Source of the DNA: Branchiostoma floridae
Lineage: Eukaryota; Chordata; Leptocardii; Amphioxiformes; Branchiostomatidae
Length of the DNA: 64,000 nt
Direction of reading: 5' to 3'
Assembly (NCBI RefSeq): GCF_000003815.2
Contig: NC_049992.1
Location: 1,425,724-1,489,723, forward strand
The position numbers and the translations under genes were made by a program. The notes under the pieces were generated by a model. That model had not been told where the DNA came from. It made no database searches and saw nothing but the letters and a program-made list of their open reading frames with translations. Of the stretch, positions 1 through 64,000 are shown piece by piece. The number at the start of each line of letters is the position of its first letter. Position 1 is the stretch's first letter.

Positions 1-1255
1 CCCTAGCTATAGAACTCATCCCAAACCTAGCCCCAAACTGACACGCGCACTACCGCACGGAGCAAAATTTAAAAAAATAATACCTTCGGGGCAAACAAAA
101 AAAAAAAAAAAAAAGGAAACATAGAAGAAGTTGCACTGCCTGGACTTGGCAGGTGTCTGAAGATCAAAATGACTTGTTTCGCAGTACTGTGTAATAACTA
201 TCTACCAATATTACCATATAGGTATAGAGCCTCAAGTCGAGCCAAATGCCAATAAATATCTATTTTATCACCCGGTGAAAGTTTCCCCACAACATGACTT
301 CTATCTATATTCTAAAAATCACTGGAGCTTTTAACATCTTGAGTATAAGATTTTCCAAATCAACCGTTGAACGGTAAATTTTAGAAAATATGTAAAAAGT
401 AGTTAAATGCTTTTTATTGATGACATGTTGAGATGTCATTTTGAATCACATAAAAATGCGCCAGCAGTCAAAAGCCAAAAGTAACATAATCAATTTACAT
501 GGAACTGAGGGCATTCACATCTTCATTCCCATTCATTGCCTGGAAGCAAAAAATCAAAAGGCATCAAAAGCCAAACTGATCCAACTTCAGACAAACCGAA
601 AATTGAATCACGTCCCATCAAATCATACCAGAGATTTGTCGTTTTCTTCCATATGAAAATAGCAAGACCCATTAGGCCTGGAGAACGTGAGGTGTGGCTA
701 TTGTGGAATGACGTAGATAGCTATATTCTATTTTTTTATATTGTCTGGATGGCAGATATTGGCACATTGGTGCACCACACCTGTGTTTTGGCACAATGTC
801 GGCGTATAGTGACTATCGAGCCAGGGACCAATCGGTTCAGAGTTAACCGCTCCAAGCAGTACCTTATATCATTACCACTGTTCTGTGCAATGGTTTTCCA
901 TCCTAAATGTACCATAATGATAGTCCCATTTAATATCAAATGTGTCTCTGTTGTTATCATGTTCACCTTCACAGAAGGGAAACATTGTTTTTGCTCTTTT
1001 TCTTCTTCTCCAAACAAATAAGGTCAATGACCTGGACCAGACGGCTGTCTCCATGGTTACTGGAGGTGTGGAGGTGTAGCAGGCACTCTCTGGGGTTTGA
1101 TTACATTATGTAGCATAATTTGCTACATTAGTGGCAAGACAGAGCTGGAGGGGCTGGTCACTATATGATTTCTTTTTCACTGTTGGCAATGTTGCAATTT
1201 GTTAGGAAAGACCATGTGACGGTAAACATTCCACAAATATACTGCCACATGTTAC
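1..1255. other. Intergenic DNA 3' of CFAP74, no gene seen
   Basis: AT-rich sequence with a poly(A) run near 98-114. The short open frames here (441-656, 536-1021, 1165-1410 and their antisense shadows) show no domain, no codon bias that I can see and no splice-site support. The 3' UTR of CFAP74 probably ends just upstream in transcript sense, near 1256. Confidence 0.5.
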
Positions 1256-1261
1256 TTTATT
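1256..1261 (-). promoter_or_regulatory. Candidate poly(A) signal of CFAP74
   Basis: The plus strand reads TTTATT, which is AATAAA on the minus strand, about 480 bp after the CFAP74 stop codon (1739-1741). Position and orientation suit a 3' UTR end. No transcript evidence is available, and other AATAAA matches exist farther on. Confidence 0.35.
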
Positions 1262-1738
1262 CTAGTGTTTGTTTGTTTCACTGGTACGACACAAAAACAA
1301 ACAGAATCAAGAACAAATCCAACAAAGAAACAAAACCTGTACATAACATTTTATCATCATCAATCTTCACACCAACATTTCTAAAGAGGAAACGGAAGGA
1401 TTTACTCTAGCAGCATTGTAACTTTTGGCATTTCTTTTACTCTTCTGTAACTTTGATCCTTTAAGTTCGCAGCATCGAATTTTGTGGTGCAGTAAAAATG
1501 AAAATTCACAGGTGAAACGACTTTTAGGGTCATTTTCTAATGGCCAGAGGGATCAACAACCTCAAGGTCGTTGACCCCCACCTTACAGGCCTGCACATGT
1601 CTATGATGTAATCAAATATGCTATAGCAACATGATGAAAGACAAAGCAGTGCGATGAGGTCACCAAAGGGCACTGCAAGTTAAAAACATTGAAAGAATTT
1701 CAGAATTTAAGTATAGTAATCGTCTCTTTTCATCGGAG

Positions 1739-4700
1739 CTAGCCTGAAACCACCAGGCCTCTGAGGAGCACTTTGTACCGCTCGGTAGCGTCTCCCTTCA
1801 GCACCAGCTGTACAGCTGCCTCCACCGGCTCACTCGGCTGGGGAACAGGAAACAGGAGGAAGTCAACCATAAGTCTGACGGTCAGTCATAAAACATCTGA
1901 TGATTTACAAAATATATCCAGTACATGCATGAGTAACTGCTACACATACAAAGTACTAACTTGAAGAAAATGGGTAGAAGTCAGTGTTAGTGGCTGTTCC
2001 TCTAAGTTCATGCACACACAAATATACTGGAATGGAAGATTAACTTCTTCTTCTCTTTAAAACTTTGCCACACCTATTAAATCATTAGTTCTTGGTATTT
2101 TTAAGTAAAAATTCGGCAAGTTGATGAAATAAAATAGGTGGGGAACAGGAAACACACGGGAGTCAACTTCCACTCTAAAGTCTGACTCTCAATCTACCAT
2201 TTACAAAATCTATTCGGTTACCTAATGCGTATCTGGGGCTTTAATTTCACAGAATTGCAGTGTTAGTGACTGTGCCTCTAGTAGTAGTAGTTTCTAAGTC
2301 CACAAATATACTAACATGGAAGGTAAACTTTGGCCAAACCAAACCAGTTTCTTATTTCTAAATGATAATTCAGCAGGAGATAAAAATGAAAACTGGGAGG
2401 AAACTGCAAATAATTATGTATACTCCCTTAAGGTAGAGACTTTTGTCTTAGACTCTATTTTTGTTTAGTATGTTGGGTTACACAGTCTTTTCTTTGATCC
2501 AAAAACAATAAATTGAATTGGTGTGGCTGGAAGTAAATTTTTTTCTACTAAGAGAATCAATGACCAGAGTGCCTGCAGTACTCACATCGTGGCCGGCAGG
2601 GGGTGTCCATGTGAACACCACTTTCTTGCTGCTGCCCGCCTCCATGGTGGCTTTGGGCTGGTCCACGTTGAAGCCTTTCGGTGCAGCAAGTTGGAGGTTG
2701 TCTACACTGTATTCCCCACTCTGGGGTAGAGAATAGATGAAACTGTAAGCCATATTGTTCATAATCTTTATCTAAAACCCTATAATCAAGTTATGATGAT
2801 TTTGTGATGATAGACAAAATCAACTTTACAGCAATTTATGGGCTGTCTGCGCCATATGCCCTCCGTCACACATAACTTCTCCAGACCATTGCTGGGGAGT
2901 CATGAGCATTACCATCTGTGGTTGAGACTGGGCTAGTGAGGTAGCCTACTAGTCTCGGTTGGGAGTAGCTTGGAACTTTCCTGACTTTGATTTTGCAAAA
3001 TGCAAAAAGTTTTTAAAGATAGCAGGGGCTTCAGACATGCATTGTTTTGGCTCTGTGTAGTTCTCTAACTTTATAGGTGGCCCCAGACAGAGACCTGATA
3101 CACCCAATATCCAGCTTTCAGGCGGCAGGTTTGGGTTAGGTTACTGTTTAACTGTAGTTACTGTGATATGGTTACTGTTACAGTAACTGTGTTACAGTAA
3201 CTGTAGTTACTGTAATGCTATCTGTGGTTCCCCAACTTTTTGGCAGCCCCAGACAGAGACCTGATACAGCCTATGACCAGCTCGCAGGCGGCAGGAGTGG
3301 GTTTGGGTTAGGTTACTGTTACTGTAACTGTTACTGTTACAGTTACTGTAGCTGTTACTGTAGCTGTTACTGTTGCTGTACCACTATCAGAGTTTCCCCA
3401 CCTTTTTGGCAGCTCCAGACAGAGACCTGATACAGCCTATGACCAGCTCACGGTAGGCAGGTGTGGGTTTGGGTTAGGTTACTGTTACTGTAACTGTTAC
3501 TGTAACAGTTACTGTAGCTGTTACTGTAGCTGTTACAGTTACTGTTACTGTACCACTACCTACAGGCGTGGGTTTGGGTTAGGTAACTGTAGCTGTAACT
3601 GTAACTGTTACTATTACGGTACCACTATCAGAGTTTCCCCACCTTTTTGGCAGCCCCAGACAGAGACCTGATGCAGCCTATCACCAGCTCACGGACAGCA
3701 GGTGTGGGTTTGGGTTAGGTTACTGTTACCGTAACTGTTACTATAATTGTTACCGTAGCTGTTACAGTTACTGTTACTGTACCACTACCTGTCGTTCCTT
3801 ACCTTCTTGGCAGCTCCAGACAGAGACCTGATGCAGCCGATCACCAGCTCCCGGGAGGCAGGAGTTGGTTTGTCGTCCGTCTGCACATATCTGAAGGTCA
3901 ACAACATTGGCAGCAGCTTTTCTGGGGACTCTGTGGGGAGAATCACGTATTAGATTTTGACAGGGAACAGCAAACAATTAACCAGATAGTGAGTCTGAGT
4001 GTTTGATTATTGTAGGTGATTCTAGAATTGCTAATCTAAGTCTTTATCTAAGCTTCTGCTGAGTAAAGTTTATCTGTATATCATTAACTGTAGAGTGATA
4101 GCAGGTATTGGAAAATTATATACTCAAAACAAATGACAATGACAGCATGAAAGTTCATCTGTGTTGGTACATGACATTGTGGGAAGACTAAACTTTACTT
4201 AACCAACACCAAGTTAGACTGGGACTCACCCCAAATTTTCAGCCGACTCAGTCAGCCTTGTTCACGGAATGGACCCATCTGCTGTAGCTTCTGGACGTGA
4301 CGTCAGGGACACACGACTGCAGCAGAGGGTCCATTCCGTGAACAAGGCTGACGGAGTCGGCTGAAAATTTGGGGTAAGTCCCAAGTAAACTTGGTGTTGG
4401 TTAAGTAAAGTTTAGTCTTCCCACAAATGACAATGATCTTAAAGGAAGAAAGTATAGCTTTTACCAAGCTTTGGTAGTTTGTATATCTTTAGAAGAGGAC
4501 TCCACAACTCACCGTCCTCTTCTTCCACAGCCTGCTGTGCCTCCAGAGACTCCACACTCACATCCAGCGGGTCACCCCCCTCCACGTACATGGTATGGTC
4601 CCAGCCACGCCCCTTCAGCTGCAGCACTGCAGCTTCATCCTAAAGGGGTGGAACAAACTATTTGGTGAATGGGGGGAAGAACACCAAACAGAATTATCAA

Positions 4701-7700
4701 CTTTGGCAAATAAATGCTGATCAAAAACATAAATTTATGAGTGTGTTTAGGGCAGAATATTGGTATCCTCCCACCACCTTTTACCTCACCAACTGAAGTC
4801 AGGTACCCAATTTTTTTTACACCTAGGTGGAGTGAAGAAAGTCGTGAAAGTGTATTTCCCAAGGGCACAAGACTGATAGCATGACAAGATCTGAACCTAG
4901 GTACTCTTGGGGTCCTGGGCCAAATACTCTACAGTTTACACCACATGCATGACCCCAACAAAGGAATAAACTAAAGCTCAAACAATGAAACAAGTAAACA
5001 AGCAAACAAACAAACATCGTTCCCACCTGTCCGAACAGAACGATCCTGGCTCCGTCCGAGTAGTGCAGACTGTGGTGGTCGGGGTTAAAGGTCACGGTCA
5101 CCTCCTGGTTACCCCCTGCAGGGATGTTCCCGACTGACGGAGTACAGCTGAACACACTCAGCCCACTGTTGTTACTGGTGCCTGGAACAGGTGGAACAAG
5201 GGTGGTGTTTAAAAAGGTACAACGGCGACACGGTCAACCCTAACACTGCAGGGATGTTCCCCACGGATGGAGTATAACTGAACACACTCAGTCCACTGTT
5301 GTTACTGGTGCCTGGAACAGGTGGAACAAGGGTGGTGTTTAAAAAGGTACAACGCGACACGGTCAACCCTAACCCTGCAGGGATGTTCCCCACTGATGGA
5401 GTACAGCTGAACACACTCAGCCCACTGTTGTTACTGGTGCCTGGAACAGAGGTAACAAGGGTGGTGTTTAAAAAGGTACAACGGCGACACGGTCAACCCT
5501 AACACTGCAGGGATGTTCCCCACGGATGGAGTATAACTGAACACACTCAGTCCACTGTTGTTACTGGTGCCTGGAACAGGTGGAACAAGGGTGGTGTTTA
5601 AAAAGGTACAACGGCGACACGGTCAACCCTAACACTGCAGGGATGTTCCCCACGGATGGAGTACAGCTGAACACTCATGCAGAGCACTGTTGTTACTGGT
5701 GCCTGGAGTGGTGTTTAAAAAACACACATGCGACGTGGAGTGTAGCAGTCCTTTAACTCAACCTTAACCATCACCCGTCATATCTCGATCTTATGTATGT
5801 TAGACTAGCCACTTGACTATTCAATGCTACTACCCAACCAGTCCAACACCTTTTTGCTTAATGAAACTTACCAACAAGATTCCTCCTGCCCCCCTCCCCT
5901 CTCTGTAAGAACTCGGGGAGACCCTGTGCCTCCTTACTGTAACAAGACTTACCAACAAGGTTCCTTCTGCCCCCCTCCCCTCTTTGTAAGAACTCGGGGA
6001 GTCCCTGTGCCGCCGCAGGTTTCTGGTAGGACTGGCTGTCCAGTTGGACTGTGTAGTCGACTGCCAGGGTTGAGGTGTTGGTGATCTGAACACAAACAGC
6101 AGGTTTTACTATCAGTAGGTCATTTGAAGACATCACAAGGACAGCGGCTTTAATTACACTGTTACTTTCAGTGATAACCAATCAGCACCAAGGAGATGCT
6201 AGGCAATCAGAAGATCTTTCACATACTACAGTAACTAATAGCCAATCAGCACCAAGGACACATCAGCCTTTTAAGGCAGTGTGTTGTTACCCACTGTGTC
6301 TAGGGCAAGGCATTGAAAGGTGGAGCCTTCCTTGATATCCTTCCTCTCCCTTTTTCCTGCCCAACCGAAGTCAGGTACCCATTTTCACACCTCTATGGAG
6401 TAAAGAAAGTCATGTAAAGTATCTTTCCAGACAACATCCAGCACAGTGGTACCAGGATCAAACCCGTGACCCCAAGGTCATGAACTTCTATATCTTTGAA
6501 GGAAACTGGCAAGTATCCTAGGAAAAGTTTCACCTTGAATGTTTCGGTGACAGCCTCCCCAGCCAGAGCATGTCCCATGTCCAGTACCCCCTCCACCGAC
6601 AGGCTGACCAGGGGGGTCATCCCCCTGCCCTGGAGGGTGATGCCAAGGGTGGATGTGGGGGTGTGCACTTCCAACGTCTCATAGAACTGCAAATGTTAGA
6701 AGAGAGAATGATTATCATACATTTAACACTTAGAGTGGCATTGCTAGTACACTGACACACAAGGCCAGAAGGAAACCTAAGATGACAGACATCATCCCCT
6801 TCATACAGGCTTAAATTGTGCACATGTGAAAGGAGTGTCTGTGGCGTGTATGTGCCAATGTCTCATAAAACTGCAAATTTTGTGGTGGATATGTAAGACT
6901 TCATTCATTCAACACTTGGAGTAAATAACGGCTGACTGTTGGATTTGGGGTACAGAGTTTGGGTTAGAGTATAGGGAGGGTTAGAGTTATGGTACAGGGT
7001 TAGGTACAGGGTTATGGTTGGGGTACAGCGTTTGAGACTTACATTTCTGCCTTCATGAGGAGTGAATGACACGATGAGAGTGTGTGTGGCCTCAGGTTGC
7101 AGTGCTCGGAGGGAGTTCAGCAGGAGTACAGAATAGGGGAAGGGTTAAGGGTCAGGGTTAGGGTTGGGGTACAGAGTTTGAGACTTACATTCCTGCCCTC
7201 ATGAGGAGTGAATGACACGATAAGCGTGTGCGTGGCCTCAGGTTGCAGCGCTCGGAGGGAGTTCAGCAGTAGGAAAGGTCCGGCTGTGTCCAGGATTGAT
7301 GACTTCAGCTGTGAGTAATTTGGTCAAGGAAATGTCTGGATCCACTTAAAACTATCATACAACGATGATGGTGACTTAGTGGTTTATGAGTTCACTGAAT
7401 AGGGCCCAGTGATCAATTGTGTTTCCAAATATGGTACAGAAAAAAATTAGCGTCAGTTAGCAGGGAATCTATTTTATGATGGATGGAGATGTATGGAACA
7501 GCATCGTTTGTGGCACCTCCTACTTATGACTCATTTTATGAGGTTGGATTGAACTGTAGGTCCTTTGCCAGCCGTAGGCTTAGGTCTGTTGGGTAAAAGG
7601 TAACAAAATTCTTTTCTTTCTAGGCCTGCAATGTTTTAATCCCAAAGACATAGACTGAGGTAAAAAAAATTCAAATGCTGTACAGAGATGTCCGGAACAG

Positions 7701-10700
7701 CATCGTTCGTGGCACCTCCTGCATACGAGGATGAACTGAACTGAATGTCTTTTGCCAGCTGTGGGGTGTTTGTAGGGTAAAAGGTAACAAAATTGTTTTC
7801 TTCCTCAGCTTCACCCACACCATCTCACAGCTACAGGCTGGATTAGTGGTGTCAGCACTTAACAAGCTCTTAACATCATGCTGAGTGAGATTTCAACCCA
7901 ATACTGAACATATTAAGTGAGAGTTAAAGATGTGACAGATTTATCTAAAATTCTGACTTTAAAATGAAGTTACCGAACATCTCAATCTTACATGATGAAA
8001 TTCATTAGTGTGAGATGCTATGAGACCACAGTGACGAACACCAAGACTGTTTAAATTTCTACCCTGTCTTGATATAAGCCGGTTTGACTTCATCTAAAAT
8101 AAGAGTCTGTAAAAAGATATTATGATATAATTAGGCCAGTATATATGATCAATCTGTCTGGGTTGCTAGGAGATTTTTTCGAGGTGCTGGAATCTGAGGA
8201 AATTATATTAGTCTTCATTTATAGTAAAGTCAATTACTTTTCATATAGTAAGGTTCTTTTCGCACAACCAGAAAATAACTTACATCCAACGTTTCGGTGT
8301 CTGTCGTACTATATGAATAATTGCCAACCTGATGAAGTTATTCACGGATGTCAATTACTTTTGCATTACATATTCATGGTTGTATTTTGTATATTAAGAT
8401 TTTGTAGAAGCCCAGTGAAAGGACAAGGTATTTCCTGGTTGAGGTAAAAAAAGAGGTTTTGTGGTTTTGAGTTTTTGGTTGCAGTGATTCTGTTACAGTA
8501 GTAGAGTTGTGATGCAATATAGAGGCACATATTTACTGTCCTAGTCTAGCGAAGGGCCACTGGAAAAAGCACCAAAGTATAACTATGGCTGCAAACATTA
8601 CCTGATTCACCGAGGAAGCAGCATTCTATCTCCATCAAATTTGGTCTAACCTTCAAGAAATTATTTAGATTTTTCCGGAGTTTCATTGAAACATCATCAT
8701 ATTATTAGCCATGCCAAATTACAGTTGCTCAGGCGACTGGGTATGATTTTGGAAACAGTCAGATGTTTCAGGTCAGATCCACCAGCTAATTTTCAGTACA
8801 AGTGACTGATAACTATGTATGTACTGTGTAAGGTTAAGCCACAACTTTGCTTAAGAGAGTTATACTGTATTCCTATTTGACTCTTATATACAGATCTGAA
8901 AATATACATGATTTAAAGTTACTTGTTTAGCAAGCCTTGATCCAAAGGATATTAGATATGGCAGCTTAAAGAGAAACTTCTATAATTATCCAGTACTGGT
9001 AATGTACTTCTACGCTATTTCTGTAAGAGGGAGAATTCTACACACATCAGATGCCGGTGATGTATTTTTACACTAATTTTGTGAAAAAGGAAATTCTGTT
9101 CACTAACCAAATCACAGTAAAATGATTTACACTATTTCCATAACAACTGCGTTAGACATAAATGTACTGTGTACGTCTTTGAAAGAATTGCTCCAACCAC
9201 AAACTTAAAACACCATGGAAACTGCATTTCCGACGGCTAAATCAAATCCCCACAAAAATACATGAATAAAAACCTTGTAGCACTCGTGTTAGCAGTCTAA
9301 CATGTGAGAGAAATGCCTGGAGCAAATTGTAGCACTTCTGTTTGATGGCAACAACTGAAGAGCTTTGCAACAGTTTTGTGTTGCTGTAATTCTGACTGAC
9401 AGGTGCAAATCTAAATTGATTAATTTAAATGCATGTATAACCAGGAATGTCTCAACACCTGACACTGTTTATTTTTTGTTTATAATCATTGATATGCAAA
9501 TTCCATTTTCTTCTACCTAATTTACTTCAATTGTTACTTAATTGCTTGTATAATGTATTTCCTTGGTTTGATGTATAATATTTTAATCATTGATGCATTT
9601 AAGTTGATTTGAACCTTTGTTTTATGTTTATGTATGCAGGGCTTATTGAAAACTGCCCTAGTGGAGAAATGTTTGTCCCTGGACAGATAAATAAAATGAA
9701 ATGAAATGAAGTAACAGGAAAGGTTTTGAGCTCTCTTCAGTAAGATTTCTCCAGTGTCACTGACGAAAGACGCTGTCTGAAACGTCTGACCGTTTCCAAA
9801 ACCATATCCAGTTGCTTGAGTAACTACTTTTTGGTGTTTTTAATATTACCTGGATGTCTGACCTACATCGACAGTTTTAAGCAGTTTTTTGGTGATGTAA
9901 AGTAAGAGACTAGTACAGAGAAGGATACATCCTGGGTCTTGTCGGAGATGTTCTGAATGGTGATGGACTTCACTACACTTTGACCTGGGCGGGAAAAAGC
10001 CAACATTATAGTGAAGAAAGTCCTTAGCTTGCTTTCACAGAGTGACCTAAATTGTACATGTTCACGTTGTTTATCACAGTCTAAAAGATCTACTCTTGAC
10101 TCATAACACTTGGACACATAACATACTCAACATATAACTTGTCATTTAAGATATCATAAAAAACGCATGTGCCTTATCAAAGTTATCATGTAACTTATGT
10201 GCCATCAGCTGAACTTGTTGTATTGTACTTCAAACATGACTGGCTTATAAGTAGGTATTCCAACGCTACCGCGAAAACCCTCTGCTGTACGGCGATCCAT
10301 AAATTTACTACCATCTTCCCACACCCGCGGTACAAAAACTATCCAGTTCTAGAGGCAAAGTTACCCATCAAAATAAAGGATATAACTTTCTCTTTCTTGT
10401 GATGTGTTTATTTTGCTTGTAAATTGTTTAATAAAATTTAAGTTTAATATAAGTGAAACTGTGCCTGTATGTTATTTAAGAATATACAACAAAAATGAAA
10501 ATGTAAGTCTTACCGATGGAAACCTCCCCGAAGTCTGTGGTTGTGCGTCCGTGGTTGGAGATCACAATGAGCGAAGGGCGGACGGACGGACAGTGGATCT
10601 CCAGATACAGCGTGTTGTACTTACTACAAACAAAAGATTGAAATAAAAACAGTCACAATGTTTTTCATTTGTTCAGACCCTAAGGCTTGTAGTGATGCGT

Positions 10701-11983
10701 TTCTTTGCTGTTTCAGCTACTGTAGCAGAATATATCTTTGACAGGGAAGGGTTGTTGCTTGAGGCACCTCTTCAAACACAGGAGAGGGACAGAGGTATCA
10801 TTCTATAACACTGTAACATCAAAAGAAACAGTTACAAAATAATGCCTCTAGCCCTTATAATCAGAACAACACTTGGAAATCCTGATTCATTTGGTGCCTC
10901 CCCTGGGCATTTTGTACTGACTTGTTACAAAAGCTACAGAATGATCGACTTTCAATAAAACTCTTTATATTTCACATCAAAAAGATGAAACAAGGGTTGG
11001 GAAGCAGTACACACTTGTAGGCCATAATGATCTATTAAATGCAGTTATAGCTTACATTTTGTAGTTCCCTGTCTGTGCGTCATATATTATCAAGCAGTTT
11101 CAACTTTCAAAGACCTTTTAGAAGATAAGTCCACAAACTGAAAATATACTGAACTGGGGCATATTGCCTGAAGGTCCCACTGTCCTTGAAGGTTGTTGAA
11201 AAGCAGAATCACGACTGATCTTGGAGATCTAAGTTTTGCGTACGTCGTACATGTACTTATATGGTAGTTGTCTGAGAATTAGGTCTGCGTACCTATGGGA
11301 ATTGTCCAGAAATTGGTTGTGGCTAGTGTTTTGTACACATAAGGCAGTTTTCCAAGACAATTAATTTTAAGTTATAAGGTTTTACAGGATACATTAGTAT
11401 AATTACTTATAACTTTTTCCAGGATACGTATTTATTATTGAAGGCAGTTTTCCAGGATAAGTACTTATAAGGCAGTTTTCCAGGATACGTACTTATAAGG
11501 CAGTTTTCCAGGATACGTACTTATAAGGCAGTTTTCCAGGATACGTACTTATAAGGCAGTTTTCCAGGATACGTACTTATAAGGAAGTTTTTCAGGATAC
11601 GTACTTATAAGGCAGTTTTCCAGAATACGTACTTATAAGGCAGTTTTCCAGAATACGTACTTGTAAGGCAGTTTTCCAGGATACGTACTTATAAGGCAGT
11701 TTTCCAGGATACGTACTTATAAGGCAGTTTTCCAGGATACGTACTTATAAAGGCAGTTTTCCAGGATACGTACTTATAAGGCACTTTTCCAGGATACGTA
11801 CTTATAAGGCAGTTTTCCAGGATACGTACTTATAAGGCAGTTTTCCAGGATACGTACTTATAAGGCAGTTTTCCAGGGTCCCCACACTCGCCTGAAGCCA
11901 CGAAGCAGGGCACCGTGTAGCTGTTGAAGCGCCCCCTGTAGTTTCTCATCAGCGCTGCACGTGCGGCTGCATACTCATCAGAA
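1739..11983 (-). CDS. CFAP74: CFAP74 exons 32-42: C-terminal domains (residues 1267-1713)
   Basis: Exons: 11858-11983, 10514-10623, 9929-9984, 7189-7308, 6534-6686, 5953-6085, 5027-5181, 4513-4639, 3803-3930, 2586-2720, 1739-1837. Exon 32 (YTVPCFVASGECGDPG) followed by exon 33 (KYNTLYLEIHCPSVRPS) matches the mammalian order. Exon 34 is short (56 nt); its end at GAT|GTATCC is supported because SDKTQD then joins LKSSILDTAGPF with the spacing of the mammalian protein. Exon 38 carries FSCTPSVGNIPAGGNQEVTV, a typical ASH strand pair. The last exons give VVFTWTPPAGHD and VQLVLKGDATERYKVLL before TAG at 1739-1741. Introns 32, 35, 37 and 40 carry repeated donor edges; introns 35 and 37 also carry acceptor-edge copies of the next exon. 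Confidence 0.88.
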
Positions 11984-14900
11984 CTGTCAGTACAGAAAAA
12001 TAACAACTCTGTCAGTAAAAATGTTCAAGTCAGTACAAAATGCAGTTAGAATAGCATTGAGTGTATTATCCAAATTGTGAAGAAAAGTGGCATTTCTGAC
12101 ATTCACAAGGAAAATTCACTTGAGCAACATAGGAGTTCGCTCTTTATCCCACACACAAGAAAATATCATTTTTCCATAAAACAACCAAAAACTCTCTAAC
12201 ACTTTTTGGCTGACCTAAAGTTGCTTCGTGATTATCATATCTTCGTGATATAAATCACAGATGATCAAAATACGACTGACACAAGTCCGACTTGTACCTT
12301 TGCCATCAAAGAGAAAAATATCTGATCAATCAAATATATAATACAGCAAAAAAATTTATCAGGCAAGTGAATAAATCAATCACTGCCAAAACACAGTGGA
12401 TGCTATCTGAAACATGTCACCATTTACAAAACATAATATCCAGTTGCTAAATTGTCAGTAACTTTTGTGTATGTAATATCTTAATACCTATATGCGTAAT
12501 GTGTATCAAAAAACCAAAACAGCAAACCAGGAAAGAGCCTTACTTTGGATCTACAGCATGAGGTGAGGGCATATCCACCTATTGTACATTCTGTACAGTT
12601 AAAGCAACCCAGAAAATAAAAGCCTTACCTAGGATCTACAGCATCAGGCGAGGGGATCTCCACTTCAGGGTCCTTCTTCTCAGCTGCCGGGGTCGGACCT
12701 TTCGACTTCCCCCCCTTAGCAGGGGAGTCTGACGGGCTCTTTCCCTTCTTGTCAGCCTTCTTGCCTTTTTTCTGTGAAAAGGGGAAAATATTGAGGATAT
12801 CAAGAACCATACCTTTGCAGTAGCTATATGCTTTGCTCCCCCTTGCAGTACAGTGGATTACTGCAGGTGAAAAAAAAAAGTCATGCATTTTACCAAAATA
12901 CTAAAATCTGATGTATATGGCCCGATGTATATGGCCCCCTTTATACTTTTTACGTAAGAGATATAAAGGAGCACTCAAGCCATCAGGGCACTCAGGCCAT
13001 CACTGAACAGAAATGGGCATTATAAACTTTCTGGTACATTTGACAAACTACTGACGACAAGTTAAGTTCAAGTATCCACAAGACCACATGTCCATAACTC
13101 TGGCGAGTTTATGTTCTGAAGTGATTGGTCATCAGTATTGATCCTGAAGAAGGCGACAGTGGTCATTGAAAACTTCATCCGTCTGTACTTTTGTGTTGGA
13201 AGAAAGTTTAGCATTGTATTATAAATCGTATAGAGAAATGGGAAGTAAGTGTGAGTGAATCTCAGAAACTCACGTCGCTGTTCCTAGTCTCGAGTTCGGA
13301 CTTCCTGGCAGTGAGGTCAGCTATATATGATTCTAATCAATAGCTATATGCTTAGTCCCCTTGCAGGAGAGCAGAGTACTGCAGGCGATTAAAAAAATAA
13401 ATACAAAAATGGCTTACATCGCTGTTTCTGGTCTCGAGTTCAGACTTCAGAACGTAAACTCGTGAGAGTGATCCTATGAACATGTAATTTTGGGGATACG
13501 TGTCATCAGCAATTGGTCAGATGTGACAGGAACGTTGTAACGCCCACCGTCTCTGTTCAGTGATGGCTTGAGTGCACTGATGAGCTTCAATTATAAAGAC
13601 AATAAATCGCATAGTGAGAGGGGTAAGTAAATGTGAGTGAATCTCAGAAACTCACGTCGCTGTTCCTAGTCTCGAGTTCGGATTTCCTGGCAGCGAGGGC
13701 AGCCTCCTCCTCCTCCCGTTTCAGTTGTGCCTCCCGGAGCCGCGAGCGGATCCGAACAACTTCCTCACGGATATCGGCGTCCAACAGGGCAGGGGAGAAC
13801 GTCACCGTGATGGGAGTTTTCTGGAACATGGGGAGAGAACATTATCACCATCATGTGGCTTGCAAATTCGGTAAGTTTTCAACTAGACTATGAATAAAGT
13901 CAGTAAATGGTTTTGAAGCTTGACAGCAAAATCATATCTTATTTACATGTAGCATGTGTTAGTGATGCAGAAAACCGTTTTCCAAGAATTAGTGATGTGG
14001 AAAACTGTTGTCTGAAGCCTGAAGTTATCTATGCACTAAGGTGACCACCCCAAGCCCTACCAACTACACAACTGACTACATAGATTCCACTAAGCCAAAC
14101 CAAAAGACACAGACAATATTACTTAACTCATCTAAAGCAATTAAGCTTAGTACAATTATATGGGATATAGAAGACCCTGACTTGACAGTAAATAATTTCT
14201 GTGTGCTGGAAATGAAAGTCAACCCATCCGTACCTTCCCCGGCAGCACAGTCCCCACTGCGGGCGACACGTTGACAGGAGCGCCCTCTGGCACCACGAAC
14301 TCGAATGACGTCGGCCCGACCGGCGCGATCTCGCCCTTTCCAACCCGCGGCACGGGGTGCGTGAACTCGTTACGGCTGGTGTGAGAGTTTACAACGTGGA
14401 GGGCAGCTGTGCTGGAGTCAATCAAGGCAGTCGCTGGAACACAACAGACATTCCTTCATTCATACAACAAACATACAACATACATGATGTACATGTGTAT
14501 TTCTTATCCAGGTACAACATACAGCCACTAGGCTGGTGTGAGAGTTCACCACATGGAGGGCAGCTGTGCTGTAGTCGATCAGGGCAGTCGCTGGAACAAC
14601 ACACAGGATAAGGTTTGAATGGCTATATTTTCTACAAGACTTTGTACATTGTGCATACACAGGATAAGGTTTGGCTGTTCAGTAACATGTGAAAAACATA
14701 CAAAAAATTAGTTTAAAACTATCTTCTACTTTTTCTTCTTCGCTGCAAGATTGGCAACCACTGATGATTGTTCTGTTAGTTCATTCTAGTGATGCTGAAG
14801 AAGAGTGATGGATGTTGTTCAAAACGTCCGGAATTAAATCTCTGTTCTTTATCTAGTTGTACTCTGAGATTGAATTGTACCTGAATACAGTCAGATGTGA

Positions 14901-17900
14901 CTATGTATTGTAAAAAGAAGTTCCTTTCGAGTGTGAGTCGATTAAAACCATTCTCACCTAAATGGGGTAAGGAATTTCCCAAGCAGCCTTCATTACCCCT
15001 GCTTTGAATATTGAGTCAGTAACTGTTGAAATTGCCTAAGCTTGATGTTGTTGACTTAGAGAGAAGAGATGCTGCTACATTTTGAAACAATCTTCAAATT
15101 TCTCTTCTCTGCAAGATTGGCAACTACTGATGTTGAGCACCACAGCCTGCCACTTACATTTACCCCCTAGCCACAAAAAGATGGTAACCTTCTTTTGCAG
15201 ATGAACAAGTTACTCTTTGCTTTCTGTACCTACCTGCAAAGTGTATGACCGACTGAGACAGCTCCAGTGGAGGATGGACTCCCACAGCTTTGCAGGACAG
15301 CTTAAAGTCTCGGTTGATCCCCGACTTACAGGTCAGCTCAAACGTGTACTCCTGAAACACACACGTAACGGTTAATCCCTGACTTACAGGTCAGCTCAAA
15401 CATGTACTCCTGAAACACACACGTAACGGTTAATCCCTGACTTACAGGTCAGCTCAAACGTGTACTCCTGAAACACACACGTAACGGTTAATCCCCGACT
15501 TACAGGTCAGTTCAAAAGAGTACTCCTAAAACATACAGAATCATGCAGACAATCAGATAAGATTATGAATGACAGGATTGATATTATTTTCTTTAAGTCT
15601 AGACTGTTATAAGAAGCATGGATATGTCTCAAAGCTAGACAATGTCATGACATGACATGACAATATGCAGGAGACAAAAAACGTTGTGAAATTTAGAAGA
15701 ATAGAGTCCCTGCCCTTCTACAAGTTTAACTGTTAGCAATAGCCATGACAACGTACCTTCGCCTTCTTTGCATTAAAGATGAGGTCAAGTTCTATGGTTT
15801 CCAACGGCAACAGGGTGCCAAACCCATCGTTGGGCTGGACGTCTACGGTCTGGAAAAATAACAACAGCTGTTGTTATTTGGATCCCCATACAAAACAGAC
15901 ATACACATAAATATAGTTTTATTGCACAACAATTGTTCGGGGTTCAAAGTATGGCATCTACATAACTACAGTTCTATAACTACATACAGACAGGCAAACA
16001 CACACTCAGGCAAACAGGCAGGCAAACATACAGACAGGCAGACACATATACAGACTGGCAAACACACAGATAGACAGGCACACAGATAGTACAAAACTCA
16101 TGCACACTCACAGACACAAACACACACACACATAGACACAGACAGACACAGATACATGACCAGCCCAAAGCAATACTTGACACTTTTGGATACACACAAT
16201 ATACCCACCTCTGGAAGACTGACAAAGCCATAGGGCTGAGCCAGGATGGACTTGTTGGTGAGTTTGATGGTCGTCTTCACCGACTCGTAGATGCTGCAGA
16301 ACCCAAAGTCGATGTCCTTCCGGTCAAACTCGAAATCTGAGCTGGTCACGATGGCTTGGATGGTGAAGGGGACGGGTCTTGTCTGAAAAAAACAAAAAGG
16401 ATTTATTTCTTCATGAAAGAAGACTGAACTTAAGATTCATTAATTCATTAAGACTACTCAAATAACTTGCTATGCTATTTTCCCTGTAGTTACAGTTTCA
16501 TCATGGTCTAATCCTTGTGTTATATCAACTTGCAACGGATCGGAAGACTAATGAAAATCATCTTGGTGAGCTTTAACTTAGTTTTAGAACAGTTAACTGA
16601 ATAAACCGCATAATTACAAAAGTGGCAAACTAAATCCATGGTAAGCATGGCTGTTGCTATCTCTTTGCTTATCAAAACTAAGATGAGGACAGGTGTTCCC
16701 AGATCTCACCTGGTCGGCCACCCTGATGACCATGGGGGCCTCCAGAACACCTGTCTCCTTGTCAAACGACTTGGGCGCGTCTTCAGATAACGTTTGTCTG
16801 GAAAGGGAAAGGACGGTAACCTGTTATGCAAGGAATATAAAATGTTACAATTGCACACAATGAATCCTAAATTGACAGTATGTTCATAAGAACTAAAATT
16901 TAGGCAGTAGGCATGAAGTCACAACTTAGTTAATACGTAACATTAACTTACTATATAGCTAATGTAATTCCTCAGCTATATGTACCTTCCTGGATATATG
17001 ACTCCTTGCAGTGAGCTGTGCAGAGAACTGAGACTGTGCCAGGCTGTACCCTATCTGTACTTACTAACTGTACTTGGGTTTATATAGTTACCTGGGTAAG
17101 AACTTGAGCTGTGCAGAGAACTGAGACTGTACCAGACTGTAGCCAGTCTGTACTGGGGTTTATATAGTTACCTGGGTAAGAACTTGAGCTGTGCAGAGAA
17201 CTGAGACTGTGCCAGGCTGTACCCTGGCTGTACCCAGTTTCTACTGGGGTTTATATTTCTTACTTACTTGGATAAGAACTTGAGCTGTGCAGAGAAATGA
17301 GACTGTGCCAGGCTGTAGCCAGTCTGTACTGGGGTTTGTATAGTTACCTGGGTAAGAACTTGAGCTGTGCATAGAAATGGGACTGTGCCAGGCTGTAGCC
17401 AGTCTGTACTGGGGTTTGTATAGTTACCTGGGTAAGAACTTGAGCTGTGCAGAGAACTGAGACTGTACCAGACTGTAGCCAGTCTGTACTGGGGTTTATA
17501 TAGTTACCTGGGTAAGAACTTGAGCTGTGCAGAGAACTGAGACTGTACCAGACTGTAGCCAGTCTGTACTGGGGTTTATATACTTACCTGGGTAAGAACT
17601 TGAGCTGTGCAGAAAACTGAGACTGTGCCTGGATGTATCCAGTCTTCGGGAGCAGCTCCATGTGATCTCGGAGTTCCTTAGGGACCTCAAACCTCAGTCT
17701 TAGGGCTGTTGTGGCTCTGGAGAGGGCAGAAAGGTGTTTGCATTTATTTAGTAGCATGCCTTATTTGAGCAGAGAGAAATCATTCCTTTGGGTCTCAACA
17801 CACCAATTTGGTATGTTGATTATCAACTTTTAATTTTTTTAGTGTCATGAATTGGTATTGGAGAAGTCACCAAGAACATGAACCAACACAAACATTTCCA

Positions 17901-20900
17901 AGATCTATAGAATTACTTAACAAAGTCAGCACGAATGTTTTACCTGTTGTTGACCACGATAGAGTCCTGGTAGAGTCTGTCAAACATGCAGATCTTTAGG
18001 TCCACGTTTTGCCTCTCCACCCACACGGGTACATCAATGGCATTGGCAACTCCACGCACAAAGATCTGGGGAAGGGAGGAAATGTTTTTTTCATAGTTGC
18101 AGAAACATTGCTGAAAAGTTATCACCATTGTGCATTCGGTTTACACCGGTGAGGTACAATACCAGATAGATCTGTCATTCATGGCAGAAAACACTCAAGT
18201 AAAACATTTCAAAAATACTTTCAGCATGCTACATACTATTACTAACATAGATGCAAATCTTATTACAATCACTTAGCAGTTTGCACACTGAGAAATATCA
18301 GCTGCTAGAGCCTCTAGTATACAATGTATTTGGCAATCAATTATGAAGAACAAGGTTTTATCATGATAATAAAACTCCCCCAGCTTAAGTATAATATTCC
18401 ATGAGCATAGCATCCACACTAACTCTGTTGACTCCTAGGTGCCCTGGCTCTGTCAAGAAGAAGAAGCAGAAGACTTACACTGTCGGAGCATGGGTCTGAG
18501 AAAGACTTACACTGTCGGAGCAGGGGTCTGAGAAAGACTTACACTGTTGGAGCATGGGTATGAGAAAGACTTAAGCTGTTGAAGCTAACGAGAAGGCCGT
18601 GGCCTGGCTGCAGTACTGGCACGGAACGCTATGATGATGAGCATGGGTCTGAGAAAGACTTACACTGTCGGAGCATGGGTCTGAGAAAGACTTACACTGT
18701 CGGAGCAGGGGTCTGAGAAAGACTTACACTGTTGGAGCAGGTGTCTGAGAAAGACTTACACTGTCGGAGCATGGGTCTGAGAAAGACTTACACTGTCGGA
18801 GCAGGGGTCTGAGAAAGACTTACACCGTCGGAGCATGGGTCTGAGAAAGACTTACACTGTCGGAGCATGGGTCTGAGAAAGACTTACATTGTCGGAGCAT
18901 GGGTCTGAGAAAGACTTACACTGTCGGAGCAGGTGTCTGAGAAAGACTTACGCTGTCGGAGCATGGGTCTGAGAAAGACTTACGCTGTCGGAGCATGGGT
19001 CTGAGAAAGACTTACGCTGTCGGAGCATGGGTCTGAGAAAGACTTACGCTGTCGGAGCATGGGTCTGAGAAAGACTTACGCTGTCGGAGCATGGGTCTGA
19101 GAAAGACTTACACTGTCGGAGCATGGGTCTGAGAAAGACTTACACTGTCGGAGCATGGGTCTGAGAAAGACTTACACTGTCGGAGCATGGGTCTGAGAAG
19201 CTGAATGACTTTTTATCATAATAAAACTCCCCAGCTTAAGTATAGTATTCTATGCGCAGAACATTCACACTCTGTTGTCCCCTGGGTGTTCTTGTAGTGT
19301 CAAGAAGAATCAGAAGAAGACTTACGCTGTCGGAGCAGGGATCTGAGAAGCTGAATGACTTTTTATCATAATAAAACATTCACTGTTGTCCCCCAGGTGT
19401 TCTTCACTTGCCAAGAAGAATAAGCAGAAGACTTACGCTGTCGGAGCAGGGGTCTGAGAAGCTGATCTCGAAGTCTGTGTCGACCTTCCCGGGTACCGTG
19501 GGGGCGAAGATGATCTCAAGTTTCACAGCGGAGAAGGGACCGATGTCTCCCATAGCAACCTGCAGGGGACAGAAAATGGCTAAGACTTAGATACTTTATT
19601 AAGTCATAGACTGAATTTAGTATCAAAGTTATAGCTAACATACAGAGATGGCTTAGATTGTAATATTCATCTTATCTTATTCATATTTATTTCCCAAGGA
19701 TGTCACCCATAGCAATCTGGATGGGAACAGAGATACGTCGATGTAGGTTAAACATCCAGGTAATAAGATACACCAAAAAGTAGTTACTCATTAGCAACTG
19801 GATATGGTTTTGGAAACGGTCAGACGTTTCGGATAGAATCCACTATCCTTCGTCAGTGACACTGAAGTGATCTGGAAGAAACAGGAATCTGGAAGAACAG
19901 AGATAGCTTTACAGATATCATCATAGTATCACTTGCAATTATGATGGGTTAGAATGATGTTATAAGAGGTGGAAAATAAGGGAATACCTTACAGTGACAC
20001 TGAAGAAAGGTTGTTGATTCTATTTGAAACATCTGTTTCAAAATCATATCCAGTTGCCTGAGTAACTGCTATTTGGCGCATCTTATTACCTGAAAGTCTA
20101 ACCTTCATCGATGTAAGGGAATACCTTATGCATGCATATGACATAACTCTTACACACTGTACATATCATGCAATGTTTATCAACTTCAAAACTTAGTGCA
20201 GCATTGCCTCAATGTCTTCCATAAATAACGAGAAAAGCCAGGCCCACCTGTCCTATCTTCATCCCATCCAAGGCAGACACGTCCAGGAAGTCAGAGCCCA
20301 GCCCAAAGTCTACCGTGGTCTCCCCTGGGGATAGAAATGCCATAAACATAAACATAAATATTCACAACATCATCATTACCATCATCTACAGCTGATCTGC
20401 TAGCCAAGAACAGAAATCTGTGGTCTCCCCATGTCATAAACACATGAACATAAACATAAGCAAACACATTAAACATAAACGTTCACAACATCATCACCAC
20501 CATTATCTACAGCTGATCTGCAACTGTGGTCTCCCCTGGGGATAGAAATGTCATGGTCATTTTCAACATAATCTGGTATCATCTACAGCTGATATCCTTG
20601 CCAAGAACAGACATTTAGTAAGTATACCATTATGCAGTCGGACTTTAACCTTAGGCATACTGAGGTAGCCATTTGGATGCCTGTCTTCTATTGGTTACAT
20701 TGTTATGCAGCAAGGAGTGAGTTAAGATATGATTGTAAGAAGTTGACCTCTAGTTACCTTCTCTGGTGACGTCCCATCTTCCTCCATCCTCCTTCTCTCC
20801 ATCCTTTCCAGCATCCCCCTCTCCATCCCCTACAGAGATGAAGCCATTCAAAACAAAGTCACAATGAGCATGACTTACATGTAGTACTGACCTTGGTGCA

Positions 20901-23900
20901 GTGAGTTTAAACATAAGCTATTGCATCAAGTCTTTTTGTTTCATTCAATGTACAACCATGTCATTCTCCTATGCAGAGGGACCACAGTCGTGTCAAAACT
21001 CCTTGTGTTTACCTCTGCTATCTTGTGCACTCAGACCAGTTAGGGACCGCCCTTCTTATAGATATTAATGAGCTTGCCCTTATATGGGCAGTCAGCCGTT
21101 GGGGATCGGGCGTAGGAGGATGGAGCCACGTAATACGTAAAATGATTGGCTGATAGCTTCCCAGCGGCCTTTGTGAGACAGCTTGCGACAACAAAAAGCC
21201 CAAGAAAAGCCTATTCTCCAATTGGTTGACAGCTGGTTTGTGGCGACAATCATAATAACCACTGATAGGGCATGAGATAGCAGGGCCCCATAGGCTAATG
21301 CCATTGGGGACCGGGCGTTAGGAGGATGAACCATGTATGGGTCCTCGTTCATAATCACACTACAATAATTATGTGTGGATCAGCACCAAGGACAGGAACA
21401 GTTGTGTAATACAGGTACATACAGCACACCAAGGTACATGTATTACACTGCCACACAGGCCAGATCACAGACATGGACATAATATACATGTTGTACTTTC
21501 TACAACAATTTCTATACATGGCATGATTCTGACTTCACTTACTCACACGANNNNNNNNNNNNNNNNNNNNNNNNNNNNNNNNNNNNNNNNNNNNNNNNNN
21601 NNNNNNNNNNNNNNNNNNNNNNNNNNNNNNNNNNNNNNNNNNNNNNNNNNNNNNNNNNNNNNNNNNNNNNNNNNNNNNNNNNNNNNNNNNNNNNNNNNNN
21701 NNNNNNNNNNNNNNNNNNNNNNNNNNNNNNNNNNNNNNNNNNNNNNNNNNNNNNNNNNNNNNNNNNNNNNNNNNNNNNNNNATTTTAATGGAAATCCAGT
21801 CGAAAGCCTAGCGATCATAGGGGGTCCAGGCATGCTCCCTGGGAAAATTTTTGAAATCTAGACCCTCTGAAATCTCCTTTATTTTGAGGGGTCGAATTTT
21901 TCTGGTAGACTCAGCTTAGTTGAAATAAGATCTTTACATGCTGATTTTTATCCGTAACAGAAGACGAAATGGGAAAAATTTTTGTCTGTCCACAGAGGCA
22001 AAATTCCATCAAAGGACAGAAGGACGGTAGCCTGGAATCCAGCCGTATTGTGCTTTGGTCGCTCCCCTGAGGTACGCTTCCTGCCAATACGACTGGCCTT
22101 CGTTAGGATTCGTACGATCGGCATTTGAATATTCGCAGAGTTTATCTGCGAGATTTCTGATTGGCTGTTAGCACCACCAAGGTGGAAATCGAACACAAAC
22201 AATCATGTTTACAGTTTGTAATCGAACGGAACACTACTTCTATCTTTCGACTCATTAGTGACGTAAGGGCCGATTGTTCCAATCCTAACGAAGGGCAGAC
22301 GTGTTGGCAGGAAGCAGAGCGACTAGAGCACAACACGGCTGGATTCCAGGCTAAAAGGACGGATGCTGGCTAGAACCCTGGCGACACACAGACTTTCAGT
22401 GCCTTTAAATCATTGTGACCCTGTCCCTAGTGCTGAAAGTTTACATGCTTGACACACACAAATAAACACATAAACACAAACCTTCCAGTGCCTTTAAATC
22501 ATTGTGACCCTGTCCTTAGTGCTGAAAGTTTAAATGCTTGACACACATAAATAAACAAATAAACACAAACCTTCCAGTGCCTTCTCGTCCGGCGGTGTGA
22601 CATGGATGTCCGGTTTGTGGCCGGACTCGGCCGTGTGGACCTTCTCCTGGTCACTCAGGGAACTGACCGCTCGGTCCGACATGTCCGACGTCTGGGGGGG
22701 AACAACAACAACCGAGAGAAGAGTAAACAACAAGAAAACAACAACAGCCAAGAGGAGAGTAAACAATGGGAAAACAACAACAGCCAAGAGGAGAGTAAAC
22801 AATGGGAAAATAACAACAACCAAGAGGAGAGTGAACAATGAGGCTCAGTTACACCTTTGGGGTTAGATGGACTCTATTGCCCTATTCATCTAAATCAAAA
22901 TGTACAAATAGAAATAAATCTAACATGGAAATACACAAAAATGAGAATAACAACATACAAACTGCACAACATGTACTTACCAATCTACCAAGAGAAGTTT
23001 CAGCAGTGGTTACAGTTCTTGGTTTGGCATCTAAGTAAAAAAAATTTTATAATGAAAAAACATTAGCACATAGTAGGACTTAACGAAGTTTAGCTCATTT
23101 GTAATAAATTCAATGTGCCTCATGTCACGGTGGCAGGGAGTGAGTCAAGTAGAATCAGGACAGAGGTATGATGTGCGGATATGATAGACTTTATTCGGAG
23201 CCAGGTAGACACGTCTTGCCCTGTCGCAGTCTCTCGGTCGAATCCCCCACCCTCTTACGTCTGTTCCCCAACCCCTTTCCCATCTGGTTTCAATTACCCC
23301 GGGTGACACTCCCCACTCCAGGGGTGTTGTCACGCTGTCACCTCGTGACACTCAGCTGAACGTCAAATTCTGCAGATTGCATTACTCGATGTGTTATCTG
23401 TAGCCAAACAAACAAACAAACAAAATAGCCAAAACAATTTGACGATGCCGTACCTGAAACCTTGATGAACTCAAACTTGGTCCCCAGCGCCCCCTTGTTG
23501 GTGAGTGTGATGGTTTTCTTCAGCGTCTCCCCGATTACTTGGGTACCAAAGTCGACAGTCTCAATGTCTACAGATAACTGCAACACAAGACAAAAATGAA
23601 GTCTTATATGTTTCTCATAAATAGGGGAAAATGCAAATGTACATTCAAGCATATACCACATATATTGGGCATGCTTAAAGTCTTCTGTCTTTCTGGTTGA
23701 CCACTGTTGAAGCATCATGCTTCTTCACAAGCTAGTGAGTGCAGCTTGACTATCATCATGGCTTGCCTGTTTTACCAAGCCAAGTGGGTCAAACCATGTC
23801 TCAATAAACATCATAATACCCAAAGGATGCTGCAGTGTGCCATAGACAAAAGCATTACACACTTCGCCTCTCCAGCTTGGAGATAATGGAAATACTTTTT

Positions 23901-26900
23901 GATGAAACATTTGTATGCCAAGTTTACATGTCACACATTAAACTGTTTTTTGATAAACGAGGTGGATGAAATTGCGATTGGCTGTCAGCCACCCTGTCAT
24001 GTTGGTGAAGAGGTCTACTTACATCACATTTCTTTGTGGTACAGTTGTACCAAACATGTATGCCAAGTCTACATGTTGTGCCGAGTCTACACTGTTTCCT
24101 AATAAACCAGCTTTGATAAAATCGTATGGTTAACTGTTAGCCAAACTTACATCACATTTCTTGGTGGTGCATCTCAGAGGGATGAAAAAAGGACCTGTCT
24201 GTGCCAGGAACTCCACTGCACCCTCCAGATCCTCATTTATCTGTGAAGAAACATCAACAACTAAGTCATACTGTGTAATGGGTTGGCTGGTAAGACATAT
24301 ATGTTATAATAACACTACTTCACCTGTGGGGTAACCTATGTCCATTGCTTTCAAAAACAGGGTATTTAGGGAGTTCAAGTTGTGAATGACTTTCAAAATA
24401 TTGCAGTTTGATAACATTTACGCTACACACCAGTCTTGAGATGAAATAAATAAATAGACAGCTATATATAAAGCTTACCCCACGGATAGAAATAGCCATG
24501 GCATGCATTTTTTTTTACTTCAATCAATTGTAGAGGAGATAGTATTTCCCTAAATAAAACATGATAACATGGATGGACCATATGCAGTACAATTATGTAT
24601 ATATCATAAACTTTTGTTTCAATGAACAATGCACATTTCTTCATCACTAAGTAAAGATGTGTGCCAGACCTACTCACCATGGGCTTGAAGGTCACCATCA
24701 TGTCACATGACATGCCGGCTGACATTTGACCTGGGGGGTCAAATCTGCAGAGGAAAAGTAAGAAATGTTTGTAAGTATTTGTAAATCAAAGTTCAATATA
24801 AATATTTTTATTAATTAGTTTGGCAGTTCTACATGCACGGCCAGGGCTGCCCAGCTAGCCTGTGGATAGTCCTGCTGACATGTGCATCTGTATCTGTATA
24901 TATCTAGCCGGTATAACCGCCATTCGGCGTAACACACCAGCTAAATGCAGAGATAGACCAAACAAATGTAATTTGACAATAACAAATTCTAAATGCATAA
25001 CGACTACAGTATATATGGTCTAGAATAGTGTTGAAATTCTATCCTTGGCCAGAAGGACAGATGCTAACAAGAGCCCTCCACAGTTCAGTTCTTAAGAGAG
25101 AACAGTTCCTTACACCAGGTGTATGAAGTCCTTGAGGTGCTCAGACAGCCCGACCAGGCGGCAGAAGTTCACGCTGTACGACACGTTGGTCAGCTGCACC
25201 TTTTTCTTGTACGTCTTCCCGACGTCAAAGTCCTGAAAATCAAGGAAAGAGACTTAAAGCTGTGGTTACCTAGTCAGGGTAACTCCCACAGTTCATTGCC
25301 ATAATAGTCTCAAGCATTACGCACTATCTTTTCTTTCTTTTTGTTTTACTTGGTGACAACTAGAGAAAGGAAGAAATATCAGAACAGTTGACCCTTGAAC
25401 TCTGACCTTGAAGTGTTTAATGTCAGGTTTGACCCTTGACCTTATCTTGAAGTGAATAACATCAGGTTTGCTGTAAAAGGGTTCACCTTTGAACTCTAAC
25501 CTTGAAGTCAAGAACATCAGGTTTGCTATAGAAGGTTTCACCTTTGAACCCTTACCTTGAAGTGAATGACATCAGGCTTGCTGTAGAAAGGTTGACCCTT
25601 GAACTCGCGCCCTGCGGCGACCTGTTTGCGGATGATTCCGGAGCGGTGCTTCTCCAGAGTCTGTTGTAGGACCTGCTGCTCCATCTTGGTGCCTCCTATC
25701 GGTTTGGGGGGGACCTCGTGGTCTTCTGGCACCTGGGGAAGCAGATAGGGCTTAAGTTAGAGTTTAATACCATTTGCTGTTCAGGAAGAAATCTGGAAAT
25801 CTTTTCTTTGCATGAATCATGTTTGGGACTGCATTTTTAAGAATTGATAAAATTAATGATAATCTTTTACAATGAGACTGCATTCTTCACACTGCAGCTG
25901 TGACCGTGACCAACTGGTGGCTGCAGTGTGAAATGGTCATTATTCCCCTGAGGAAGGTGACAGATGGTCACCGAGATGTTGCACAAAGCACCTTGTTATT
26001 CACTCAGCTTTTCTAGTTGTTATTTCTTACCAAGCAACTGTTACACTATTTCATGACACAGTATGACTGATTCAGAAGTTATTCTTGTATGTCTTGAGCT
26101 CTGAACCCAAGATTCCTGGGACCAGTGAACTCTCACTGACTAGCTGTTACAGGTTTTGATACTCCTCCCAGAAAGTTTTGAAACTTGATTTTAGTTTATA
26201 ACATCTTTCAAATTGATGCTACATTATGACTCTTAATTGCATTGTACATCAGATTCTGTATAACTCACCCACTCACTCACTTCTGTATAATACATTACTC
26301 CAAAGCTTATATCTTTTACCATTAACAAACTTACCTTGTAAGCCTTGTGTTCCGGGTCCCAGAGCCCAGCAAACTCCGGCTGTGCCAGTTTAGAAGCCTT
26401 GTAAGCCTTGTGAGAAGTCTACCTTACCTTGTAAGCCTTGTGCTCCTGGTCCCAGAGCCCAGCGAACTCTGGCTGTGCCAGGTTCTCGTCATCCTCCCCC
26501 TCCCGGCTGTCGCTCTCGCTGTCCCCGCGCTCATCTCGGCTCGTCAGGCCGTACGGGGAGAAGTCATCATCCGAGGAAACCGTGGCCAGCTTGTCCTGCG
26601 GACCTTTCTGGAAGAGAAGTATTTGTGTCCATCAGTAAAATTATAACAGAATGACCAGAGAAATTTGACAGAGCGGCAGAAGACTTTTTGTGCAATTTAG
26701 TTTGTTCTGTTGGATTTTGTTTCGACTGTTTTACTCACCGTAGGAGCGACCTCCTCCACATCAGCACTGTACTCCACAGACGATGACCCGCTGGTGTAGT
26801 GCTGGATGATGCGAGACTTTCTCTTCCTCCCCTGCACTCTCTGGGGAGTAAAGGATAACTTAGACCCAGGTTTACAACAGTCAACATGTATTCAGATAAC

Positions 26901-29900
26901 CCATGCTATATTTAACTCTTGCCTTTCGTCCATTGCTCATTAGCTCATAATATCTTGTGCAATAATGCAATGTACATCATCTTCGTTAACTTTCTATATC
27001 TAAAATGTCATCTACAAACAAAATATTAAATTATCTCTCACAGTGAAAATATAACTACCTTGCTGCAGTCAAGGGTGAACACTTAACATGCAGAGCAGAG
27101 TACCAGTAGCCTCTAACTAATTTCCAATAATTTATCATGCTCTCCTACAATGGCTTGCCCTGACCCTTAAACTACACCCTTTGACCCTTTGCATACTGTT
27201 GACTGACCTCTGACCTTTGTGTAGTCTCACTTAATCTGTGAAAACCAAATCTTTAAATTTATACTGCTTTTGACTTATGCACTTTGACCTTTAGCGCTAC
27301 ATGGTAACCCCCTGACCTTTGCCCTGTCCCTCCTGGCATCAGGCCAGAGCTGGGGCTGCTGGGCCTTCCTGTGCTTCATCTGTTTCTCCTCACGGATGAT
27401 CCGCGCCACGATCTCCTGCTGTTTCTCTCTCTGCTGGGCTTCAAATGTTCTGTAAGAACAATCAATAATCAATCAATCCATCAATCATATGCTGGATGCT
27501 TCTCTCTCTGATGGTCTCTAAACATTCTGTTGTAACAGAGGAACAACAAACGGACCATTTCTAAATTTTTGCCATGACGTAGTCATGGAACCACATCTGT
27601 GAAACTCTACTTGTAAACAGTGTAAATTAATAGAAGTCTCACTCTTTCTCCCACTTTAGTGCTCCGCAGACAAGCATTAGGTACTACAGTGTATTTTAAA
27701 CACAGTTTTTCTATTTCTAGGTTGGGGAAACATATTCTTCTCCTACCCACTAGACTACTGCAGTCATTACAAAGTTTGAATCAAAAGAAGCCTCACTCTT
27801 TCTCCCTCTCAAACTGTTTCTGTCTCTTCCTCCGGAGCAGCACCTCCTCAGGGTTGCCCCCCTCCCCCAGCACGTCCTGTTTCTCTGTGGTTACACAGTG
27901 TTTGTTTGTTTGTTTGTTTGTTTGTTTACTCACTCTTTCTCCCTCTCAAACTGTTTCTGTCTCTTCCTCCTGAGCAGCACCTCCTCCGGGTTGCCCCCCT
28001 CCCCCAGCACGTCCTGTCTCTCCCCCTCCTCCTGCACAGCTGCTGCTGCTGCCATGGCTCGGTCCCGTGCCTGCACCGCTCGTAAGTTTTCCTGTAAAGA
28101 TGATGGTACAAGTCTGTCATTAGCTGGGAGTCAAGGATCAAATTGAACCAATCAGTGGCTTGTACATGGAACAAATCATCCAATAGTCAAATTTTCTGTC
28201 TAAATTTAAGGTGACTTGTAATAGGTAAGAAGTCTCTTCTTGTGTTGGTCTTCAGTCAATCTGTGACAGCAGGGTTCTCATCCCTCAGTTATTGAGTGAG
28301 AAAGTGTGAGAGTGAGAGAGAGTAAGAGAGAGAAAGTGTTACCCTGTAAGCGGTGATGTTGGTCTTGAGAGACAGCAAGGTTCTCAGTGAGTGAGAGAGA
28401 GAGTGAGTGAGTGAGGGAGAGAGTGAAAGAATGAACGAGTGTTACCCTGTTTGTAGTCATGTTGGTCTTGAGAGACAGCAAAGTTCTCAGTGAGTGAGTG
28501 AGAGAGTAAGAGAATGAACGAGTGTTACCCTGTTTGTAGTCATGTTGGTCTTGAGAGACAGCAAAGTTCTCAGTGAGTGAGTGAGAGAGTAAGAGAATGA
28601 ACGAGTGTTACCCTGTTTGTAGTCATGTTGGTCTTGAGAGACAGCAAAGTTCTCAGTGAGTGAGAGTGAGTGAGTGAGTGAGAGAATGAACGAGTGTTAC
28701 CTTGTTAGCAGCGATGTTGGTCTTGAGAGACAGCAGAGTTCAGAGAGAGTGAGTGAGTGAGTGAGTGAGTGAGAGAGAGAGAGAGTGAAAGAAGGATTGA
28801 GTGTTACCCTGTTAGCAGTGATGTTGGTTTGAGTGACAGCAGAGTTCTCAGTGAGTGAGTGAGTGAGTGAGTGAGTGAGTGAGTGAGTGAGTGTGAGTGA
28901 TAGAATAAACAAGTGTTACCCTGTTAGCAGTAATGTTGGTTTTGAGAGTAATGTCTTCTCAACACACAGAACAGACAAGAGAGGAGGTGGTGTGGCAGTA
29001 TATGTCAAACAACAGATAATGTCAAGGCACATGACAGAATACGACGTACCGGACGGCCTTGAATGCGTGTGGGTCTGGACGAGACCACGGCGGCTACCGC
29101 GTCCCCTGTCGGCAATCATTGTCTGTGGAGTATACTTCCCCCCCAGCTCACCTAACGGAGACCTCCTTATTGATCATCTGTTGACTGTTTCTGACAAGAT
29201 CCGAGGTAAACACCCCGACTGTGGAATCGCCATTCTAGGTGATTTCAACAGACTCGATAAATCGGGACTGTGCAGAGGTACTGTTATGTCCCAAGTTGTA
29301 CGAAACAACACCAGAGGGAACGCCATGCTGGATCTGATTGTAACGAATATGAAAAACGAGTATCACCCTCCTACAGTCTTGCCTCCCGTGGGTCTGAGTG
29401 ACCACTTGTCAGTTCTCTGGAGCCCCAAGGAGGAACATGTTCCCATCAAACCTACAGTAAAACACATCAGACACCTGAGTGAACAAGACCTTTTTGAGTT
29501 TGGCCGGTGGGCCACGACCCACGACTGGTCGGAGGTGTACAACGCTTCTGGCACGACCGCAAAGGCAAATGCCTTTCATGCAACACTCGAGGATGCCATT
29601 GCTACGTATTTCCCAATCAAAACCATCAAGACGCTCAGTTCCGACAAACCATGGATCACACCCAACATCAAACGTCTAATCGCCCTGAGGCAGAAAGCAT
29701 TCCACAAGCAGAGCCCTGCAGTTTGGAAACTGTACAGAAACATGACACACAGGGCTATAACCCGTGCCAAGAAGAACCATTTCACGGACAGAGTCGCCTC
29801 CCTCAAAACTGCCAACCCGCGTAAATGGCACCAGGAAGTGATGAACATGGCCAACGCTAGAAAGGGTGAGACCGAGATCAAGGTCCCGGGCCTTGACACT

Positions 29901-31985
29901 GAGGATAACGCCGCTATAGCTAATGCCATCAATTCTAAGTTTGCCGGAATATCCCAGTCCCTACCTCCGCTTGACTTCACCACACTACCAAGCTTTCTAC
30001 CTGCCTCTAAACAGTTACCCCCCCTCCAGGTGTGGGATGTGTACAAGCGCCTCCTAGCAATCAAGTCAAGCAAGGCACCCGGTCCTGATAGTATACCTCT
30101 GAAACTACTACGGGAGTTCGCTTGTGAATTTGCCGATCCCTTTTGCCATATCCTCAACACCTCCTTCGCGGAAGGACTCGTGCCGAGTCAGTGGAAAGAA
30201 GCTGTGGTAGTCCCCATTCCTAAATCTCAGCCACCCACACTTGACCAATTAAGACCAATTTCCCTTACATCTCAGTTTTCCAAGATCGCTGAATACTTCG
30301 CTCTGAACTGGATCTTGAACGACATTGACTTTGACAGTCGTCAGTTTGGAAGCTTGAAAGGGCGCTCGACTGTACACGCTATTGTCAGCCTAGTCGACAG
30401 TATATGCAAAGCTACAGACAAACCATCTACGACTTGCTCAATCTTGGCCACTGATTTCTCAAAGGCCTTCGATAGGCTGCACCATAACACAGTGATCACA
30501 AAACTGATAGATAAGGGACTAAGACCGGAACTTGTGCCCTGGATATGTGACTTTATCACCAACAGGCGGCAAGTTGTACGCTACCGAGGGTCTCTGTCCG
30601 GATGGGAGTATCTGTCGTGCGGAGTTGCACAAGGCACTCTGTTGGGACCAATACTTTTCCTCGTCTTAATTGATGATGCCTGCAATGACGCCAACAGTTC
30701 TGTGTGGAAATATGTTGACGACATGAACATGTTAGAAACTAGAACCCTACACCAGGCATCTACTCTACAAAGCGATCTGGATGAGTTAACTCCTGGTCTA
30801 AAACTAACCATATGGTACCNNNNNNNNNNNNNNNNNNNNNNNNNNNNNNNNNNNNNNNNNNNNNNNNNNNNNNNNNNNNNNNNNNNNNNNNNNNNNNNNN
30901 NNNNNNNNNNNNNNNNNNNGGTTCACCTCTCCCACAGTGACCTCACCACCATCTACACAGGATACATTAGACCTATCCTGGAGTATGCAGCTCCTGCCTG
31001 GTCCCCCGGTCTCACTAAAACCCAAGAACGAAGCCTTGAGCGGATCCAAAGACGGGCGTGCCGCATTATTCTTGGTGACTCCTACGTCGGATACGACCGT
31101 GCACTCCAACGGCTAGGACTGTCACGGCTATCTGAGAGAAGGGAACTGTTATGTGTTAAGTTTGCTAAGTCACTCTTGAAATCTGAGTACAGAGACTGGC
31201 TACCCCCGCAAAAATTTCAGATAACTGGCCGCACTACCAGAAACAGTGACAAGTTAGATTGCCCAGCAGCACGAACCAATAGATATAGAAACTCGCCAAT
31301 ACCGTACATGTGCCAACTGATTAACAAGTATGGCCTGATCCCTGAGTGACTTTTGAACGAACTGAGTGACTTTTGAACACATTTTTGAACAAGTTATATC
31401 GACTATTATATTGTGCACGTCTTTCCATATTAACCGAACACCTGTCTTGATTGTGATATGTAGTCTAAGACCAATGGTTCCTTATTCGTGATACAAATCG
31501 TATTGTTAGCAATTGAGATTTTGAACTATGCTGTCTTTTTAAATTGATGTACTTAACTTATAGGGTATCTCTCCCCGGAGGAGCACATGTAAATACCAAC
31601 ATAATTCAGACATAACTAAATGTCTGCTACGTGGTATGTTAATAAAGATTTCAAAGATTTCAATTTCAAAGAGAGACAGCAGGGTTCTCAGTGAGAGTGA
31701 GAGAGTGAGTGAGAGAGAGTGAAAGAATGAACGAGTGTTGCCCTGTTTGTAGTGATGTTGGTCTTGAGTGCCAGCAGAGTTCTCAGTGAGAGTGAGTGAG
31801 TGAGAGAGAGAGAGAGAGTAAGAGAATAAACGAGTGTTACCCTGTTAGCGGTGATGTTTGTCTTGAGTGACAGCAGAGTTCTCAGTGAGAGTGAGTGAGT
31901 GAGAGAGAGAGAGAATAAACGAGTGTTACCCTGTTAGCGGTGATGTTTGTCTTGAGTGACAGCAGAGTTCTCAGTAAGTGAGTTA

Positions 31986-32020
<35 letters not shown>

Positions 32021-33677
32021 AGAGAAAGTGTTACCCTGTTAGCAGTGATGATGGTCTTGAGAAACAGCAGGGTTCTCAAGTGAGTGAGTGAGTGAGTGAG
32101 TGAGGGAGGGAGGGAGGGAGGGAGGGAGTGAGAGAATGAACGACAGTTACGTACCCTGTTAGCAGTGATGTTTGTCTTGAGAGACAGTAGGGTTCTCATC
32201 CTGTGCTCCATCTGCTGTCTGCTGCGCTCCTCCTCTTCTGTGTCCTGGGCACGGACCCTGCAGAGAATAAAAACAGAGTCACAGTATGCACATGACCCTG
32301 GCTCTGGCCATGGGTATATGTAGAAAACATGGGCAGACTTCAATAGATTAAACATGAAGCTTTACAGTGTAGTGTTCTAGCTAAACACACAAAAATGTAG
32401 CTAAGCAAGTCAACATATCAAGAGGCCTTTGGTTTGAGCCCATTGACTATGGACATACTCATCACTTTGAATGATTTTGAATGATGAAGCACCTTGTATC
32501 AGAGAGCTTTCGGCATCAAATATGTGCACATAGATCAACCCAACACACTTTAGTATGAAGAAGAGTACGGGTGACTTTGCAATTGACTGTGCAATTGACT
32601 GAAAATGTGTCCAATGATCCATACAGAAGTAATTTAGTTTTCTCCACATACATAACTCCCGACTCACCTTGCTAAAGTCTCCTTGAGGAACTTGTTGGCC
32701 TGTTCCCTGCTCCTCCGTGCGGCCGCCATGGCCTGACGATGTTTCCTCTCCCGCTCACGGACAGCAGCCATGTGCTCTCTGAGAGGGAAGGAGAGGTGGG
32801 AACACTTTAACTACACTTACTGTGGCAATTATGATGTACATATACACAAGCATGACAGTCTTCAATCCTTATTTAACAATGTAGAGACAGGAATGCTGCC
32901 ATGTGTTCCCTGGAAGGCAAGGAAAGGTGTTAACTCTCAGACTAAATGTACATATGGCAAGAAATTGTTGTCAGGTTCATCTGTGATAGTGAACTCCATC
33001 TTGGTGGTTTATCTTGAATCTCAAAGGGCTACCTAATATACTGCTATGTTTTAGCTTGTTACATGTTTTGTGAAGAACTGAAATTTCCCATGTTTTACTA
33101 TGTCCAATAACTTGCCACTACAAACTAAACTTACAGTGGCATATCATATAATATACATGTACACAAGTCTTACATCCTTATTTAACAATGTAGAGATAGG
33201 GCTGTTGCTATGTGCTCCCTGGGAAGGAAGGAGAGGTGGGAATTTTCAAATCTTTTTTCACGGCAATATACAGTGCCGTCCTCGTGATAGTTAACATCGG
33301 TCATTTCCCATTGTCTGACTAGTCACTGACAGAGACTGACAGGGTTCTGTCTGACTAAGGACATCAAATGCAGGTGGCGGTAACATCACTGGATGGGGGA
33401 ATACCAACCTTTCTCTAGATTTCCTCCTCCTCTCGGCCTGCTGAGTGGCCAGCAGTTCCTATCTAACCTGCTAGGGGGCATTGTTTACTAACCTCTCCCT
33501 AGTTTTTCTCCTCCTCTCGGCCTGCTGAGTGGCCAACAGTTCCCGTCTCCCCCGCTGGGTGGCGTTCTCCGTTCGCTCCTTCTGCATCCGCTCTTCCTCC
33601 AGTCGGAGCTCCTCCCCAGCCAGCAGGAACTTCCCCTGCTCAACCTGGGCTTTGGCTAGGGTGTACCTGCAGGTAAG

Positions 33678-33725
<48 letters not shown>

Positions 33726-36700
33726 GAACCTTCCCCTGCGCAACCTGAGCTTTGGGGAAGGTGTACCTACAGGTAAAATCAATCAATGAAGCAATCAATC
33801 AATGATCTGTTTTACAGATGAGACAACTTTTGTAACTTGGAAACCTCAGAGCTTTGGCCAGGGAATATCTACATGTAGATGTGATGGATGGTCCTGCTTA
33901 GAGTAAGGCGAAACTATTTTCTCCTTTATTATGCAGTGTCAGGTAAAAGTGAAAGTTCATCCTTACTCTGCCTCATCCAGTTGATCTATGATCTGTTTCT
34001 CCAGAGTCTCCTCTGCTGTCAGCTCGTCCAGCAGACGGCCATGTTGCGCCCTCAGGCGGTGGAGACTGGCACTGCAGCGGGAGGGGGGCACGTTAGGGTC
34101 TTGTGAGAAAGTTCACACATATCCGAATCTATCTTAAAATTTTAACATTTTAACTATCAATAATGATGATCAGCAAAAAGCAATCATTGTACTAGCTTAG
34201 AGTTAAAGCATTTGCTGTAGATGAGTTAGAAAGCACAAAAGAACTGTACCTTTACCATTTTAAGAGTAGTACCATCTTTATTTTCAGAGACTTAACTAAC
34301 TGCTACTTGTTGGAAGTTCTTATGTGGCGATTACACATTGTGTAATGTTATGCCATAATCTGGCTGCTTCAAACAAAACCTGGTTGCACAAGTAGATACT
34401 GGACAGTCTTTATTCCTTAACACAAGTTACAAGTAGAAGAAGAAGAAAAATAGTTTTAAGACTCACTGGTTTTCCTTCTCCTCCTCCTCCTTAATCCTGA
34501 GGTACACCTGGTCCCGCTCCTTCTCAAGAACATCCAGCTTCTCACGACACGTCTTCAGCGCCTCCCTGGGGAGGGGGGAGATATCACAGAAGAAAGTCAG
34601 ACACCAAAACAACTTCTTCATATCGAAAACTTCCCACCAATGAATTTCAAATATCAAGATTCAACAGATGTTCTGAAAGTATTTTTGTGAGCAAACTTGC
34701 CCCCCCCCCCCCAACTTCTGCAGCAATTTTCCCCATTACGACATTCCCTTGGCAGAGATGGGGGGCGCCATAGGCTTTCTACAACTTATGATCCACTGCT
34801 CACTAAGTCACATGTTCGATGGTCGAAAGCGAGGCAAGCCACGGCAGTCACGCTTTGTTTTTTTTTTTTCTCAATTCTGGATGAGTGATGACTACTTTCT
34901 TCTTGTTTGCTCTATTGCTTTGTAAAGTTGATCATGTCTTTTTGTGTAAACCTGCTTATGCAGCTTTTTTTTGTAAATTGTAATGTTTGTTTTTTGGAAA
35001 TTGTATGCTTGCTGTAACTAGTGTTAGACTGTTTTGTATCCTACTTATTTGTGTATTTTTGTCTTTAATACTGATGTGATGATCATGTTTGTGTATTTTT
35101 TTTTTAATGTTTTTAGCTTTTGACGTTTGCTTCTTGTGTTTATTGTTCTAATGTTAAGGTTTTTTTGTAAGCCTAATGTTGTATTTGTAAACATTGCAAT
35201 GTTTGTGTGAGTTTGTTAGTGCTAAGATAGTGGTATACTTGATGTGTTTATATTTGTGATTCCTTTTGAATCTTCTGATTTTTTTTAATGCAAATGGAAT
35301 GTTTGAGTAATATTCATGTAAATTTGTGATATGTGTAAAATTGAAACCAGGGAAGGAAAACCCTGCACAGAAACCCAGGGATGACACCCCTGCACAGAAG
35401 TCCTGGGGAAGAAACCCTAGCACAAAAAATCCAGGGGGGATAAAACACCACTGTAAAAAAAGTCCTAGGGAGCAAACCCTAGCCCAAAAAAGCCAGTGGG
35501 AATGGCCCCTGCAACAATATGTAAATGTGTTATAGTATGATAGTATTGCATATGTCTAGATGACTGAGTAAAGGTAGACTAGTGTGTAAAATGGTAAGGT
35601 AATGCTAGTTCAAATATTCTATAATGATCGACTTTAGTTCTGTATATTTAGTCGTATGTTCTATAGTGATTTGGTGATTATCTTTTAATGTTCTGTACTT
35701 TAGATCTATGACTTGTGAATAAAAGGTGAAAAAAAAAAAAAAAATGATCCACTGCTCACTAAGTCACATGTTCTATCTGCTTAAAGTGAAGAATGTGCAC
35801 TAAGACAAAAACCACCAAAGTTACAGCAATGTTTTTCTCACCTGCATTTCTGCACCTGGTACTCCTTCTCCAACACCTTCTCACTCAGCTGGTCCAGATG
35901 TTTCCTCAGAGCCATCATCCGGATGTGCTCCGATCGGGTCTGCTTCTGTTTCTCCGTGATGGGGGGACCGCCTTCTCTCTCTTCTCTGTGTGGTTTTAAC
36001 AGTACAATCATAGGTATAAAATCATATCATAACTTCTCTGTCAGTCTGCGTTGGAGGATTGCCTTCTCTCTCCTGAGTGGTTTATGTCTTGATATTTTCC
36101 ATGCGGTTAAGATCAACTTTCTAAATTTTTTTCTAATTCAAACAAATCTAAAAAAAAAAACAGTGAAACTCCAGACAACTCACCCTGTGAGTGACTCCTC
36201 CTCCTCACTGTAGATCTCAGGATCACTCTCATACTCCCTGTCAAGGGCACCTGGGGACAGAAACAGAAACATTAATTTTTCTTACTGCAAACTCATCCCA
36301 AACTTCATAAGGCCCATAACTCCAGCATGTCTCACATACACCCCTATAACAGACATGGTATCACCCTTACCTTCATCAGACTCCATCCATTGCCTGGACT
36401 GTCCCACTGCCCCCAGGGGTTACTCCGGCATGTCTCACATACACCCCTATAACAGACATGGTATCACCCTTACCTTCATCAGACTCCATCCATTGCCTGG
36501 ACTGTCCCACTGCTCCCAGGGGTTCCTCCAGCATGTCCTACATACACCCCTATAACCTGACTTGGTATCACCCTTACCCTCATCAGACTCCATCCATTGC
36601 CTGGACTGTCCCACTGCTCCCAGGGGTTCCTCCAGCATGTCTCACATACACCCCTATAACAGACATGGTATCACCCTTACCTTCATCAGACTCCATCCAT

Positions 36701-37059
36701 TGCCTGGACTGTCCCACTGCCCCCAGGGGTTCCTCCGGCATGTCCTACATACACCCCTATAACCTGACATGGTATCACCCTTACCTTCATTGGACTCCAG
36801 CCATTGTCTGGACTGTCCCACTGCCCCCAGGGGTTACTCCAGCATGTCTCACATACACCCCTATAACAGACATGGTATCACCCTTACCTTCATCAGACTC
36901 CATCCATTGCCTGGACTGTCCCACTGCACCCAGGGGTTCCTCCAGCATGTCCTCAGGTAGAGGTGAGTTCAGGTCAGCATCATCCTGGTCCTCATCTTCC
37001 TCCTCCTCCATCCCATCCTCCAGAGGACTGTCATACTCCTCCTCTTCTTCTGGGTCCAT
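1739..37059 (-). CDS. CFAP74: Cilia- and flagella-associated protein 74 (CFAP74), whole gene, 42 coding exons
   Basis: CFAP74/FAP74 is a structural protein of the C1d projection of the axonemal central pair in motile cilia, working with CFAP46, CFAP54 and CFAP221. I rebuilt the reading frame from GT-AG junctions. All 42 coding exons join in phase and give 1713 residues, against roughly 1600 in mammals. Landmarks shared with the mammalian protein include PKPIGGTKM, EFKGQPFYSKP, MSAGMSCDMMVTFKPM, RFEVPKELRDHMELLPKTGY and a C-terminal ERYKVLLRGLVV. The order is an acidic N-terminus, a long coiled coil, then ASH/MSP-like beta domains. The start ATG (37057-37059) lies 11 bases inside an exon that begins with an acceptor, so a 5' noncoding exon is expected upstream. 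Many introns hold duplicated exon edges. A LINE, several MITEs and one assembly gap lie in introns. The next entries give the exons. Confidence 0.93.
2130..2180 (-). repeat. Degenerate copy of the CFAP74 exon 42 acceptor region
   Basis: The sequence around 2137-2185 (GGTGGGGAACAGGAAAC) repeats the block just upstream of exon 42 (1838-1890), including its CCCCAG-type acceptor context. It may be one old duplicated unit. Confidence 0.4.
3060..3745. repeat. Repeated exon-40 edge in CFAP74 intron 40, with GTAACA-type microsatellite
   Basis: About four copies of a block matching the last about 70 nt of exon 40 (ending GCTGCCAAAAAG on the minus strand, followed by GTGGGG) alternate with long TTACTGTTACTGTAACTG-like simple repeats. 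Copies start near 3065, 3225, 3395 and 3635. Each keeps a GT directly after the exon-like end. Confidence 0.7.
4177..4426. mobile_element. Foldback MITE with 6-bp target duplication
   Basis: A 250-bp near-palindrome in CFAP74 intron 39. The ends read TTGTGGGAAGACTAAACTTT and its complement, and long arms meet near 4290-4320. The direct repeat ATGACA lies on both sides (4171-4176 and 4427-4432). There is no coding capacity. The superfamily is not assignable from the ends alone. Confidence 0.8.
4755..4925 (-). mobile_element. SINE fragment (same family as 54427-54677)
   Basis: The minus strand reads GTGCCCTTGGGAAATACACT followed by a CACTCCA...AGGTGTAAAAA block. This matches the body of the SINE at 54.5 kb (GTGCCCTTGGGAAAGGCACT, then CTCCATCCAGGTGTAAAAA). 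The tRNA-like head is worn. Confidence 0.6.
5182..5710. repeat. Tandem copies of the CFAP74 exon 38 acceptor edge
   Basis: Four extra copies of a unit of about 130 bp lie just upstream (transcript sense) of exon 38. Each has the CCTGTTCCAG acceptor and the first about 75 nt of exon-like sequence (GCACCAGTAACAACAG onward, up to AACATCCCTGCAG), then diverges into TTAGGGTTGACC. Only the copy ending at 5181 continues into the full exon. Confidence 0.8.
5869..5936. repeat. Copy of the CFAP74 exon 37 donor edge
   Basis: On the minus strand this repeats the last about 50 nt of exon 37 and its GGTAAGT donor (CCCGAGTTCTTACA... to TTGTTGGTAAG), once, immediately inside intron 37. Confidence 0.7.
6290..6485 (-). 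mobile_element. SINE fragment, minus strand
   Basis: On the minus strand there is a B-box-like GGGTTTGATCCTGG, then ATACTTTACATGACTTTCTT and CTCCATAGAGGTGTGAAAAT. This is the same architecture as the 54.5-kb SINE. It lies in CFAP74 intron 36. Confidence 0.55.
6833..6885. repeat. Degenerate copy of the CFAP74 exon 36 acceptor edge
   Basis: GTGCCAATGTCTCATAAAAC followed by TGCAAAT mirrors the exon 36 start region (6660-6695). There is one decayed copy inside intron 35. Confidence 0.5.
7041..7135. repeat. Copy of most of CFAP74 exon 35 with its donor
   Basis: About 90 nt match exon 35 (7189-7308) from its GAGGGAGTTCAGCAG block to the ACTTACAT donor context, separated from it by GGGTTAGGGT-type simple sequence. 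The true acceptor side is absent, so this is an incomplete exon copy. Confidence 0.7.
7490..9900. other. CFAP74 intron 34, no gene seen
   Basis: A long AT-rich intron (7309-9928). It holds two copies of a block of about 190 bp near 7480-7590 and 7680-7790 (both with GGAACAGCATCGTT and a GTGGCACCTCCT motif), a fragment of the repeat family described at 9722-9856, and no open frame that I would support. Confidence 0.5.
9722..9856. repeat. Dispersed repeat (copies near 9.8, 19.8-20.1 and 42.4 kb)
   Basis: Shared blocks are GTTACTCAAGCAACTG or its complement, ATATGGTTTTGGAAACGGTC, CAGACGTTTC and ATTACCTG with TAACCTTC. Copies occur here, at 19728-20110 (two, partly head to head) and at 42375-42490, and a worn piece at 8728-8775. 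Probably the 3' part of a retroelement or a MITE family; the class is unknown. Confidence 0.55.
11440..11876. repeat. 28-bp minisatellite made of the CFAP74 exon 32 donor edge
   Basis: About 15 near-identical units. The minus strand unit is CTGGAAAACTGCCTTATAA (the last coding bases of exon 32) followed by the donor GTACGTATC. The unit at 11858-11876 is the real exon end; the others lie in intron 32. Confidence 0.9.
12541..12592. repeat. Copy of the CFAP74 exon 31 donor edge
   Basis: The block TTACTTTGGATCTACAGCAT followed by GAGGTGAGGGC repeats the 3' end of exon 31 (12625-12662) once, with a GTAAG donor on the minus strand. Confidence 0.7.
12629..12771 (-). CDS. CFAP74: CFAP74 exon 31: lysine-rich linker (residues 1220-1267)
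   Basis: This exon encodes a Lys/Pro/Ser-rich, probably disordered linker (KKGKKADKKGKSPSD at its start, PSPDAVDPR at its end). It enters in phase 0 and leaves in phase 2, matching both neighbours. A degenerate copy of its 3' end with a donor lies in the next intron at about 12541-12590. Confidence 0.82.
13240..13450. repeat. Two copies of the CFAP74 exon 30 donor edge
   Basis: Blocks near 13245-13318 and 13412-13450 match the exon 30 end (13640-13700: ACTCACGTCGCTGTTCC, TCTCGAGTTCGGACTTCCTG). The first keeps the GTGAGT donor; the second is decayed. Between them lie duplicated intron pieces. Confidence 0.7.
13656..20829 (-). CDS. CFAP74: CFAP74 exons 20-30: central beta-domain region (residues 766-1219)
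   Basis: Exons: 20758-20829, 20248-20324, 19437-19559, 17944-18065, 17588-17716, 16710-16797, 16209-16382, 15757-15849, 15234-15351, 14234-14433, 13656-13820. Exons 21-24 encode DFGLGSDFLDVSALDG, MGDIGPFSAVKLEIIFAP and KELRDHMELLPKTGY, recognisable in mammalian CFAP74. Exon 26 begins a further ASH-like unit (DFGFCSIYESVKTTIKLTN). Exon 30 has a short Arg/Glu-rich helix (REEVVRIRSRLREAQLKR). The 231-N gap (21551-21781) lies in intron 19. Exons 19 and 20 are phase-compatible, so no phase-changing exon is lost there. Exon 20 is low-complexity (Gly/Asp/Glu/Lys) and is the least certain. Confidence 0.87.
14530..14597. repeat. Copy of the CFAP74 exon 29 acceptor edge
   Basis: On the minus strand GTTCCAGCGACTGCCCTGA and the next about 50 nt repeat the start of exon 29 (14433 downward) once, upstream of the real exon. 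It keeps the acceptor, and its exon-like part runs into an ATAC-rich intron. Confidence 0.7.
15352..15535. repeat. 59-bp repeats of the CFAP74 exon 28 acceptor edge, each with a GTAAGT donor
   Basis: Three copies upstream of exon 28, each reading on the minus strand TGTGTTTCAG, then GAGTACACGTTTGAGCTGAC, then CTGTAAGTCAGG. Every copy therefore has an acceptor, about 22 nt of exon-like sequence and a strong donor. Confidence 0.85.
17000..17587. repeat. 81-bp repeats of the CFAP74 exon 24 donor edge
   Basis: About six units, mostly 81 bp, with donors near 17090, 17171, 17268, 17346, 17427 and 17508. Each copies the last 40-50 nt of exon 24 (CAGCTCAAGTTCTTACCCAG on the minus strand) and its GTAA donor, then TATATAAACCCCAGTACAG. 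The genuine exon ends at 17588. Confidence 0.88.
18473..19196. repeat. 32-bp minisatellite made of the CFAP74 exon 22 donor edge
   Basis: About 20 units, interrupted once near 18580-18645. On the minus strand each unit is CAGACCCATGCTCCGACAGT followed by GTAAGTCTTTCT. It copies the end of exon 22 (19437: CCCTGCTCCGACAGC|GTAAGTC). Two larger, older copies lie between array and exon near 19320-19350. Confidence 0.9.
20330..20560. repeat. Copies of the CFAP74 exon 21 acceptor edge
   Basis: The start of exon 21 with its CCCCAG acceptor (plus strand GTGGTCTCCCCTGGGGATAG) recurs near 20420 and 20523, with shared ATAAACATAAAC and ATCATCTACAGCTGATCTGC spacers. Unit about 105 bp. Confidence 0.75.
21551..21781. 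other. Assembly gap (231 N)
   Basis: A run of N inside CFAP74 intron 19. Coding phase on both sides is compatible, so there is no need to postulate a lost exon, though one of length divisible by three cannot be excluded. Confidence 0.99.
22028..22354. mobile_element. hAT-like foldback MITE, family 1 (copy in CFAP74 intron 19)
   Basis: Terminal inverted repeats TAGCCTGGAATCCAGCC and GGCTGGATTCCAGGCTA, further inner inverted pairs (ACGCTTCCTGCCAA and TTGGCAGGAAGC), and 8-bp direct repeats AAGGACGG at 22020-22027 and 22355-22362. An 8-bp duplication suits hAT. Ends match the MITE at 51734-52013. Confidence 0.82.
22385..22570. repeat. Two copies of the CFAP74 exon 19 donor edge
   Basis: AACCTTCCAGTGCCTT (minus strand AAGGCACTGGAAG|GTTTGTG) recurs at about 22390 and 22479 before the real exon end at 22571, with an 89-bp period and a common CATTGTGACCCTGTCC spacer. 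Confidence 0.75.
22571..25732 (-). CDS. CFAP74: CFAP74 exons 13-19: first ASH/MSP-like domains (residues 517-765)
   Basis: Exons: 25556-25732, 25114-25232, 24678-24744, 24151-24240, 23454-23577, 22981-23030, 22571-22691. Exon 13 holds the most conserved CFAP74 block (PKPIGGTKM to the SKPDVIHFK motif). Exons 14-17 give a beta-rich ASH/MSP-like pattern (DFDVGKTYKKKVQLTN, then DFGTQVIGETLKKTITLTN). Exon 18 is only 50 nt (DAKPRTVTTAETSLGRL). I accept it because it is flanked by TTAG and GTAAGT and is the only piece that carries the phase-1 end of exon 17 into the phase-0 start of exon 19; direct joining of 17 to 19 meets a stop. Exon 14 uses the inner GTAAGG donor, giving HLVFDPPGQMS across the junction. 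Confidence 0.88.
25385..25553. repeat. Degenerate copies of the CFAP74 exon 13 donor edge
   Basis: CTTGAAGT...AACATCAGGTTTGCTG blocks near 25403, 25445 and 25500 repeat the end of exon 13 (25556-25600) in decayed form, with 40-55 bp spacing. Confidence 0.65.
26334..26395. repeat. Copy of the CFAP74 exon 12 donor edge
   Basis: The last about 55 nt of exon 12 and its AAG|GTAAG donor occur once more inside intron 12 (plus strand ACCTTGTAAGCCTTGTGTTC onward). Confidence 0.75.
26428..37059 (-). CDS. CFAP74: CFAP74 exons 1-12: acidic N-terminus and coiled coil (residues 1-516)
   Basis: Exons in transcript order: 36888-37059, 36184-36250, 35842-35985, 34467-34565, 33967-34071, 33493-33666, 32668-32778, 32155-32257, 27934-28091, 27317-27449, 26739-26840, 26428-26607. 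The first about 80 residues are almost all Asp/Glu (start MDPEEEEEYDS). Exons 3-10 encode a continuous Lys/Arg/Glu/Gln-rich coiled coil, as in mammalian CFAP74. Exon 8 ends in the conserved SLKTNITANR and continues into exon 9 (ENLRAVQARDRA), which fixes the splice across the LINE-containing intron. Exon 12 is acidic, ends FAGLWDQEHKAYK and joins VPEDHEVPPKP in exon 13. Introns 1, 6, 8, 9 and 12 contain repeated copies of the preceding exon's 3' end. Confidence 0.9.
27793..27890. repeat. Incomplete copy of CFAP74 exon 9
   Basis: About 90 nt match the 3' half of exon 9 (27934-28030), with a GA|GTGAG donor and, by chance or design, an upstream CCACAG acceptor. Its phase does not fit exons 9 and 10, and the proper exon 9-exon 10 junction is in frame without it, so I treat it as a pseudo-exon. 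Confidence 0.7.
28285..28948. repeat. Minisatellite from the CFAP74 exon 8 donor edge, left part
   Basis: Units of about 85-110 bp repeat the exon 8 end (CTCTCAAGACAAACATC, then AACAGGGTAACAC on the minus strand) alternating with (TCAC)n-like TGAGTGAGTG tracts. About six units lie here; the array resumes after the LINE at 31671. Confidence 0.85.
28950..31349 (+). pseudogene. LINE ORF2 fragment: endonuclease (partial) and reverse transcriptase
   Basis: One open frame of about 800 codons, including the gap. The AP-endonuclease remnant shows GGVAVYVKQQ, AILGDFN and GLSDHLSVLW. RT blocks follow in order: APGPDSIPLKLLRE, RPISLTSQFSKIAEYF, DFSKAFDRLHH, GVAQGTLLGPILF, and the catalytic YVDD. After the gap comes the thumb/C-terminal part with LERIQRRACRIILG and LCVKFAKSLLKS. 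The apparent upstream ATG (28887) lies in the host satellite and is not the element's start. Known relatives have roughly 80-100 residues between the blocks flanking the gap, so the 100-N placeholder is probably too short. The copy cannot be mobile, since it is 5' truncated. Confidence 0.85.
30820..30919. other. Assembly gap (100 N)
   Basis: A fixed-size run of N inside the LINE reverse transcriptase frame. The open frame across it is fortuitous. Confidence 0.99.
31671..32154. repeat. Minisatellite from the CFAP74 exon 8 donor edge, right part
   Basis: About five units between the LINE and the genuine exon 8 end (32155), with the same exon-edge block, decoy AACAGG|GTAAC donors and GAGA/TGAG/GAGG tracts. 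Confidence 0.85.
33411..33481. repeat. Copy of the CFAP74 exon 6 donor edge
   Basis: The end of exon 6 (plus strand CTCGGCCTGCTGAGTGGCCA with flanks) recurs once just inside intron 6, including an AACCT donor context. Confidence 0.7.
33676..33726. repeat. (TCAA)n microsatellite next to exon 6
   Basis: A pure AATC/TCAA tetranucleotide run of about 50 bp, followed at 33727-33775 by a partial copy of the exon 6 acceptor side (GGTGTACCTACAGGTA). Confidence 0.8.
34818..35743 (+). mobile_element. Retroposed transcript or LINE 3' end with poly(A) and 30-bp target duplication
   Basis: A 926-bp AT-rich insert in CFAP74 intron 3. It ends with AATAAA (35718-35723) and an A-tract. The same 30 bases flank it directly: 34788-34817 and 35744-35773. 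No convincing ORF is seen; the insert looks like a 3' UTR. The 35340-35510 part has imperfect repeats of an AACCCTGCACAGAA-type motif. It is a processed copy made by target-primed reverse transcription; the source gene is not recognised. Confidence 0.78.
36355..36887. repeat. 103-bp repeats of the CFAP74 exon 1 donor edge
   Basis: Five extra copies in intron 1 of the exon 1 end (minus strand CAGACTATGG-like and TGGATGGAGTCTGATGAAG), each with the donor GTAAGGGTGATACC and a TATAGGGGTGTATGTG spacer. Exon-like ends fall near 36370, 36473, 36577, 36680 and 36784; the genuine one is 36888. Confidence 0.9.
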
Positions 37060-38126
37060 TTTGGAAGTCTACAGACAAAAAACATCATTTAGATGTTATG
37101 ATAATGGACTGGTATATTCTGCCTCAGGATCCATACTTAATAGCATGACTCTGTGGCCGAGCAATAAAGCAACCCCGCTGCTTGGCCATCTGGATCCAAT
37201 TCCATGGCCATGGATCTGGACCTAAATCTGATTCCAGGGTCGGCTCAGCTTGGACATGTTGTAAGGGATTGCATCCGTCTTTCGGAAGGGACGTAAAATG
37301 GGGGTTCCGTGTTGGAGGAGGTGCCTCAAGCACGTAAAACAGTCTCAATATTAAGATTGGGTACCTACTGGCGGCAATAATTGCAAGGGTATCGACTGGC
37401 TGTGGTTCAAGTTAAAGATTCAAGGTATTTACACGTACATTCAGATGGCTATCATACATCATGTTAATCTTATATTATATGCCAAAAAGCAAGGTACAAA
37501 GAACATTGCAAACCCAGCGACAACAGCTACTCTTCTGCCATTTTCAACCACCTAAAGCACAACCAATGACACTCCTTCAACCTCCAATCCACCGATATCC
37601 TAGACCGCAAACCCCGCTGGTTCGAACGGGGGTCAGAGAGGCTACATATGAGAGAATATACAATCCCACCTTTAACAGGAAAGGGGGTCTACGTGTGGAA
37701 CTATCTGGTACTTGGGATCTGGCACCAGCCCGATAAAAAAACGGCCCCGAGAAAAGGCGCAAAACCAGCCAGAGCCTAACCTCTGCTTGGAGATGAAAAT
37801 TATTACGTTTTCTGCCGGGCGGGCTTCTCTGACAGGCAGACAGCCTGTGTTCGCTATCTGTAGATGTTAATGTGGGAGACTGTAGACTCATGTACACCTT
37901 GTGTACACGGTTGGCAAAGAAGTCATGCACCCAGAAAACGTCACTATCTCCCAAAATTTTCAATAAATCACTCCCCCCCCAACCCTCCGTGACCATGTAT
38001 GTATACAGATGACATGACAGCCCATCGGTTCAACACGGAAAATAGTCCGAGTCACGCTTGTAAAAAAGACCATAAGTCTAGAATTCACACGGATGTCTTC
38101 TATCAAATCTAAAGAATCGTTCCTAC

Positions 38127-38240
38127 CTTAGGTTAGTTGCAGTTTCTGAATACAGAAACGATAATTCCCGATCTACGATCAATCACGGACTGAAGTTGTT
38201 GTTTTGTCCGCCATGTTCGTAGCAACATGGGTCACGTGAC
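38127..38240 (-). promoter_or_regulatory. Candidate CFAP74 promoter and 5' noncoding exon
   Basis: The exon holding the CFAP74 ATG starts with an acceptor at about 37070, so a leader exon is needed. A donor CTAAG|GTAGGA on the minus strand at about 38126 could end it. Just upstream lie an X-box-like element at 38215-38226 (GTTGCTACGAAC on the minus strand, close to the RFX consensus) and a palindromic TCACGTGA E-box at 38232-38239. RFX control is expected for motile-cilia genes. The motif assignment is inference. Confidence 0.45.
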
Positions 38241-39841
38241 TGCTCTTGTTCCCAGAGTCGCCAGTGCGACTTCAGAATAGCGCCTCTAGCGACTTTTACC
38301 ATATCTGCAGATGATATGAAACTCAATGGATGTCTGATAATGTAATCGAACATTACACAATGCGAAAACAACTTCCACATTTCTTAAGTACCAAGTTATC
38401 GAAAATAATAGGTGACCGACTGCCTAAAACTACAAAATAACCCGATTACATGTGAATGTTTTTTATGTACGTTTTGTAAAGATGTCTACGCGTTCGTCTG
38501 AGAGCTGCCAAGGCGGACTCAGTGTGAAGAAATGTTTCATTGACAATATATAACGCAAACTACAATACAACAGAAAATACTTGGTTGCGTACTATATCCT
38601 ATATGAATTCGTTCTTTCTATGTGGCGTCTTGATAGTAAGTTATTAACTTGAGTGTCGCGCCATATAACTACTAGTATTGTAAATTTGTAATTGTCTTTG
38701 TCTACATGCAAATGATGAAATGTAGTCAGCCAAAATTGCAAGATCACCCAAAAACTGTTAACAACCTGGTTTTGAATTTGTTAACATTATAACTTCGCGT
38801 ATTTTAATGACGCAATCTCAAGCTCCTTTGACACAGTAAAACTACAGCGACTTCTAAAACTATAACGTTACATGCAAACGAACTCATACATTGCACACAA
38901 TGACTTAACCCAACGGTTACATAACTTATCCATCTACGAAGGTCAGTTTCTTTATACCGTATTCCAAATGCGAGACGAGATTGTTATCGATAATATTTTG
39001 TTGTTCTGTATGTAGCCCCGTAGTACTATTGTCTGTATAGCTATTAGTCATTGTTGTTGGTTGCCATACATTGTACCTTGTGCGATCTAAACGATCGGCA
39101 ATAAAAATTCATTCATTCATTCATTCATTCATTCATTCATTCATTCATTCATTCATTCATTCATTCATTCATTCATTCATTCATTCATTCATTCATTCAT
39201 TCATTCATTCATTCACTCATTCATTCATTCATTCATTCATAAACGTTACATGAGTATGAATAAATCAACATGCTAAGTTTAGCGTATGATCTAACACAAA
39301 CAGCTGACTTAGCCGCACTATGTAAACTGCCCAGGTTATACACACGCCAACCTGCCGCGGTGTTTGCCTAACATTCTACAGCCGCTTGTTTTTCTGACCT
39401 TTGTCGGGGGAGAGATTCGTTCAAAGTCCTCCTGATCTGACCTAACGGTTAGAACTACTGAAGGGTGGGTGAGCCTATCACAAAAGAGGGGGTGACTCGA
39501 AAATGACAGTTCCAATTATACCACACGAAGACATATACTGTCTATATTTGATGTCTATAACTATGTTCATTATTAATTCTAAAGTGTTCACTGGGTTGAA
39601 TGTAGTGCAAACAAACATAGCTGCATGTAACTTTATGATGGAGAGCTGTCCACCCCTTTGTCTGTGTGGAACGGTCCAAATTGTTGGCAAAGTTTTCTGG
39701 CTATGGTAAAGAACCGCTGATATGTGCCTCAGACGGGAAATAGCAGCGCATAGCGTTTGGCATGACACCACAAAGTTCTGTAACGTTACCTACATGTGTA
39801 ACCGTTCATGTCTTTCTGAAACCTGACCCCCAGCAGCCATC
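38241..39841. other. Intergenic spacer between CFAP74 and the RING gene
   Basis: AT-rich DNA between two divergently transcribed genes. Apart from the ATTC microsatellite (39109-39240) I see no gene, RNA or mobile element that I can support. The promoter of the RING gene should lie at its right end. Confidence 0.5.
39109..39240. repeat. (ATTC)n microsatellite
   Basis: About 33 copies of ATTC, with one ACTC variant near 39214. Confidence 0.95.
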
Positions 39842-41229
39842 ATGCCACGACATAGACTAGGCCACATAGCGGTACGTATAACGTTACGTGTGTTAGGCTA
39901 GTCTGCTTACAAAGGTAACTTCGTATTGTTTGTATTCTAATGTATGTTATTGTGTATTTAATGTTGAAGAAACCTATTCCTTTGCTTTAGCCTTTAAGTG
40001 TTGTTACCTACATGATAACCTCCATAAAGGAGGTATTGTTTTCGGTGTCTCACTGTGTCTGTCTATGTGTCTGGATTTACATCTATTTTGGCAATTGCAA
40101 GCATGTCTCAATTTAAGCGATGAAGCTGTGTGTTGATAGTTTTCATATTTCGTATGCGCAAAAACACATTTCAATATTGATTTAGGGCAAGTTCCTAGTG
40201 GCTTTCCTCGTTTTGTATTCCTTATTTACGCTTTACACGATTGTCTAACCAACAAAAGTTGTAGGTAGTAGCTATGTGACCTCAATCTGTACAAGCGTGA
40301 TGTTTTATCACGTCAGCTGTTCCGAGACTGCCTACAGGATTGAAGAGTCTTCCTGTTTGGTCTGATAGCGACGCCTATATCGCAGGTTCCTTGGCTAATC
40401 TGTGCTATTTTCTTATTACAAATCAGTTTTTCGGCCTTTCCGTGAAAACGGTTACATCTTAAATCATGATAAGTAGTAACAACGGCAAAAGGACAGAAAA
40501 ATTCCATCCAAGAAGCCTGCTATATATAGGAAGGTTAGTGTTAGGTTTTGGCTTCCTGTGTCATAAATTGTTGTGAGAGAAAGTCGCAGGCTGAGCCGGC
40601 CTAAGGACGTGGTCGGTCTCTGCAGACCTTGTCTGGCAAGGACGTGATGTTTGGAACTCTCTGTTTTACGTGACTCGCATGTCATGTAAACACGACAGTC
40701 GTGCCAACTGACGAGGCGATGTCTCTGGCTTTGGTCATGACGTGTGTGATTTTAAGTTAACGCTGGTTCAGTTGTATTGTAACGGAAAAGGTTGTAGTAG
40801 TAGTCCACTGTGTCCTGCTGCTGCAGTGGTCTTGACAAAGGTTGTACTAGTGACAAATTAGTTATCATCGGTCGGACACTACAGTACTCAAGTGTTCCAT
40901 AGTTCCAAGAGCCTCAGAAACCTTACAATTTTGACTTTTCACATCTGCTTCGAAATAAGCCTTAACCCAGGTATAACATTACAATCAATATGCCGGCTTG
41001 TTGACTCGTGGGAGGTCAACTGTGGGTCAGAGTCCGTACGTACGTGTTCCAAGTATGACGTAATGAGCTGTAGTCGCCGGCTTATCATCATTGACCTTGG
41101 ACTTTTACCTTGGCGGTGCGCTGGCGGGAATCGCTCCCTCGCTATAGCTCAACATGTGTGTCCAGGACGATTAGCGGTGTACAATATATATATTTTTTTG
41201 TATTGCGGCTAATGGAAAAAGAAAGCATT

Positions 41230-41265
<36 letters not shown>

Positions 41266-43202
41266 CCTCTCTCCCTCTCTCCCTCTCTCCCTCTCTCCCT
41301 CTCTTCAAACATGCTCCTTCCTGCTATATACAAAGCTTTTACATATTCAAGCTAAAGACTAACGGGCACAAACTTTGCGGTGCTGCAGTACCATCACGGA
41401 TGACTAGTCAGTATCGAAACAAAGTTGCCGAATACTCTTTTTGTTACATGTTCCCACACAGACAGCCCTTGGTAAAGCTGGTGTGTTTGTCGGTATCCTG
41501 ACCTACTCTGCCGTGCAGCTATGTGCCCAGATCCTCCCCCTGTCGGCCTTACAGTCCTACCTCCACGCTACAGACGCCAGTCTCGTGTCTCTGCTGTTGA
41601 GGCTGGGACAGAACACAGTCACGTTGTGCGCATGCGTCAGCGCCTCTGTGTGCGTCAGGATCGTGCTAGCAGTCTGCTTCGGCGTTACCAGGTCCGTTTG
41701 TTTATTGTTTGTTTATTTATTTTTGTTTATTTGCATATAGATCCATGCTGGTTCCATTCTACGTCTGATATGCACGCGTGCATAATGTTTCGTCCGCAAA
41801 GTTTTCCACCATTCTGTAAATCATACAAAGCTGATGCAAAATGAGGAAATGTGTGTTATGAATTGCAATTATCGGACAAACTCAAACAAGGACACGGTTT
41901 GGCAGAAAAAAGGAAAAAGTTTAATCAAGAAAAACTTTTTCGGAGAAAAACACAGCACTAATACTACTTAAACAACTATAATAAAATTCTTAACCTTCAA
42001 TAACATTTGGCGGAGAAAAGGGGTGGTGGAGGGTGAAAAGGGAGAGCAGAGGAAAAGCGTGCGACCCGCCTGCCCAGCAAACTACGAGTGACGTCACTCT
42101 CACGTGTTCCGGGTCAAAGGGCAAACGGGCCGCGCAAAAACAGATACAGTTTGCGATCAATTAATAAAAATTACAAAATGAAATTTTTCTCACATTAATA
42201 GTCGAAAACGGATACTAAGTGTCGCAGAATGCCAAAGTCTACTCCAGAATCACAAAAAAAACAGAAGATGAAGAATGTATTGTTCGGTATATCATACTCT
42301 GTTTAGTCATTTGTTCTGACGATTAAAATTTCACGATGAAGGCAACTTTTTCCCTATTTGTAACATAATACGTCAAATAGCAGTTACTCAAGCAACTGCA
42401 TATGGTTGGGGAACGGCCAGACGTTTCAGATAGCAGACACTATCTTATACCTTATCTTGTTACCTGTATATCTAACCTTCAGAGACGTAACTCATAACAA
42501 TGTCTTTAAATTATCACCAGGTTCTTAGTGGACGTCTTGGCGACAGTCTGGTTCTTCTTCGCGGCCGCCAAGGAGTCTCTCCTCAGCGGGGTTCTAAGAC
42601 GTTTCCGAAGGAACGCGGCGTTCTTCAACTCGTACCTAGAAAACTGTGTTTACTTCCGCCGGTTTGTGACAAGACCCGGTCCGACACGTGACGACACCGA
42701 CAGCGAGGAGGACACGAGCGGGAGTGAAGACGAGATGTTGTTCGGGAGCGACGCGCCGGTTCTCTCGGAAAGACGTCCGTTCCGAGGACGAACTTTCCTC
42801 ATGCTGTTCTTCGGCGTTCCCATGGTGATGATGTGGGCGCTCCTCCTCATCCTGCCCAGCATCAGGACCGGGCTGCGCAGGAGGATCAGGAACGTAGAAA
42901 CTAGTCACAGATTCGCGACCACACATTCCGAACGACAACCAACCCGTGGCGCGGAAGAACTGAGATTTACTACACAGAAAACACAAACACGTCCCGAACT
43001 GTGTAAAAAGGCACCGGGGAGAGGGAAGAGAGAGCGGTGCGCGGTGTGTTTGCACAGGAAGAGTCGTGTGCGGCTGGTTCCGTGCGGGCATGACAGACTG
43101 TGCGAGAGGTGCGCTACCAGAATCATGGACCCGGACTACCAGTACTCGGGTATATGTCCGCTGTGCAGGACTAGTGTGGAGGAAGTGGTGACAGGAAAAT
43201 AA
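39842..43202 (+). CDS. Multipass membrane RING-finger protein (putative E3 ubiquitin ligase)
   Basis: Three exons join in phase: 39842-39871, 41462-41691, 42521-43202, 313 residues. The first coding exon gives only MPRHRLGHIA. Exons 2-3 hold hydrophobic stretches at about residues 18-40, 55-85 and 88-105, and a strong one after RGRTF (about residues 180-205). A Ser/Asp/Glu-rich loop lies between. The C-terminal RING (about 260-303) reads C-x2-C-x11-C-x-H-x3-C-x2-C-x14-C-x2-C, the zf-C3HC4_3 type found in MUL1, IAPs and RNF26. TM segments plus a C-terminal RING recall RNF26, an ER-membrane ligase, but I cannot claim orthology. AATAAA overlaps the stop (43198-43203). The last 120 bp of the gene are duplicated downstream. 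Confidence 0.8.
41222..41306. repeat. CT-rich microsatellite in intron 1 of the RING gene
   Basis: A run of CT and CCCTCTCT repeats. It explains the open frames on both strands here. Confidence 0.9.
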
Positions 43203-43235
43203 AATCCTCAACCTCCAACATAAGAAATTTCCCCA

Positions 43236-43875
43236 CCACTGACGAGAGGTGCGCTACCAGAATCATGGACACGGACTACCAGTACTCGGGGATCTGTCCG
43301 CTGTGCAGGACTAGTGTGGAGGAAGTGGTGACAGGAAAATAAAATCCTCAACCTCCAACATGTTACATGAGAAATTTCTCTATCACTGACGAGAGGTGCA
43401 CTACAAGGAACATGAACCTGAACTACCGATGCTGGTACTCGGGTATCTGTCCGCTGTGTAGGACGAGTGTGGCAGAAGTGGTGACAGGGCAGTCTCAATC
43501 TCCAACGTAAAAGGACAGAACGTTGAGAAGCTCCACCTGGCGGATTTTTGACTATGCGAGAGGCGTGCCTTTAGGCCTACGTCACATGTACAACATGCCA
43601 AACCGGGGCCCGGCCGACCAGCTTTCGGGAACGAAAAATATGACATAAAAGACACCAAACTAAGAGAAGACGTAAAGAGAATAGTCGTAGGCATTATTTG
43701 TGTTTTTTTCATGCACACATTTCGGTTTTAATTTTCACAAGCAGCCCGGCCGGGCCCCGGTTTGGAAATGTGACGTTAGCCTAATAAGGATCATGGAGCC
43801 GAACTATCATGTGTACTTGGGTATCTGTGCACCGTGTAGGAGTAATGTGGAATGAGTGATGACTGGAAAATAAGC
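43236..43875 (+). repeat. Three decaying tandem copies of the RING gene's 3' end
   Basis: The segment 43098-43222 (end of the RING, stop codon and AATAAA) recurs at 43238-43360 (almost intact; keeps ICPLCRTSVEEVVTGK and a stop), at 43386-43507 (diverged, still ends in a stop) and at 43778-43875 (decayed). None has the first half of the RING, so none can make a RING alone. Confidence 0.85.
43599..43765. mobile_element. Short foldback MITE between RING-end copies 3 and 4
   Basis: About 167 bp with GC-rich inverted ends CCAAACCGGGGCCCGGCCG and the matching CGGCCGGGCCCCGGTTTGG. The AT-rich centre has no coding capacity. The target duplication is not clear. Confidence 0.65.
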
Positions 43876-44029
43876 GCAAATGCAGGAAATGTCGAACACG
43901 TTTAGCTCGAGGGAAATCCGTGAATAGTTGAGTTGCTCTTGCCCTGGTCTTGACGGAGAAGACAGGTGTAAAGTACAGACAGGTGTATTGATTTGTTGTC
44001 ACAGTTATTCTAGTGAGACAAAAAAAGAG

Positions 44030-44250
44030 TGATGGATGTCAATCGAAACGCCCGGAAGCATAAAAATCTCCGAATTTTAATGTCAACTCCTTAGTTAAAC
44101 TACAGGTATCACAATGAAGCTTGCCACATATACGTTCATACAATTTAGGTCGAGGAGTGCAATTTTTGCTTTCGTATATGACAGATGATATGTCAACGGA
44201 CAACTTAGCTCTATTCGCCAAATCCAAAGCGTCGTTGCAAAGGCTGCTAT
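44030..44250 (-). mobile_element. Possible worn retroelement fragment
   Basis: The minus strand encodes PRPKLYERICGKLHCDTC in a short frame, a C-G-x3-C-x2-C pattern seen in the linker of some Penelope-like or other retroelement proteins. Its flank GTGATGGATGTC...CGAAACGCCCGGA also occurs near 14800-14835. A weak assignment. Confidence 0.25.
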
Positions 44251-44637
44251 AACGAGGACGTGATACGTAAACATACTACTGATGTATCCAAATTGTTGCA
44301 TTCTACTTTTAATGATAGATGAGTGTACTTGTCTTTTATGTATACAAATCTGCTAGAATGTAGTTAACATTATTTGTTACTTGGCATCAATCATTGTCAA
44401 TTTCAAGTCATATAGTCACTGCAATAAAATAATGTGCAATACCTATAAATAAAGATGACGATATAGTGATACTATCATAAAGAACTATTGATATAATAAA
44501 CATAGACAACAACTCTCATCTACTCTAATAAATGAGTTTCGTTCTTGTATAAGGTTAGGCGTATAGTTACGTCTTAATACTCCTCTCTTTTCGCCTCTCT
44601 TTCTTCCCATCTCCCTAACTAGATCTTTATTTGCCCT

Positions 44638-44828
44638 CTCCTCTCTCTCTCTCTCCCTCCCTTTCTCTCTCTCCCTCCCTTTCTCTCCCTCCCTCCCTCT
44701 CTCTCCCTCACTCACTCTCATGCGCGCTCTCTCCCTCTCTCACTCACTCACTCTCACTCTCATGCGCTCTTTCCCTCTCTCTCTCTCTCTTTCCCCCCTC
44801 TCTCTCTCTCACTCACTCTCACGCGCTC

Positions 44829-44874
<46 letters not shown>

Positions 44875-44950
44875 TCACTCTCATGCGCGCTCTCTCTCTC
44901 TTTCTAGCTCTCTCGGCATCCCCCTCTCTCCTCCCTCGTTCTCTCTATCT
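44638..44950. repeat. CT-rich microsatellite tract (CTCTCTCC, CACTCACTCTCATGCG)
   Basis: A low-complexity tract 3' of the glycoprotein gene. The Leu/Ser-rich plus-strand frames here are products of this repeat. An AATAAA on the minus strand at 44626-44631 may serve gene 44960-46123. Confidence 0.9.
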
Positions 44951-44959
44951 CTCCCCCTC

Positions 44960-46123
44960 TTATTTATCCCCATCCCGATGCCTGGCCAGCACACATATAA
45001 ACCCCACAAACCCCACCAGCGCAATGATCCCGATATACGCCATGGCCTTGTCAATAACCGGCTCTAACTCTGGGTACGTGGTGTTCACGTGGATGAAAAC
45101 GAGGCAGGGCCTGCCCCAAACAGACTCGTGCCCAGGGTACCATGCAGATCTGTTGTACACGCCTCCAATAGAGTATGTGAAGTCCTGTATGTCCCGGATG
45201 TGGCAATGAAGTTTGTAATCCGTTTGGTTGTTGAGAGTTTCGGATACACAAACGCTAGTGATGGGAGTGCGCATGTGCATAACTCGTTTCCAGTACTTCT
45301 TTCTCTCGCTCGGTGCACTCTGGGTAATGTCGCAAGTGACGTCACGTGATGGTGAACCGTCCACGCATGCGTAGTCTGCTCTGTGCTGGGTGTTGTAAAA
45401 GCAAGAAATGTTGAGATGGCAACAAAACGTTGGGCAAAACTGCGATGAAATCTTGTCAGCGCTGTTGAAAAGCGTGTGTGACTGGCCCATAGCTTTGCTA
45501 GTCGTAGCGTAAAATTGTGTGCTAAAAAGGCCTTCATTCTTTGCAGGCTTTTGAGCTGCCTGTGTTGCGTTTGGGACACTAATATTCAGCATCTTTTGTC
45601 TTCCGTGGATGGCTCCGTTAGCGTGCAGTATGGCGTGCCCTGCAGTACCGTCCCCTGCCGCGTGGATGGCTCCGTTAGCGTGCCGTATGGTGTGCCCTGC
45701 AGTACCGTCCCCTGCCGCGTGGATGGCTCCGTTAGCGTGCCGTATGGCATGTCCTGCAGTACCGTCCCCTGCCGCGTGGGTGGCTCCGTTAGCGTGCCGT
45801 ATGACGTGCCCTGCAGTACCGTCCCCTGCCGCGTGGGTGGCTCCGTTTGCGTGCCGTATGACGTGCCCTGCAGTACCGTCCCTCGCCGCGTGGGTGGCTC
45901 CGTTTGCGTGCCGTATGGCATACCTTGCAGTACCGTCCCCTGCCGCGTGGGTGGCTCCGTTAGCGTGCCGTATGGTGTGTCCTGCAGTACCGTCCCCTGC
46001 CGCGTGGATGGCTCCGTTTGCGTGCCGTATAGCGTGCCTTGCAGTACCGTCCCTTGCCGCGTGAGCGCCCACAAAGCTTGAGTGGACGACGACAAAGGCG
46101 AACATTTGGAACATGCGAGTCAT
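44960..46123 (-). CDS. Type I membrane glycoprotein with eight 19-residue repeats; unrecognised family
   Basis: 387 codons, no intron seen. A signal peptide fits residues 1-21 (MTRMFQMFAFVVVHSSFVGA). Residues about 22-173 are eight 19-residue repeats of the type AAGDGTAGHAIRHANGAIH (57 bp in DNA). A Ser/Thr/Gln stretch follows, then a cysteine-rich ectodomain: FCPTFCC, ACVDG, further single cysteines, NQTDYKLHCHI, DFTY, RPCLVFIHVNTT. It ends in a TM segment (AYIGIIALVGFVGFICVL) and a short tail (ARHRDGDK). Several N-x-S/T sites lie in the ectodomain. The domain is shared with the gene at 60802-61759, which marks this frame as the coding one even though the repeat is open in other frames. I do not know the family; function is not assigned. 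Confidence 0.75.
   Translation of the reverse strand: MTRMFQMFAFVVVHSSFVGAHAARDGTARHAIRHANGAIHAAGDGTAGHTIRHANGATHAAGDGTARYAIRHANGATHAARDGTAGHVIRHANGATHAAGDGTAGHVIRHANGATHAAGDGTAGHAIRHANGAIHAAGDGTAGHTIRHANGAIHAAGDGTAGHAILHANGAIHGRQKMLNISVPNATQAAQKPAKNEGLFSTQFYATTSKAMGQSHTLFNSADKISSQFCPTFCCHLNISCFYNTQHRADYACVDGSPSRDVTCDITQSAPSERKKYWKRVMHMRTPITSVCVSETLNNQTDYKLHCHIRDIQDFTYSIGGVYNRSAWYPGHESVWGRPCLVFIHVNTTYPELEPVIDKAMAYIGIIALVGFVGFICVLARHRDGDK
45606..46058 (-). repeat. 57-bp coding minisatellite, eight copies
   Basis: The unit contains CCTGCAGTACCGTCCCCTGC (plus strand) and differs between copies by few substitutions. Because 57 is divisible by three and the unit lacks stops in several frames, long open frames appear on both strands. 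Confidence 0.9.
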
Positions 46124-46571
46124 GTTGTCGTTTTACGGTTTGCCCTTTCTTATTTTCTCGTCTCAATGGAACTGAGAAGGAAAAAAAAACAATTTGAACG
46201 TTTACTCCAATTAACGTTGTGAGGATTTGCTAACACAGAAATGTGTCTAACTCCATGCAGCCACATGTCAATAAAGAATGAAATTTCCCAAATGCACGGA
46301 GCTCGGAGCATAAATATTCTGTCAAGAATATCATTGGTAAGGTGGTAACGAAGGTGTATAAAATACCCTTTAATTTTAAAACACAGAACTCGCTCGCACA
46401 AACAGGAACATAACATAATATTCTTTCCGTATACAGAGACATACATTTCTCGCACGAAAGGTTTCGATGACGGGTTACGTTGTTGTGAGCAGTGCTGAAA
46501 CAGTCGTGTGGCATTCGGGAGCCTTTGCCGGAAAAGTTGCCGCAAATTCTTATCGCCAACCGAACACCTGC

Positions 46572-46885
46572 TAAAGGTGGGGTCACACATGCGTATATAT
46601 TCAAGTCCGTATGAGGTGCGTATGGAGCTCTTAGTCTCTACCAGGCTCCACAGGTCGCGGGAAAAATAGTAAAAATTGGACAAATATAGATACATAACAT
46701 ACCAGATGAGTCAGCTGACCGAGAAGTAATGTTAGCGACCCAGCTAACTCGTCCGACATGTTACCTGTTTACGTTTGTACAATTTCTAATATTTTCCAAC
46801 GACCTGTGGGGCCTGATGGAGGCAAATACTCCCATGCGCGCCTCATACGGACTTAAGTATATACGCAGGTGTGACCCCACCTTTA
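46572..46885. mobile_element. Foldback MITE, TA-type ends
   Basis: Long inverted arms: TAAAGGTGGGGTCACACATG at the left and TGTGACCCCACCTTTA at the right, with matched inner blocks (TTCAAGTCCGTATGAGGTGC against GCCTCATACGGACTTAAG). A TA at each end suits Tc1/mariner-type duplication. It accounts for much of the 181-codon minus-strand frame at 46150-46695. Confidence 0.75.
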
Positions 46886-47801
46886 CGAACGCACGAACTC
46901 ACCTCAGCCTTGTTTCCCCAGACCCTATGCGGAAGTGACGTCTCTGCACGACGAAGTTTCCAAATTTTCGTAAATGAAGTTATTATACATTACCTACTAC
47001 ACTAAACTACGTTTACTAGTACTGACCTGTGCTTAGCTCTCCTTGGCAAGCTTTCTGAAATACTTGAAAATTTAGCTGAAGTTTCCAAATAACAGTTTCC
47101 CGAGAAAAGCTAGTACTGACCTGTGCCTATCTCTCCTCGACAAGCTTTCTGGAATACTTGGACACTTAGCTGAAGTTTCCAAATAACTTTCCCGAGAAAA
47201 CCTCAGTGCCATGAGCTGTGAACAATGTTCGCGTTTGTCTGAACCAGATTAAACACGGCAGGAATGTGTATCAATATTTCATGGTGTATTCAATGATGCG
47301 GACTTTGTGTGATAAAACTTTACGAGGCCGTACTCAACATGCAATGGACACCTCTTGATGAGATTAGAAACCACTGTAACCCTTACATGGTGATGTGATA
47401 ATGATACTAGTACACGAAGAAAACAAATGTGGACATTTCTGTGATGGACAGTATGAGATGATAAAATGCAGTTCATGTTACAACAGCGAGGTGCCGCTTC
47501 ATTTGTATTCTGCAAGCGGTTTAATGTTATCACATTTCATACATCTTCTTGGAGTCAACAATCCTTTAGTAAATACCACAGTGCTATAAAGTTTTGCCGA
47601 CTAGCTGGCGGAATGCACACGAAGTTCAGGCCATGTATCAATGGTCATCGAGTGACGAGAGTGAAGGCATGGACCTGTAACGCCAAGCACAACTGGTCAC
47701 GCCTACTGTTTTCGATATGCGTGTGTTGGGTTCTTTAACTCGAGTGTCAAACGATCCAGGGAAGATCAGATTGCCCGTGCATTGTGTTTTAACAATATCC
47801 G
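46886..47801. other. Intergenic DNA with a 90-bp tandem duplication
   Basis: Two copies of a block of about 90 bp (AGTACTGACCTGTGC to TCCCGAGAAAA) lie at about 47028-47110 and 47111-47196. The remainder holds no supported gene. The 3' UTR of the LRP-like gene reaches in from the right. Confidence 0.6.
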
Positions 47802-50041
47802 TTAGTCTGGATAAGGTAGCCCTTGGTGGCCCGTATTGGGTTGATGTGGGACCGGTTGGTTGTTCGGCTCCTGTGACGTCATGTAGGGCGGGGGCTGGGA
47901 GCTTGGATCAGCCGAGTACGCTGGGGGAGTGTGCAAGTTGTACGGAAGATCCGTGTAAGACAGGGATGATGATGTGTACCCAGAGAGCACAGACGTGTAA
48001 GGCTGGGGTGATGACGTGTGCGCAGAGATCCCTGACGTGTAATGTGGTGGTCCCTGGTAGGTCTGCCGTAGCCTGGGATGTTGGTGACACGCGTTGTCGG
48101 TAGAATAGACTTGTGGTGGGTACGCCGGAGTCTGTATGGCGGCCGCTCTGTCCTGCATCGGAATGTGTTCGTGGGGGGTCACTCTCGGGGAGGACGAAGG
48201 CCTGTTGTTGTTGCTATAGCAACAGTACACCGCCACGCCCACCAAAGCGAGGACGACCACAGCCCCAGCTGTTCCGATCCCAGCAATGGCGGCGACCCTC
48301 AGGGATTGTTGACCTGGCGGGAAATTAAAAGATATTGTTAGAACTAGATTATATACTTCTTAATAGATATTTGTCAGGTGGCTGCAAGGCTTTCATTCAG
48401 AAGATTATTAAAGAAAAAGCATATTTATGACAGCTTGGTTACCGGGACGGGGGCCGCTACAGGCTACCAACTACCTTGAGGTCTCAAACGTCTGGCGGTT
48501 GACATGCAGTGACAGACGGGCTTTCAGTCGTCGTGAAGAAGAGCAAAAGGTGACCTCTAATCAAAACTTGTATATTTCATGTTGGTAAATAGTATGCCAA
48601 CACAAATGGACTTTTACTCAGGGAGGCACAGGTGAACCTACCGCTGTACTGCACACTGTAGAAGATCTGGAAGTTTCCTCCTATTGCAGAACCCCCCTCC
48701 AAGCGGAGAGTCACATCAGACAGCGGGTCCGACACATATTCCTGGAGATTTTACAAAATATGAGATTGACAGAAAAATTATGAATGATAATGATTTTTAA
48801 AAGTGGGTTAGAAATAATGATAACTAAAATCTTGTTTTCTGGAACTCAATCATGGAAAGAAAGTTGACATTGTTTTCAGCAAAGTGATTACTTTGATAAA
48901 GTTTGACGTTTACAAATCAAGGGTATATATATATATATATATATATAAATAGAAATAGTGCTCTTTGTATTAGGTGTCGTATTTTTGTCGCTATTGTGTC
49001 CGCAGTATAACTGCAAATGCTGGTACCCTATTGTGTTTACGCATTAAATGTTTCATTTTTTGCTACTGTGGTATACATACTTTGTTGGTTATGAAAAAAA
49101 GTTTAAGAAATTTTTTAAAACATCTACCTCGTAACGGTTTCCGCAGTAGCTGCGAATGCTGGTACTCTGTTGACACTCGTACATGGCGTTCCCGCTACAC
49201 ACGTGCACGATGTCCACACACCCGCCGGGCAGGCCGCTCATGTCCCACGGGCCGAGGCGCACGGTGTAGCCGGCGCCGGTGTAGAGGTGGGTGGCGCAGA
49301 CGGTGCCGCTGTAACTGGCGTTGTTGCTGTACACGATGTAACCGCTAGAGCCCGGCTGCAGGTACACGGAACGGTAGCAAGAGGGCGCCATTTCAACTGC
49401 ATGGAACATGGATCGCGTTAGGTGTGGAAAATGACTTGCTGTCTGATGATAATGTGTTACATAAAGTCGCGTCAGCTTGAATGTTAGATTTCTGTAACCA
49501 CAGAGAAGGCGAGTATTAGAGTCTTCTTGTAATGTGTAGCCCTGAAAGACTTGAAAGCAGCTGTAGATCGTCTCGACTGGTTCGTACAGCTAAAGAAAAG
49601 CCGCGCCTTGAGCATGTTTAGGAACCCGCCGTTTGAAAGGGATATGGGTCTATCCCGGTGTGAGTGGTTCAAAGGCGTCTAGATGACTATTGTATACTCG
49701 GTTTCCGGGATGAAATATGAAATAGGTGTTACGTAAAGTTTAATAAATCGTCTATAAGAAATAATTAATAAACGAACCTGTATTGCAGTAGGTGGGGAAA
49801 GTTGTCCTCTCATCCCCATGGTCGGTGCAGTCCCTGTTCCCGTCGCACAGGCGGGAGGAGGGGACGGGGGTCCCGTCACTGCACACCCACGTGTCGCCTG
49901 GGGGTGGAAGAAAAGTTTTTTTTTTTCATGAAACAGATCCAAACAACATTCTAAGCATTCCACAAATATTGTAATACTGACCTGGTGTTTCTTTACTGAC
50001 ATAAAAAGGAAAAAAAGAGAGAGAGTGGGTGTTTGTTTGTT

Positions 50042-50130
<89 letters not shown>

Positions 50131-53070
50131 AGAGGGCACCGTTACCTGACGTTAAGCAGGACATCTCGTCACTACTGTCCCCACAGTTGTCCACAGAGTC
50201 GCACCTCAGGTCGGTGTGGATACATCTCCCTGTGACGTCACACGGGAACCCGGACTCACAGCTCGCCGCGGGGCCGAACGGGTCGGCTGGGGACGAGAAC
50301 GATATAACACACACGGTAAGGTCGTTGGAAATATTTCCTTTACTACTTCCGTACACAAGGCTTACCCTTCTCAACTAAAAATGAACCGAAGCCTATGTCA
50401 GCTGATCCGAATGGTTGTGACGTCAGCAATGGGTCAAAGATGCCCGGCAGTCAGTACCGTCCCCCGTCTCGGTCGAAAGATGGCTGCTTGGCCCTAATGT
50501 TTATGATGCCCTTTTAACTTTTATATGCAAAGTAACCGGCTGTCAGCCAATCAGAAAATAGCCTAAGTGCTTCTTTAGGTAAAGTTTATTCTCTGATTGA
50601 CTCGCAGTTCGAGGCCTCGCCCACAAAAGTGGAAACCAGAGCAGGGCCTCCTAAAGCTATGTTCTTCAGGTGAGGATTTTGAATTATTTTTTTATTCTCA
50701 TATATGTTTTTGTCAGATAAATAATTTTTTTTGTATATGTGTACTCAGAGCACCTCTAAAAACCTTTTCTGATCCACACGTACCGTAAGCTGTGTACAGG
50801 ATGCTGAAGGACCCCGACGTGGAGACATCAGACACCAGCCTCAGCGTGAGGGTGTGATCCAGCGATGACGTGTACTCCGTGATCCCGCTGGATCCGCAGA
50901 TGTCGGCGTGGATCCCGGATCCCGCGAAGCTGGTGTGGATCCCCTCGTATACGTACAGGTGATCGTAGCAGGACGACCCGCCAGACTCGATATGGTTATC
51001 CAGGATCTAGACGATGAGGCAAGAAAAAAAGAAACTTTGTGGAAGCGATCCAGTTTAGCTCAATGAGGAGATGTTCTTTCACTGGTCATGACAGAGAGGA
51101 CAGACGCTAAAAAACATTGCAAGCCTTCCAGCGTTTCTTGTGACATACCCAACATAACCTCAAGACTGAAAACAGTAAGACAACAAGAAAACCAAGACAA
51201 AGGCAAGAAAAACGTGCTGACAAAAGTTTTTTTTTGTCTTTTTAACTTTTGACTTGGACTTCTTGCCGAACCCTTAGGTATAGAGACAGGTGCCACCAGC
51301 TTGATATAACAGATGTTTCCTTATAATTAAAATTAAGAGACTGATAGCCCCAGGTGCGACCAGGTTGATATAACAGGTGTTCCCTTACCTGTAGGTATAA
51401 GAGACTGGTAGCCCCAGGTGCGACCAGGTTGATATAACAGGTGTCCCTTACCTGTAGGTATAAGAGACTGGTAGCCCCAGGTGCGACTAGGTTGATATAA
51501 CAGGTGTCCCTTACCTGTAGGTATAAGAGACTGGTAGCCCCAGGTGCGACCAGGTTGATATAACAGGTGTGCCCTTACCTGCATGTATAAGAGACTGGTA
51601 GCCCCAGGTGCGACCAGGTTGATGTAACAGTCCATGTTGTTGCCGTAGCTCCAGCTGATGTAACCCGCCTGCTCCAGGGAGACCTGGCTGCCACAGTGGG
51701 CCCCCATGTTAACTATGGACACAAAAGGGTTAGTAACCTGGAATCCAGTCTCTCGCTGGCTCGGCCTTATACCGTAGTTAGTTCAGGCTCTCTACGGGGC
51801 CAGGGAAGCTCCCAGCCGCCGGGGTAATCGGCCACACCCGGTAGTATTTTCACGCGGTTAGACTTTAGCCCACCCCCTGGGCAAAGTCCAACCGCGTGAA
51901 AATTCTACCGGGTGTGGCCGATTATCCCGGCGGCTCAGACCCACAGTGGCCCCGTAGAGAGCCTGCACTAAGTACGGTAGGCCGAGCCAGCGAGAGACTG
52001 GATTCCAGGTTAAAGGGTCAGGGTTAGTGCTGTACATACAACAAGCGGTAACCAAAATAGGGCTGTTATTTCATTATTGGCCATGGCTGGGCCGACTTTC
52101 TTTTTGCAGCTAAATGAAATTAAAGTCAATACAATAGGAGATTACAATAGTTGGGGCAATATTACAAAGGTTAATGAGAAGTCTTAATGTATGTTTGGTG
52201 AAGGTTCCACCCACCTCACCTACACCACATGCAAAATATGAGCGGATTTAGCTGACCCCCATTTTCCGACCTCTGCCTGGTTTGATTCTCATGCAATGAC
52301 TCTTAACACTACCATAGCTCGTCACCGTGACGTCACACCTTGTGGTAAACAATGGTACCTTCTCGGGTTTCTCAACTTTCTGTCACGCAGAAGTCGTCTG
52401 ACATGGCTGCGCATTGAAATACTCGCAGGGTATCCTTAAATAGAGTTTCCACAGATGCGTTGCCTAGGATATCAGGTTATTCTAAATGAATCCTCAGCAA
52501 ACAAAACTATCCATTTTCAGTTACAGCGAAGGTCTACAAGTGTTCCAAAGCAGGCTGACACTCCGCCTTTTACATGCATGGTTGGCTCTCAGTTGTCAGA
52601 ACGTGTTTAGAAATTCCCACATAGATAAAGCTAGGTACTGCGGAATTCAATGTCTTTGAAAAAGCTGACATTTTGCATCTTTCATTTGCGTTAAAGTACT
52701 AGTATGTGAGATGGTTACGCCTCTGACCAGGTCTCGTCGACATGGTGTTTTTGTGAGGACAGGATTAAGATAATCCAAGCGGACAAAATCAAATTATACT
52801 CAAAAGGCGTAACGATACAATGGGATACATTCTATAGAACACACTAGACATTGCAGACAATACTATGATAGCAGATTAGACATACATGAGCGTTCCCCCT
52901 CAAAATACAATCATAAAAATCTCCGATAGAAACCGCACACTTGTCTGACAGTGTTGTAGACTTGTACCGTCAATGAACTAGACATACTTACTGGTGGAAT
53001 AGTCTGTTATGACGGCTTGCCACAGGGCCGATAGCAGACACCACCTCAGCATTGTCAAGGTCTTGAACAT
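47802..53070 (-). CDS. CUB-LDLa-LDLa-CUB transmembrane receptor with PPxY tail (LRP3/10/12-like)
   Basis: Eight coding exons in phase: 52992-53070, 51579-51712, 50784-51006, 50146-50286, 49778-49897, 49128-49396, 48642-48741, 47802-48313; 525 residues. A signal peptide is in exon 1 (start MFKTLTMLRWCLLSALWQAV). CUB1 spans exons 2-3 (residues about 27-145), LDLa1 exon 4 (six Cys, CDSVDNCGDSSDE calcium motif), LDLa2 exon 5 (CDGNRDCTDHGDE but only four Cys), CUB2 exons 6-7 (about 233-355). The TM is about 361-387 (AGAVVVLALVGVAVYCC). The tail is Tyr/Pro/Ser-rich with PPAY and PPPY, potential WW-domain (NEDD4-type) ligands. The CUB-LDLa2-CUB order is that of LRP3/LRP10/LRP12, but the second LDLa cluster of those receptors is missing. 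LDLa exons are symmetrical (phase 1-1). Confidence 0.88.
48927..48947. repeat. (TA)n microsatellite
   Basis: A short pure TA run in intron 6 of the LRP-like gene. Confidence 0.9.
50043..50128. repeat. (TG)n microsatellite
   Basis: About 43 TG dinucleotides in intron 4 of the LRP-like gene, close to the exon 4 donor (50146). Valine/cysteine repeats in translated frames come from it. Confidence 0.97.
51334..51578. repeat. 62-64-bp repeats of the LRP-like gene exon 2 donor edge
   Basis: Four units in intron 2. Each copies the exon 2 end (minus strand CTACCAGTCTCTTATACCTA then CAG) with a CAG|GTAAGG donor and an AACACCTGTTATATCAACCT spacer. The genuine exon end is 51579. Period 62-64 bp. Confidence 0.9.
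51734..52013. mobile_element. hAT-like foldback MITE, family 1 (copy in LRP-like intron 1)
   Basis: A near-perfect 280-bp palindrome. Ends are TAACCTGGAATCCAG and CTGGATTCCAGGTTA. Direct repeats AGGGTTAG (51726-51733) and AGGGTCAG (52014-52021) differ by one transition. The terminal sequence is shared with 22028-22354, the interiors differ. Confidence 0.85.
52030..52990. other. Remainder of LRP-like intron 1, nothing seen
   Basis: Moderately AT-rich sequence without repeats, ORFs or motifs that I can support. Confidence 0.5.
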
Positions 53071-54040
53071 TGTTCAGAAAAAAGTATTTCTGCTAGATTT
53101 CGTAGGGCTGTACTAGTACTCTACAGCGCCGGTCCAGTGAAGGCCTGGCGTTTTCACGGTACGTGGCCAGGCCATGTTTACTCTGGAATAGTAGACGACT
53201 CTTTGGTTGGGCGTGTTGGCTCGACTTTCTACACAATGGAATCACTATGATTTAGCTCACGAATGTATCAGAGACTTGACTTCAACCATTTTTTAAAATT
53301 TTTTTTAATGCAAACATTTAAACAATAATACAATATATATGACAAAGAGGTAGCGCACTCAAGTACAAGACTTATTTTGACGCCGCTACCCCTGACATAA
53401 AAAGGCATACATATCTTACAGAGAGAAATCAAGTACAAATGAAAAGCAAAGGAAAACTTTTAAATTTCAACATATCTATAAGACGGGACGACAACACACT
53501 CAAGTTCATACATTTAGCTTATGTTCTTCTGTCATCAAAGGGGAATTCTTCTTGCCTGATACGGTTAAACCCCTGACTGTGGAGGTAAAAACCACCCTCA
53601 CAATCTCAGAACAACATGTCTACCTGTCGGTATTGTTTATGTAAGATTAGCCTGGCTCCAGCCGCGCACTGAGGCCCCAGAACGGCTTATCTTCCGTACC
53701 GGTTAGCCTGGCTCCAGCCGCGCGCTGAGGCCCCAGAACGGCTTATCTTCCGTACCGGTTAGTCTGGTTAAAGTGGCTCAGGGGACCGTAGCGGAGCCTG
53801 GGGTTTGTGATTTATAACCGAGGGTTGAGTGAGTACATGACTCACTGCTGTTCGGAACTGTGGGAACAAGACAGAGATTGATTTTATCTTATTTATTGAT
53901 CTTTAGGGTAGTCCGCGTTGTAAAGTTACGTAGATGCATATATGCACAGTAGGATGGTCCTTCTGAGGTATGCAGGAATGGTGGTTATACCTCTATGCGT
54001 CTTGAGTCTTGGGGCTGTTAGCTAAAGTCACTAAAGATGC
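53071..54040. other. Upstream region of the LRP-like gene, no gene seen
   Basis: The promoter of the LRP-like gene should lie just right of 53070. A 55-bp block (TTAGCCTGGCTCCAGCCGCG to CCGTACCGG) is duplicated in tandem at about 53649-53759. Confidence 0.5.
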
Positions 54041-54054
54041 GGATATGCCATATG

Positions 54055-54300
54055 TGTGCGTGTGTGTGTGTGCGTATATGTGTGTGTGTGCGTTTTTTTT
54101 GTACGTTTGTGTACGTGTGTGTGAGTGTGTGTGGCTGTGTGTGTGGCTGTGTGTGTGTGTGTGCATGTGAATGTGCGTGTGTATCTGTGCGTTAATGTGT
54201 GTGAGTGCGTGCATGCGTGTGTGTGTGTGCATATGTGCGTGTGTTTGTGTGCAAGTGGGGGGGTGTTTGTGTGTGCTGTTGTCTCTGTGTGTGTTTGCAT
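54055..54300. repeat. TG-rich microsatellite tract
   Basis: Interrupted (TG)n with TGTGCG and TGAGTG variants. His/Thr and Cys/Val frames on the two strands are products of it. Confidence 0.9.
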
Positions 54301-54426
54301 GTCACAAGAACTTACAACAACCTATGCTATCAAAACTTATCCAAAATTTGTACGACACGTTCCCAACTGTGACAAGATCTCCCTCAACTTGCTGTGACAG
54401 TCATCAAACCATCGTGCACATCGTGC

Positions 54427-54677
54427 ACACGCGGCGTCGGGCGTGGCGTAACTGGTAGAGGATTTCGCTCGGAACCTAGAGGTCCTGAGTTCGATCCCCA
54501 CCGTGCCCCGCCCCGACGTTGTGCCCTTGGGAAAGGCACTTTACACGACCTTCCTCACTCCATCCAGGTGTAAAAATGGGTCCGTACTTTGTATGTGGCA
54601 CTGTTAATATAAGTTACTAACTTGAGTGCAGTGCCACATTGTCCTCGTCTGTCCAAAAAGCAAAATAGAAAAAAAAA
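54427..54677 (+). mobile_element. tRNA-derived SINE with 9-bp target duplication
   Basis: The head has an A box (TGGCGTAACTGG) and a B box (GAGTTCGATCC) with tRNA-like spacing. A body with GTGCCCTTGGGAAAGGCACT and CTCCATCCAGGTGTAAAAAT follows, then an A-rich tail. ACATCGTGC flanks it on both sides (54418-54426 and 54678-54686). Fragments of the same family lie at 4755-4925 and 6290-6485. The intact boxes and clean duplication suggest a recent insertion. Confidence 0.85.
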
Positions 54678-54689
54678 ACATCGTGCGAC

Positions 54690-55480
54690 GAACGTGACCT
54701 TGCCCTAACACAAACCGCTTCCCCAGATGTCTGGGCGTGGAGAGGGATTATCTCTGGTTTAATCATGATGACGTAAAGACCCTTCCAGATGGTGCGATAT
54801 CGATCAGATATAAATCTTCCCTGTACATAACCGGACAGATTACAGCCACATGAGCACTTGTCTGAAAGGTATCTGAGGGTCTGCATGCTCTTTTTAATTT
54901 CCCGTAATTCATTTAACGTAATTCGTAGTGGGATGAAGCGTAAAGCATTGGTAGTATTCGTGAATTTAACGTAAACCGTAGTCAGCCCTCCCATATTTAG
55001 AGTAAAGCGCTGTCAAGAACCCCATGCAGACCCTCGTATCTGGAATCGCAACGAAACGTCCGGACAATATCAGCAGTCGATTTATGCTTGTTTGCGCTGA
55101 CCACAATGAAATAGAAACAAATAAAGGGATTTTGTTTGGATGTGTCAAGTTGGCAGGAGTGGGTTGGTGGGAGCTCGGCGGACAGTAACCTGTCGTGGGT
55201 AGCTTGACACATCCCTTTTTCCTCCCTTCTTCTCTTGTATGTTCTTTGCAATGTTGCCCCCAAAATTGAATACATTGAAAAAAAACTTTTGTTTCTCTTT
55301 TCTAGTTTTTTTGCTACACCCTAATTAAACACGGGATTTGTGATCCCCCTATATTTTGTTTAGGTATGACTTTTTGTGATATGGTGGCTTGACGAGCAAA
55401 CGTTCATTCTAGACTTCAAAGCCCCATCTTGCTAAGTATGTACGCGTGTAATTTCGGTGATCTCGAACAAGGAATGCTTC
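54690..55480. other. Intergenic DNA, no gene supported
   Basis: A 125-codon minus-strand frame (54617-54994) runs into the SINE, and a 92-codon one follows (54997-55275). Neither has a recognisable domain. Possibly worn retroelement sequence. Confidence 0.4.
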
Positions 55481-55489
55481 CATCTAAAC

Positions 55490-55990
55490 TTTGTCGGTGT
55501 GACATATATGATTGATATAACAATAATCATGATTCATGAAAAAAATACAAAATAAATTCCTTCAGGACGCGGCAGCGATAAATAACGTTACAGAAACCCG
55601 GATGATGAACAGCTAACACCAGCAGAAGGGGCTTCCGAAGTTCCGTACCGACTCTGGTCCTACCGTGGAGATGTGTTCTACCATGTAAACTTTGTCGGCG
55701 TGACAGATATGATTGATATGATAATAATCATGATTTATTCATGTTCTGAGACGGGACACAGGTCTGGAGGATGACAGCATGGGAAAGGCAATGCTCGACA
55801 GAGTCTACTGGGCTGCTACAGTGGTTCGGGTGGCAGGGGAGGAGCGACACCCGACATAAGTCAAGTCAAGTCATGATCTTCAATATAAAGTACAATTCCT
55901 AGGAGACGGCAGCGATAAATAACGTTACAGAACCCCAGATGATGTACAACTCACTCCAGAAGGGGCTTCCGTACCGACTCTGGTCCTGCC
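55490..55990. repeat. Imperfect duplicated block
   Basis: Two sets of repeats: TAAACTTTGTCGGTGTGACA with ATGATTGATAT (55486 and 55687), and GGCAGCGATAAATAACGTTA to TACCGACTCTGGTCCT (55568-55665 and 55907-55990). They are partly interleaved, implying successive tandem duplications. Confidence 0.65.
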
Positions 55991-56395
55991 GTATTGGGAT
56001 GTGTGCACAGCCGACATTAATAACTCGGATTATATCACGTGGCGCTGTCACGGTTTATAATAAAGCATAACAGATCATATCGCACATCCGGGAGGAAGTT
56101 TGGGTCGTTAAAACGGTAATAAAAACCCGATCCATCAGCTGTTCTGGGAGAAACAGCACAGAATCGGATTAACTGAGGAGCGCGCGTCCGGAACGGTTAG
56201 GGGAGGGGAGAGGGTGAGAGGGGTGCGCACTTCTAACCCGGGGGTGGAGAAGAGACAGTTACGGGAGTAGAGAGTAAGAGGGGTGGCTTCCAGATCACAT
56301 GAACACAAGGGCGGGGAACAGTTGGAGGTGAGTGGTTAAAACTCTTTTTGGAGTCGACCATATCCAAGCTTACAATGGTGGAAGTTTACGCAAGG

Positions 56396-56506
56396 TACTC
56401 TCCAAGCAGAGGTTGGTGGAAAAATCTTGACCTTTTCCTTTCATTCGTTTTTATCGACCGACTTGAAAAGGTCACATTTTTTCTATCAACCTGTGCTTGG
56501 AGAGTA
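56396..56506. mobile_element. Short hAT-like foldback MITE, family 2, copy 1
   Basis: Ends TACTCTCCAAGCAGAGGTTG and CAACCTGTGCTTGGAGAGTA, with an inner pair GACCTTTTC and GAAAAGGTC. Flanked by ACGCAAGG (56388-56395) and ATGCAAGG (56507-56514), an 8-bp duplication with one transition. Confidence 0.75.
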
Positions 56507-56976
56507 ATGCAAGGTGTTTTTTGATTATTGACGACAGATAAAGTGCTGCATGATTGGTGATAGTACTAATGAGTACCAGGAGTAAGCGCAGCTCGCATGT
56601 CAATGATTCTTCCACAGCTAGAGATTCTATTTAGAAAATCCAATAGTGCCCGAGGGTAGACCACTTATCTTCTGGGAGCTTTTTTCACAGACGATTATTC
56701 CTAACAGAAACGATAACATACAGTAAAACATACCTTTGCCAAATAAACCAGGGGTGGAGAAGAAACAGGTACGGGAGTAGAGAGTAAGAGGGGTACGCAC
56801 TTCTAACCCAGGGGTGGAGAAGAGACAGGTACGGGAGTTGAGACAGGTACGGGAGTAGAGAGTAAGAGGGGTAGCTTCCAGATCACTTGAACGGGGGACA
56901 TGTTGGAGGTGAGCGGTTAAAACTCTTTTTGGAGTCGACCATACTCAAGCTTACAATGGTGGAAGTTTACGCAAGG

Positions 56977-57087
56977 TACTCTCCAAGCAGAGGTTGGTGG
57001 AAACATCTTCACCTTTTCCTTTCATCCGTTTTTATCGACCGACTTGAAAAGGTCACATTTTTTCCACCAACCTGTGCTTGGAGAGTA
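56977..57087. mobile_element. Short hAT-like foldback MITE, family 2, copy 2
   Basis: The same element and the same flanks as copy 1, so it was multiplied by the segmental duplication and not by a second insertion. Confidence 0.75.
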
Positions 57088-57696
57088 ATGCAAGGTAGTA
57101 TTTGATTATTGACGACAGATAAAGTGCTGCATGATTGGTAATATTACTAATGAGTACGAAGAGTAAGCGCAGTTCACATGTCGATGATTCTTCCGCAGCT
57201 AGAAACTCTATTTAGAAAATCCAATAGTGCCCGAGGGTAGACCACTAATCTTTTGGGAACTTTTTTCACAGACGATTCTTCCTAACAGAAACAATAACAT
57301 ACAGTACACAAATCGTCAAATATTTACAACCATTGCCTCCCTGCCTAATCGCTTAAGGTAGGGACTGGCTCCTTGCTCTTCTCTCAAATTTCTAGTTTTT
57401 CCTTGCTCTAGTTTCCGCAGTCTTAAGACTCTATCCCTTTTAAACTAATTTGTGACAGTCCAACTACTTACATCTTAGAAATGATCCTTTACGCAGTTAC
57501 GATTATTTCACACCGCTGCGGCTCCGTAACTAAACACCTTTTTTCAAAAATGTTTTAATGTATTGAGCGTCAGGTGCCCTGGCATGCACTTTGAAGCCAA
57601 AACAAGTCTGGGTCGCCACACATAGAGAGTACCCCATTTCTTTAAAACCTGGGACGTTATGTCTATATCTGTAGGTCAGAGCTTCAGCCGTCTTAA

Positions 57697-57931
57697 AACC
57701 CTTAAACTGCCAGAGTTTCATCCCTATGAAATGCTATAAGTGCCAAGGTTGGCTGCTGACGTCCAAAAAGAACCCCCAAACAAGGCCGAAGTCCCTAACT
57801 TCTGGGGTTCGTGCGTTACGCGCGCGCATTGTTGGTACTTCGGGGGAATACGCTATCCCAGATATATCCGGGCGCGGCACACAGGGCATGTATATGTGTA
57901 CCAGATATATCCGGGTTTGGCAGTTTAAGGG
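57697..57931. mobile_element. piggyBac-like MITE between TTAA sites
   Basis: Ends CCCTTAAACTGCCA and TGGCAGTTTAAGGG are inverted repeats, with TTAA outside each (57693-57696 and 57932-57935). TTAA targets with CCC-type ends suit piggyBac. Inside is a repeated CAGATATATCCGGG motif. Confidence 0.65.
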
Positions 57932-58134
57932 TTAACACACTTATTGGGAAGTGTCTGGATGACCCGGAGTGCCTAGCTAAATGCCAGCCGTAACGAAGAC
58001 CTATACGCTGTTGACGTCATGTATCGATAAAGCATTACGCTTCGACGTTTTCCTCATGTCAACAACCGCGCACGGAGCGATCAGTCCTGATTGACGAGCC
58101 ATCACATGACGTCATGTGATGTGTCGGTTGTAAG

Positions 58135-58550
58135 AGCACGAGACCGGCGGAACGGTATTACAGAGGAGACGGAAAGTCTGGTGAACTTTCTGGTGATCTG
58201 TAGCCTGGGTACCAGCCACCGTGAGATGGCAGTCTGGTACAGAAGACTGATCTGTAGCCTGGGTACAAGCCTCTGTGAGACGGGCCGTCTGGTGAACTTC
58301 CTGGTACAGAAGACTGATCTATAGCCTGGGTACCAGCCTCCGTGAGATGGCAGTCTGGTACAGAAGACTGATCTGTAGCCTGGGTACAAGCCTCCGTGAG
58401 ACGGGCAGTCTGGTACAGAAGACTGATCTGTAGCCTGGGTACCAGCCTCCGTGAGACGGGCAGTCTGGTACTGAAGTCTAATCTGTAGCCTGGGTACCGG
58501 CCTCCGTGAGACGGGTCATCTGGAGAACTGTCTGGTACAAAAGACCGATC
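58135..58550. repeat. Tandem repeat, about 60-bp unit, seven copies
   Basis: The unit contains GATCTGTAGCCTGGGTACCA, GCCTCCGTGAGACGGGCAGT and CTGGTACAGAAGA, with length variants where GTGAACTT is inserted. No relation to a nearby exon is seen. Confidence 0.85.
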
Positions 58551-58552
58551 TG

Positions 58553-58688
58553 TACAATGCTACACTTTCATTCCAACTCAAAAGTACACACGGATTAAAT
58601 TTTCAACGACCACTGTCGCCTTCTTCAGGATCAGTACTAATTACCAATCCGTGTATACTTTTGTGTTGGAAGAAAGTTTAGAATTGTA
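58553..58688. mobile_element. Foldback MITE, family 3
   Basis: Inverted arms TACAATGCTACACTTTC and GAAAGTTTAGAATTGTA, with matching CAACTCAAAAGTACACACGG and CCGTGTATACTTTTGTGTTG. A half copy occurs near 13175-13225. Confidence 0.65.
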
Positions 58689-59029
58689 CTATGATTACCA
58701 CCTAGGCCCAACCACACTTATCGTGAGACTGGTTTGAGTTTAACCAAATCTCTACCAACAGTACAGACCTGATGTGGTATCGGCTATGCGGGAAAAATAG
58801 CAAGCAAAAACCACTCAAGAAACTTTTGCTGCAGTAATATTTTACAAGGAAAATCAACAACATTCAATTGGCTTCCAAACAATGAAAGGGGCAGAAAAAA
58901 TTAAAGAAAGTCCTGATGTCGGATTGATTCTAAAGGTTCATCCATCGATCATGTTGCTTTAACAGTCAGAAACGGGCTGACCTGCCGAGCTGACTGATCC
59001 AATATCGGACGGCATCTGCAGCAGACAAA

Positions 59030-59500
59030 ACAAATGGTTAAGTGTCTATAGCTGCACCCTGGGATCGTAAATCGTCTCTATAACATCAGAACGTGGCGAT
59101 AGTTTTTTTTTAGACTAGCAGGTTTTCTATTCAGTGTAAATATACAAGTGGTTTCTGCACAACAAATTTTTTATCTTTCGAATTCGGACTTTTCGTTTGG
59201 ACATCATAAGGGAAACCTAGCTAATATAGATGTTCAAGACAAATGGTGACGTGTCTATAGTAGCACCCTGGGATCGTAAATCGTCTCAAGAACATCAGAA
59301 CGTTTTCTTTTCAGTCTAAATGTACAAGTAATTTCTGCACAAGAGAAACTAAGAAACAAGCACCAGATTAATATCTTTCGAATTCGGACCTTTCTTTTGG
59401 ACGTAATGATAAGGGAAACGTAAGCAATATAAATGTTCAAGACAAATGGTGACGTGTCCATAGCCGCAGCCTGAGAACATAAATTGTCTTTAAAACATCA
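59030..59500. repeat. Tandem triplication of about 200 bp
   Basis: Three diverged copies of a block with GACAAATGGTGACGTGTC, GCACCCTGGGATCGTAAATC and TTTCGAATTCGGAC. A trace reappears near 60230-60260 (TCTAAATGTACAAGTGGTTT). Confidence 0.7.
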
Positions 59501-59822
59501 GGAAATGTCGATAGCATCGCTTTTACACGACTACCAGGGTCTGGTTGGTACTTTATTTAATGCCGAACCTCTGATGTTGTGACAAAATCAATGATGAGAT
59601 GTCACATGAAAGCAAAGTACTGTTTCGTACACCGCAATTGGCGTTGGAGCTCATGATCAGCAAAGTTTTTAAATAGATGAACAAACATGAATATGTATCT
59701 AATATGCTTAACTTAATTTAATTAGAATATTGTTGATGATTGTTATTCAGTCTGTATATATTAAAACCCCAGTTCAATTTGTATTGCATTTGTCTCTGTC
59801 AGCAGAGTTAGTCCTTTGTGAT

Positions 59823-59960
59823 TAATCTCCAAGCAGATTCCTCCGGTGGCATTAAAATAGTAACATAAGCTGGGGAAGGAATTTGCCGGCAAAGGAGGAT
59901 AATTCGCCACAGCCTATGTTACTGTTTTAATGCCACCGGAGGAATCTGCTTGGAGACTTC
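59823..59960. mobile_element. hAT-like foldback MITE, family 2-related
   Basis: A 138-bp palindrome with arms CTCCAAGCAGATTCCTCCGG and CCGGAGGAATCTGCTTGGAG. The flanking direct repeat TTTGTGAT is exact (59815-59822 and 59961-59968). The TCTCCAAGCAGA end resembles the element at 56396. Confidence 0.82.
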
Positions 59961-59968
59961 TTTGTGAT

Positions 59969-60693
59969 AGCCATAGGGTAGTTTGGCAACACTGTGTGTC
60001 CAGAACAGCCAAGTCAATAATCAAATAGGGGACATGATTCAACATATCAAAAGCTTTCATACATTGCAAAACAAATACGTACCAAGCAAACAAAACGAGG
60101 CAGACTGCTATCTATAAACTAGGGACACAATAAATCATGGTGTAAAACGTTGTAGGGGTTTACCAGGAACCTATCTCTGGTAACATTCTAGCGAGGTTGA
60201 TGTTTTGTGGTGTAAAACTAGCTGGGTTTCTATTCAGTCCAGTGTCTAAATGTACAAGTGGTTTCTGAAAAAAAGGGCCAGATTCTTGTCTTGGGAAAGA
60301 CGAACCTGGAGGCAACTCTCTGTCTTCATGGCTACCTTGTCCCCCCGACGACCTGGAGGTCAAGGGTAGGTAGGTACATCACAATGGAAGAATAGGCAAC
60401 ACACGTGTAAATATGTTCCGCATTTAGAGCCATCTTTACCGCATCTTTACCGCCATTGCAGGCCTCACTGTGCGAGTAATTTATCACCTCCGATCTCCCC
60501 GATAGTAAAGCGATGTTTTTGAGGCGTTTTTTGTGTAACTCTAACGATTTTCTTGCCTCATCTCCCGCCGCGCTCCATAATTACCTCTGATAAGCCTGTC
60601 CTCTGCGCGTACATCTGATTACGGCGTAATGAACTTCGATTCCTGCAGGCCTTTTAACTTTTCTCTCATTCACATCTATTCTTTCTCCAACAG
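59969..60693. other. Upstream region of the 60.8-kb gene
   Basis: No gene seen. At its right edge a polypyrimidine tract ends in CTCCAACAG at 60693, a good 3' splice site, so the exon with the next gene's start codon probably begins at 60694 and a 5' leader exon lies upstream. Confidence 0.5.
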
Positions 60694-60801
60694 AGTCAGA
60701 CGGTTTGCAGACACTGGAGACCTTTCCTGCAGGAGTTGTGAGAATATCTAAGACATAGCCAGCGCTACTTGAGCGATGTGAGCCCGGAGAGGAGTTACCA
60801 G

Positions 60802-61759
60802 ATGGTCATGGATGCTGCAAAACGGAGACGAGAAGCTGAGAGGCTCTGCTGCACAGTGGCGGTTTTGATGTCCGTCTGTCTTACTCCATGCTCTCGGGCA
60901 GCGGCAAGCTTATCACCTGGGGAATACAGGGGACTTGTGGATGGAGACGGCCAGAAGCACACAAACGTGGATGGGAATCAGCTTGAAAGTATTTCAACGA
61001 GAGAAGACAAAGAACTTGTCAGTGGAAACGGCCTGGCGTATGCAAGATTGGATGAAAATCGCCGTGACAGCTTTGACGGCAATGAAGAGTTGACCAGTGA
61101 CGATGGGGGTTCTGGGGCTGTCAGCGAAGATCCGTTTCTCGCCACGGACATCCCCTTGACGCAAACGCCAACTTCCCTGTATTTAGAAGAAGAGGAGGGA
61201 TACACAGAAGAGGGAGGGAACTCTTCTGATGCCGCAGAGTCGCCGCTCTGTCCGCAATTCTGCTGCACAACCAACATTCCTGCTTCTACATCCTCTCCAC
61301 GCGACACGGAAACCTGAAGTCGAGTGCTCCTGCGACGGATTCTCGGCGGACAAGAACTGCGTCATCCAGAACAAGACCACTTTCTGGGAGGAGCTGGTGG
61401 AGTCGGAGGAAACCTCGCGCGGCATCTGCATAGAGTTCCACATGAAGAACGCCCTGAACGAGACCGGCTACAAGATTAACTGTCACATCGAGGGAGTTCA
61501 CGACTTTACCTTCACCACTGTTCACTGGGAGAGACAGTTCGCCAGTACAGATAGACCGACTGTTACACCACACCAGGAGCTGTGGCTCCAGTACCGGCCC
61601 TGTGTGCTGTATATAGAGGTAAACAGCACCAAACCGCCGGTCCCGGTCGGGCTGAACAAGACTGTACAACTCGTCATGCAGTACATCGGGACCGGGCTCT
61701 GCTTCGTCTTCATCGGCATCATCATGACGTCATGTAAGGAGGTCAAGCTGGGCACGTAA
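60802..61759 (+). pseudogene. Paralogue of the 45-kb membrane glycoprotein, frame broken twice
   Basis: The first ATG in the upstream frame is at 60802. The N-terminus has a basic stretch (AKRRREAER) then a signal or anchor (LCCTVAVLMSVCLTPC). A long acidic Asp/Gly/Asn/Ser region follows up to CPQFCC. The frame stops at 61317. Frame +1 then carries the rest: VECSCDGF, NETGYKINCHIEGVHDFTF, RPCVLYIEVNST, and the TM segment (QYIGTGLCFVFIGIIMTS), with stop at 61757-61759. Between them, about 61275-61315, the third frame encodes SCFY, matching SCFY of the 45-kb paralogue. Two one-base losses about 40 bp apart explain this, either as assembly or sequencing errors or as real inactivation. The ectodomain is otherwise intact, so I lean to error or recent damage. 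Confidence 0.65.
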
Positions 61760-61930
61760 ACATCATCATGACGTCATGTAAGGTCAAGCTGGGAACGTAA
61801 ACATTATCATGACGTCATGTAAGGAGGTCATGGGTGCGTAAACATCATCATGACGTCATGTAAGGAGGTCAAACTGGGAACGCAAACAGCATCATGACGT
61901 CATGTAAGGAGGTCAAGCTGGGAACATAAA
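61760..61930 (+). repeat. 41-bp tandem copies of the gene's CDS end, each with a TGACGTCA
   Basis: Four copies downstream of the stop repeat the last coding stretch (CATCATCATGACGTCATGTA, then AGGAGGTCAAGCTGGGAACG). TGACGTCA, the palindromic CRE core, is present in each copy and in the CDS itself (61733 onward). Confidence 0.88.
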
Positions 61931-63230
61931 GACAATCACTAGCGGACTAACTAATGCCAGGTCACTTTTATCCCCGGGGAATCTATATTCGTGATATTTC
62001 ACAAGATTGTGTTTATGGATATGAAGTCGACGGAAGATGGTTTCTGTATTTTTGCCATTTGAAACCACAAACCTGAGACTTGATATACCTAAAAACTTTT
62101 AAAACAGATATAGGTTACCTCGCAGATAAAGGTGAACCAGCATTAACACTCTGCATTTATGTTTCATTTCTGACTGTTGATGACTGATGAACGTCATTCA
62201 TCCATGTTTGTTCAATAATGGTACTTCTAGACCAAGGACCAAGGTATGTGATAGTGTAGGCACTTAAGGTATAAAACAGAGTACGGATGCAAAACAACAT
62301 TTGATAACTAGATCCATGAGAAGCCTTACTAAGAATGAATAATTATAATTGTAGTATAGTTGATACAAACAATAGCAACATACGGACAATTAATTACAAG
62401 TATTGTATAGTAGACAATCCGGTGCCTTCCTCACGACCAGTTTATCCAGCTTGCCTGCGGTCAGGAAATGGCACCGAAGTCACTGGATACTTCATTCTAC
62501 TAGCAATGTGTACAGTTATGCACATGGGAGAGACAGTTCTATAACGGCTTTAGCAGAAGAGGGCCGATGAAATGGAAATAGCATAAAACGTCGTGAATGT
62601 AAGTTATTTTGACACCATAGCCTTGAAAACCATAAGAGGTCACAGCGTCGCTAGGAAACAACATTTGAGACACCCAGAAAAAGCAGTAAGAGGTCACAGA
62701 GAGGCCCAAAAGCCCAAATTATATCCATTTGATTGCGTAGCTGCTATTTGTTTTTTCTTTTAACATGGATGTGTAAACTTCATCGACGTATCAAGTTAGA
62801 ACCAGCCTTATGCCTTGTGTGTGTATCTCACTGCTGTGAATGACTATGTACAATTCCGCCTGCAAAAGATGCAAACGCAGCATCAAGCCGTAAGTACCAC
62901 AGCTTTGCCATATGACAACACTGGAGAATACAGACAACACTAGGAAACTACAAACATCATTTCTCTAACTTGTTAATGTTTCCACTGGTACAGTGTATAT
63001 CACTGCTGTACAGAAGTGTGCGCAATTTTCGTCTCAATGTTACGGATGTGCGCTGTTCTTGTAGATAAGGGAATACACTCTAAATTTAGTATAGTTTTCT
63101 CGCTTTTATTTCATTACACGTTCCATAAGAGTGATATTATCACATGTACTTGCCATAACTCGTCTTTTCTACTATTAGCTGATGATGGCATCGTCATGTT
63201 AATTAAAATCAATACCCGTCAGCTTGTGAG
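61931..63230. other. Intergenic DNA, no gene seen
   Basis: AT-rich sequence without a supported ORF, RNA gene or mobile element. Two AGAGGTCACAG blocks near 62635 and 62690 are the only repeat noticed. Confidence 0.5.
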
Positions 63231-63239
63231 TTGCCGAGA

Positions 63240-63980
63240 TGGTGGGGAGAGATGCCAGGCTGGAGTAGGGAGATAACGGTACTGTACTCGCCTCGCTGAT
63301 GTTTGTCGTCTTTCGGTGCTTATAAATCACGTGCGAGTCGGCAGGGGGCGCTGCCAGGCTGGTGTAGGGAGATAACGGTACTGTTCTCGGCTCGCTGATG
63401 TTTGTCGTCTTTCGGTGCTTATAAATCACGTGCGAGTCGACAGGGGGCGCTGCCTGGCTGGTGTAGGGAGATAACGTTACTGTACTCGCCTCACTGATGT
63501 TTGTCGTCTTTCCGTGCTTATAAATCTCATGTTCGAGTCGTCAGGGGGCGCTGCATGATGGATGGTGTTATTGATAGCAATATACATGTAGGAAAAACGA
63601 GGTTATGTAACGACAGGAACTCCGGATTAGCGTTGATGTTTCATCGTCATTTAGATTTATTGAAATTGCAGACAGTGAAATACATGTCATTATAATCACA
63701 TGTGCGAGTCGGCAGGGGGCGCTGCCTGGTGGTGGGTGTTATTGATATTGTAGGAGAGAAGAGGTTATGTAATGACAGGAACTCAGGATAAGTTATGCAA
63801 AGAGACGGTCTCTAAAGATAATAAAAGAGTCGTATATAGAGGCTGGTTAAATGAAAACAAAGTCCTACTATATCAGGAGAAGACCACGTCAGACACCAAT
63901 GCTATTCGGGCTTCCTCAGAAACTGTGTTATTGATAATGTGGGAGAGAAGAGGTTATGTGATGACAGGAACTCAGGATTA
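63240..63980. repeat. Tandem repeat, about 100-119-bp unit, with GGGGGCGCTG and CACGTG motifs
   Basis: Three strong copies (about 63245-63345, 63346-63445, 63446-63550) contain GGAGATAACGGTACTG, GATGTTTGTCGTCTTTCGGT, GCTTATAAATCACGTGCGAG and CAGGGGGCGCTGCC. A fourth GGCAGGGGGCGCTGCC lies at about 63709. A second repeat (GAGAGAAGAGGTTATGTAAT with GACAGGAACTC) recurs near 63600, 63760 and 63945 to the window end. Confidence 0.8.
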
Positions 63981-64000
63981 ATGTTTTTGTTTCATCGTCA

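Follow-up and report, generated by a model that had tools for sequence, protein, structure and literature searches.

CFAP74 of Branchiostoma floridae is a dense further case of the repeats known in amphioxus as mirages: at 25 of its 82 exon edges, the edge recurs with its splice site in the adjacent intron. Counted as families, local duplications in this gene contain an exon edge more often than random placement predicts, and these counts favour either an origin or a survival linked to the boundary. It is likely that the copies are mirage minisatellites, i.e. edge-spanning DNA that was duplicated beside the original and is spliced out with the intron, leaving the protein unchanged. The analysis was carried out on one window, a stretch of 64,000 nucleotides from contig NC_049992.1, and positions are those of the window.

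Gene model and identity

The CFAP74 model was assembled from the reading frames and splice signals of the window, using generic splice weights from recall. The gene lies on the minus strand at 1739..37059 and comprises 42 exons (exon 1, 36888-37059; exon 42, 1739-1837) and 41 introns with a single open frame; the predicted protein of 1713 amino acids has the terminal stop as its sole stop. The model includes a weak donor at exon 34. A phmmer search matched the protein at E=0 and 1236 bits to 'Cilia- and flagella-associated protein 74' (PDB 9ijj_C) and at E=2.7e-103 to FAP74 (7n6g_3H), and four CFAP74 Ig domains were identified with Pfam. On these matches the predicted gene is CFAP74, which would encode a cilium and sperm-tail protein. 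Intron numbering is identical to that of the preliminary description of this DNA. Assembly gaps are present (331 N), and no Rfam match was found at gathering thresholds. The observed/expected CpG ratio is higher in exons (0.56) than in introns (0.36); the part of Huang 2014 (PMC4284660) drawn on here gives coding exons as 33% and introns as 23% methylated and does not deal with exon-edge repeats.

Copies of exon edges in CFAP74 introns

Comparison of exons with their adjacent introns revealed scores of at least 35 in 18 of 82 pairs, and no such score among 1640 non-adjacent pairs or 1722 pairs with reversed introns. The proposal that the DNA next to an exon repeats that exon's own edge is thus borne out by self-comparison, the copies being absent from the controls. 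Seventeen of the 18 matches run exactly to the exon edge and one ends three bases before it. A scan for copies straddling the junction, at a score of at least 30, found own-intron copies at 25 of 82 edges and none at 3280 edge placements in other introns; at a score of at least 28, the numbers were 26 and one. The additional edge, the acceptor edge of intron 2, scores 29, equal to the best control, and was left out of the 25.

Half of the CFAP74 introns (21/41) carry edge copies, namely introns 1, 5, 6, 8, 9, 12, 13, 16, 19, 20, 21, 22, 24, 27, 28, 30, 31, 32, 35, 37 and 40. All 18 introns firmly named in the preliminary description were recovered by the junction scan, which added introns 5, 16 and 21; intron 41, weakly claimed there, fell below the threshold. 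The edges and their copies are as follows.

36319..36953, minus strand: exon 1 donor edge; 5 further copies in intron 1; unit 103 (about 64 exon and 39 intron bases)
33630..33776, minus strand: exon 6 acceptor edge; 1 copy in intron 5, 100 bp distant
33402..33566, minus strand: exon 6 donor edge; 1 copy in intron 6, offset 84
32767..33242, minus strand: exon 7 acceptor edge; 2 copies in intron 6
28265..32198, minus strand: exon 8 donor edge; 11 copies in intron 8; spacings mostly about 83-120; interrupted by a retroelement at about 28949-31670
27792..28022, minus strand: exon 9 donor edge; two copies in intron 9, one including 89 exon bases and a short one near 27642
27497..27530, minus strand: exon 10 acceptor edge; 1 weak copy in intron 9
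26330..26484, minus strand: exon 12 donor edge; 1 copy in intron 12
25387..25606, minus strand: exon 13 donor edge; 2 copies in intron 13; unit 55 (49 exon and 6 intron bases)
24017..24043, minus strand: copy of exon 16 donor edge, in intron 16; 21 exon and 6 intron bases
22386..22583, minus strand: exon 19 donor edge; 1 copy in intron 19; unit 89, 13 exon bases
20312..20614, minus strand: exon 21 acceptor edge; 1-2 copies in intron 20
19699..19731, minus strand: copy of exon 22 acceptor edge, in intron 21; weak
18356..19465, minus strand: exon 22 donor edge; 21 copies in intron 22; unit 32 (24 exon and 8 intron bases)
17012..17645, minus strand: exon 24 donor edge; 6 copies in intron 24; unit 80 (58 exon and 22 intron bases)
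15311..15537, minus strand: exon 28 acceptor edge; 3 copies in intron 27; unit 58
14374..14598, minus strand: exon 29 acceptor edge; 1 copy in intron 28
13221..13703, minus strand: exon 30 donor edge; 2 copies in intron 30
12521..12663, minus strand: exon 31 donor edge; 1 copy in intron 31
11333..11877, minus strand: exon 32 donor edge; 12-15 called copies in intron 32; unit 28 (20 exon and 8 intron bases)
6996..7272, minus strand: exon 35 donor edge; 1 copy in intron 35, offset 146
6855..6922, minus strand: copy of exon 36 acceptor edge, in intron 35; weak
5866..6014, minus strand: exon 37 donor edge; 1 copy in intron 37, offset 81
5114..5707, minus strand: exon 38 acceptor edge; 4 copies in intron 37; unit 130
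3050..3872, minus strand: exon 40 donor edge; 4 copies in intron 40; spacings 160-241 (period about 166)

After overlaps were merged, 87 copies were counted, with 1 to 21 further copies per edge, in agreement with the 1 to about 20 given before. Tandem units span 28-166 bp; the units listed in the preliminary description (28, 32, about 58, 80, 103 and 130) proved correct, and units of 55, 84-89, 146 and 160-166 were also found. The real GT donor or AG acceptor was said to be included in the copies, and it is retained in 87 of 93 aligned copies at 26 edges, in a scan that demanded at least four intron bases and is thereby biased toward retained GT or AG. The claimed prevalence of donor edges stands by copy number (72 donor and 15 acceptor copies) and does not stand by edges, for which a significant donor preference was rejected (16 donor and 9 acceptor edges; binomial p=0.23).

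The retroelement in intron 8 contains an RVT_1 reverse transcriptase domain (E=1.4e-16), lies within the array in the orientation opposite to CFAP74, is flanked on both sides by GAGAG and contains a 100-N gap. The exon 8 edge array probably predates its insertion.

Placement of duplication families

Self-comparison of CFAP74 identified 27 local direct duplication families, of which 21 include an exon edge; this count comes from one gene that was singled out for its striking appearance. Among families of at least 85% identity, 16 of 18 span an edge. With random founders surviving wherever the exon is left intact, 5.05 of 27 families are expected to span an edge; this first null was run on the present, array-swollen gene, and its repetition on the array-collapsed gene lifted the expectation to 6.44. 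A recount gave 4.51 for uniform placement, 5.08 for GC-matched placement and 5.17 for placement matched on both GC and GC step, and composition as the source of the edge excess is rejected by the matched nulls. None of the simulations (200,000 or 500,000 per null) reached 21 edge families. If edge copies stay visible twice as long, their exon side being constrained, the expectation rises to 10.2 (P=1.2e-5), and if four times as long to 14.5 (P=0.007; P=0.0008 for families of at least 85% identity).

A strict test on TRF spans alone pointed the same way: 8 of 14 arrays overlap one exon edge, with 1.6 expected by rotation (P=0.0005) and 2.7 when exon-disrupting placements are omitted (P=0.0014). 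Four of the six non-overlapping arrays (3080, 18470, 28284 and 31671) belong to edge-spanning families. The only CFAP74 TRF arrays with a unit of at least 28 bp outside the edge families are a low-complexity array at 16014-16082 and a 36-bp array at 22701-22840 in intron 18, which begins 10 bp from the exon 19 acceptor and excludes the acceptor itself.

Counted per base over all introns, there is no edge excess: duplications cover 25 of 82 edges (30.5%) and 527 of 1961 intronic control positions (26.9%; p=0.45). This is because the edge-anchored arrays fill much of the introns; among control positions outside edge families, 79 of 1204 (6.6%) lie in duplications. We think that one family represents one founding event and is the fair counting unit, and the excess depends on this choice. 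Six stretches of the window without gene models contain 8 duplication families in 17,065 bp, so the introns are not unusually poor in ordinary duplications and it is the edges that stand out. The preliminary description offered either a process starting at exon/intron boundaries or selection tolerating repeats only outside exons; a link to the boundary is favoured when families are counted (21/27 against 4.5-6.4 expected) and finds no counterpart in the per-base count.

Changes in the copies

Use of a copy as the splice site would lead to a frameshift or a stop in 84 of 87 copies, and the offset of the nearest copy is divisible by 3 at 5 of 25 edges. With the exon 8 array left out, the number of changes per alignment column was 0.096 at codon position 1, 0.074 at position 2 and 0.268 at position 3; the near intron part gave 0.204 and the far part 0.176. 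Change at positions 1 and 2 at about half the intron rate is expected if the copy drifts and the exon alone is constrained. When each exon was compared with the consensus of its own copies, 31 of 39 differences fell at third positions, a bias predicted by selection on the exon. Judged from this drift pattern, the copies look like spliced-out non-coding DNA, and their interpretation as coding exons is rejected by the frame and stop result together with the pattern.

Third positions also predominate in other comparisons. The exon 35 copy differs at 7 of 84 coding bases, all of them third positions (7/28), and at single-copy edges 39 of 61 differences are at third positions. Changes among copies within arrays number 26, 18 and 49 at codon positions 1, 2 and 3; this surplus, which is suggestive only, calls for an exon that gave rise to its copies on separate occasions, or for later exchange between copies and exon. 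As a check on homogenisation within arrays, divergence from the exon was set against distance; rho was positive in six of eight arrays and nominally significant in one (exon 8 donor, p=0.02), which is likewise no more than suggestive. GT/AG columns are changed in 3 of 48 cases and neighbouring intron columns in 84 of 411, the scan itself favouring GT/AG retention.

Of the 21 affected junctions, 13 are, as we read the alignment with 9ijj_C, free of gaps within five residues on either side (introns 5, 6, 8, 9, 13, 16, 21, 22, 24, 27, 28, 35 and 37). Two junctions have a small gap nearby (introns 12 and 32), and six are gappy or unaligned (introns 1, 19, 20, 30, 31 and 40). On this alignment, the exon pieces inside the repeat units are predicted to be ancestral protein sequence.

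Arrays at other coding boundaries in the window

A second gene on the minus strand at 47802-53070 (8 exons, 525 amino acids) matches the LDL-receptor class A domain. It is the other multi-exon gene that was modelled, and its array count, 1 of 14 edges, weighs against the edge-linked origin proposed below. In two further genes, arrays occur where the coding sequence ends.

51287..51630, minus strand: exon 2 donor-edge array, LDL-receptor class A gene; unit 64, 5.4 copies
43103..43510, plus strand: coding end with stop of a RING-domain gene (TAA 43200-43202); 2 further copies in the 3' flank
61717..61930, plus strand: coding end of another gene, its last 35-40 bases with stop (61757-61759); repeated 4 more times in the 3' flank

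The repeat of the RING-domain gene consists of about 97 coding bases, the stop and 3' flank. The occurrence of stop-codon arrays in two genes other than CFAP74 indicates that the common feature of the arrays is a transition from coding to non-coding sequence and not splicing alone; a full account of the arrays probably has to go beyond the splice site.

Other repeats were recorded in the window. A 42-bp unit (2.2 copies, 47952-48042) lies within the coding part of the last exon of the LDL-receptor class A gene. At 45604-46063, about eight in-frame copies of a 57-bp unit (19 amino acids) occur in an ORF on the minus strand (44963-46132) with no Pfam match. A direct duplication of about 553 bp with 88% identity occupies 56192-57306, in a stretch without a gene model. 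Intron 39 of CFAP74 contains a 100-bp inverted repeat (4177-4426) with arms 94% complementary and 50 bases apart, which looks like a short hairpin transposon. Hairpin-type elements at 51734-52012 and 22028-22353, in introns of two genes, have related ends (TAACCTGGAATCCAG.. and TAGCCTGGAATCCAG..).

Proposed origin of the copies

A short chromosomal stretch over an exon edge, comprising about 12-90 exon bases, the splice signal and some intron, would have been duplicated alongside the original, and repeated duplication at some edges would have given arrays of up to 21 further copies. We infer that the exon-adjacent site is the one used, because the protein is conserved and nearly all copies would break the frame or meet a stop; further copies would be removed with the intron and be free to drift. 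Duplication may have occurred by short-range template switching or by fill-in of staggered breaks, followed by unequal exchange. The edge excess could then arise if duplications start more often in or at coding DNA and those confined to exons are purged, and no benefit of the copies would need to be invoked for it.

The shared intron part measures only 4-8 bases at 10 of 25 edges (expected 2.86, P=1.5e-4), where alignment ends are uncertain for old copies and fixed by the period for the arrays of 28, 32 and 55 bp. Such short intron parts are not predicted by a bias purely toward coding DNA, and they hint that the splice consensus may serve as microhomology. A more specific reading, which we put forward only tentatively, is that the coding/non-coding boundary itself, whether donor, acceptor or stop codon, is in this lineage a hotspot of short-range duplication, where in introns the splice motif seeds template switching. 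If so, mirages would arise continually by mutation as a consequence of gene structure and would supply raw material for new introns and exon ends.

Alternative explanations

Uniform random local duplication with tolerance, under which intra-exonic duplications are lost and edge-spanning and intronic ones survive equally, agrees with the lack of a per-base edge excess over all intronic bases and with the presence of local duplications outside gene models (8 families in 17,065 bp). However, tolerance of repeats outside exons predicts by itself 4.5 to 6.4 edge families, and 21 of 27 were observed, with 16 of 18 at an identity of at least 85%; by family counts, this second option of the preliminary description falls short on its own, and we regard random duplication with tolerance as unlikely. 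Selective retention, in which extra copies are useful as U1 binding sites guarding long introns or as spare splice sites, is in our estimate very unlikely. It would agree with the large surplus of donor over acceptor copies (72 against 15), with the rare loss of GT/AG (87/93 kept) and with the strength of the copies: on a generic matrix the real site is equalled or exceeded by 43 of 72 donor copies, 31 of them in the two arrays of exons 22 and 32, and by 10 of 15 acceptor copies. Against this, consensus positions besides GT/AG change like other intron sequence (12/76 against 84/411 columns), the donor bias by edges is not significant (p=0.23), and the stop-codon copies are left unexplained.

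Little probability is given to tandem alternative exons, i.e. to copies that are real, alternatively used exon ends: the confinement of the seven exon 35 differences to third positions and the 39 of 61 third-position differences at single-copy edges would suit them, but 84 of 87 copies break the frame or meet a stop, just 5 of 25 nearest offsets are multiples of 3, and the rate at positions 1 and 2, about half that of the intron, is the non-coding expectation. That intronic minisatellites came first and the exon end shifted into them is suggested at exon 32, whose weak donor falls within its own 28-bp unit; this order of events is rejected on the alignment of the exon pieces with the 9ijj_C protein, since protein encoded by the units aligns ungapped at 13 of 21 junctions, and it is highly improbable. 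An assembly artefact joining allelic exon edges in tandem seems equally remote. The assembly does contain gaps (331 N), and one published amphioxus mirage seems, in the portion of PMC3087553 used here, to have been misassembled in the draft genome. Nevertheless, two alleles would hardly give up to 21 diverged units or an array split by a retroelement, nor would they easily yield the exon 35 copy, in which 7 of 28 third positions differ, and similar repeats in PGBD5 were confirmed by resequencing according to the portion of PMC3902484 used here. Duplication beside the original followed by removal with the intron remains the preferred explanation of the copies.

Comparison with known mirages and related systems

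The preliminary description pointed to a report of mirages at the amphioxus Adh locus, and the parts of PMC3087553 and PMC3902484 drawn on here bear this out. Such repeats are published for the amphioxus globin genes BflGb6 and BflGb9 and for Adh3 (Canestro et al. 2002, as covered in PMC3087553); lancelet PGBD5 has tandem repeats over splice sites, with copy number varying between two genome versions, and a TnC case is cited in the same account (PMC3902484). In these parts, mirages are described gene by gene without a placement test, and both the placement test and the stop-codon cases are absent from them. A search by title of the open-access literature found, among the matches listed, no study that tests the placement of such repeats across a genome. 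Should the coding-edge excess extend to the whole genome, it would imply that mutation, or a filter on survival, is linked to gene structure, and duplicated splice sites would be available in bulk, which PMC3087553, in the part used, proposes as starting material for intron gain. Gene predictors may also call the copies as false exons, as is suspected for a predicted lancelet PGBD5 exon in the part of PMC3902484 used.

As in CFAP74, the mirages of Adh3 and the globin genes repeat an exon-intron boundary in tandem, at either exon end and in many cases with AG or GT; going by the part of PMC3087553 used, their units are 10-160 bp (28-166 here), their copies are imperfect and splicing is apparently unaffected. 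Length polymorphism, somatic instability and homogenisation that is weaker at the ends of an array also count among the traits attributed to amphioxus mirages. CFAP74 differs from the published cases in that 25 edges of a single gene are affected, arrays reach 21 further copies and the placement has been compared with chance. PGBD5 has two sites in one gene, without a count against chance in the part of PMC3902484 used.

Most CFAP74 families contain an exon edge (21/27), in which they differ from ordinary intronic minisatellites, which are likewise local tandem arrays. Ordinary intronic minisatellites are thought to change by slippage and exchange. A model of intron gain by Rogers is cited in PMC3087553. 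In the Rogers model, introns are reportedly gained through tandem duplication of an exon segment bearing AGGT, and the new intron is said to begin with a copy of the start of the next exon and to end with a copy of the end of the previous one. Placement of the best copy at the far end, of the Rogers type, was found in 0 of the 18 adjacent exon-intron matches. The likeness to that model lies in the tandem duplication of exon sequence with splice-like signals; the CFAP74 copies differ in that the edge they repeat is the adjacent one, together with its own intron side, and in that they are located elsewhere in the intron.
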